Shown one piece after another: positions 1 to 64,000 of a DNA stretch of 64,000 nucleotides. The stretch lies in NCBI GenBank assembly GCA_032622095.1, contig CP136065.1, positions 38,870,503-38,934,502 on the forward strand. Reading direction: 5' to 3'. Under the pieces are notes generated by a model. That model saw nothing but the letters and a program-made list of their open reading frames with translations. It was not told the DNA's origin and did no database searches. The translations under genes and the position numbers were made by a program. The stretch's first letter is position 1; each line of letters starts with the position of its first letter. Source of the stretch: Siphonodentalium dalli. Lineage: Eukaryota; Mollusca; Scaphopoda; Gadilida; Siphonodentaliidae.

Positions 1-3000
1 ATATCTCGAGGAATACAGGGCGTAGGGAGCTCATTTTGATGTCTAACGAAAGGCCCACATTCGCCCTATCCACATATATTAACACCACCACTGACTGGGC
101 ACCAAAAGTTGCATTATTTGATCGACAATTGACCTAACATGGGGTGGAATTTGGGATAGAATGACAATCTGCGGGACAGGATTTTCAAATTGCGTGGGAC
201 GGCCGGTATCTCGAGGAATACAGCGCGTAGAGGGCTACTTTTGGTGTCTAACGAAAGGTCCACATTCGCCCTATCCACACATATTAACCCCGCCACTGAC
301 CGGACACCGGAAGTTACATTATTCGGTCGACAACTGACCTAACATAAAATGCCACAAACACGAAAAACCGCGTTCGACATTAATGTTTAGAATTTAGATT
401 TCTCGATGAATACACTAGCAAACAACAAGTTTTAGGTATCAAGTAACGCAGTGGAATACTGTGCATTCGTTTTTAGCTACAATATGGCTGTTTTAGTGCG
501 AATATTGTAATGGCGAACACGCAAACACGCTCCGATAAAACAGCTAAAAATAGACTCGATGTTTACAATTACAGGATCGATTTCAGCCGGTATATTCAAT
601 ATAATAGGGCGTATAGTATAGAATTAGACACAGGGAATGTATTTTTGTTCAAATGGGTCCAACAGGCGGTGAAATTTTTGCAGAAATTCGCTCCAAGATA
701 TTCGCACTTATTTTTATTTCAGTTGTGACTAAAAGCCCAGATGCCGGAGCCCAGCGACTAAAAGCCAAGTTACAAAATAGATCAACTGGTTTGAACGAAT
801 GAATATGTCAATGGTAAGACTATTCAAAAGAATATTCAAATCAAATAGTGTTTATAGACTTAAAAACTTATGTGTCCGCCATCCATATGCGGTGGAGGTT
901 CTCATATTATCTGCCAGTCATACGCGGGGGAGGTTCTCATATGAACATATTATCTGCCGGTCATACGCGGTGGAGGTTCATATTATCCACCGGTCATACG
1001 CGAGGGAGGTTCTCATATTATCCTCCGCTCATACGTTGGGGAGATTCTCATATGAACATATTATCCGCTGGTCATATGCAAGGGAGGTTCTCATATTATC
1101 CGCCGGTCATACGCGAGGGAGGTTCTCATATTATCCTCCGGTCATACGTGGGGGAGGTTCTGATATGAACATATTATTCGCCGGTCATACGTGGTGGAGG
1201 TTCATATTATCCACCGGTCATACGCGGTGGAGGTTCTTATATGAACATATTATCCGCCGGTCATATGCGGTGGAGGTTCTCATATGAACATATTATCCGC
1301 CGGTCATACGCGAGGGAGGTTCATATTATCCACCGGTCATTTGTAGGGGAGGTTCTCATATGAACATATTATCCGCCGGTCATACGCGTTGGAGGTTCTC
1401 ATATGAACATATTATCCGCCGGTCATACGCGAGGGAGGTTCTCATATTATCCACCGGTCATACGCGAGGGAGGTTCTCATATTATCCTCCGGTCATACGT
1501 AGGGGAGGTTCTCATATGAACATATTATCCGCCGGTCATACGCGGTGGAGGTTCATATTATCCACCGGTCATACGCTTGGGAGGTTCTCATATGAACATA
1601 TTATCCGCCGGTCATACGCGGTGGAGGTTCATATTATCCGCCGGTCATACGCGAGGGAAGTTCTCATATTATCGTTTGGTCAAATGTGGGGGGAGGTTCT
1701 GAAAGGAACATATTATCAGCCGGTCATACGCGGTGGGGGTTCATATTATCCACCGGTCATACATAGGGGAGGTTCTCATATGAACATATTATCCGCCGGT
1801 CATACGCGGTGGAGGTTCATATTATCCGCCGGTCATACGCGAGGGAGGTTCTCATATTATCCTCCGGTCATACGTAGGGGAGGTTCTGATATGAACATAT
1901 TATTCGCCGGTCATACATGGTGGAGGTTCATATTATCCACCGGTCATACGCGGTGGAGGTTCTCATATGAACATATTATCCGCCGGTCATACGCGAGGGA
2001 GGTTTATATTATCCACCGGTCATTCGTAGGGGAGGTTCTCATATGAACATATTATCCGCCTGTCATACGCGTTGGAGGTTCTCATATGAACATATTATCC
2101 GCCGGTCATATGCGAGTGAGGTTCTCATATTATCCACCGGTCATACGCAAGGGAGGTTCTCATATTATCCTCCGGTCATACGTAGGGGAGGTTCTCATAT
2201 GAACATATTATCCGCCGGTCATACACGGTGGAGGTTCTCATATGAACATATTATCCGCCGGTCATACGCGAGGGAGGTTCTCATATTATCCACCGGTCAT
2301 ACGCGAGGGATGTTCTCATATTATCCTCTGGTCATACGTAGGGGAGGTTCTCATATGAACATATTATCTGCCTGTCATACGCGGTGGAGGTTCATATTAT
2401 CCGCCGGTCATATACGAGGGAGGTTCTCATATTATCCTCCGGTCATACGTGTGGGAGGTTCTGATATGAACATATTATTCGCCAGTCATACGTGGTGGAG
2501 GTTCATATTATCCACCGGTCATACGCGGTGGAGGTTCTCATATGAACATATTATCCGCCGGTCATACGTGGTGGAGGTTCATATTATCCGCCGGTCATAC
2601 GCGAGGGAAGTTCTCATATTATCGTTCGGTCATATGTGGGGGAGGTTCTGAAATGAACATTATCAGCTGGTCATACGCGGTGGGGGTTCATATTATCCAC
2701 CGGTCATACATAGGGGAGGTTCTCATATGAACATATTATCCGCCGGTCATACGCGGTGGAGGTTCTCATATGAACATATTATTCGCCGGTCATATGCGAG
2801 GGAGGTTCTCATATTATCCACCGGTCATACGCGAGGGAGGATATGACCGGCGGATAATATGTTCATATGAGAACCTCCCCAACGTATGAGCGGAGGATAA
2901 TATGAGAACTTCCCTCGCGTATGACCGACGGATAATATGAACCTCCACCGCGTATGACCGGCAGATAATATGTTCATATGAGAACCTCCCCCACGTATGA

Positions 3001-4014
3001 CTGGCAGATAATATGAGAACTTCCACCGCATATGAATGGCGGACACATAAGTTTTTAAGTCTATAAACACTATTTGATTTGAATATTCTTTTTGAATAGT
3101 CTTACCATTGACATATTCATTCGTTCAAACCAGTTGATCTATTTTGTACCTTGGCTTTTAGTCGCTGGGCTCCGGCATCTGGGCTTTTAGTCACTACTGA
3201 AATAAAAATAAGTGCGAATATCTTGGAGCGAATTTCTGCAACAATTTCACCGCCTGTTGGACCCATTTGGAACAAAATACATTCCCTGTGTCTAATTCTA
3301 CATTTTGATATACTATACGCCCTATTATATTGAATATACCGGCTGAAATCGATCCTGTAATTGTAAACATCGAGTCTATTTTTAGCTGTTTTATCGGAGC
3401 GTGTTTGCGTGTTCGCCATTACAATATTCGCACTAAAACAGCCATATTGTAGCTAAAAACGAATGCACAGTATTCCACTGCGTTATTTGATACCTATAAC
3501 TTGTTGTTTGCTAGTGTATTCATCGAGAAATCTAAATTCTAAACATTAATGTCGAACGCGGTTTTTCGTGTTTGTGGCATTTTATGTTAGGTCAGTTGTC
3601 GACCGAATAATGTAACTTCCGGTGTCCGGTCAGTGGCGGGGTTAATATGTGTGGATAGGGCGAATGTGGACCTTTCGTTAGACACCAACAGTAGCCCTCT
3701 ACGCGCTGTATTCCTCGAGATATCGGCCGTCCCACGCAATTTGAAAATCCCGTCCCGCAGATTGTCATGCTATCCCAAATTCCACCCCATGTTAGGTCAG
3801 TTGTCGATCAAATAATGCAACTTCTGGTGTCCGGTCAGTGGCGGGGTTAATATGTGTGGATAGGGCGAATGTGGGCATTTCGTTAGACACCAAAATGAGC
3901 CCCCTACGCCCTGTATTCCTCGAGATATCGGCCGTCCCACGCAATTTGAAATTCTGTCCCGCAGATTGTCGTTTTGTCCCATATCCCATCCCATCCCGCA
4001 GATTGTCATGTCCC
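1..4014. mobile_element. Fold-back element FB1: ~1.1 kb inverted arms around a minisatellite core
   Basis: The left arm (1 to about 1080) reappears as reverse complement in the right arm (about 2841 to 3934). Matching landmarks are the CTCGAGGAATAC block at the window start and at 3934, the block starting at 510 and its mirror ending at 3419, and the block at 840 mirrored at 3070. The right arm runs about 80 bp further, to ~4014, so the true left end lies before base 1. Each arm's outer part holds two tandem ~200 bp subunits built on GTCAGTTGTCGA and GTGTGGATAGGGCGAATGTG. Long arms made of subrepeats with a tandem-repeat interior are the layout of FB/Foldback-type elements. No transposase is visible. 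Short ORFs in the two arms (510-728 plus, 3117-3419 minus) start identically because they are the same sequence inverted; an indel then puts them out of register, so I do not call them genes. Confidence 0.8.
880..2840 (+). repeat. Minisatellite core of FB1 (33, 35 and 43 bp unit variants)
   Basis: Roughly fifty head-to-tail units all start with GGTCATACGC and contain GAGGTT followed by CATATTATCC. Three length classes recur: 43 bp (with the TCATATGAAC insert), 35 bp and 33 bp. Rarer variants mark higher-order copies: GATATGAACATATTATTCGC occurs near 1163, 1890 and 2463, and a GAAATGAACAT-type unit near 1690 and 2648. At 2840 the array flips to the reverse complement and runs into the right arm. 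Long open frames across it only reflect repeats without stop codons. Confidence 0.9.
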
Positions 4015-7011
4015 AACCACTGTCATCAAATTAATATTCCATCAGCAGAATTTGAATACAACACAAAACTGTCATTTTTCCTATAATGCGAGGTAACTCT
4101 AAAACGTTGTGTCGTTTTACCTTCACTTTAAATTGTGGAGTTATCTATCGTCGATAATTGCGGCTGACGGAAAAAGGTCGATGGACAGCAAGATGGTCCG
4201 TCGTCTGTTTGGAACAGTCTCAGCAGAACAACAGCTTAAATCCCCAAACCTAGCGGCTAATGTTCATGATTTAATTGTATCATGGGAGCACAATATAAGG
4301 AGAACACTATATACGTCGTATGCTCGGGGGGGGGGTGTATCTTTTAAAAATGTACCAATATAATATAAATTCGTTGCCCAGACATCTACGTGCATTCGTG
4401 GGTCCTCTTTAAATCGTTCTCATACACGATACACACGAAACCAATCGACTCCACTTGGGAGTCCTGGGATACTCTATAGATGAGACAATACAAACAAGTA
4501 AAACATAAAGCGGGAAAGCCGGCGGTTAATGCTAGTTTGGCATCAACTGAAACTAGCGCTGATCGCTGCACATTTGTGTAGATTGATCCAAACCACGACA
4601 GGCGCAACATTGTTCTATAATTCCATACTATTTCGAATAACTACAGTTCACGTTGCCGATGGTGTGTTCTATTCCATTTCCACAAAGTTCGGATAATGCG
4701 TAGCCCGAGGAGTCGAAAATAAACAACGCACACTTAACCCGGGTCATATCAAATACGATTGATCGGTTACGAATAGCAATTTAGACTTCGCAATATACCC
4801 GGTAATACTTGAAACGACTGGAAATGTATCAGTACGACATTTATATTTAGTTGATTATGTTTCAATGATGAAGCAATGAAAGCTTTTGACATAGCAATAG
4901 GTTAATCGTTAAATACTTACTATATAGTGCATGGAAACGGGCGAGGAATTTTGTCAAAACAACATGAATGTTGATGTGTATCGTATCGGCTTGCCGTGTG
5001 GCGAATAATGTATTGAGACATTTCGCACGATGAACGACGACAAATAATGATTACGCTTATTGGGTAGTATGTCACAGTGTCTCACTATAATTTGTGTTCT
5101 CTTTATATTGGTTGTCGTTTTTCCCTATTCGCTGTTACGATTACAGGTTCGAATTTTCAACAAAACTCACAAATACATGATATACATTTAGTAATCAGTT
5201 CCTTATCGTTTATCGGCTCCTTAATGTGGGAGGTGACCCTGATATTATATCATTAAATTGTGATCGCCATGTGGCCTTACTTTTTATCTATTAGTGGCAA
5301 TCAAGTCATTCGTCGTCGTGAAACACGAGATCTCCGCTTGCGAAACACAAAAGCGCTAAGCTATTACCTGATAAAAGCATAATTAAGTACAAAATAATCA
5401 CGACAGGCTGTCCCGTAATCACCTTTCTTCGGGTAGCAAGCACGATTTTCTGACAAACGGAATCGTTGTCGTCAATTCTGCGAACACGTTTTTGGACCGT
5501 CCGAAAAAAATAATACGACAACAAATATATATAATAATGATCTGTCGTCGTCGTTCAAAATGCGAAAGGTCTCTAATACACAATTGATCGGATAACACGT
5601 GCCCCGTTTATAGATAGCTAAATGAATGACAGCGCATGCGCGATATCAATGTCTAAGACAACTGGACTTTATTTTAAAAAATGCATATTTAATGTATCTG
5701 AAGAATATACATAATCGTAGATACGGATTGAGGAACTACTTTTTTCATGCACATCTTACAGAGGGCCTCGCTCGTGTTACATTCCAATATAACAACTACA
5801 TTAACCATTTATATAATGATTTATTATTCGTTTGGAGAGATGTTCGTGAAATAAAAGCAGACGACAGGCAGAAGAAAGATAATAATACATAATAAATAAT
5901 AAAAACGTTTGTTGAATTTATTATCAGAGCATTTCCTAAATAAACTAGTGCGTGGTCACTGAGTATTTATTAAAGAAAGGTACACGATAGCAGCAGTTAT
6001 ATATATATATCTTTAATGCCTCCATTTAGGAGAGTTGGTATGTGGTAAACATTTTACAATATGTCGATTTCTTAATTTATAAAATCAGTAAGCAATGTTA
6101 TATATCTTCATCGAGGTCAAACATGTTTCATTCATTGCGGACCATTTATATTTAGTACAAATAACAAACGCGATCCATACTATTTAGTTACAACCAGTTA
6201 ATTGCTAAGCGAATTGAGATGGAGGAAAGTCACTTACGACAAAAGAATGATCACAAACAGACGACAATGCATAAAACTATTGGTTACTCTTTCCAATTAT
6301 TTATACGACATTAATTGTTGACAACAGCTATAATTCATCTCCCTTTGCCAAACACGTGCGACAGAAATAAATCAGACATATTGTTGTTTTTAAATACTAT
6401 GTTCGCTAATTCGGCAATTTGTTTTCATAAAAAACGGTTGATGAAGAAAAACAACAAATGTTCATTTTTCGTAACACATCTGTCCAGAACACGTGTTGTT
6501 GGAACGTGAATATAAATTTCCAGGTATGCATTGTGTGTACATGAATCGTTCATACCCATCCTAGCCCGACCACTTATAATACAAGCAGCTACATCCCGGA
6601 TATGTGAAGATGTTGTGACGATAATCTTCCTTCTGATTGTTGAATCACGCCATAAATATTTGGAGTCCTAGACCTGTTATTTCTTGAGATAATGTATTTT
6701 ACAAGAACCGACTCAACCCCCTGCTAACCTTACAGCGGCCGTAAATCAACATGGAGGTTTGCGATCCAAAATATATAATACTATTCGACATGGAAAATGC
6801 CTGTGACGTAGGCAAGTGTTCGTCAGAGCATATGAAGCCTGTATATCAATATTTCGTGTATTTAAATAATTTGTCGACCTATCTTATCCGTCCCTCCAAA
6901 CTACGAAGACAAAATTTGGAGGTTCGAATTAATGAGTCATCTGCATATCCGATTAAAACGTGCAAGTACATCCCTTCATTTTGTTTTATAGTTCTGATTA
7001 TATAGTGTACT
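4015..7011. other. Gene-free stretch, nothing recognised
   Basis: AT-rich DNA with short ORFs only (for example 4109-4363, 5626-5892 and 6751-7005, all plus). None shows a family motif, convincing splice context or composition bias that I can read as coding. A poly-G run lies at about 4326. The 5626-5892 frame (88 codons) is rich in Tyr, Asn and Arg and starts in a plausible context, but I cannot assign it. Confidence 0.5.
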
Positions 7012-8733
7012 AGCAGGGTTACCCGGCGTTGCCCAGGTTAATGTATGCTGTGGATATTTGTTGGGAATAGAGAATGCTCTTGCTTAAAGTGTTATACGTT
7101 TTCTCATAAATTGTATATTCAAATAGCATCACAAAACATGATTATTACAGTCATGGAATATAAGTAGTGGCTCACCTTGTCAATTGTCCTTCTGTTTATC
7201 GCGATTAATCCGTTCCACCAATAATGAAGTATTTATTTATTTACAACTGCGTATACATTCGACGTTATAATATGATACATGAACATCATAAACACATTAG
7301 TTCGATAAAAGATGATAATTGGGTTTTACATATTGAGATGTATCAATCAATCTAGTGGGTTGGACTAAGATCTCAAGGACACCTGGCTATCATATCTCCA
7401 TGAAGATACAGATGTTTCAAAGAAATTTCCAGGTGCTCCTCTGTTCATGGTGCTATATATTGGCTAAATATTCTTAGTTTAAACGAAATGTTGCTGCGCA
7501 CATATATCAGCTACATGTGCCAGGCACAGAGCGAGATTTTGAGTTTTTTTATGTCAGTCGATGAGTCTGTTCTAAAACCCTTGTCAGATGTCAGTATTGG
7601 TAGGATCCTGAAAAGTCTTATGCTACTAACTGCATTTTCTTGTATATCAGAAGAAACTATATTTGACTGCACACTGTGACCACTATTTTTGAACAGGCCT
7701 TCCATATCTCTTGACAAATTGTAACTTTTTGTGGAAACTGTATTGAATGGAACAGACTAAATTTTGTAATTATATATATGCAATCCTCTGACGGTTCGAG
7801 GTCTCCCAGTTTGCACGAATATATGTATCTCTTCAATAGAATGATAAATATACGTTTAATGCTTCTTCTAGTTATCTCTTTTTGCTAGCTCATTGTGTGA
7901 ATACATTGATTGCCATTCCCATATAAATATGACTGTTAAGAAGATATAATTGTTCAAGTGACTTATGTGGGTCACCATTATGTCGGGATTGTGAAATGTG
8001 AACGCCCAACTACTTAAAATGATATGGAGATGGCCTGGTGACTGTATATAACTTATATGTGGATATCGGCGAATAGCAATCTTATCAATGATAGTGCATA
8101 TCCGCTCGCCATCCGTGACGCAAACGACACCAAATGTGATTTAATTCATGGTATATCATTAGAGAAAAACGTGTATGAATTTGGTGGAATTTGGTTTATT
8201 AAATCAATTGTTGTTGCAACGCTGACTCGAACAACGCCATATTACGAAGCTGATTATGTATTCGTTTGGTGGAAATCAGCGACAAAACTATTTCACCATA
8301 TTTTTTAAATTTCCCCTCCCACCAACAGCGTCATTTTAGAAAATTTTAACCCGCACCATTATCTTCCTTGTAAAAATTTACCCCTCTTAGAACGCCTTGG
8401 TGCCATCTCGATTGTACCGCGTGAAGTTATATATAGAACGCACACATACAGACAAAAAGACAGACAGACAGCACGATTTTATTTCTTGTATCATTTGAGA
8501 AGAACGTGTCTGAATTTGATGGTAATTGGTACTAAAAATATTTTGTATCAGTTTTGGTGACCCTCCCGTCCCTATTTCTGACTCAAGCTGCACACACTAA
8601 GACTCATTAGAGATTAGAGATGCATATATATGAAATTGGTGAAAATTGGCGAGTATCCAAATTCGTATTAAATTTAAGGTCCCCATATCTGACATATCTC
8701 TCACCCATAGGTCACCAATTTGGTGTATCTAAA

Positions 8734-9660
8734 CCACACGATAAGATTCCTCGTATCACGGAGAAGAATATGTATCAATCTGGTGGAAATCGGCACTAAA
8801 CATATAGATATAATTTTTGTGTCCCTCTCATCTCTATACACCACTGACTCGAATGGCCCCACTTGTGACATCCTTAACCACACGATTACACTCCTGATAT
8901 CATGGAGATGATTATTTATAAGTTTGGTGATAATCGGCGACTAAACAATTTTTTTTATCAAATTTGGTGCCAATCCCTCCCCTCTCCATCTATCACCCAA
9001 ACAGCACCACTATGGCGTCTTTAAATCACGATTAGATTCCTCGTATCATGGATAACAACGTGTATCAATTTGGTGGAAATTGGCGCTAAAAAAATTGTGC
9101 ATCAATTTTGGTGCCCCTGTCCCTTTCAATGCAACCCTGACTCGAATGAGGCCACATTTGACAGATAAAAACCACACCATTAGACTCCTCATACCATGGG
9201 GATGATTTTGTATAAGTTTGGTGGCAATCGGCGACTTATTATCAAATTTAGTGCCCACTCCCTCCCAATCTCTCATCCAAAAACAACAATTTGGCGTTGT
9301 TAAATCGCACAATTAGATTCATTGTATCATGTAGAAGAATATATATCAATTTGGTGGAAATCGGCGCTAAAATTAGTTTTATCAATTTTGGTGCCCCTCT
9401 CCCCTTCCGTTCACCACTGACTCAAACGACGCCACTTTTGACATATTTAAACCACACCGTTGGATTCTTCATATCATGGGGATGATTATATGTAAGTTTC
9501 GTGGCAATCGGCGACAGAAGAAAAAAATCCCCCCCCTTCCGGGCACCCCTGACGCGAACGGCGCGACTTTTGTCATATTTAAACCACGCCATTAGTTTCC
9601 TCATATTATGGGGATGATTATATATAAGTTTGGTGGCAATCGGCGACAATTTTTTTTTCT
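8734..9660 (+). repeat. ~140 bp tandem repeat with alternating A and B unit types
   Basis: Seven imperfect units start near 8734, 8877, 9028, 9171, 9304, 9449 and 9585 at the ACCACAC-GATTAGATTCCTC block. Type A units continue with TATCAATTTGGTGGAAAT and a GGCGCTAAA motif. Type B units continue with GGGGATGATTATATATAAG and GGTGGCAATCGGCGAC. They alternate A-B-A-B-A-B and end with an extra B, so the higher-order period is about 280-290 bp. Between units lies a pyrimidine-rich CCCCTCCC linker. Related, more diverged units extend left toward 8140. Confidence 0.75.
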
Positions 9661-9784
9661 GCCCCTCCCCCTTTTCTGCCCCAATGACAACAACGGCGTC
9701 ACTTTAGAAAATTCTAACCCCGATCATTATCTTTCTCGTAAAACGCTACTCCTAGTAGACCCCTTTGGCATCATCTAGATGGTC

Positions 9785-9825
9785 CCCTGTGAATTTCTAT
9801 AGAACACAGACAGACAGACAGACAT

Positions 9826-9856
<31 letters not shown>

Positions 9857-9860
9857 TTCG
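9785..9860 (+). repeat. CAGA microsatellite
   Basis: About fifteen near-perfect CAGA tetranucleotides follow TATAGAACA and precede CATTCGCAAATATAGATA. It is the tail of the repeat complex rather than an independent microsatellite. A shorter version sits at 8447-8472. Confidence 0.9.
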
Positions 9861-9875
9861 CAAATATAGATATAG

Positions 9876-12800
9876 ATGCATTAATGAATTCGGTTGGGGA
9901 GAATATGAAGATTTCAGTTGACTCCGAAACGAGCTCTCAGCATGGTTTATCTTTCTTCGAAAAATTGCCCATTCTACGCTAATCCAAATAATGTTCAGTG
10001 GTTTGTCATTAACTTTGTTCCACGTTCCATTCCATTCAGCGCGAAGCGTGATTACGTTGGGTACCAGCCTATACTATCCTATAGAAGCCGCGAACATACA
10101 TGTACACTATATCCGGTGTATATCTTCTCCATCGCCCACATGTCGAGGTAAATTCATATCACAAAGCATTATACTTATGTATAAGAAATTAGTTTGGGGC
10201 TAAAAGGATTAAGTAGAAAAACAAAACTCGCTTCCCATTTGTGTATTTTGTTTCAAAATGATACTTTCCTGTTTTTCAAACACAATATCAATTTTACAAC
10301 CAAGGTCAATGAACTCGCACTGAAAAACAAATGAGTGAACTAGTTTTAGAAATATTTATTCTGCCCAAGACGCGTCGCCTAATTTTGACTTATGAGTTAA
10401 CGCTGTTTAGATTTCAGCAACATCTGAAGTTCATACAAGCTGCAAAACAGAGTTCAGTCCCCTCGCTATATATACGCGATGTCTGAACGCTACCGGCGCG
10501 TGTATTTTCTTAATTAAATTTAACATTTGTATTGAAGTGTTTTGCCAGTTACAATTCATTCTGGTTTGATCTAGATCATTTTCAAATGAATATGGTCAGT
10601 TCAGTTTTTCAGAATAATGCAGAATGAATTGTGACCTACACAAATCTCAAATAAATAAAAGCAACATTTCTTCACAGTACTTGTTGGTGTGGGCAGCGGT
10701 AAGTCCTGCGTTGGGGACTGAACTATGCATGGAGCTTGAAGTTCATATTGATGGCGTGCAATTAATAATAAATGGTCATCGTACTCAACGACGCTGCCGA
10801 ATACCCAACTGTGATATACTGAGAAATTTTCAGTGAGGGTAGAAAATAGTTCACCACAATTCCATCAAAGGGAACATTTTCGTGAAATTATTCATAGATG
10901 ACTCACTATTGCAGATTTTGAAATATATATTTGTGTATTACATAACACATGCAATGGCACTTAAGGAATTTCGTGCATCTCACTTTGCATATAAACTTTT
11001 CTTTTGGGCGTATGCATGGTACTTCGTCGTTCGAATCATAACACCGAGCTCTTTACGGCAAATTAGCAATACAATTGCCAATGACATTTCCTAGCTTGTA
11101 AACATGCCTTTAACCACCATGGCTACGAGTACAATTATATAAGATTCCACATGGATCAACATGGATTGTGACACAAATGTTTTGTTATCCCTATTTGATA
11201 TTTATTCGACTAGAAATTTGATGTTTCATATTTAATTAAAGACATAATTATTATGGACTTACTTCAATGAATATAACCCAAATGTTAAAAACCAACATGG
11301 TAACCACTATATCTCCACTGGAAGAATGTAGAAATAAACTTAGATTATCCAAAATTCCAATCATATCACCTGTAATTTCAGAGAAAACAACATTTGAGCT
11401 ACAAATGTAAATATTTAAACTAATATTACTATTTACTACTTTATTCGGGACGATTGATTGCCAATAAACATTACGGCAATAATTCCGCCAACATTATAGT
11501 CAGTGCATGTAATTCGTTTATAACAATAACTCTGTTTTCTGCCCATCTTGTTATAAAATTTGGTATCAACTCCGGAGGGATAGTGCTCTGGCGTTATTGA
11601 CAGCATGCACCCGAAACTGTGACAGCTCTATGTGCCGGAAGTGGTTCCACCATATCGCCATGATCGGGCGCAGATTGAAAATGACACAGTTATTTTCAAC
11701 GCTTGTTGAATCTTACCCTTCGTCGTGATATTTAGCTAACGATACAATGCCAGCTAATACATACTGAAAAAAATCGGTATATAGGGAAGGCCAGGGGTTA
11801 TACTGGGGAATAATTCGAAATTCGTGTGAGCAAAAGAACAAAAAATAGTTTGCTCACAAGGGAACCGACTGCCATCAGGTGCATGTGTGAACTTTCCTGT
11901 ACTGGTCGCATGGTTATTTTCTCTGATGTCTGTTGTTAATAAGGGAAATATGCATTTCCCCATTTTATCCACGTGAGAATGTATTCCCATTCACTCGGAT
12001 GTCGAAGACACTCTCCGATTCGGTGATACTGGGATTACGGGTCACGTTGTGGTGTATATATTATAGGGAAGATGAACCAGCAGAAAGCCCGGAGCTACAT
12101 AATTATGCAAATAGTAACTTATATGTATTATATGGATATATTATGGTAAACCCTCACAGAATGATGTATGACTGTCCAATTATATACCATGATTTATGTT
12201 TGTCGGAATTCAAGACATGAGTCACACTCCTATTTGGAATGTACAACAATTCGGTTGACAAAATCACTATCACTTGATGATATCATATTTTTCATCAGTA
12301 ACAAAAACTCTCCAATGAGCGGAGACAGCATGCAAAGATATGTCGCCGATAACGCACATATATCATGTGAAATTGTTCAATAATTGCTCGGACCTATCCA
12401 CTATTAGTCTGCCACCATTTATCAGAGGGAATTCTCGAGCGATCGGCCTTTTGAAAAATGATTATAATCCCATACAATTATCGTCCACTCGAGGCGCAAC
12501 AACTAATTTTCTAAGGAGTAGATGTCACAATGTTACTATTAATGTTTAGACCAAACAATATTTAATATACGGGTGGAATATGTCAAAACTTGAAATACGA
12601 CAGAAAGTCACATCGGTCAAAGCCCCATGGGCAGGAGGCATTCGTGTGAACATTCTCCTGTTGACTCCATAACATGCATTCAGGGACGATTGGCCATAGA
12701 CGTAGCAACAGAGGGATGGCAAAAACAGGTGGAAATGTCATATACCTGGCATAATATTAGTTGGTAACCACAGAACAAATATACAGTAGCAATTATAAGT

Positions 12801-13469
12801 TGAAATTGTTCTGACATGCAGTTGGAGATTTTTAGTAAAAAAAAATCGAATATTTTCCAATGTTAGTCAATTTTGAATCTGGTTCAATGGCAGGGTACAG
12901 TTGAACATTCCAAGCTGGACATCCTCTAAACGGAGATCCTCTCTATACCGGTCACGGCCTTATGATTGGTGAATAGGATTCCAATGACCACAATGTATAG
13001 CTAAATCAACAGAATCTCTGATTTTCAAGTTGAGAGTTCCATTTGCCGCCCATTGATATCGTTTTTGAACTGAGACAATAACCGCGATACTACTTTTGTC
13101 AAGATCTATTTTTAGTCTTCCTGTTGTTAGCTCTATTTTCATTCAATCAGTAAATGGAAAATGTTGTCTTTCTTCTTCACTTCTGCTTTGGACGCAAATA
13201 TGACTCAGTTGTATTGCAAATTCAAATTTTGCAACACACTAGAATTTCCATCATCATTGCGATGGGGCGGTGGTCCAGTACATTACATATAGTGGGTCGT
13301 TTTAAGATATCCAACGATGGCGAATCCGGTTCGATTCTTTAAAAAGGTCGGGTGTCTTTTCCATACAAAGATAGGGTAACCTTATTTTTGTATCCGGGCA
13401 GTTTATGACTGTTTGTCAGTAGCTTACTACGGTGGTTTCTACTTGCTGCGTCGTGGCTCGATAGTGAAG
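9876..13469. other. Gene-free stretch with one hAT-like repeat end
   Basis: Only short ORFs without recognisable domains. At 12897-12960 a segment reads GAACATTCCAAGCTGGACA and then ends near GGTCACGGCC. It resembles the repeat ends at 24575-24640 and 27170-27242 and the reverse-complement copy at 54604-54680, so I take it as a degraded member of that dispersed family. Confidence 0.5.
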
Positions 13470-13473
13470 TTAA

Positions 13474-13864
13474 CCCTTTACCCAACAAAACGGCCAAAAC
13501 CGGCCAAATAAAGCTTCAACAGCCTAAAATATCTTCGGTCTGTCTCAATAGAACCATACAAATCTGGATATCATTGGAACCGGCTCCTTGACCACACTGT
13601 GATAGTTACAGTTATGCCCTGTGCCAATGCATTCTCTTATATATGCGAGTCGACCATAGGTCGCCTCACATATATAAGAGAATGCATTGGCCTAAAAACA
13701 ATCTTTTTTTAACACTTTTTACCATTTTGTTTACATTCTTTAACAATTTTATAATTTTTAATGTGTTAAGCCAATGCATTCTCTTATATATGCGAGGCGA
13801 CCTATGGTCGACTCGCATATATAAGAGAATGCATTGGCACAGGGCCCTTCTGTTGGGTAAAGGG
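13474..13864 (-). mobile_element. piggyBac-like MITE, family A, copy 1 (inverted relative to copies 2-4)
   Basis: The element is flanked on both sides by TTAA (13470-13473 and 13865-13868). Its inner ends are CCCTTTACCCAACA and the exact complement TGTTGGGTAAAGGG. The TTAA target plus CCC ends are the signature of piggyBac-superfamily elements. At 391 bp it has no room for a transposase. Inside are two copies of the 69-bp hairpin in opposite orientation (13623-13691 and 13770-13838), an AT-rich spacer, and a ~140 bp tail with GGCCAAAACCGGCC. Confidence 0.88.
13623..13691. repeat. 69-bp hairpin module H (first of 11 full copies)
   Basis: The stem starts GCCAATGCATTCTC and is 27 bp long, followed by one mismatched pair, a 5-bp CGACC/GGTCG stem and an ATA loop. 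The consensus stem is perfect; this copy has one substitution (CTCACATA instead of CTCGCATA). Full copies are at 13623-13691, 13770-13838, 16343-16411, 16492-16560, 20848-20916, 20996-21064, 28919-28987, 38260-38328, 38397-38465, 60406-60474 and 61952-62020. A half copy is at 60354-60376. Confidence 0.95.
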
Positions 13865-13869
13865 TTAAC

Positions 13870-14179
13870 CATGGATTTGGTAATTCTTCCATCTATAACA
13901 TTACATCAGCGACATCGTTATCATCATCGCCGTCGTGTGACATCTTCCAATGTTTTTTTTTGTATGTTTCATTTGCTGGTTTTTGTTTTTATTTTGTTTG
14001 TTATGTTTTGATTTTTTGTGGCCACTATATGAACATTTCGTTATTTAATAACTTGTGTCATGTTACAGAGAAATGTGCATTTGGAACAAGACGCTCACAT
14101 TGTTCATCAAGATTCATATAGTAATTTATATATATACAGACTGATCTTGACACTGATTTGCATCTATATGTGGAATTTA
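13870..14179. other. Short spacer, nothing recognised
   Basis: AT-rich sequence with CATCATCGC and CATCGTTATC triplet stretches at 13905-13935. No gene or clear repeat boundary is seen. Confidence 0.4.
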
Positions 14180-15122
14180 CACGAACATGACTTTTGGAAC
14201 TTATTTCCTATTCCTTATTCGCAAAAATGTACCGTTCGGTCAATACCGCGCATAGAATCACAGCGCACACCGGGGATACAACCTCGAGGGGTGAAAATGG
14301 GGCATGGACCATTTTCGAGACCGGCAAGTATTTCGGCCAATTTGACGGCATGGGCGTGTGCGCCCCATATACATCCACACACTCGGCGGTAACGTCCTGA
14401 AAGGGGTAAAACATATGGTATGGACCATTGTCGAGAACGGTAATAATTTCAACCAATTTGACGGCATGTGTGTGACGCCCGCCCCAAATACCCCCTAGAA
14501 ACATCCTCACTCTTCAATCCGCACCTCCGGGGGTACCGACCCGAGGAGGGTAAACATTGGGTATGGACAATTTTCGGGAAGCACCCACCACTCGCCCGCA
14601 CCCCCGTGGGGTACCAACCCGAGGGAGTGAAAATGGTGTATGGACAATTTTCGAGAACAGTAAGGATTTCGGCCAATTTTACGGCATGGGTGGGTGGCCC
14701 TCCCCAAATACCCATAGAAACACACGCAGCTCACAGCCCCGGGGATATATAGGGGGTATTAAGGGCGGGCCACCCACTCATGCCGTCATATTGGTAGAAA
14801 TCCTTACCGTTCTCGAAAATTGTCCATACACCATTTTCACTCCCTCGGGTTGGTACCCCCGGGTGAGGGGGGTTCTATGGGGTATCTGGTATGGATCACA
14901 CACCCATGCCGTCAAATTGGCTGAAATCCTTACCGTTCTCGAAAATATACCATTTCCACCACTGGGGTGGTACCCCCGGGGTGCGGGTGAGGGGCGGGTG
15001 TTTCTAGTGGGTACTTGGGGTGGGCCACCCACACATGCCGTCAAATTTACCGAAAGGTACATTTTTTTCGAAAAAAAAGAAAGAATGAGGAATATGGAAT
15101 AAGTTCCAAAGTCATGTTCGTG
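14180..15122. mobile_element. Fold-back element FB3 with ~125 bp inverted subunits
   Basis: The outer ends mirror each other: ACGAACATGACTTTTGGAAC at 14181 and its complement GTTCCAAAGTCATGTTCGT ending at 15121. The left arm holds direct subunits marked by GGCCAATTTGACGGCATG (about 14333, 14451 and 14671). The right arm holds the same unit inverted (CATGCCGTCAAATTGG, about 14778, 14906 and 15034). The strand switch is near 14745. Units are GC-rich and include CCCGAGGGAGTGAAAATGG and AATTTTCGAGAACGGTAAG. The 60-181 codon open frames here run through inverted repeat units on both strands and are not genes. Confidence 0.8.
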
Positions 15123-15712
15123 AATTCACTATGTTAAGCTGTATATACAACGTTTAGATACGTATAATGTGCATGGTGTTTTCGTACAGGCATGCATGCT
15201 TTGTCTTGAATGGTTAATCGAGACATTCGATGTTTTTGGGGCACCGCGCCGTTGTTGGACATGCATGCCTATACGAGTTGAAGAACCATTACCTTTATAG
15301 TCTTGGGTTTTATAAATGAGCACATAAAGCTCCTTTCTTTTCCCCGACATTTACGACATTTCTATTAAAATTTTAAATTTTCTCAACAAGAAAACAACGA
15401 CCTTCCAAAGAAGAGGTTTTGACAAGTTTATTGAGATCACGTGCAAATTAAATAGTGTTTTCGTGTGTCGGTTCGGATGTAAAGAGATGCTAAATCCTTT
15501 GTTTGCGGTAAACGCGGCCTGCTGAACTAGAAACAGTTAATTCAAATGCAACAGGTGTGCGCTAGCCGAAAATAACGGTCGAGTGACTTTGATAAAGAAA
15601 GCTTTCATTAATGGCGCGCAAAAACCAAGTAAATACCCGGAATTTGTGTATTGAGATATCTTGAATCAGATGAAAAAACATCGGTATGTGTCCGAGCAAC
15701 TACAAGTACTAG
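15123..15712. other. Spacer, nothing recognised
   Basis: Mixed-composition sequence with no domain, RNA gene or repeat boundary that I can support. Confidence 0.4.
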
Positions 15713-16144
15713 ATCATGCCATGAATTCCTGTCCTAGCTACGCCCGTAGAGCTCATATTCCACCAGTACAAAACCTGGGAACTTTTTGATGTTCTGACCC
15801 GTTATGACAGGGAACTTTATAACATTGAACAAACAAGGCAGGGAATATATTTCTTTGTTAATAAGTGTTCCTCAATAATATACTTCACAGTGGGGAATGG
15901 TCCCAGCTGGAGATTGCATGCTTTTTGTGATTTTTGTGAGCTCACATCGAAATAAACATTCAATTAATTACCCGGGAGAAATTCCATAATTTAAGCAAAA
16001 TTGCTGGCAGTCACTTTAATCGTACAACTTCAATGTAATAAATGTCCCTGTCAACTGGGCACAACATCAAAACGTTCCCAGGTTTTGTTCTGGTGGAATA
16101 TGATCTCTGCGGGCGTAGCCAGAGTAGAGATTCGTGGAATGATC
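15713..16144. mobile_element. ~430 bp terminal-inverted-repeat element (family T)
   Basis: The left end (GATCATGCCATGAATTC, then CTAGCTACGCCCG and CATATTCCACCAG, then AAAACCTGGGAAC) is mirrored at the right end. There GTTCCCAGGTTTTG, CTGGTGGAATATGATC and CGGGCGTAGCCAG run inward to outward. The inverted arms are about 75 bp with a few mismatches. No coding capacity. A second, half-degraded copy lies at 56724-56960. Confidence 0.75.
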
Positions 16145-16316
16145 AAGTGTAGTTGATATCTTTGTGGTGTATCTATATATAGGAACACAGTCATAAAATC
16201 AATCATTACACTTCAACGATGGTCATAAAGTAATGTTACTTTAGACAGTATTCTCATCATTACAGCTACAGTACCTATAGGAACACCAGCAGTAGCGAAG
16301 AAATGTATAGGCTTAA

Positions 16317-16708
16317 CCCTTTACCCAACAGAAGGGCCCTGTGCCAATGCATTCTCTTATATATGCGAGTCGACCATAGGTCGCCTCGCATATATAAGAG
16401 AATGAATTGGCTTAACACATTAAAAGTTATAAAATTGTTAAAGAATGTAAGAAAAAATGGTAAAAAGTGTTAAAAAAAAGATTTTTTTTAGGCCAATGCA
16501 TTCTCTTATATATGCGAGGCGACCTATGGTCGACTCGCATATATAAGAGAATGCATTGGCACAGGGCTAACTGTAACTATCACAATGTGGTCAAGGAGCC
16601 GGTTCCAATGATATCCATATTTGTATGGTTCTATTGAGACAGACCGAAGATATTTTAGGCTGTTGAAGCTTTATTTGGCCGGTTTTGGCCGGTTTGTTGG
16701 GTAAAGGG
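16317..16708 (+). mobile_element. piggyBac-like MITE, family A, copy 2
   Basis: 392 bp between TTAA at 16313-16316 and TTAA at 16709-16712, with ends CCCTTTACCCAACA and TGTTGGGTAAAGGG. Two oppositely oriented hairpin modules lie at 16343-16411 (one stem mismatch, AATGAATTGG) and 16492-16560. The spacer carries AAAATTGTTAAAGAATG. The right-hand tail carries AAGGAGCCGGTTCCAATG and GGCCGGTTTTGGCCGG. The right TTAA is shared with the start of the neighbouring AAGGGG MITE. Confidence 0.9.
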
Positions 16709-16711
16709 TTA

Positions 16712-16950
16712 AAGGGGTACTGCACGCTAAATCCGCCCATTTATGGGACCATCTCCTTTTATACTCAACATAATATATGCAACAAATAAATGAATTTGAG
16801 CCATGGATGAGTGCAAAATGCACACATGTGGTCTATAAAGGATGCGAAAAACATGGTAATTATAATGAAAATTCATTTTCATTATAATGAAAATTCATTT
16901 TCATTATAATTACCATGTTCTTGGAGAATTAGGGAACAGTCCCCCTTTAA
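16712..16950 (-). mobile_element. Short MITE family E, copy 1, with internal palindrome
   Basis: The ends AAAGGGGTACTGCACGCTAA and (right, complemented) AAAGGGGGACTGTTCCCTAA match each other and the copy at 17596-17781. The interior holds GGGACCATCTCC, the AT-rich block GCAACAAATAAATGAATTTG, and a 23-bp inverted repeat around 16851-16919 starting AACATGGTAATTATAATG. It directly abuts piggyBac-like copy 2. Confidence 0.7.
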
Positions 16951-17595
16951 AGCTGGTCTTGAAGATCACGTGGCTTAGTTGTCACCTATACACACACATT
17001 AGTGCTTTATTCAACGTGTCAAACCCATCAAGAAAAAAGAAATGTTTGTTGATACGAATATACTACACGACAGCCTGCATCTTTTATTCACCACAGTTAG
17101 GTCATCGGGAATATTCAAAAGTACATGCGAACTGTGTGGTAGTAAATAAACCTCAGCGAATAACTCATATTATAGTTGTGGTTGTAGTCAATTCACAATT
17201 CAATAAAATGATAATGTTTAATTGGAAACCACTAAATGAATACTATGTATGTGAAAGCTTTAAATTCGATTACCCTGAGCTAAGTCAATTTTATACATGT
17301 TTACGAAACTTCCATTTCAAACTATTATACTATTTTATGGCCATCAACATTAGTGACTAACCAACAAGATGACTGTTAAGAAAATCATGAAACCTTGAAT
17401 TTTACCAATGATAGCAGACGAGAGTTGATAATTTAAAATTAAGTGGAGCCCTTATTGAACCCAAACGTAATAGAATACCTTTTTCGACACCCGAAGCTGC
17501 ATGACTGTGTTCGTCTCAGTTTTATTCTTATTAGTGCGAGCCATAGAAGACAAGACATCGAACATAGTTCGTGTTTAATACGAGAGCGGGCCTTT

Positions 17596-17781
17596 AAAGG
17601 GGTACTGTACACTAAATTTCATTTTCATTATAATTACCATGTTGTTTGCATCATTCATAGAGCACATGAGTGTATTTTTGCACTAATCCTTGGCTCAAAT
17701 TCATTCATTTGTTGCATATTTTCTGTTGAGTATAAATAGAGATGGTCCCATAAATGTCCGGATTTAGTGTACAGTGCCCCT
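17596..17781 (+). mobile_element. Short MITE family E, copy 2
   Basis: Terminal inverted repeats are GGGGTACTGTACACTAAAT and ATTTAGTGTACAGTGCCCC. The internal sequence (ATTATAATTACCATGTT, TTCATTTGTTGCATATTT, GATGGTCCCAT) is the reverse complement of copy 1. At 186 bp it is non-coding. Confidence 0.75.
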
Positions 17782-18378
17782 TGACTGTGACAGTGATCAA
17801 CGAGAAATGTACACCATTTACTATAGTTATCAATGTCCGAAAGTCCAACAGACATCACTGCTATACACAGTGTAAAGAATTGTCTGATCAGAGAATCAAA
17901 TTCAACAGGTGGCCGCCTGTTGATTCGTTGTACGAGCTATGACATCTGTCGTTGGCGCCCGATTCAAATCTTATAGTGGCACGTGTGTATTCAGACAATT
18001 AAATGGATTTTATTTAAAACTCAAATTAATTTAAAGTGACACATGGCCATATTAATTCCTATATTATAGTATCTTCCTGTTTTCGCGATGATGCAAATGA
18101 CATCTGTGGTAGGAATTCGAGGTGGAAGTAATCTTTTAGCTGATAACTGCATGGTGGAAAGTATGAGCATATATATGATCATAAGTGAAATGGCTATGGT
18201 TGCTGTTGCAATAAATTTGTTACGACAAAGAGTTAATGCAGTCTGAATACACTTTAGATCAACGAATATCGCTATGTCATAACTAGGCATATGTGTATAA
18301 TGTTAACACAAACAGGGATTAAAGGGCATGGTTCGTTCGAACCCGAAAATTATATATATAATTATTTGGTACTTTACT
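17782..18378. other. Spacer, nothing recognised
   Basis: No supported gene. A small perfect-ended inverted repeat (CAACAGGTGG/CCGCCTGTTG) lies near 17908. Otherwise featureless AT-rich DNA. Confidence 0.4.
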
Positions 18379-18465
18379 TTAAACATATTTTATTGTAAAT
18401 TCATTTACAACGGGATTGGGGTACACGTTTTAACAACCCACAGTGTCCCCGCTCCCATATACAAT
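18379..18465 (-). repeat. Fragment of a non-LTR retrotransposon 3' end
   Basis: The segment from AAACATATTTTATTGTAAAT through GGGATTGGGGTACACG and TTTTAACAACCCACA to CCCGCTCCCAT matches the region just right of piggyBac-like copy 3 (21217-21300). There it is the 3' untranslated end of a reverse-transcriptase fragment. It is therefore probably a 5'-truncated copy of the same element. Confidence 0.5.
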
Positions 18466-18480
18466 CTATATATATGTATG

Positions 18481-18630
18481 AATTTAAACATCTATATATG
18501 AATTTAAACACCTATATATGAATTTAAACACCTATATATGAATTTAAACACATATATATGAATTTAAACATCTATATATGAATTTAAACACATATATATG
18601 AATTTAAACATCTATATATGAATTTAAACA
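18481..18630 (+). repeat. 20-bp tandem repeat, 7.5 copies
   Basis: The unit is AATTTAAACANCTATATATG, repeated with an exact 20-bp period. Positions 11-13 vary between TCT, CCT and CAT. TCT, CCT and CAT variants are partly interspersed, consistent with slippage or unequal exchange. Confidence 0.95.
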
Positions 18631-20817
18631 TATTTGGTAAGATATATCTCAAAACATATATAGGCGTACGATTTCCGAACAAACTCGTATATATATATAT
18701 AGTACTGAAAATACGTATTTTGTTTCTTATATTTTCCGGTAAATTTGAGTTCGTTTCGTTTTAAGGCACGTGCGGCCTTAGTTGTCGAAAATTTTCATAT
18801 TTGTTCCAATCACCGTAAACAGAAAAACATTAAAAAGCATATAGTTTCGTCCATATATACCATGACCATCACGTAAACAGCATGTTATCATAAAGACATA
18901 CTATATTTTACCTAAACAAGAGCCTGATTGTGTTACAGAAGATAGCACAATGCTACTGGCTAATCACACACAAATGGCATAAACGCTCTTTATTAGTTCC
19001 ATATCAGGAATTCACCAACAAAGAACGCTCTTTATGTTTACCATCATAATATAAACAAACACCAGAAAAGTAACTTTTTAAGCTTTTGTTTTCATAACAA
19101 TGGTCAAATATATGACAATAACATGCTGTTTATGCGATATTTCTTATTTGTATACGGACAAAGTCTGTCTACATTTTGATGTTCTTTCTGTTTGTGGCGG
19201 TTTTTGACGGGTGGAAATATTTTCACAGGATACCCACCACCAAGGCCAACCGTATCTTTAATATGTGCCTGTTCACAATGCACATGTTACAGACCATAGG
19301 TTGAAACTCTAGAGCTGTCATCGCTCTGAATCTATTACGATTCTTTAATGGCTAAAATGAAGAGAAAGGAGTCGATGCAAAGCTACCCATAAATGACACA
19401 AGTGAATCACGATAATTTACAACGGGTGCTCGGCGGCCTATGTCGTTAATGTGCATACCACATTAGGCGTCATATACGTCATCCAGAAATTGTGAATCTG
19501 TTGGGTAGCATTGGGGTACGTTCATACACTGGCAACTTTGCACGGTATCGTTTGCAGGCATTTCGTCGTAGAAAACGATATGGTGCCAGAATATGAACGG
19601 AAACATGCATATAAGATGCATCTATATCAAAGCGATTTACGTGTGAAGTAATCTCTATAGGTTCCACCTGAACCGATGCCACCGGAATGCTGCCTGTAAA
19701 GAGCATGCAATTATATCGCAAGAATCAATGATACGGGCATTTGTAGGCAATGCCAGTAGCACCGTTACAAGCGGAACTACAGGAATTTTACTTCTCATGT
19801 GGTTTTCTATGACGAAATGCCCACAAAACACACCATGCAAACTTGCCAGCGTATGAACGTACCCTTAGTGTCAAGTTTGTCGGTTACTTATAGTATAGTA
19901 GAGTATAAATAGTGTATGTGGAGTGTATCGATTTCCCCTTCAAATTAACCCTCTGGTCAGGTTTATCCAACAACGCCGTGAATTGGTCTGCCGCCTATAT
20001 ATGTATAACGACTGACATAACTGATTCCACAATATAACAATCTATACCATATTATAGGAAAATAGTCTGAGTACACGGGAATCAGGGGACCGAACTTATC
20101 AAAGACCCTGTGTTATCGGATTCAACCATTTATGCATGTATTCCATGTCATAGCGGGTATATGCATGCTCTTCAGAAATGGAGGTAATAAACAAATACGG
20201 TCATACCGATATGTGTGGTCATGACGGAGATAGACGGATACACAAAAACAGACATCTCGGATAACCGGAGATATGAGTTCATGAGGTGGTGAATGCACAT
20301 AGCGAACATTGTGGCGTGTACTTGAGTGCGTACTGTTTACTTTAGGATGATTTATAAAAGTTCGACAAACAATATTGAAACCCCTCAACAGGTGGGTACA
20401 ATACGGGCTTCAATGATGGTCGAACTATATTTCAATACACGGCATTCTTTCGAAGATGCATGGTGAATCTGAAATTACATTGTCTATTTCGATGTTATAG
20501 GGAGAAACAGTATTGTCATGATTTGTATGTATAGATATTTAAAATATTTTTACAGCACTTTACAATTATACATTCGAACCTCGAGGACAGGTCTGTTGGT
20601 ACGGGGTCGCGGACTTGCGGTCTTCCCCAAACGGTTCACTATATAGTCCACCCTGGTTGGTTTAAACATTGATTGTTTATATCCACCAAATATATAAGTA
20701 TGTTACATAAGACACATTGAACATGGACATACATAAGGAATTGTTACAATGTATATGGTACAGTGTTATATATACGGTAGTAAGGGAGATCGACAGTAAA
20801 CATGTGGCTTTTTTTGT
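18631..20817. other. Gene-free stretch, nothing recognised
   Basis: Short ORFs only, such as 19479-19721 minus and 20122-20388 minus, without family motifs. The 12-mer AACGCTCTTTAT occurs twice in close succession (18983 and 19025) and again near 38636, hinting at a minor dispersed motif. Confidence 0.45.
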
Positions 20818-20821
20818 TTAA

Positions 20822-21213
20822 CCCTTTACCCAACAGAAGGGCCCTGTGCCAATGCATTCTCTTATATATGCGAGTCGACCATAGGTCGCCTCGCATATAT
20901 AAGAGAATGCATTGGCTTAACACATTAAAAATTATAAAATTGTTAAAGAATGTAAGAAAAAATGGTAAAAAGTGTTAAAAAAAGATTTTTTTTAGGCCAA
21001 TGCATTCTCTTATATATGAGAGGCGACCTATGGTCGACTCGCATATATAAGAGAATGCATTGGCACAGGGCATAACTGTAACTATCACAATGTGGTCAAG
21101 GAGCCGGTTCCAATGATATCCATATTTGTATGGTTCTATTGAGACAGACCGAAGATATTTTAGGCTGTTGAAGCTTTATTTGGCCGGTTTTGGCCGGTTT
21201 GTTGGGTAAAGGG
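20822..21213 (+). mobile_element. piggyBac-like MITE, family A, copy 3
   Basis: 392 bp between TTAA at 20818-20821 and 21214-21217, with the same 14-bp ends as copies 1 and 2. Hairpin modules lie at 20848-20916 and 20996-21064; the second has one GAGAGG substitution. It appears inserted at the 3' edge of the retrotransposon fragment to its right. AAACATATTTGTATTG resumes directly after the right TTAA, and an A-run (T7 on plus) precedes the left TTAA. Confidence 0.9.
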
Positions 21214-21217
21214 TTAA

Positions 21218-21775
21218 ACATATTTGTATTGTCATACAATATTACAAGAGGGATCGGGGCACAAGTTTTAACAACTTACATCCGCCCCTCTCCCATTAAC
21301 ATTTTAACAAATACAACGTAGATGACGAACATAACATATATACAGGGTGATGTATGGTGTGTTTGTGATTGATGTCAGTCCTATCCTGCTTTTGAAATTT
21401 CATCTGAGGTAGTCAACATTTGTAACGCACAGGAGGATCGCCAATATTTTTAGCAGAGGGGGCCTAATTAAATCGTTTCGTTGATGAAATGTATGAATAA
21501 ACAAAATGGAAAAGAATTTCATTGGGTCGATTCGATTCTGATGATATCCCTGTGAGTAAGGAGGAAATGTTTGATATTATAAATTGGTGGGCTGCAATCT
21601 TGTTGAAAATTTCGCATCTTTCGGTTGCATACAGGGGGCACTCAAAGAAATAATGAAAGGCATCTTCGACTTCGTATCCACATGTGCATTTAGTGGTATC
21701 AGAGATAAACTTGTTGTACATATCTGATTACAATAGTTGCGAATTGGCTTTTCGGGTGTCGTTCTCCCCATGTAT
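21218..21775 (-). pseudogene. 3' remnant of a non-LTR (LINE-like) retrotransposon reverse transcriptase
   Basis: The minus-strand frame at 21464-21721 encodes 85 residues with KCTCGYEVEDAFHYFFECPLY-type spacing: C-x-C-G, E-D-A, H-Y-F-F and C-P-L-Y. I recognise this as the cysteine/histidine motif at the C-terminus of many non-LTR ORF2 proteins. Upstream in the same frame the residues HGENDTRKANSQLL can be read, then an in-frame TAA just before the Met, so the copy is dead. No polymerase core is present, so it is strongly 5'-truncated. The 3' untranslated part (21218-21463) shares GATCGGGGCACAAG and TTTTAACAAC with 18379-18465. Confidence 0.75.
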
Positions 21776-22363
21776 CATCAAGGGCCCCTGTAAAATGTAT
21801 ATATAAATCATCCTGGGATTTTCCGATCGGGACAGGAAAGTATAGATAGATAATTCGGATATTACATGCATGGGTTCTGGGATTTTTTGGATATTAAGAA
21901 TTAATTTGCTATACGATGTTGGTGGTCCTGCTGATTTGCTACGATACTGTAGCCGATTCTGTTAAGTAAAAGTGGCGGTATTATTCCTAAAGTATTAGTA
22001 TTCCTAAACTATTTTCATATATAATGGTGGCGCTGTGTTTGCATATAACGACAGGGAAAGTCATCTCAATTGTGACTGGCTTGCAACAACCATTATTAGA
22101 CTTTGTATAACAAACCGTGTCACCATTTGCAATTGAAGTGTTTGAATAGATAATATATAATGTTCACGTAAAGTCTGTTTGATACTTAATAATGGTGAAG
22201 TACACGATAGTCCACAAATTCCTTAAATTGGTCCAAAAAGTCAACATTAACTATACAGTTAGGAAGAGCATTCCACACATGTCGGATTATCTGTGTGAAA
22301 AGGTACTTTCATATATATACAGGGTCTCTGATGCTACTTTGGTCGATCACCATATGTTTTATC
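21776..22363. other. Spacer, nothing recognised
   Basis: May include further degraded sequence of the retrotransposon on its left, but no readable domain remains. Confidence 0.4.
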
Positions 22364-24441
22364 ATGCCTATTGTCGCTGTATAAGTACGAAAGCGCATTA
22401 GGGCCATCCGAAACACCACCGCACCACAAAATATACAAATATACAACTCGTTAGGGTCATCCGAAACACCACCGCACCCCAAATATACAAATACACAACT
22501 CATTAGGGTCATCCGAAACACCACCGCACCCCCAAATATACAAATATACAACTCGTTATAACGTTTACCAACAACTCATTGCAGCGACTTACAACTCGTT
22601 ATGATGACTTGCAAGTCATTATAACTAGTTGTAAGTTATTATAACGAGTTGTAGGAAGTCGTTATAACGACGTTATACTATAAAGAGTTGTGTATTTGTA
22701 TATTTAGTGGTGCGGTGGTGCTTCGGATGGCCCTAATGAGTTGTGTATTTGTATATCTGGGGGTGCGGTTGTGTTTCGGATGACCCTAATGAGTTGTGTA
22801 TTTGTATATTTGGGGGTGCGGTGGTTTTTCGGATGGCCCTAATGAGTTGTGTATTTATATATTTCGGGGTGCGGTGGTGTTTCGGATGACCCTAATGAGT
22901 TGTGTATGTGTATATTTAGTGGTGCGGTGGTGTTTCGGATGGCCCTAATGAGTTGTATATTTGATTATTTGGGGGTGCGGTGTGCTTCGGATGACCCTAA
23001 TGAGTAGTGTATTTGTATATTTGAGGATGCGGTGGTTTTTCGGATGACCCTAATGAGTTGTATATTTGTATATTTGAGGGTGCGGTTGTGCTTCGATGAT
23101 CCTAATGAGTTGTGTATGTGTATATTTGGGGGTGCGGTGGTGTTTCGGAAGACCCTAATTAGTTGTGTATTTGTATATTTGGGGGTACGGTGGTGTATCG
23201 GATGACCCTAATGATTTGTGTATTTGTATATGGCATTATGGGGGGGGGGGTGATGTGGTGTTTTGGATGACCCTAATGAGTTGTGTATTTTTATATGGGG
23301 GGTGCGGTGGTGTTTCGGATGGCCCTAATGAGTTGTGTATTTGTTTATTTGGGGCTGCGGTGGTGTTTCAGATGACCCTAATGAGTTGTGTATTTGTATA
23401 TTTAGGGGTGCGGTGGTGTTTCGGATGGCCCGAATGAGTTGTGTATTTGTTTATTTGGGGCTACGGTGGTGTTTCGGATGGCCCGAATGAGTTGTGTTTT
23501 TGTATATTTGGGGGTGCGGTGGTGTTTCGGATGGCCCTAATGAGTTGTGTATTTGTATATTTGGGGGTGCGGTGGTGTTTCGGATGGCCCTAATGAGTTG
23601 TGTATTTGTATATTTGGGGGTGCGGTGGTGTTTCGGATGACCCTAATGAGTTGTGTATGTGTTTATTTGTTGGGTGCTGTAGTGTTTCGGATGACCCTAA
23701 TGAGTTGTGTATTTGTATATTTGGGGGTGCGGTGGTGTTTCGGATGACCCTAATGAGTTGTGTATTTGTATATTTGGGGGTGCGGTGGTGTTTCTGATGA
23801 CCCTAATGAGTTGTGTATGTGTTTATTTGTTGGGTGCTGTAGTGTTTCGGATGACCCTAATGAGTTGTGTATTTGTATATTGGGGGGTGAGGTGGTGTTT
23901 CGGATGACCCTAATGAGTTGTGTATGTGTTTATTTGTTGGGTGCTGTAGTGTTTCGGATGACCCTAATGAGTTGTGTATTTGTATATTGGGGGGTGAGGT
24001 GGTGTTTCGGATGACCCTAATGAGTTGTGTATGTGTTTATTTGTTGGGTGCTGTAGTGTTTCGGATGACCCTAATGAGTTGTGTATTTGTATATTTGGGG
24101 GCGCGGTGGTGTTTCTGATGGCCCTAATGAGTTGTGTATTTGTATATTGGGGGGTGAGGTGGTGTTTCGGATGACCCTAATGAGTTGTGTATGTGTTTAT
24201 TTGTTGGGTGCTGTAGTGTTTCGGATGACCCTAATGAGTTGTGTATTTGTATATTGGGGGGTACGGTGGTGTTTCTGATGGCCCTAATGAGTTGTGTATT
24301 TGTTTATTTGGGGTGCGGTGGTGTTTCTGTTGGTTCTAATGAGTTGTATATTTGTATATTTGGCGGGGGGGGTGCCGTGGCAGTTCGGATGGGCCTAATA
24401 CGTTTTCGTAGTATAATTTTTTAAGACGCAACAGGAAATAG
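22364..24441. mobile_element. Fold-back element FB2 built on a 53-bp minisatellite
   Basis: The outer ends are related inverted repeats: AGTACGAAAGCGCATTAGGG on the left and CCTAATACGTTTTCGTAGTA on the right. The left arm holds about three units in reverse orientation (22396-22560). A small loop region (22561-22687) is rich in self-complementary TTATAACGAGTTGTAA-type sequence. The right arm holds about 32 direct units (22688-24410). The layout matches FB1: minisatellite arms inverted around a switch point. Open frames of 60-90 codons here repeat CVFVYLG-like peptides because 53 is not divisible by 3 and the three frames cycle; I reject them as genes. Confidence 0.85.
22688..24410 (+). repeat. 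53-bp minisatellite array with higher-order repeats
   Basis: The unit reads AATGAGTTGTGTATTTGTAT, then ATTTGGGGGTGCGGTGG, then TGTTTCGGATGACCCT. A diverged unit (TGTATGTGTTTATTTGTTGG) recurs near 23654, 23814, 23922, 24028 and 24188. Spacings are about 106 or 160 bp, so dimers and trimers of the 53-bp unit have themselves been amplified in the right half of the array. Confidence 0.92.
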
Positions 24442-24561
24442 CGTAGCTTTGTTGATATTATAATATTCTATTTTTATTTTTGTACACCTCTAGAGGGTCA
24501 CCATGAAGTCTAAATAAAGGCGGTATATAAATGAAATTATACAGTTGGGAATTTGGTGTGA

Positions 24562-24650
24562 TTCAAAGAGTGTGGGTGTGAACTTGAAAATTTAAAGCTG
24601 ACATCCCCGAAAGAAAAAACCCTTATAGCCACGGTCTTGAAACCCCATGA
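24562..24650 (+). repeat. hAT-like repeat end (dispersed family D)
   Basis: The segment GAACTTGAAAATTTAAAGCT, GACATCCCCG, CTTATAGCCACGGTC parallels 27170-27242 (CCAAGTTGGACACCCCAACG, CTTATAGCCACGTCCCTG) and the reverse copy at 54604. Only one end is recognisable. Confidence 0.45.
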
Positions 24651-24696
24651 TACCTTAGAAAATCAAAACCATCAATTAACTCGCGCTTTCACCTTT

Positions 24697-25039
24697 AGTG
24701 TACAAGAAGCTTTCATATCCATACAATAATGTTGCAACGAAAGTGCAAATTGCAGGGCAGTTAAGCGCTTCTGTAGTCTCATCAATCATTGCCGAGCCAG
24801 GTGAATTATTTACGTGCAGCATAAATCCCCCATCAGAAGATTACCGTTCTTTGTTATCATTAGCAAAATTCAAAACTGTTCCCGAAACAGTTAATTTGAA
24901 AATAAAATTCAACAGGTGGAATGATATCAAAATAACCGTCGATGGAGATTTTGGCGGGAAGATGAAGACATATGTTCAGAATGTCTCGCTTACCACCTTG
25001 CCTGTAACAACCAGCCACGACACTCTTCTTTCTTTTTGA
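24697..25039 (+). CDS. Unidentified exon-like ORF, 113 codons
   Basis: An open frame of 113 residues ends with TGA after HDTLLSF. It is preceded by a pyrimidine-rich CGCTTTCACCTTTAG that would serve as a splice acceptor just before the first codons. Composition looks protein-like rather than random: alternating hydrophobic and polar residues, NRWNDIKITVDGDFGG, two cysteines, no low complexity. That suggests a beta-rich extracellular fold, but I recognise no family. No partner exon is identifiable nearby, and a dispersed repeat end lies directly upstream, so it could be an exon stranded in a repeat, a pseudogene fragment or chance. The conceptual start Met is not necessarily a true start. Confidence 0.3.
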
Positions 25040-27044
25040 CCATATGGTTATTAATTCTGCCTAATTAGATCGAATGACTGACATGACGAAAGTCCCGAAT
25101 AGCATATATCGCGTATACAAAAGCGGGCCGCTAAACACCTAGCCTCCAGCTATCGATAAGTGATCGTCGTATTTTGTAATAGGGTCCTTGTAATTATTTG
25201 CCGAGAATTGACAGGTAAATCGTTTTACCGGTCGAGATTTTCTCGAAACTTTGTGTATTATACACCCTCGGGTTTGAAACTGAATATTTTTTTAATTTTC
25301 TCCCATATTGTGAGATGGGAGGTTTTGGGAAAATAACCAACAATTTTAAGACCTATATGTTATATAGAGGATCTTTAATGAGTCTCAATTATATACGATA
25401 TATATTAACCGAGTGCACTAAATTCGAACCGAGACAAGCTTTAGCGAGGCTTGAACCGAATTTAGTGGACGAGCTAAATCCACTTCGTATACGAGAATTG
25501 CGACGAATTTGAGATAATTTTTTTATCAAATTATCACATTTTAGCAAGGGAAAACTGTCTCGAAACGGCTAGGGTAAAAATAATAATATTGATGTCACCA
25601 CCAAATAAGAAGTAAAGACAACTTCAAGAAAAAATATAGTTCAATTTTAAATGTGTCTTTTCATGTTGACAAAATTGTTCAACCACACGTATCACACATG
25701 CATGTGTATCTCAAGTCAACACTAAATAAGTCAACACCAAATGAATATCATAATTATATTTTTAAAAACATAATAATAACACTGGTTGATAGCAAAGGCG
25801 CCAAGCTCTTATGTCACTGTGTGTGCCGATAATACACGTGTCTCTTACTAAAAATATGAGGCCGGGTTTACGTGATAATTATGTGATAAAATGTTGTTTC
25901 CTTCGATTTATTTGGTCTTTGATACTTAAGTATATACGTGTGAGCATCGATGTCTGTAGTAATTAAGAAATATATGCTGATGTGCTTGCGTTACATGCAG
26001 TATGAATGCACGTTGATCTGACATTTTTAATGGGACGCGAAAACTTGTCTCACCCAGCAGCCGGTCCAACATGCTCAACAGTTGGACATTTCATGCCTGG
26101 CACAACATTATATAGTTGGACATTTCAGAACAAAGGTGGGTTGAATTTTTCTGATATGTTGCTATTCCAACCAGTATATAGTATGAAAGTTGTGTTATAG
26201 ACCAACAATCGAATATGTTTTACTTTCTGCCATGTTGTTTGTACTGCAATGGCCATCAGTTGAACATTTCCAACAATCGACATTGGCAACAGTAATTGGA
26301 AGGTATGTATTTTACATGGTCACACCAATCATTGATAGCATTAGTCGCCTGCGCACGATCGGGCAATTTCAACAGGCGAGACAAGTGAGCAGTTATAAGC
26401 CATTATCAAACTAAATATTAAGACAGACAATACCGGTTCGTTGAGATGCCACGGCTAGTTTCAGAGCGAGCTCATGTGATAACATTCAATTCATGATAGC
26501 CTAGCTTTATGATACTTACCCGAAATTTGAGATTCTTTGGTTCTTTGGCTCGAGTCTTCTCTCTCAGACTCTCTGGCTCTATTAGTGGCTCGGATTAGTT
26601 TTTTTTTTATTTTGTCGCTAAATGTCCATGTGCGCAACTACAGATGGAATGCTGGCGTCAAGAAATAGTCAACTTCTTCCTTTCATCGTTGATTTGTGCA
26701 AATACAACGTTCTAGAAATATCGGTCCCACGCGTACGATGTGTTTTGTATCCACATGTTTTGCAAACTACCGCATGTTGATTTCTTCTTATAGCGTTCGC
26801 ATAAAGTGGCATCCGTATAATGCACGTAACAATCACCTATCACCAAACATAAATTACGCACATGTGTCACATGGTCACATGTGTCAATGATAATATTACC
26901 GTGGCGTGATTACTGAACGCACCACTTCCATGTGTGTACTATATAACGCGTGCATGTGTGTTACGTGATATAAACATCCAAAAAGTTATAACAAAATTTG
27001 TTTGCATATAGATTTTAATAATTATGAAAGCTGATAAAACCAAT
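25040..27044. other. Gene-free stretch with one small hairpin
   Basis: At 25416-25468 CACTAAATTCG pairs with CGAATTTAGTG, with CAAGC/GCTTG pairing inside. Around 26060-26280 several GTTGGACATTTC and CAACAATCGA motifs repeat at irregular spacing and resemble the interior of family D repeats. Otherwise nothing is recognised. Confidence 0.4.
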
Positions 27045-27244
27045 GTGGCTTTTTGACCAAAATTAGGTGGCGTTTTGACTCAAAAAAAGTGGCGTTTCGT
27101 CCAAAAATGTGGCGTTCTGACCAAATGAAAATGTGGCGTTTTGACAATGTGGCGTTTTGACCGGTTCCCGGTTCAACGAGCTTGCAGTTGGAAATTCCAA
27201 GTTGGACACCCCAACGGAAACCTTATAGCCACGTCCCTGTATAT
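27045..27244 (+). repeat. GTGGCGTTTTGAC short tandem repeats leading into a family D repeat end
   Basis: Six or seven irregular copies of (A)TGTGGCGTTTTGACCAAA run from 27045 to 27160. They lead into CAGTTGGAAATTCCAAGTTG, GACACCCC, and the end CTTATAGCCACGTCCCTG at 27244. The complement of that end, CAGGGACGTGGC, looks like a hAT-type terminus (CA-G-rich start). Confidence 0.6.
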
Positions 27245-28867
27245 CAGTGTACAAAATAGTACTTTTCGAGCTATATTTAATGTAAATGTATCACTTAAAT
27301 AAAAAATTTACATGTTTCCTTTTCGTAGTTCGGGTAAACTGTCCATAGACAAAGCCCACACGTACGATCTTTCGGACCACACATACAGCAATATGTTATG
27401 TTGATTTGTTTCCAAGTAGCTAAATATTACAGTTTGTTTTGATTATGTGAAATGTGCCATACATAATCTTCTGAATTAATAATGCTGATTTGGGATGTAA
27501 AGACATACACGATGGCGTTTAATCTTCTGTACTTCTATATAGGCTCCGGATTGTAAAATAATAATTTTGAGTCGAGGAACCAGTCAGTAGAAGCCGCTGC
27601 CAATAGAAATCGATTTCATTTAAAATGTTCTATAGAGTAAACATTTGGATCAATACGTGTTTCTTTTAAGATATTTATGTTTTTTGAACGCGATATATAT
27701 GCCTGTCTGTTTTGATGGAAATATCATTAATCGCTTCAACTCGAATGTGTGACACTCCTAGACTCGTCCCTGGCTCATATGTGAAACACTACGGCGCTAT
27801 TGCTCTGTGACGTGCCCTCCCATAAGAGACCAGTACGGACTATCGCCATCTTTAAGTAGATGACGTCCATGATTTGCGTCATCGATCCAAATATAACGAC
27901 GGAGAGACAACAACAACACTGGGATACCCATCAAAACACAATACGTTGCCTCGTGTGTTCTGCGAAAATAGTTTACATATTTAAAATATCTATCCATAAA
28001 TACTAAGTAGGATATCAAAATAATATGTTTTGATAATTTGTTCCCGCCAGAGATCGGCAGAATCTAGTCAAATGTGGGTCTTTGAACACAACACACAAAT
28101 CACTTCAGCCAATCAGCTTGCACTGTTCTATTTTAGTCCCGGTAAAAATGGCGATAGTCCGTACCGGTCTATACTAACGACGTCCAAAGCAGAGCGATGG
28201 CAATGTTTATAGTCCGGGGACCAGTCAATGACACCCCCTGTTTGTCGTATATTTGGATGACATCAATACAAACATGTGGTGACCGCGGTTGATTAACTGT
28301 TTATTGAGAGTTTGATACAGACAGAAAGAAGGTATTACCGTGTCGAGGAAACTAAATTACATACATGTATCACTTTCGAAATATCACTGCTAACCGCCTG
28401 GTATAGATATTTGTTAATCGGGTTTCCCTTTGTATAGTCTGTAAGTCGGCACAGGTAACGGATAATCCACTTTCGAATATGACTAGTTCACATCACATAA
28501 TTTAAAAACTATGCATGGTGTATCCTAATGAGTTTAATAATAAAAACATGGTTGTTTCAAGTGTATGGGTAAATATCGGTGACAAGAAACAAACATGTGA
28601 ACTAAAACCGGGCATCTGCACAATGCTCTGTTAAGCTATGCCCACAAAGCAATTTTCATGATCTCGAGATGGCCATCTCTTTTACACATTTGCACGCTCT
28701 TCCAAAATTTGGAATAACAGAATATGAGTCTTCGAGTCTTCTATATATCAATTGTTAGGGCGATATGATTGTCATAAGTTACTCCATTACTGATTTACAA
28801 GGCACGTGAGGAATATATCCCACTAGGAATTTTAAAAAATGTTTGGCATTTCGAACTTATAATTATT
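27245..28867. other. Gene-free stretch, weak inverted repeat only
   Basis: GACCAGTACGGACTATCGCC at 27830 is mirrored by GGCGATAGTCCGTACCGGTC at 28150, about 340 bp apart. This could be a degraded inverted-repeat element. No gene is supported. Confidence 0.4.
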
Positions 28868-28871
28868 TTAA

Positions 28872-29345
28872 CCCTTTCAGTGCCAGGTCCGATTTTTGTA
28901 TCAACCCATATACCCTGTGCCAATGCATTCTCTTATATATGCGAGTCGACCATAAGTCGCCTCGCATATATAAGAGAATGCATTGGCCTAACAATTTTCA
29001 TCATTTGTTATTATTTTTTACAATTTTTTACAATTTTAATAATTTTTTCTTATATTCTTTAACAGACTTATTTTGTAGGTTTAGTGCCAGTGAATCTTAC
29101 GTTTTTCATGGGCATCAAAATTATTACTATGAATATTTGGTGATAGTTTTGAGTTATAACATGCCCCTAAGGTTTTATCCAGTTTGTTTTTAAATTCGCT
29201 ATAGCATGCTTAAGCTTACCCAAAAAAAAAATTTACCCAAAAACAATCTAAAAAAACTAATTTATTTTTATTTTTATTTTTTTTAGGGCCGATTTTAAAG
29301 ACCGTAAATTAGGGCCGATGAGATCGGCCCCTGGCACTGAAAGGG
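28872..29345 (+). mobile_element. piggyBac-like MITE, family B
   Basis: 474 bp flanked by TTAA at 28868-28871 and 29346-29349. The ends CCCTTTCAGTGCCAGG and CCTGGCACTGAAAGGG are perfect complements and differ from family A after CCCTTT. One 69-bp hairpin module (28919-28987) sits near the left end after CCCTGT, as in family A. The rest is T-rich filler with a second inner repeat pair (GGCCGAT). Non-coding. Confidence 0.9.
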
Positions 29346-29349
29346 TTAA

Positions 29350-29913
29350 CTGTCGTTCACAGCCAAGCACATTACTTTAGATTACATGTAATATTATCAT
29401 AGAAATTACCAACGCCTAATATAAACGCACCTGTAGTATCTAGATGTCATGTCCGGTGCTGACAAATGTCGCCTGTGCAAAGAGACATCACACAAATGAA
29501 TGACGTTACAGAGAACAGCAAACAACCACATAAGTCACTAACGGTATATATTGTTGGTTCATATCAGCCGAATCGCTCTCCAGTGTTCAACCCGAGGCGA
29601 CTAACACATCATACAATGTCTCTGCAAACACTGAAATATCGTAAACTAAAATATACCATTTGGAATAATATGAACATTATAATAGGCGTAATATTGCTTT
29701 CAGGTAACACTTTATACTAACGCATGCATACCCGCGGCATGCAAGTTGATTCAATATCAAGATGAACCGTTTCATTTACTCGGATAATGTGCATGAGGAA
29801 CGGAAGTGGGGACTATCGTATACCATACATTGTCGCACCAGATTTAGAGTGTGAAAAGGACATCTCAGAGTCACCATATATATGTATTGTCTAATTTGCT
29901 CGAAGTGGTGCAT
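29350..29913. other. Spacer, nothing recognised
   Basis: Contains an 84-codon frame (29466-29720 plus) without a recognisable domain. Confidence 0.4.
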
Positions 29914-30210
29914 CTATTGATTGTTATATAGATAATATGTATCCCCTGAGTATCGAACAATGGGAGACTTTCTGTTAATGAAACAAAAGTTTCGCATGGA
30001 ATTGACATCATGGCACTCGTGAGAACAATCAGTATATATATCAAACATATAGGTCGTGTGTCTAGACAAATCAGTAAATGTTAGAAAACATATTTCATAA
30101 TATGTCCAAGCATTGTCCCGCGGGACTTCAAGTGAATAGTGCGATACAATTTTACTGGTACAATTATCTGATTGGAATTCAATTAAAAATTGGAGGACCC
30201 AATCCTCCAC
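29914..30210 (-). CDS. Unidentified ORF overlapping a three-copy dispersed sequence
   Basis: A 98-codon minus-strand frame. Its C-terminal part reads SHECHDVNSMRNFCF and YSGDTYYLYNN. The plus-strand frame at 62291-62575 contains the related SHKCHDVNFLRNYF and YPGETYYQQDN, and 59125-59235 carries the same DNA with the frame broken. Two of three copies therefore keep a similar peptide with conserved Cys, His and Tyr positions. That suggests either exon copies of a multigene family or an element with past coding capacity. No family is recognised and no splice partners are assigned. Confidence 0.3.
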   Translation of the reverse strand: MEDWVLQFLIEFQSDNCTSKIVSHYSLEVPRDNAWTYYEICFLTFTDLSRHTTYMFDIYTDCSHECHDVNSMRNFCFINRKSPIVRYSGDTYYLYNNQ

Positions 30211-32132
30211 CTGCGAGCCAGGTACAAATCATGTCTTTATATATCTAGTCCAGCTTGTAATTGCCGCATGTATAGGAGCTCAATCACTAAAATTCTTGGA
30301 GTCCCGTACATGTATTTATTATATGCTAAGCTCTCGAGTAGTAGTATTTTTGGCATAAGATACAAATCGTTATTCGTCTCGTGAGATATAGATATATCAC
30401 TCGTATACATCCGCGCTAAAATTAAAAGTGTTTTGGTACTAGACGAGTTAACATCGATTCGCCACATTGAGTGTTCCGGTTGAAAAATTGTAATCAATTA
30501 ATTTTGTTTGTTAAACATACTATGATGTTAGCCCTTTTATACCTCAACCAATCTGTCTGAAAATGGAACTAGCTCATTACCATGGCTGTGCTTGCATGGA
30601 TATACAAATTTGCACTTTTTACTTCTCTTTCGTGTTGAGCCATGATGGGCCAACTGAGCTGAGCATATAATAAACCGAACATCTACACTTCGTGGAAATT
30701 ATTTTTTTCATCATCACTCATGAGATAATTCCCATATCCAACCAAAAAGTGTAGATATCCTCTATAAATTACTATAGAACGCGTATACATGGACATGCAT
30801 GCTTGAGATCTAAACTTAAATTAGTAAAATTCTAAGTCAAAGGTTTACATTTGGCAGCGACAACTTGAACAAGCGTATAAGTGAGATAGCACAACCATGC
30901 ATTTATTCCAACCTAATGCCAATTCCTGTAAATCCTATATATCGTGAAACCATATGCATATCCCTATCCACATCCATACATCCGTATATATCCACATCTG
31001 CAGCCTATAGCCATCACTAACTTATATTAGCAGTTGAACGCCGTGAGAGAGGGGCTCGGCTCTTTAAAATGTGTTCTTCGGAAACAAAAACAATAACGCT
31101 CTTTAACAAACCTCTCTTAATTTCCGAATATCTCCGTTGTTTAGTCAATATAAACTACGTCTTTAAAAGCACTTCTTCGAGAAGAAAAAAACCGCTCTTA
31201 AATATTTTTTTATTTTCTGAATATCTCACTTGTTTGGTCAATATAATCATCCTGTATACCTGTTGTGAAATCAGTTTTAAAGTTTATATAGCGTAATGGT
31301 GGGCTCGATGGGTGTATGGGGCGCACAATTGAGTATCTAAAAAGATAACTGGTATATAGATGGTAAAAACTAACCGTCATTATGTAAACCTGATAATGCT
31401 ATGCGGATATGCATGGTGGCATGCATGGCACCCCTGTATAAACCGATATCACGGACACGGAGGATATCAAAGACAACGGAGTGAATGGGGATAAATTCCC
31501 ACACAGATAATGTGAACAAATGCACGATTAAATGAATTCCCGAATGAACGAATTGGGATGACGGTTATATGGATGTGTTGGTTTGGTTTGGTTTGGTATA
31601 TATATACATATACAAAAACAATAGAACATGAGAACGATAACATAACATATATACATGTACAGCACTTAACGTGTGTGCAAAACAAAGCAAATGTAGATGG
31701 AAACAGATCGGCCTGGCACACAAACAGCAGCACACAAAAATACAGCACACAAAGAGACAGCACAAGCTACAGACAGAGTTTGGGTAAAGATAGAATGAAA
31801 TGAGTTCAGTTAGGAGCGAGTGGGGAGAAACACAGAGGGGTTAATTAAAGCCAGATAAAACCCTAAATGTACGGAGAGACAACATGAAGTCTTTAAGAAC
31901 TAAATTTAGATTTGTGAAGTTTTGTTTATCTTAGGTTAAGTGAACATTTAGCTCTTCATTGTGGACAACTCTATGTTTGGTCATGCACGGCGCTATACAG
32001 CTTAACGGTGAGGTGGTACGCCACGCAGAGGGGACATATTCACCGGAAACCACACCACTGCAGAGAAACCTCGGGTTTAGAACCACTTTCACTAGCACTG
32101 GGCGAATAATGGCGGCTGTATATGTAAATTCA
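30211..32132. other. Gene-free stretch with a minor tandem duplication
   Basis: At about 31090-31255 a ~97 bp block is duplicated imperfectly; GAATATCTC followed by TTGTTTAGTCAATATAA recurs as GAATATCTC, TTGTTTGGTCAATATAA. A short GGTTT repeat lies at 31580. No gene is supported. Confidence 0.45.
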
Positions 32133-32417
32133 TTGGGTTTTGGTAAAAAGTCACCCATTTAAAAAAAACAGACAAAACGTCACCCAGGTTCGTTGAAACT
32201 GACAAAAAGATACGCAGGTTGAATCATTAAATTGAAATAGATATTGCTCATATCAATCACGATTGTCTCAAATTGAATGATCCAAACGATAAACATTCAA
32301 ATCACATGAATTTCAGACAAGACTTGATTCAACGTATGTGTCTTTTTTATCCGTTGCGGCGAACCTGGGTGACATTTTGTCTGGTTTAGAAACCTGGGTG
32401 ACCTTTCACCCAATACA
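32133..32417. mobile_element. MITE-like element with ~85 bp inverted ends
   Basis: The left arm contains AAAAAGTCACCC, CAGACAAAACGTCACCCAGG, TTCG and GACAAAAAGATACGCAGGTT. The right arm contains their complements in mirror order: CCTGGGTGACCTTTCACCC, CCTGGGTGACATTTTGTCTG, CGAACC. About 285 bp in total and non-coding. Superfamily unassigned. Confidence 0.7.
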
Positions 32418-35219
32418 ATATATGGTGCTTTACTGACGATATATATGCAGGGACGCGGCGATATTTCAAATGTTGGAACGTTCATATACTAACACAATAT
32501 CAATTGAAAATTTCAGACCAAATCTATAATAGGTTGAAATTGTTCTGATATATATAGATTGATTCTACCATGCATGCAGTAATATTTTAGTCTGCAATTT
32601 ATTGCTCTTTGACCAAAAGTCGAACATTTGCTTACTTTCGGCAATATTGTTGGACTGTCGCAAACTGCATGGCATTTGGAAAATGCATACATATTAATAG
32701 CATAATTTGTGTTTGTGTATATTCATCCATGTGAGAATTTGGCAGTAACCACATGTACCACTTTAAAATAGGAAGTTGGTGGATATCAAAATCAAGTATA
32801 TGAATTTTTTCCCCATCAAATCGCTGGCTAAACTTGTGGTGTTATATATATTTAGAACTATAATGACAAACTGCATGAAAAGGCCATTATTTCCAGGGCT
32901 ATATATAGCGAAAGTTGTTTGAATCCTGATTTACCTGGATTGTTCTTCCTGCATGGCAAAGCGGGGAGGTTATCCACGGATTCATAAACATACATGTATA
33001 AGATTGCATGTAAATTGCTTACCAGCGGACGGTGGTATATCTCATAAATGTGTGTCGGTTTTTACAGAAAAATGCTGCCCGTTTGTAATCGGATGGCGAT
33101 TATTTTTTTTCATTCGTCCTAACACTACATCACAAGTTGTGGGTAATTTGCTGTGAACAAATTATTCATATACTTCATATTTGACATTGTGTGTATTTTC
33201 ACCTATATAGTCACCACACCCAATATACCTTAAACCTGTCGCTTGGTCTCAACAGAGACAAAGAACAGGTTCTCAGTTTCGAATGCACAACGCAAAATAT
33301 TCGATGGAATGGCGAAAACTCATATTTGTTCAAGGCACCTGGTAGAGTTTTTGAAAACTGTGAAAAAGACAGAGCGATGTAACATCATTTTCTATTGTTG
33401 CTCAAACACATTGTCTAACACTGCAAACACAGTCTGTTGACAGAATTGCGAAAGGCCAACAACCAATCTACTGAAAATCGGTGTATAAAGATAACACCTC
33501 GATGCATCAAAATTGGTGTCAGATTCATATTTACCCCTCGGAGAAATCATCTGTGTCTATCACATTTCGATTACTTACAATTTAAACAATCATATTTGTT
33601 CATCATCCCGATACAATGGAAGCTTCCTATATCGGGAAAACCATATACCCATCGCGTTCACCCCGCAGGTCAATTCGACATATTATGTGACGCTTTATCC
33701 GAATAGTTTTGTAATAATGGACATTTCGTATCATCAGTTTTCCAAGAACTGAATTTGTTCACCTGTGGCAGCTGATAGCATTGTATACATCCGGTATATA
33801 TAGGTTGAACAATAAAGTTTCAGATTCACACTATCTCGGGCTTCATTCGTCACACATGTTTCATAATAGTACCGCGCTCAACAGCATGTTCATCTATTAC
33901 ACATGGGTTTACATTCCCAAAAAACAATCCACGGCAAGTAGATTTTACTAAATATTCCTTGAAAATACGCTATAGTGAAATCGGACATCATGAAATACCC
34001 CCTCCCCTGACCCCCCCCCCCCCCCCCCCCCCATGAGAATAACATGTCCTATCCGTGCAAAACTCGCCGGATAGTATGCCTTTCCCCATCGACGCGGAAT
34101 ACAAAGAGGGGACAGGACTAGTAGCTATATATGGGGATATACATCTCCCGCAGCGAACTTATATAATGTTCAAGACTGCATGTATGCATTCGATCAAAGT
34201 ATTGGGGGAAATGTTCCAATCGTAGCTGGATAAAAGCTGTTGATAAGCCTCAAGGAACGCTCAAAATGGATTGTTTTCGTACGGGTATATTATTTGTTCC
34301 GCTTAATACGAATATACTGGGTTGGGTTTTTAGATTTTGTTGTGGACCAATACCATAAAAAGCTATTATACACGGACCTGATATAAAAATATATGTTTTC
34401 TTTACCGGTGATTGTTTTATGTTGTTTTATGTTGCGTGCGATGTTTGACGATTTCCAATCTAAACTTTGCAATTCTTATGGGAATTGCTAACTGTGAGCT
34501 GGAGATGGTGATTTTGGCGCATTAGAATCATTATGATTGACGAATATAGCATGAATGTCAAAGATGGTTGGGTCCATTGGGTTTTATAGTCGTTTCAGCC
34601 ATTATATGACATATTACGTCGTCATTGTCAGTTTTGCACATGAACATTTGCATAATTACGCCTATATCCAGATATATCCATTTATTTTGACACATGATCC
34701 CCTCCCTATAAAGATGGGAATGCACAGAACAGCTTTGTTGAATGACTTGGATTGAAGTCCGTGGAATTAAGCAAACGCGTTCTATAATGCCAATAAACTG
34801 TGTTGGTGCCATGGATAAGTAGTTGCATATTATTCCCATTATTTTATTTTGGGAAATTGAGTTAATAATTTCAATGATCAAGCTGTTAGCACGTTCACCT
34901 TCAAAAACTTTCCCAAAATTAATCATTGGGAATACATGCATGTGAGGCTAGTTTCTCTGTTGTTTGCTTATATATTGTCATATACCATTTCAAAATGAAG
35001 AACACACCAATGAACACTTGTACGACTGAATTGGAAAATTCTTTCAAGGGTGAGTGCATGGGTTCAAATGAAGACAATATCATAATAGTAGTGGAATGGT
35101 GAACCAATATTTTAAAATTATGTCTAAAATGAATGTAAACCGGGAGAGGGGTTAAGTACGTTTTTGTGTCTTGTCCCCAATCCATTTTGTATGCATGCTT
35201 CATTAGAAATAAAATATGT
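32418..35219. other. Gene-free stretch
   Basis: CAGGGACGCGGC at 32449 may start a degraded family D repeat. A homopolymer C tract lies at 34009-34032. Two overlapping minus-strand frames of 127 (34558-34941) and 123 codons (34919-35290) are the longest outside ovo and the repeats. They show no domain and no splice evidence, so I leave them uncalled. Confidence 0.45.
34009..34032 (+). repeat. Poly-C homopolymer tract
   Basis: An uninterrupted run of more than twenty C residues follows CCCTCCCCTGA. Its length is likely polymorphic or assembly-sensitive. Confidence 0.9.
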
Positions 35220-35374
35220 TTAACCTTTTTTATACTAATATGAGACACGGTGCCTAACTCCCGAAATGGAAAAATGGGATAAATACTCATTGACGAGTAG
35301 TTCCCTTATGGAATGCTCAGATAATAAGTTCAACAAACGACATATGGTCGTTTGTTGAACTTATTATCTGAACA
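35220..35374 (+). mobile_element. piggyBac-like MITE, family F, partial copy with hairpin G
   Basis: The left end reads TTAACCTTTTTTATACTAA, a degraded form of the family F terminus CCCTTTCTATACTAA. It is followed by TCATTGACGAGTAGTTCCC as in the other copies, then hairpin G at 35314-35374. No matching right end is recognised. Hairpin G here has a ~28 bp stem (AATAAGTTCAACAAACG core) capped by CGAC-ATATG-GTCG. Confidence 0.65.
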
Positions 35375-35494
35375 ATAATCTCACCAATGAATATGAACCA
35401 TTCTGCTCTTGCATTATATTTTCGCATGGTTGTCGTATGCTTTTATTGCATGAACACCATTCCAAATGAATAATATATCATTCCAATGAATCTA

Positions 35495-35560
35495 TATATA
35501 AAAGAGTAGAATCTATCTGTCTGTCTATCTGTCCGCCTGTCTGTTCGTGATTTTTCTCAC
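35495..35560 (+). repeat. CTGT-rich repeat following TATATATAAAAGAG
   Basis: CTATATATAAAAGAGTAGAA followed by an imperfect CTGT/CTAT tract and then CTGACCCCGATTTCAAC. It looks like the edge of a dispersed element, but the other boundary is not visible. Confidence 0.45.
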
Positions 35561-37752
35561 TGACCCCGATTTCAACTATATTTGGTGTGGTGACTTGGGT
35601 TGCCATGGCGGATGCTATAACGGCGTAAGATTTTCAAAATGTTGATTTTTTAAATCCGTTTTTGTTAAATTTGATAAATAAAAAACAATTTCAAAAATTA
35701 AAATTAAAAAGATATGATTTAAAAAAAAATTGTTTTTAAAAATATAATAACGAATAGCGAAACGCACAAGGGGGATGCCTCGGAATAAAGGCTCTGCTAA
35801 GATATATAACATGTTTGGACGCTGATCATTTTGAAATTCACCTCGACATTCCGACATAAGTTTTTGATAATGTAAAGCGTTCAGAGTTCATGGCACATCA
35901 TCGTGGCAGCCAGATACATTTTAAAGTATCGTAAAGTTGTCGTAAAACACACCACGTATATAGGACGCGTTAAGAAATCGTGGCTACTTTTACTTGTTCA
36001 ACACCATAATAAGTTTTAGTTTGTTGGGATCGTACGTCCATGCAGTTTCTATGCCATACCACGACGTTACCATATTTTATTAGAGGAAAGGTCACCAAGC
36101 TGTTTTATTTTATCGTGAAGTCATTCAAATGCACATAGAAACCACAGGCGCCGGGCACATTAAACGTATCTAATTATACTGGGTCCGCGCCTCCATAAAT
36201 ATGATAACTACAGGACATTGATCTTAACTCTTCGAGTGAAGAATTTCCACATGTCCCTAAAACTAGCCAGAAATTCAATAATAGACATAAAACATAATGG
36301 TAGAGCAATCGTTTTCCTATAACAATTCCATACATTATTTTTAATATTTGAATTACGATGATTGTGTCCATGGTTTTGTCGACATAATCCATGTTCTTAT
36401 AGTATTGTCATCATTGTGCATCGCAGGATCGGATAGTATTGTTCCACCATTTGTTTTGTCAAATGGCGTCAGATTCTTTCATGGTTGAATCATTTTCCAA
36501 AATGAAGGGAATTTTTCAAGGTCTTTTCAAATTATTTTTCGTGTAATGCTGAATTTCTGGCACCGCTGTGGCGATATGTGGAAATCTTTCATTTCGTCGA
36601 GAGTTAGGTACCGTGTCTCATATATAGTGACTATAAAAGTTTGTGTCGGGGACCTATCGTTGAAACCGTTTATCATGGAAATCAGCTGACAAACTAGCCC
36701 TGATACACACGTAATATATACCCTCCGCTTGCTTGGAATCATAACTTTGCACGTACATGATTCGAATCAGCTTCGTCTGCGCGGGGTGGATATGACTGCG
36801 TGGTGCGCTATGTAACTTGCCGACTAAACCACCGGCCCCACCATAAATGGACGTGAATGGTGTCGGGGCCAGGAACCTATACGTCACTAATGTGATATCT
36901 AACCAGTCTGGCCAAGCTGAACAACCCTACAATATGGACATACTATATATCCCCAACCCCTCCCTATGGATACACCACTCCTCAGGTGGTACCACTCTAT
37001 ATTTTGCCCCCGATTTCAAAATGAAACTTCATTGGAACCACAATCACCCACCCCTAGTAATTTTTATGCGGCTTTACTCTAGATTTCGCCAATTCTGCTA
37101 AAGGAAACCTCATTAGAACCACCATAACACCACGCCAAAATTCCCACTGAAATTACATAGCTACTCCCACCCCTCCCACAACTCGCGCATGCGTCACGTA
37201 TTTTATGTATTACCATATTCTGTATTATATAGCTTCAACATCACAATATTCATGATAACTTTAGCTAATAAAATCGTATCGTATCGTATCGGGAACTCAT
37301 AAAGTTGATGAGCTAGATATTTGTTGCAGACGTTATTGTATACTTACCAATATTTAGTAAATGGTTGAGGGGTTTGATTGTCAAAATCTGGGCACACAAT
37401 CGATACATTTCATTGTAAACATGAGTTTTTAACGATTACAGCAATAGGAATACGAATTGGGAAGTTTACCCCATCAGACAAGGTTTAGATATGACTGTTT
37501 AAAAAAAAAAAAAACCTCTTTGGGTTAGATATGTGATTGGTGATTTAGGTCCTGCCCCGGGGTATGTGAACAGAGATGTATGTAGGTTGAATTAATTTTT
37601 ATAGAATATCAGAGCACTGGAACATTACTATAAAACAAACATATTCGTAACAAACATACTTCATAAATCAATTTGTGCATGTAACATTATTAACATCACA
37701 CAGGAACACAAGGTGCAGACTAGGATGGACATCACAAATATACACAGACAAT
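35561..37752. other. Gene-free stretch, nothing recognised
   Basis: Short ORFs only. A CGTATCGTATCGTATCG microsatellite lies near 37276, and ACCACAATCACCCACCCC-type pyrimidine-rich sequence at 36950-37170. No domain or RNA gene is supported. Confidence 0.45.
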
Positions 37753-38011
37753 ACATCTCGTTTGGGTTAAAGAGACAGTAATGCCCCAAGTAATCGACCC
37801 CTTAACCACATCAGAATTATGGGTAATTTTTCAGGATTTAGTTGGAAATATGGTTTGTTGCCATTCATCGGAAACCTCTCACTGAGAGCTTTCCAATGAA
37901 TGGCAACAAGCCATATTTCCGACTAAATCCTGAAAAATTACCCATAATTCTGCTGTGGTTAAGGGGTCGATTACTTAGAGCATTACTGTACATCTCGTTT
38001 TGGGTTAAAGA
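37753..38011. mobile_element. Long hairpin (~100-bp stem) between 21/22-bp direct repeats
   Basis: Inside 37775-37989 the left arm (ACAGTAATGC, AAGTAATCGACCCCTTAACC, ATTATGGGTAATTTTTCAGG, GTTGCCATTCAT) is mirrored by the right arm, with a loop around CTCTCACTGAGAG. Immediately outside are direct repeats ACATCTCGTTTGGGTTAAAG (37753) and ACATCTCGTTTTGGGTTAAA (37990). A related CTTTGGGTTAGATATGTG lies at 37517, so the direct repeats may predate the hairpin. Confidence 0.8.
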
Positions 38012-38233
38012 TATATGGTTGGCAGATGCGTTTAAATATGCCTAATCCAATGTGACACCAAACAATAGGGACAATTAAAAAAAAATTAAGCAGACCACTA
38101 GCGCCTGGCAATTAATTCACATCAGATTCATTTATTTATCACACGCAGGCTTCGCGAAACATATCGAAGGGATTTCAATTTAAAGTCATTATAGTCTAAA
38201 ATTAGAAAGGTAGAAGCGCTCTTTATAGTTTAA

Positions 38234-38614
38234 CTCTTTACCCAACAGAAGGGCCCTGTGCCAATGCATTCTCTTATATATGCGAGTCGACCATAGGTCG
38301 CCTCGCATATATAAGAGAATGCATTGGCTTAACACATTAAAAATTATAAAATTGTTAAAGAATGTAAGAAAAAATGGTAAAAAAAGATTTTTTTAGGCCA
38401 ATGCATTCTCTTATATATGCGAGGCGACCAATGGTCGACTCGCATATATAAGAGAATGCATTGGCACAGGGTATAACTATAACCATCACAATGTGGTCAA
38501 TGAGCCGGTTCCAATGATATCCATATTTGTATGGTTTGATTGAGACAGACCGAAGATATTTTAGGCTGTTGAAGCTTTATTTGGCCGGTTTTGGCCGGTT
38601 TGTTGGGTAAAGGG
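38234..38614 (+). mobile_element. piggyBac-like MITE, family A, copy 4
   Basis: 381 bp between TTAA at 38230-38233 and 38615-38618. The left end has one substitution (CTCTTTACCCAACA). Hairpin modules lie at 38260-38328 and 38397-38465. The spacer has lost about 11 bp compared with copies 2 and 3. Confidence 0.9.
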
Positions 38615-38618
38615 TTAA

Positions 38619-39640
38619 TGATATCGGAATTAACGCTCTTTATGATAGGTGATTGTTTGAAGATTTTATCGCGAAGTCATATAATACAAGTTCTAAAACC
38701 GCCTAGTCAATCTCTCTTCTGAAAGTCGACATCTTACCAGAAAAACCTATACTTTGAGTTTCTATGTTCATATTTTATGACATCAGATCGGATTAGGTAT
38801 ATTTAAGACGACTAGACATGGACAAATTTAACATAGAGACTTTACAAGTAAGAAAGGGGTGAAATACTTTTTTCTGCAGAGCCGTGAGGTGAAACAAAGA
38901 TTAGCTTCAAAATAGGTGGAGAACAGAGAAGTAGTGAGTGAATCAGTGGATAAAGAAGGGTATACAGAGCGTGACAGAATTAGAACAGTGCTGAAATTAC
39001 AGTTAATTATAGATCAGAAAGAAAAACAAATGAAAATAAACTCTAAGTTTTAGCAGGAAATTTCCATGTTCGTTTAAACAGAAAGAAAGGAGAGCTAGAA
39101 ATTAGCATCATTTCGAAAGCAAATTATAATATATAATGTGTCATATATATGCAATATAATGGAAATTATGCGTTTTTCGCCATATGTTATATATATGTAT
39201 TTTATATATGTACAAACAATCAGACATATTATCACAATCTATAATACAATAGCTGCTGGAAGAGACATTAAATATTGCACATTCCCCGGAATGATGATAT
39301 ATCAACACATATATAATTGTATAATATCTCGACCAATACCACTGATCCATATATGAAGTTGTAAGTTTTTCAGACAAACAATTGGTTGCCGACAAGAGAA
39401 TGACATCGCAAATTACAGAAACGTCAACCGGTGAATAGTTATGTTTCCTGTAGAACAAAACGAGACAAAGGAAGCAAATATGATTTTGCTCAAATAATAA
39501 TTAAATAACTTCGCAAGATCTTCTTAAATAGCAGAGGTCGAGATACATGGTCATTAATACTCAATATTATTCATATATATAATCAGGTCACACACTCATC
39601 ATACATTCACAGATTCGTGTCAAATAAACATACAAACAGG
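38619..39640. other. Gene-free stretch downstream of ovo
   Basis: AT-rich, with TATATATG-rich blocks at 39130-39330. It may include the distal 3' region of ovo transcripts; no polyadenylation site could be fixed. Confidence 0.4.
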
Positions 39641-39648
39641 GACATGGT

Positions 39649-39925
39649 TAGAAGGTCTCAGTTTTGCGTTTTTGAGTGTTCAGCTTGTAAATTATTTTCC
39701 AATATTGCGAAATTTTCAAATACTGTTGAAAATTTATAAAAAAAATAGGAAAATATTCGACGTTGTCTAAATAAAACAAAATTCATGTTAAATATTGGTT
39801 CGAAGATAGAAGAATTTCAACCTATATTTGATTTGAAATTTCCGTGTAATATGTTGGACACGAAATTTGCAACTGTTCAATATATTGGTGATACACCCCA
39901 AACCCCCTGTCGCCACGTCCCGCCA
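39649..39925. mobile_element. hAT-like MITE (family D) just beyond the ovo stop codon
   Basis: The left end CAGGGACATGGTTAGAAGG and the right end CCCCCTGTCGCCACGTCCC are imperfect inverted repeats of the CAGGGACGTGGC type also seen at 27244 and 54604. The interior is AT-rich with CCAATATTG, GAAATTTCC and TTCAACCTATATTTG. It ends 37 bp from the stop codon at 39963, so it probably lies in the ovo 3' untranslated region. Target duplication not resolved. Confidence 0.55.
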
Positions 39926-39962
39926 CACAAAACACATTTCACATATACTCAATAAACGTTAC

Positions 39963-55783
<15,821 letters not shown>

Positions 55784-56723
55784 GAGTGAACATCAATGAC
55801 ACAAACAGATAAAGTTCAACAATAACACGCAGTAAGCCACGAGCTAAATAGTTCGAAGTATTGACAACAAATACACGTTGCTTCAGAATGTCTCAGGATT
55901 TTGTAAACGCCGCCTTTATTGGAAAACCCTCACCGCGCACGCGTGAAAACTTCGACCAAACAAATCGCTCGACGATTGTTATGCTAATTTTAATATTATA
56001 ATAGCGGTAGATTCCGATATCACCTTCCAGTAAAGAACCGTTGACTGCTAATCAAAAATCTATTGTTAGATTTCCGAGCGGTATGAATGTTTACTCGGAT
56101 AGCAGTGGTGGAGGGTATTATTATCCAAATATATCGCCACGAAGCGTGAAGTTTACAACCTATCGTTCATTCATATTCCCAGCTTCCCTTTATTCTTACC
56201 ACAAAGGATCATAAAAATTTATGTTACGCGACTAGTTTTATCATGGAGGTGAGAACGAGCTCACGGAACATGAATGAAGCTTCACCGTGGTTTATTACTA
56301 AAGTTCATTAACTTACCGATAAGCTGGTAGACAATAAATTTTAATCCCTGCAATAATTACCCGAACGCTCAGGTAACATCGAACTCGTTGGATATCTTAT
56401 CAAGTTTCGTTGAGCTCGGATTTAACTTTACTACCTGATCAGAAAGATCCTAATGAGCTAATATAATTTGTTTCGTCACGGATTAACGTGTTTGTGATAA
56501 GATTAAAGGGAATTTACAGGTTGAAGTAATTGAATTATTTCTCGATTAGTTCCAAATTAAGAAAAAAATCTGGTGAAATTGTCTAGTAATAAACAGTTCC
56601 CGGTTAGATTAACACTGCCCAGCAGGCCTGGCTGTCTTCATTTTCAAGAGAACCAATTCCCTCGAAGGTGGTCATGCGATATAACGTACAAGTCTGTAGA
56701 TCATTTCACGAACCTCTAATCTG
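55784..56723 (-). promoter_or_regulatory. Probable ovo 5' untranslated and promoter region
   Basis: Sequence directly upstream of the SNAG-encoding start codon. It has a locally CpG-rich patch at 55930-55980 (ACCGCGCACGCGTG, AATCGCTCGACG), unusual in this AT-rich window. No TATA box or initiator can be assigned with confidence, and the transcription start is unknown. Confidence 0.4.
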
Positions 56724-56960
56724 GCTAACGTCCGTAGAGATCATATTCCACTAGTACAAAACCTGGGAACGTTTTGAAGTTTTGACAGGGAACCGTATAA
56801 AGTGGAAAAAATAACGCGGGGAATACATTTCTTAGTTATTGTATAATAATGTACTTCACTGTATGTGAAGGCCCCAACTCGAATTTACCCGATTTAAGTG
56901 ACTTTTTCAGCGAACTTGCTTTGCGTCGCTTACAATTATGGAATTTCTCCTGGGTAATCA
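56724..56960 (+). mobile_element. Degraded half copy of inverted-repeat family T
   Basis: AACGTCCGTAGAGATCATAT, CCACTAGTACAAAACCTGGG, AACGTTTTGAAG and TGACAGGGAAC match the left half of the 15713-16144 element, including the internal GGGGAATACATTTCTTAGTT and TGTACTTCACTGT. The other terminus is missing. Confidence 0.7.
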
Positions 56961-57681
56961 ATTCTATGTTCATTGCGATATTCTTACAAGTTTAATAAAA
57001 CGTGATAGTAAACATTGGAAAAAGTCAAAGCATTGAAAATTATTCTGACCAAACTATTTGAATTAACTACACGATATGCGATGTTTGTTGATCAATCACT
57101 GTAACAGTTTTGCTCACATAACAATTGTTTCAAACCGAGGAATTTGGTTATTGGAAAAAAATATATACTGAATATAAGAACATAGGTTATCTATTTATCC
57201 ATGTTCTTCTTAGTGGTGATGTTTTATATATGTTGCACATTTACCACTTTAAGATTCGAATCTAATGTCTGCATAAAATTAAATCACAGGTAAACCCGCG
57301 GGTGCTCGTGTACACACATGTATATTAGTAAATATAAATTCGTTGATACACACCATATACCATATATTGGTAAATATATTATCTGATTATGATGAGTAAA
57401 CAAGTATACACACATTAAACGCGACATCGATGTATTATAATATTTATCATAATGATTTTATGTGTATGTATACATGTACATGTATTGATGATACGTAATT
57501 GTGTCATATGTATTGTCTCTGTAATGTCTTTCATGATGACCAGAGTTACTATTAAATTGAATTGTGTACAGAAGTGCACACATCGAACGGGTCATTGATT
57601 TATTACTGTGTATAGTCGTTCCAGTAGCTATAACGAAACTTTCAGTTGATATGGGTGGAGGAAAGACCGCACTGAGTGTTA
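56961..57681. other. Spacer, nothing recognised
   Basis: AT-rich sequence with short ORFs only; no family recognised. Confidence 0.4.
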
Positions 57682-58215
57682 ATTCCACTCAACTGAACAT
57701 CGAACCTACGACCAACGGAAAATTAGATGACAAATTTGTCCAGATATACGAATCAGTCACCCGATTCGCGCGCATTACAAATGTACGCCTATCGGTATTC
57801 AAACCCGCTTCGCCAGCGCCGGATATATAACAGTACATATAGTGGGTTTTCGTTTGTTAGGGTGTACAACTTTGATTTTTTATCTGCATCCCCTCAAACT
57901 AGAGACTTTCATCTCCTGGTAATTATAGTTACACCCAAGTGGGCTGGAATTTTGGCACCTGAAACCATCACAACGCTCTCAACTCATTGTCGAAATTAAG
58001 TTTTAAACTGTTGAAAACTCTGACCAAATTTGGGACAGGACACCCAATCTAACTCTGGGCATTTTCGATAGGAACTTAAAAAATAAATTTTAGACTGAAA
58101 TTAAACAAAAAAATTCATTTGTTTTTATTCCACTCAACTGAACATCGAATCTACGACCACCGGAAAATTAGATGACAAATTTGTCCAGATATACGAATCA
58201 GTCACCCCATTCGCG

Positions 58216-58273
<58 letters not shown>

Positions 58274-58555
58274 CAGTACATATAGTGGGTTTTCGTTTGT
58301 CAGGGTGTACAATTTCGATTTTTTTATCTGCACCCCATCACACTAGAGACTTCCATCTCCTGGTATTTATATTTACACCCAAGTGGGCTGGAATTTTGGC
58401 ACCTCAAACCATCACAACGCTCTCATATCATTGTCGGCATTAAGTTTTAAACTGTTGAAAACTCTGACCAAATTTGGGACAAGACACCCAATCGAACTCT
58501 GGGCATTTACGATAGGAACTTCAAAAATATATTTTAGACCGAAATTAAACAGTCA
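57682..58555 (+). repeat. Tandem duplication with 445-bp period
   Basis: ATTCCACTCAACTGAACATC starts both units (57682 and 58127). Many landmarks repeat in order: GATATACGAATCAGTCACCC, TATAGTGGGTTTTCGTTTGT, CACCCAAGTGGGCTGGAATT and TTAAACTGTTGAAAACTCTG. The second unit replaces a ~50-bp segment with a TA microsatellite (58218-58271). The 57564-57830 ORF (88 codons) spans the first unit start and is frame-broken in the second, so I do not call it. Confidence 0.9.
58218..58271 (+). repeat. (TA)n microsatellite
   Basis: About 27 uninterrupted TA dinucleotides following TTCGCGCGA in the second unit of the tandem duplication. Confidence 0.95.
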
Positions 58556-59124
58556 GGACAATTTCGTTTCAAAAATTCATAACAATATACATTTATATTA
58601 TGGATTTGGTGACTTTCCTATACTTGTAGATGTTGTGTGAGGCATGACAACATTTCCAACTGTTGACAATTTTGACAATTTGGGAATTGGGGGGGGGGGG
58701 GTGGGTAGAACCCCACACCCTGTCACCATGTCCCTTGGTGGCAGGTGGGGGTTTCTCATTCCCTCGATATAATTCTGTTCTCTTGAGCCTACAACGTTCC
58801 CTTCTACTATTCACAGCAATCCCCACGGGAAATGCCAAGGGTACTTCACAAAATATCATTAGTTTAGCTAATTTAGTAGAGTGTGATAGTAAGTGATCTT
58901 ATCGACTGCCAAACTGTCCTGGTTAAATACATGGGTGCATGGCAGCTGGTGGTCTTCGATTTTGTCCACATCAATCCGTTATCTTGAACTATAGTGTACA
59001 TTCCTCGGACAATTTAGTTCAACCGTTTGGGGAAACCCATGGGACCCGCGTATTTTCGTAGAAACATAAATGAAATCCCCAGGGGGGACAAACTGTGTAA
59101 ATGATAAGAAATAGACTAGAGACA
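58556..59124. other. Spacer with a possible family D repeat end
   Basis: CATTTCCAACTGTTGACAAT, a poly-G run at 58689, then CACACCCTGTCACCATGTCC at 58719 resemble a degraded CAGGGACGTGGC-type terminus. No gene is supported. Confidence 0.4.
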
Positions 59125-59235
59125 TATAGCTTCTCACAAGTGTCATACACGTTACTTCATGTGAACGTATTGTTTCATTATCACAAAGTTCTCCACTATT
59201 GGAAGTATATTATCTACATAACAATTAGTATCGAT
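59125..59235 (+). repeat. Dispersed sequence copy (frame-broken CHDVN-type)
   Basis: CTTCTCACAAGTGTCAT, TTTCATTATCACAAAGTTCT and ATATTATCTACATAACAATT parallel 62385-62495 and the minus strand of 29914-30030. Stops interrupt the peptide frame. Confidence 0.6.
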
Positions 59236-59504
59236 CACCGTAAAAATATGTTTCAATTTGAGAAAATTAGACCCGAATGATTCGGTCATGTTCTTTTCAC
59301 ACTGAAAAACAAATAATCCAACAATTATTATCTGGTGCCCACTTCCGTTCTCAGCATTATGCGAGTATATTAAACAGTTAATCGGAAACCAAATTTACGC
59401 CGCAGGCACAAGAATAGGGGCATGTTAGCAGAAAACAATAGTATACCTATTAACCACAGCACTTATGGTGTTCCACGTGGAACATTTTAGTTAACGGTAT
59501 ATCA

Positions 59505-59744
59505 TTGTTTGCAGAAACTGTTGTCCAACGTGTTAGACGCCTCGGGTTGAAAACAGTTCTGGAGAGCGATTCGGGATATAGCACCACAGTTGAGCTGAAT
59601 CAACAAGCTACCGTTAGTGGCTGCAATGGTTGTTTGCTGTACGCTAAAACGTCACCCGTCAGTGTGATCTTCCGGCGCTTGTTGGCGGTATTTATTAACA
59701 CCGGACATGTCAACAAGGCTCTAAAAGAACATACAGAAGGCGAC
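59505..59744 (+). CDS. Unidentified exon-like ORF ahead of a triplet repeat
   Basis: The frame begins after ATCATTGTTTGCAG, a good splice-acceptor sequence, and reads ETVVQRVRRLGLKTVLESDS, then GYSTTVELNQQ and CNGCLLYAKTSPVSVIF. It then runs into an ATG/ATC/GTC triplet tract. Composition up to 59744 is protein-like but no family is recognised. The conceptual ORF is 160 codons, but the part after 59744 is simple repeat. Confidence 0.25.
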
Positions 59745-59787
59745 ATGGTGATGATGATGATGATGATGATGATCATCATCATCATCG

Positions 59788-59825
<38 letters not shown>

Positions 59826-59878
59826 GTCGTCGTCGTCGTCGTCATCGTCATCATCGTCATCATCGTCATCATCGTCAA
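59745..59878 (+). repeat. Inverted triplet microsatellite: (ATG)n then (ATC/GTC)n
   Basis: About eight ATG/GATs are followed at 59772 by ATC repeats interspersed with GTC, so the two halves are partly complementary and can fold. CATCATCGTCATAATCATC-type relics continue to 60070. Confidence 0.92.
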
Positions 59879-60309
59879 GGCGAAGGGACCTGCAAAATAC
59901 AGTCCAACCATCCTATATTCTCACCCGGCTTTCGGTCGGAAACGACCAACTATACCATATCACCATATCATCATCGTTATAGGGTGAAGCCACCTGAACA
60001 TTGCAGGCCTTCAACCGGAAACGACTCAACCATCATAATCGTCATAATCATCATCACCACCATCATAGTATACGGAACTAGTCTTTCGACTTTTGTTAAA
60101 TTTCCAATATATTCTGGTAGTTCACATACATATTAAGTTTGAATTTATATAGGTATTTTATTTAGAGCGCTTCATATAGGCCAATATTCGTGCAGGGTAA
60201 TTTTTTGATAAGGGATATTTGTTAATTTATGTGGATATATTTGTTGTTATTGTGACGACGGTCTCGTGTGGACGCTTTAAGTCATTAAACTGTTAAATAT
60301 ATAGTTTAG

Positions 60310-60520
60310 CACTTTCATGACTGGAGCTTCCTGATGTTTTGCGAAAACCCTGTGCCAATGCATTCTCTTATATATGGTCTAACAATATTTACCTTTACAT
60401 TGTAAGCCAATGCATTCTCTTATATATGCGATGCTCCCTATGGAAGACTCGGATATATAAGAGAATGCACTGGCAGAGGGTTTTTAATGCTGCATCAGCG
60501 CAGTTCCAGTCACGAAAGGA
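60310..60520 (+). mobile_element. piggyBac-like MITE, family C, degraded copy
   Basis: The left end ACTTTCATGACTGGAGCT and the right end (complemented) CCTTTCGTGACTGGAACT match the family C terminus CCCTTTCATGACTGGAGCT. TTAA sites are eroded. It carries one half hairpin (60354-60376) and one full but diverged 69-bp module (60406-60474) after AACCCTGT. Confidence 0.7.
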
Positions 60521-61687
60521 CTATTTATTTTTATCTCAAACAGAACACATGTGTTCTTTACAAGTAAGTATGTGCATGAACAATATGTTTATAAAGTTTA
60601 AAGTTGTTTTACTTTTGTTTGATTCAACTTATAAAACATGATATCTACATGGACTGTTTATCGATAGTTTTCCGTGATTCAATAAAGGTTCAGTCAAAGT
60701 GTTATGCTTATACCTGAGAAATATGACTCACTCTGATTAAGTTTGATACTATATTTATAGGCATGATAACCGCCACACCGACATGTCAACATGAATACGT
60801 TTAATGCAGACTTTCAGCCCGGTGTACATCATTTCCAAATGTTCATAACTGTGATGTTCTGTAAGCGGAAAACTAATACTCTATACCAGAACCATTTGTC
60901 TTGATCACAGAACACATATGATCTCAGAATATCCCTCTTAATATCTCCACCTGAAAGAATTTCTGAATTGGTATCCGAAGGAATGTATAAAGAAGCACTA
61001 TATTTATCGAAATAATATCTTACCCACGACAAATATTTAAATACCTCTCTGACGCTTTCAACAAAAGAAATAACTTTTTATATAGACATTAAACTACTTA
61101 TTATGGTAATGGTTAACACATATATACAACGAATCAGAATGAATGTTTTAATTTTTATTTTTATTTTGCAATTTGATTTAGCAGGAATCGATACGTAAAA
61201 TATTCCTTATACGTATGCGAAAATATTATATTAAGCGTGACATATAGGCCTTATTGGCCGGGTTTTTACTGTATACTGTTCTCATTATATTTTGTATTAT
61301 GCGTACACATGTCACGTAAATAAATGATATATATCTCTCTCTGTTCTACACAGAACATGTATTGGTAGGGTTCCGCTCTACTTAGAACACATCCGACGCG
61401 TCATGCGTACATTTTTGTTTTAACAATGTAGTATTGCTAATATGATTGCATATATATATATACAGGTTCTCAAATATATTCCATATAATGCGGGGTACCG
61501 GAATCATCCGCGGGGACACACTTTTAAAAACCCTTTCTATTCTAAATTGATTTCCCCATTCACTTATAAAAGTATATATTGGAATTATCTATTATTCATT
61601 TGGAGGGGATGTTCAGTAAAAATGAGCAGACGGCAGTATGACAAAAAGATAATGCAAGTGCAGAAGTATTAATATTCTTTGGTGGGA
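60521..61687. other. Gene-free stretch, nothing recognised
   Basis: AT-rich; short ORFs only. Confidence 0.4.
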
Positions 61688-61795
61688 ATGTTCAGGTAAT
61701 AAGTTCAACATGGTCGTTTCGTTGAACGTATTATCTGAACATTTCCTTAGGGAACTACTCGTCAATGAGTGGTTAGTATAGCAAGGGCTAAAACA
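61688..61795 (-). mobile_element. piggyBac-like MITE, family F, partial copy
   Basis: The right end, complemented, reads CCCTTGCTATACTAACCACT then TCATTGACGAGTAGTTCCC. Inward lies hairpin G (61688-61742) whose apex has lost part of one arm, leaving CAACATGGTCGTTTCGTTG. The other end is not recognised. Confidence 0.65.
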
Positions 61796-61902
61796 TAGCA
61801 CAATTATATTCGGTAGACATGCAAACACAGAAAGTGTAATATATTTTCATGAATCAAGTTCATGCTAATCTGTCAGAATGAATGAATATATATAACTGTT
61901 TA

Positions 61903-62137
61903 CCCTTCCATGACTAGAGCTTAGTTAAATTTTGCGAAAAAAAAAAACTGTGCCAATGCATTCTCTTATAAATGCGAGTCGACCATAGGTCGCCTCGCAT
62001 ATATAAGACAATGCATTGGCCTAACAAATGTTATATTATTTTTTTTAATTGTTAAAGAATGTAAGAAAAATGAAAATAATTATAAAACAAATGTAAGGTA
62101 ATTCACTGGCACTGGCACAGCTCCCGTCATGAAAGGG
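61903..62137 (+). mobile_element. piggyBac-like MITE, family C, near-complete copy
   Basis: 235 bp with left TTTA (61899-61902) and right TTAA (62138-62141). Ends are CCCTTCCATGACTAGAGCT and (complemented) CCCTTTCATGACGGGAGCT. One 69-bp hairpin module at 61952-62020, followed by AATTGTTAAAGAATGTAAG, the same spacer motif as in family A. Confidence 0.85.
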
Positions 62138-62290
62138 TTAAACAATTTAAAAGTGACCTTTCTTGTCATATTTCTGGATTGTTCTGCCATTTTGGGGGCC
62201 TTTTGAAATAGTTGTCTGTCACCTATTGTCCCTTGCGACCCTTAAACTGAAATAATGACACATGTTTTGTGTGGATGAAATTAAGTTCAG

Positions 62291-62575
62291 ATGTTGATGC
62301 CACCCGAACAGGGAAGGCAGATATTTATCTCAACTTGCAATATTCTGAAAGTTCTTGCCTGGACGCAGAACCAACATATTGCTTCTCACAAGTGTCATGA
62401 TGTCAATTTCCTGCGAAACTATTTCATTATCAAAAAGTTAACCAATGTTCCATACCCAGGGGAGACATATTATCAACAAGACAATTGTTACAAGAAAACC
62501 ATAGTCAGAAATGGTAACGCCACCAAGATCGTATTATTAGCCATAAATATAAATAATAATACAATTATTCTATAA
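62291..62575 (+). CDS. Unidentified ORF sharing the CHDVN-type sequence
   Basis: A 94-codon frame containing SHKCHDVNFLRNYF and YPGETYYQQDN, related to the minus-strand ORF at 29914-30210. The TTGCTTCTCACAAGTGTCAT context is shared with 59125. No domain recognised. It may be an exon copy or a repeat; its ends are not supported by a start context or splice sites I can defend. Confidence 0.28.
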   Translation: MLMPPEQGRQIFISTCNILKVLAWTQNQHIASHKCHDVNFLRNYFIIKKLTNVPYPGETYYQQDNCYKKTIVRNGNATKIVLLAININNNTIIL

Positions 62576-62744
62576 ACTAGCTTTCAAATTTTATGCGGGA
62601 AATTTGCGTACTTCCATATTTCAAGTTTTCCCGTTTCTCGTGGCATACATTACTTTCATCAAACTGTCTTCTTTATTACACAAGCTGATAGGCCCGACTT
62701 CACCCGGGCTGTTTCACATCTGCTTTCCGGTGAAAGGTGCGATT

Positions 62745-63255
62745 TGACCTTCAATTGACTATTTCGAAAGTCAAGGTCAGGTCAGGGTCATGATTTGTCC
62801 AGTCCAAAACACCCCCACCCGTAGAAAACTACCCATAGGTATCAAATTTCGTCGAAATCCGTCCGTTTTACCCAACTTGACCTTTAATTAACAATTTTGA
62901 AGGTCAAGGTAAGGTCAGAGTCATGATTTGACCCGTCCAAAACACCCCCCCCCCCCGACAAAAGTACCCATAGGTATCAAATTTCGTCGAAATCTATCCG
63001 TTTTATCCGAGTTGACCTTTGATTGGCCATATTGAAGGTCAAGGTCAGGCCGAGGTCACGATTTGACCCGTTCAAAACTCTCCTCAGACCAAAGTATCCC
63101 TAGTATCAAATTTCGCCGAAATTTGTCCGTTTTACCCAAATTGACCTTGCATTGACAGTTTTAAAGGTCAAGGTCAGGTCGGGGTCACGATTTGACCCGT
63201 TCAAAACACTTCCCGGACACAAATACCCATAGGTATCAAATTACGTTGAAATCTA
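62745..63255 (+). repeat. ~130-bp tandem repeat (GGTCAAGGTCAGGTC type), four units
   Basis: Units start near 62747, 62877, 63013 and 63140 at TTGACCTT, followed by AAGGTCAAGGTCAGGTC, ATGATTTGACCCGT, CAAAACAC, a poly-C or CCC block, and CCCATAGGTATCAAATTTCG with TCGAAATCTATCCGTTTTAC. Unit spacing is 127-136 bp. Sequences of this style are frequent in mollusc genomes. Confidence 0.9.
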
Positions 63256-63780
63256 TGGAAAGCCGAGGAGGACATGTTGGTTGCTAATTGCTAGAATTAT
63301 AGTAGTTTATTCAAATTTTATGGCATAAATTGTTATTAAAACCGTATATACTATAAAAAATTAATGACTCGAAAATTAAGTGGGCCTTTAAACAAAGTCA
63401 CAATTGCATTTAGGCTCATCTCATACTCGTCCATTCAGCGATATTCTACTGCGCAGTTTGTTATAGCCTCCAGTATTTATTGAGCGTTATACCCCCAACT
63501 GTTATAATTCGCCTTTAGCAGGCGTACTCTTGCCTCAGATTATTGAGATATTAGGTCACACATAATCACATTAAATCGCATCGTAACATAGCAATTGTGT
63601 GGGCTCCATGGCGTTAATATGTAATGAGAAATAAGGTCATACGTAATGACATTAAACTCAAGAAAACCCTCGAAAACAAAACAAAATCACATTTAATGTT
63701 TTACGTTATTTCCTTCATAAAAAGAATCTTCGTGATAATGAACCCTCTCGTTACTTTAGAATATAGAATTAACCTTAAAA
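63256..63780. other. Spacer, nothing recognised
   Basis: AT-rich; the 70-codon frame at 63624-63836 has no domain and runs into the GAACCTTCGG repeats. Confidence 0.4.
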
Positions 63781-63787
63781 TAAAAAA

Positions 63788-63910
63788 AATCTTTGGAACA
63801 CAGAACCTTCGGAATAACGAACCTTCGGATTGGTGAACCTTCGGAATAGCGAACATTCAGAGAAATTTCGGAATAGTGGACCTTCGGGATAGTGAACCTT
63901 CGGAATAGAG
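63788..63910 (+). repeat. ~17-bp tandem repeat (GAACCTTCGGAATAGC)
   Basis: About seven imperfect units of (C/T)GAACCTTCGGAATAG with indels. The minus-strand version of this motif is widespread as a short interspersed array in invertebrate genomes. Confidence 0.85.
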
Positions 63911-64000
63911 CCATGCCTCCCAATATTCATATTATATGCCCAGAGTTCAAAGGTATGGACCCATAAAATTCTAAACTTGGCCCTTAAAATAATGAACTCC

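Follow-up and report, generated by a model that had tools for sequence, protein, structure and literature searches.

How does one near-identical hairpin come to lie inside MITEs whose ends are different? The question is raised by a 64,000-nucleotide stretch of the genome of Siphonodentalium dalli (GCA_032622095.1, contig CP136065.1, positions 38,870,503 to 38,934,502 of the forward strand; hereafter the window), in which the original prediction placed eleven full copies of a 69-bp hairpin in seven elements with three kinds of ends (families A, B and C). The ends and hairpins were located where they had been described, and all seven hairpin-bearing elements (A1-A4, B1, C1 and C2) were recovered. 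Ten of the hairpins, starting at 13623, 13770, 16343, 16492, 20848, 20996, 28919, 38260, 38397 and 61952, are near-perfect 69-bp palindromes, but the eleventh (60406) has an altered tip. Families A, B and C have terminal inverted repeats, with TTAA at both ends in most elements and mutated in some. The elements, together with two of a further type, D, are as follows.

13470..13868, minus strand: A1, family A (TTAA ends included), hairpins 13623-13691 and 13770-13838
16313..16712, plus strand: A2, family A, hairpins 16343-16411 and 16492-16560
20818..21217, plus strand: A3, family A, hairpins 20848-20916 and 20996-21064
28868..29349, plus strand: B1, family B, single hairpin 28919-28987
35220..35371, plus strand: left part of a second D-type element, hairpin 35317-35371; right end not found
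38230..38618, plus strand: A4, family A, hairpins 38260-38328 and 38397-38465
43678..43942, plus strand: D1, further TTAA family with ends CCCTTTCTATACTAA, hairpin 43727-43793 with another stem and the tip CGAaC-ATA-GGTCG
60306..60524, plus strand: C1, family C with decayed ends, half hairpin 60354 and class II hairpin 60406-60474
61899..62141, plus strand: C2, family C ends, class I hairpin 61952-62020

The hairpin repeat proved to be larger than had been noted. Across the genome (2.23 Gb in 9 contigs, including the window), the intact 69-base hairpin was counted 126,800 times, compared with zero for the reversed-pattern control, which excludes chance. The D-type hairpin, with 129 exact copies against these 126,800, is possibly a distant relative that has only the tip in common with the main hairpin; when its pattern was required to contain CGAC/GTCG, CCATAGG or its complement lay between them in 13 of the 50 places listed. 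A known structured RNA was rejected as the identity of the hairpin, as no Rfam match at gathering score was obtained in the window or in six loci. No tRNA was found in the window or in six loci, no Pfam domain in four window ORFs, and no exact match to a 23-mer in viral contigs.

There are more than 100,000 copies because a cassette found inside several otherwise unrelated MITE families has the hairpin as its outer part. The shared unit is wider than the hairpin and includes CCCTGT on its outer side, C/TTAACA on its inner side and an AT-rich spacer that is related between families. This unit, cassette X, has the order CCCTGT-hairpin-C/TTAACA-AT-rich spacer, sometimes followed by a centre and another spacer, and is often closed by an inverted second hairpin and ACAGGG, as in A2:

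16339..16564, plus strand: cassette X in A2, CTGT-hairpin-spacer-reversed hairpin-ACAG

Its carriers are families A, B and C, with TTAA targets and CCCTT ends, and a fourth family, F, with an ATAT-like 4-bp target. Genome-wide, CTGT directly preceded 161,465 of 337,586 14-mers, which amounts to some 96% of the half that faces outward. Of 80 hairpins tabulated, 55 had CTGT as their four outer bases and 10 had ATGT, and 71 had CTAACA, TTAACA or CTAAAA as the six inner bases. The supposedly constant distance from hairpin to element end is fixed only per family and side: 26 bp on the short side of A, 148-149 on its long side, 47 in B and 44-49 in C. Similarly, the oppositely oriented hairpin pair attributed to family A is present there but is not peculiar to it, as family F also has pairs. 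A centre motif, GAGCAGACGACA, seemed common to F, D and a cassette locus described below (L062); it occurs at unrelated sites too, at about chance level by our own estimate, and was not used.

Family F, which is absent from the window, has ends GTGACCCGCC, with 16,989 linked ends. None of 13 F elements had a TTAA target; identical 4-bp flanks, mostly ATAT, were present in 10 of the 13, and 10 were flanked on either side by ATAT or ATTT. Cassette X is therefore held by four or more composite MITE families, which use two or more kinds of target site, and the observation of near-identical cargo under different ends holds also for a family that differs in its target site. Both ends belonged to the same family in all 36 complete hairpin elements. 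Family C ends occur with two hairpin classes, the second of which is carried by C1, and in C2, the ends and the cassette have different histories.

Two cassettes without family arms, L062 and L076, each have one hairpin and end at TA|CC(C/A)TGT. At these two loci, X stops sharply, at one end each, beside unrelated DNA without the ends of other elements. The 100 bases of outer flank at L062 have only three occurrences. The L076 cassette is embedded in a dispersed repeat, and ten retrieved copies of this repeat are hairpin-free; in L123, the closest of the ten, 71 of 87 bases match on the left and 34 of 41 on the right, with 14 bases between. The other end of L076 is lost, so the full target duplication is unreadable there, and no arm-free copy that has both ends and clear flanks was found. 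Another locus, L073, in which both hairpins lie outside clear family arms, was not accepted as an arm-free cassette because its flanks are ambiguous. TA also precedes CC(C/A)TGT in families B and F, and the junctions in families A and C have no TA.

One explanation offered originally, that the hairpin alone is mobile and targets MITEs, is not upheld, and the hairpin by itself was ruled out as a mobile unit because it is almost always accompanied by CCCTGT and C/TTAACA. The genome holds 91,612 exact A ends, which when halved give about 46,000 A elements, whereas a cassette-free A junction gave only two matches at the place tested, both resembling deletion scars. Recurrent insertion into ready-made A elements was rejected on this basis, and, as no cassette-free A element was found, nesting in A is something that we infer. 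We also considered an autonomous piggyBac element as the carrier. The genome has at least 128 matches to the piggyBac transposase (PF13843); none of the 30 loci read among them contained the hairpin, and this candidate was rejected. Two A, B, C, D or F ends (three or fewer mismatches) were likewise found in none of these 30 loci, in only one of which the locus's own ends could be located.

The original interpretation is thus partly supported, and we tentatively favour a modified version, which may well be correct, in which X is an insertion unit that became lodged within several MITE families, passed between them and was spread by their outer ends. X would be, or would once have been, a unit that moved independently and ended at CCCTGT beside TA. 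Nested insertion, with later exchange, would have placed its copies inside TTAA MITEs (A, B and C) and an ATAT-type MITE (F), and the resulting composites could have spread to more than 100,000 hairpins if their outer ends were served in trans by the transposases of other elements. Pairing may have been kept in the amplifying lineages because it helps amplification. This proposal is favoured by the same outer and inner hairpin junctions across families, the identical hairpin consensus beside differing spacers and arms, the F target site, the arm-free L062 and L076, the TA junctions, both hairpin classes under C ends and the 36 matched pairs of ends. Against it stand the small number of arm-free loci (two, with a single hairpin each), the lack of TA at A or C junctions, the absence of a cassette-free A element, the indecisive flanks of L073 and the absence of the hairpin from the 30 piggyBac loci.

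A possible though rather doubtful alternative, in which hairpins recombine ectopically or take part in gap repair with one another, would require neither a mobile X nor a function: a palindrome that stalls replication or breaks would allow repair templated by other copies to move cassettes between families and homogenize the hairpin. Exchange is supported because C ends carry either hairpin class, and L078, an A element that has one hairpin, with CTGT at one flank of it and ACAGGG at the opposite flank, is the product that recombination between the two hairpins of such an element should leave; a precedent is found in Galileo copies of Drosophila mojavensis with the ends of one subfamily and the inside of another (PMC3573991). 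However, the swapping of ends by recombination, as originally suggested, should be weighed against the absence of mismatched ends among the 36 elements, and recombination leaves both the arm-free cassettes and the first entry of the cassette into the unrelated family F unexplained. Descent of all carriers from a single monophyletic MITE family, with ends diverged by ordinary change, was already disfavoured and is highly improbable: a relationship exists among the A, B and F spacers (z = 4.3, 5.8 and 7.8), and TTAA and CCCTT ends are common to A, B and C, but the outer arms of the four carrier families are dissimilar in sequence, length and symmetry, F has a different target site, and the extension of X to F means that the hairpin is not confined to one such family.

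Selection on the hairpin, as a DNA cruciform or an RNA (for example, a transposition enhancer or a small-RNA source), with insides shared by ancient descent, would account for the absence of any difference among the A, B and F hairpin consensuses (0/69), compared with 11/56, 7/53 and 9/60 differences (13-20%) among their spacer consensuses, and for a fold computed to be very stable (z about -14). All five pairs changed between hairpin classes remain pairable (two double changes and three with G-U on one strand), whereas in individual A, B and F copies, 18 of the 20 paired-site departures from the consensus disrupt pairing; moreover, cells with both sides changed numbered 21 against 8.1 in shuffles (0/500). 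These changes between classes suggest selection on hairpin pairing. However, the contrast is weak under strict Watson-Crick pairing (p = 0.033), double-change pairs (4) and further pair types (12) did not exceed the shuffles (199/500 and 100/500), and arm-templated palindrome correction can yield double changes without selection. Equal divergence of hairpin and flanks, named originally as grounds for refutation, was not seen between family consensuses, but in family B the two decay roughly equally after insertion. Selection with ancient descent appears improbable.

A stronger form of the nested and exchanged cassette, in which X would be a MITE hyperparasite that installs itself repeatedly just inside ends served by different transposases, is carried by several MITEs simultaneously and has its stem pairing kept by selection in the amplifying lineages, we regard as unlikely. 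In general, the composites suggest that MITEs are able to acquire or swap their interiors without losing their own ends. This bears on the origin of new MITE families and on the rise of some to tens of thousands of copies. With its more than 100,000 near-identical hairpins, found beneath at least four end sets on two kinds of target, cassette X constitutes a natural experiment that separates the role of the ends (which transposase) from the role of the inside (amplification, exchange and silencing). Selection on the hairpin would indicate an internal feature behind MITE success; in its absence, palindromes would be exchange points between unrelated transposons.

MITEs of the piggyBac type have a TTAA target and CCCTTT-type ends. 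Families A, B and C resemble them in being short and non-coding, with CCCTT(T) terminal inverted repeats and TTAA at either end, in a genome rich in piggyBac transposase genes, but here one inside occurs under three end sets and in a non-TTAA family. SINE families have central domains in common under different heads and tails, and the conserved central module beneath different end modules is similar; however, SINEs are retroposons whose modules are swapped by template switching, whereas the present families are DNA elements with inverted repeats. Among the matches listed in an open-access literature search, we recognized no hairpin common to unrelated MITE families in titles or abstract beginnings, and a term search of PMC3442997 gave no match. 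In D. mojavensis, Galileo chimeras have the ends of one subfamily and the centre of another, which was explained by recombination and conversion among copies (PMC3573991). The ends and inside are of different origin there too, but those chimeras arose within one transposon family, whereas here a shared palindrome lies under ends of different target type. The non-autonomous ATon-I of Aedes aegypti is reported to have putative stem-loops just inside both ends (PMC3422177), which is the point of similarity; in ATon-I and ATon-II, however, the terminal bases are common and the insides are not (PMC3422177), which is the reverse of the situation in the present families.

The hairpins and differing ends of the original prediction were present in the window, in which no tRNA or Rfam families were found. 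The hairpin has a 27-bp stem, a T/C mismatch and then CGACC-ATA-GGTCG, and its RNA fold was computed at -54.3 kcal/mol (z about -14). In the genome containing the window (2,226,750,531 bases; nine contigs of 190-301 Mb), whose size, satellites and MITEs suggest a eukaryote, GCCAATGCATTCTC, a 14-mer present in the hairpin, occurred 168,925 + 168,661 times and intact hairpins 126,800 times, or one per 17.6 kb, and the reversed-pattern control gave 0 in both cases. The window lay above the genome average (20 exact 14-mers versus 9.7 expected), and ten 10-kb stretches picked from randomly listed places contained 6 versus 15.2 expected. Most of the loci described below lie within the first 3 Mb of contig 1, and the random sample covers 100 kb only.

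The hairpin was carried by at least four element families. Family A (91,612 exact TTAACCCTTTACCCAACA ends genome-wide) has hairpins 26 bp inside one end and 148-149 bp inside the opposite end; family B, with a single hairpin in the copies seen, has an end-to-hairpin distance of 47 bp; and in family C this distance is 44-49 bp and the hairpins are often tandem with a period of 97 (L051, L088). The tandem C-type hairpins of L051, L088 (contig 1, 541,700-545,100) and L041 (3340-6660) repeat a 97-base unit of hairpin plus CTAACAATATTTACCTTGATCTTTGTAA. Family F elements, about 430 bp long, have two hairpins between flanking arms of about 45 bp each, and their centre recurs in L062, L073 and L076. 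Four-base identity was found in 10 of 13 pairs of F flanks (ATAT in 8, ATTT in 2, TTAA in none). All 36 complete hairpin elements drawn from the loci and the window, some of them segmental duplicates, had the same family at both ends (18 A, 10 B, 4 C and 4 F). On contig 1, at about 820,000-921,000 of the assembly (G000), hairpin places recur every 11.2 kb or so; here a large unit containing A and B elements is tandemly arrayed. A further TTAA-type family, D, with CCCTTTCTATACTAA ends, has a different hairpin stem (TTCAGATAATAAGTTCAACAAA; the stem tested has 129 exact copies genome-wide) and a CGACC-ATA-GGTCG-like tip. Its copies in the window are:

43678-43942, family D element
35220-35371, left part of a family D element
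61527-61791, family D element

The junctions of the hairpin were largely shared. Among 80 hairpins, with segmental duplicates kept and the overlapping L004-L007 excluded, the outer four bases were CTGT in 55 and ATGT in 10; the remaining 15 had other bases and include class II tandem arrays, in which the preceding repeat's spacer lies outside the hairpin. The inner six were CTAACA in 44, TTAACA in 15, CTAAAA in 12 and other in 9. Genome-wide, CTGT directly preceded 161,465 of the 337,586 14-mers; because the two 14-mers of each hairpin face outward and inward, respectively, the ceiling is half, of which about 96% was reached. Of these 161,465, 64,728 lay 12-40 bases inside TTAACCYTT and 16,989 lay 25-50 bases inside GTGACCCGCC; the remainder on contig 1 includes the long side of A elements, where the hairpin lies 148-149 bases in, and decayed ends. 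Six unassigned contig 1 ends, when read, were one A, one B, one C, two F with altered ends and one L073 duplicate.

We compared divergence in the 63 rows that remained once 11 duplicate or overlapping loci, 5 further repeated rows, and hairpins that differed in length or had short flanks were set aside. The hairpin consensus was identical in A (short and long sides), B and F (0/69 differences), whereas the spacers, whose AT-richness makes alignment uncertain, differed at 11/56 (A-B), 7/53 (A-F) and 9/60 (B-F) of the aligned bases (P=8e-5, 0.0023 and 0.00072, Fisher test), the F spacer being typed from the F sequences read. These spacers were nevertheless more similar than shuffles (z=4.3, 5.8 and 7.8, respectively), although some other spacer pairs were not. 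Private changes within families, in 44 of the 63 rows (13 A short side, 9 A long side, 12 B and 10 F), numbered 18/1,804 in the hairpin interior, limited to 41 bases because loci were selected by intact 14-mers, versus 45/1,584 in the outer flank, where a T-run probably raises the F value, and 63/2,349 in the inner flank; B alone showed no difference (1.8, 2.1 and 2.1%). Thus, the hairpin is unchanged among these families, although once inserted it decays as fast as its flanks or somewhat more slowly.

Two hairpin classes were found, the C-type consensus lying 6-7 bases from the others. C ends carried class I hairpins in C2 (window) and L049 and class II hairpins in C1 (window), L051, L083 and L087, showing that the ends and the cassette are not coupled. 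In the commoner C consensus, all five changed pairs remain pairable: both bases have changed in two of them, and the other three form G-U on one strand only, with A-C on the opposite strand. In contrast, 18 of 20 paired-site changes among A, B and F copies break the pair (P=0.0004; 0.033 counting Watson-Crick pairs only). Across 36 distinct hairpins, cells changed on both sides numbered 21 versus 8.1 in shuffles (0/500 reached this), whereas the 4 pairs with both sides changed and the 12 further pair types were not unusual (reached by 199/500 and 100/500 shuffles). Sequence relatedness, or one arm correcting the other, could produce this picture of kept pairing.

Some cassettes lacked family arms. 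L062 reads TA|CCCTGT-hairpin; its outer 100 bases occur at only three genomic places, two of which (L062 and L115) have the cassette at the junction, and the third adjoins a CTGT-14-mer. CCCTGT likewise follows TA in B and F, but not in A or C. L076 reads hairpin-ACATGG|TATATACC within a dispersed repeat, for which 40 of 326 candidate matches were scored, and the hairpin was absent from all ten other copies read. One of these, L123, matched L076 at 71/87 left-hand and 34/41 right-hand bases, and the two flanks are separated by 14 bases in L123 but by about 240 bases of cassette in L076. In the remaining nine, 34-37 of 40 or 41 bases matched on the right, whereas the left side matched over short stretches only. 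As the other hairpin of L076 is lost, no full target duplication is readable. Both hairpins are present in L073, but on the left its similarity to a dispersed repeat stops about 40 bases short of CCCTGT, and the locus may therefore carry arms peculiar to itself.

PiggyBac transposase frames (PF13843) occur at at least 128 places in the genome; a good part lack internal stops and several share identical scores, which suggests recent piggyBac activity. The hairpin was found at none of the 30 such loci read (L009-L038). Other repeats were also seen. Long near-perfect palindromes at window 37775-37989 (also L003 2308-2468) and 51226-51479 (also L036 3038-3291) look like repeated MITEs, and 53-base repeats form a satellite-like block at 22396-24400. 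A block at 799-2651 has three open frames, whose encoded repeats, such as SYEHIIRRSYAREVLILS, are probably tandem DNA repeats in translation. A2 sits beside a TTAA adjoining a repeat that starts AGGGGTACTGCAC and recurs inverted at 17676-17782; 16709-17782 is possibly another TTAA-type element.

Exchange of cassettes between elements would by itself account for the class switching at C ends, but it leaves the arm-free copies unexplained. Selection on the hairpin would likewise account for the kept pairing but not for the arrival of the cassette at unrelated ends. Nesting, exchange and selection can each be partly true together. The simplest account is that the cassette (CCCTGT-hairpin-C/TTAACA-spacer, often closed by a second, inverted hairpin and ACAGGG) would be an insertion unit nested in several MITE lineages, whose ends would then have spread the composites, with cassettes partly exchanged.
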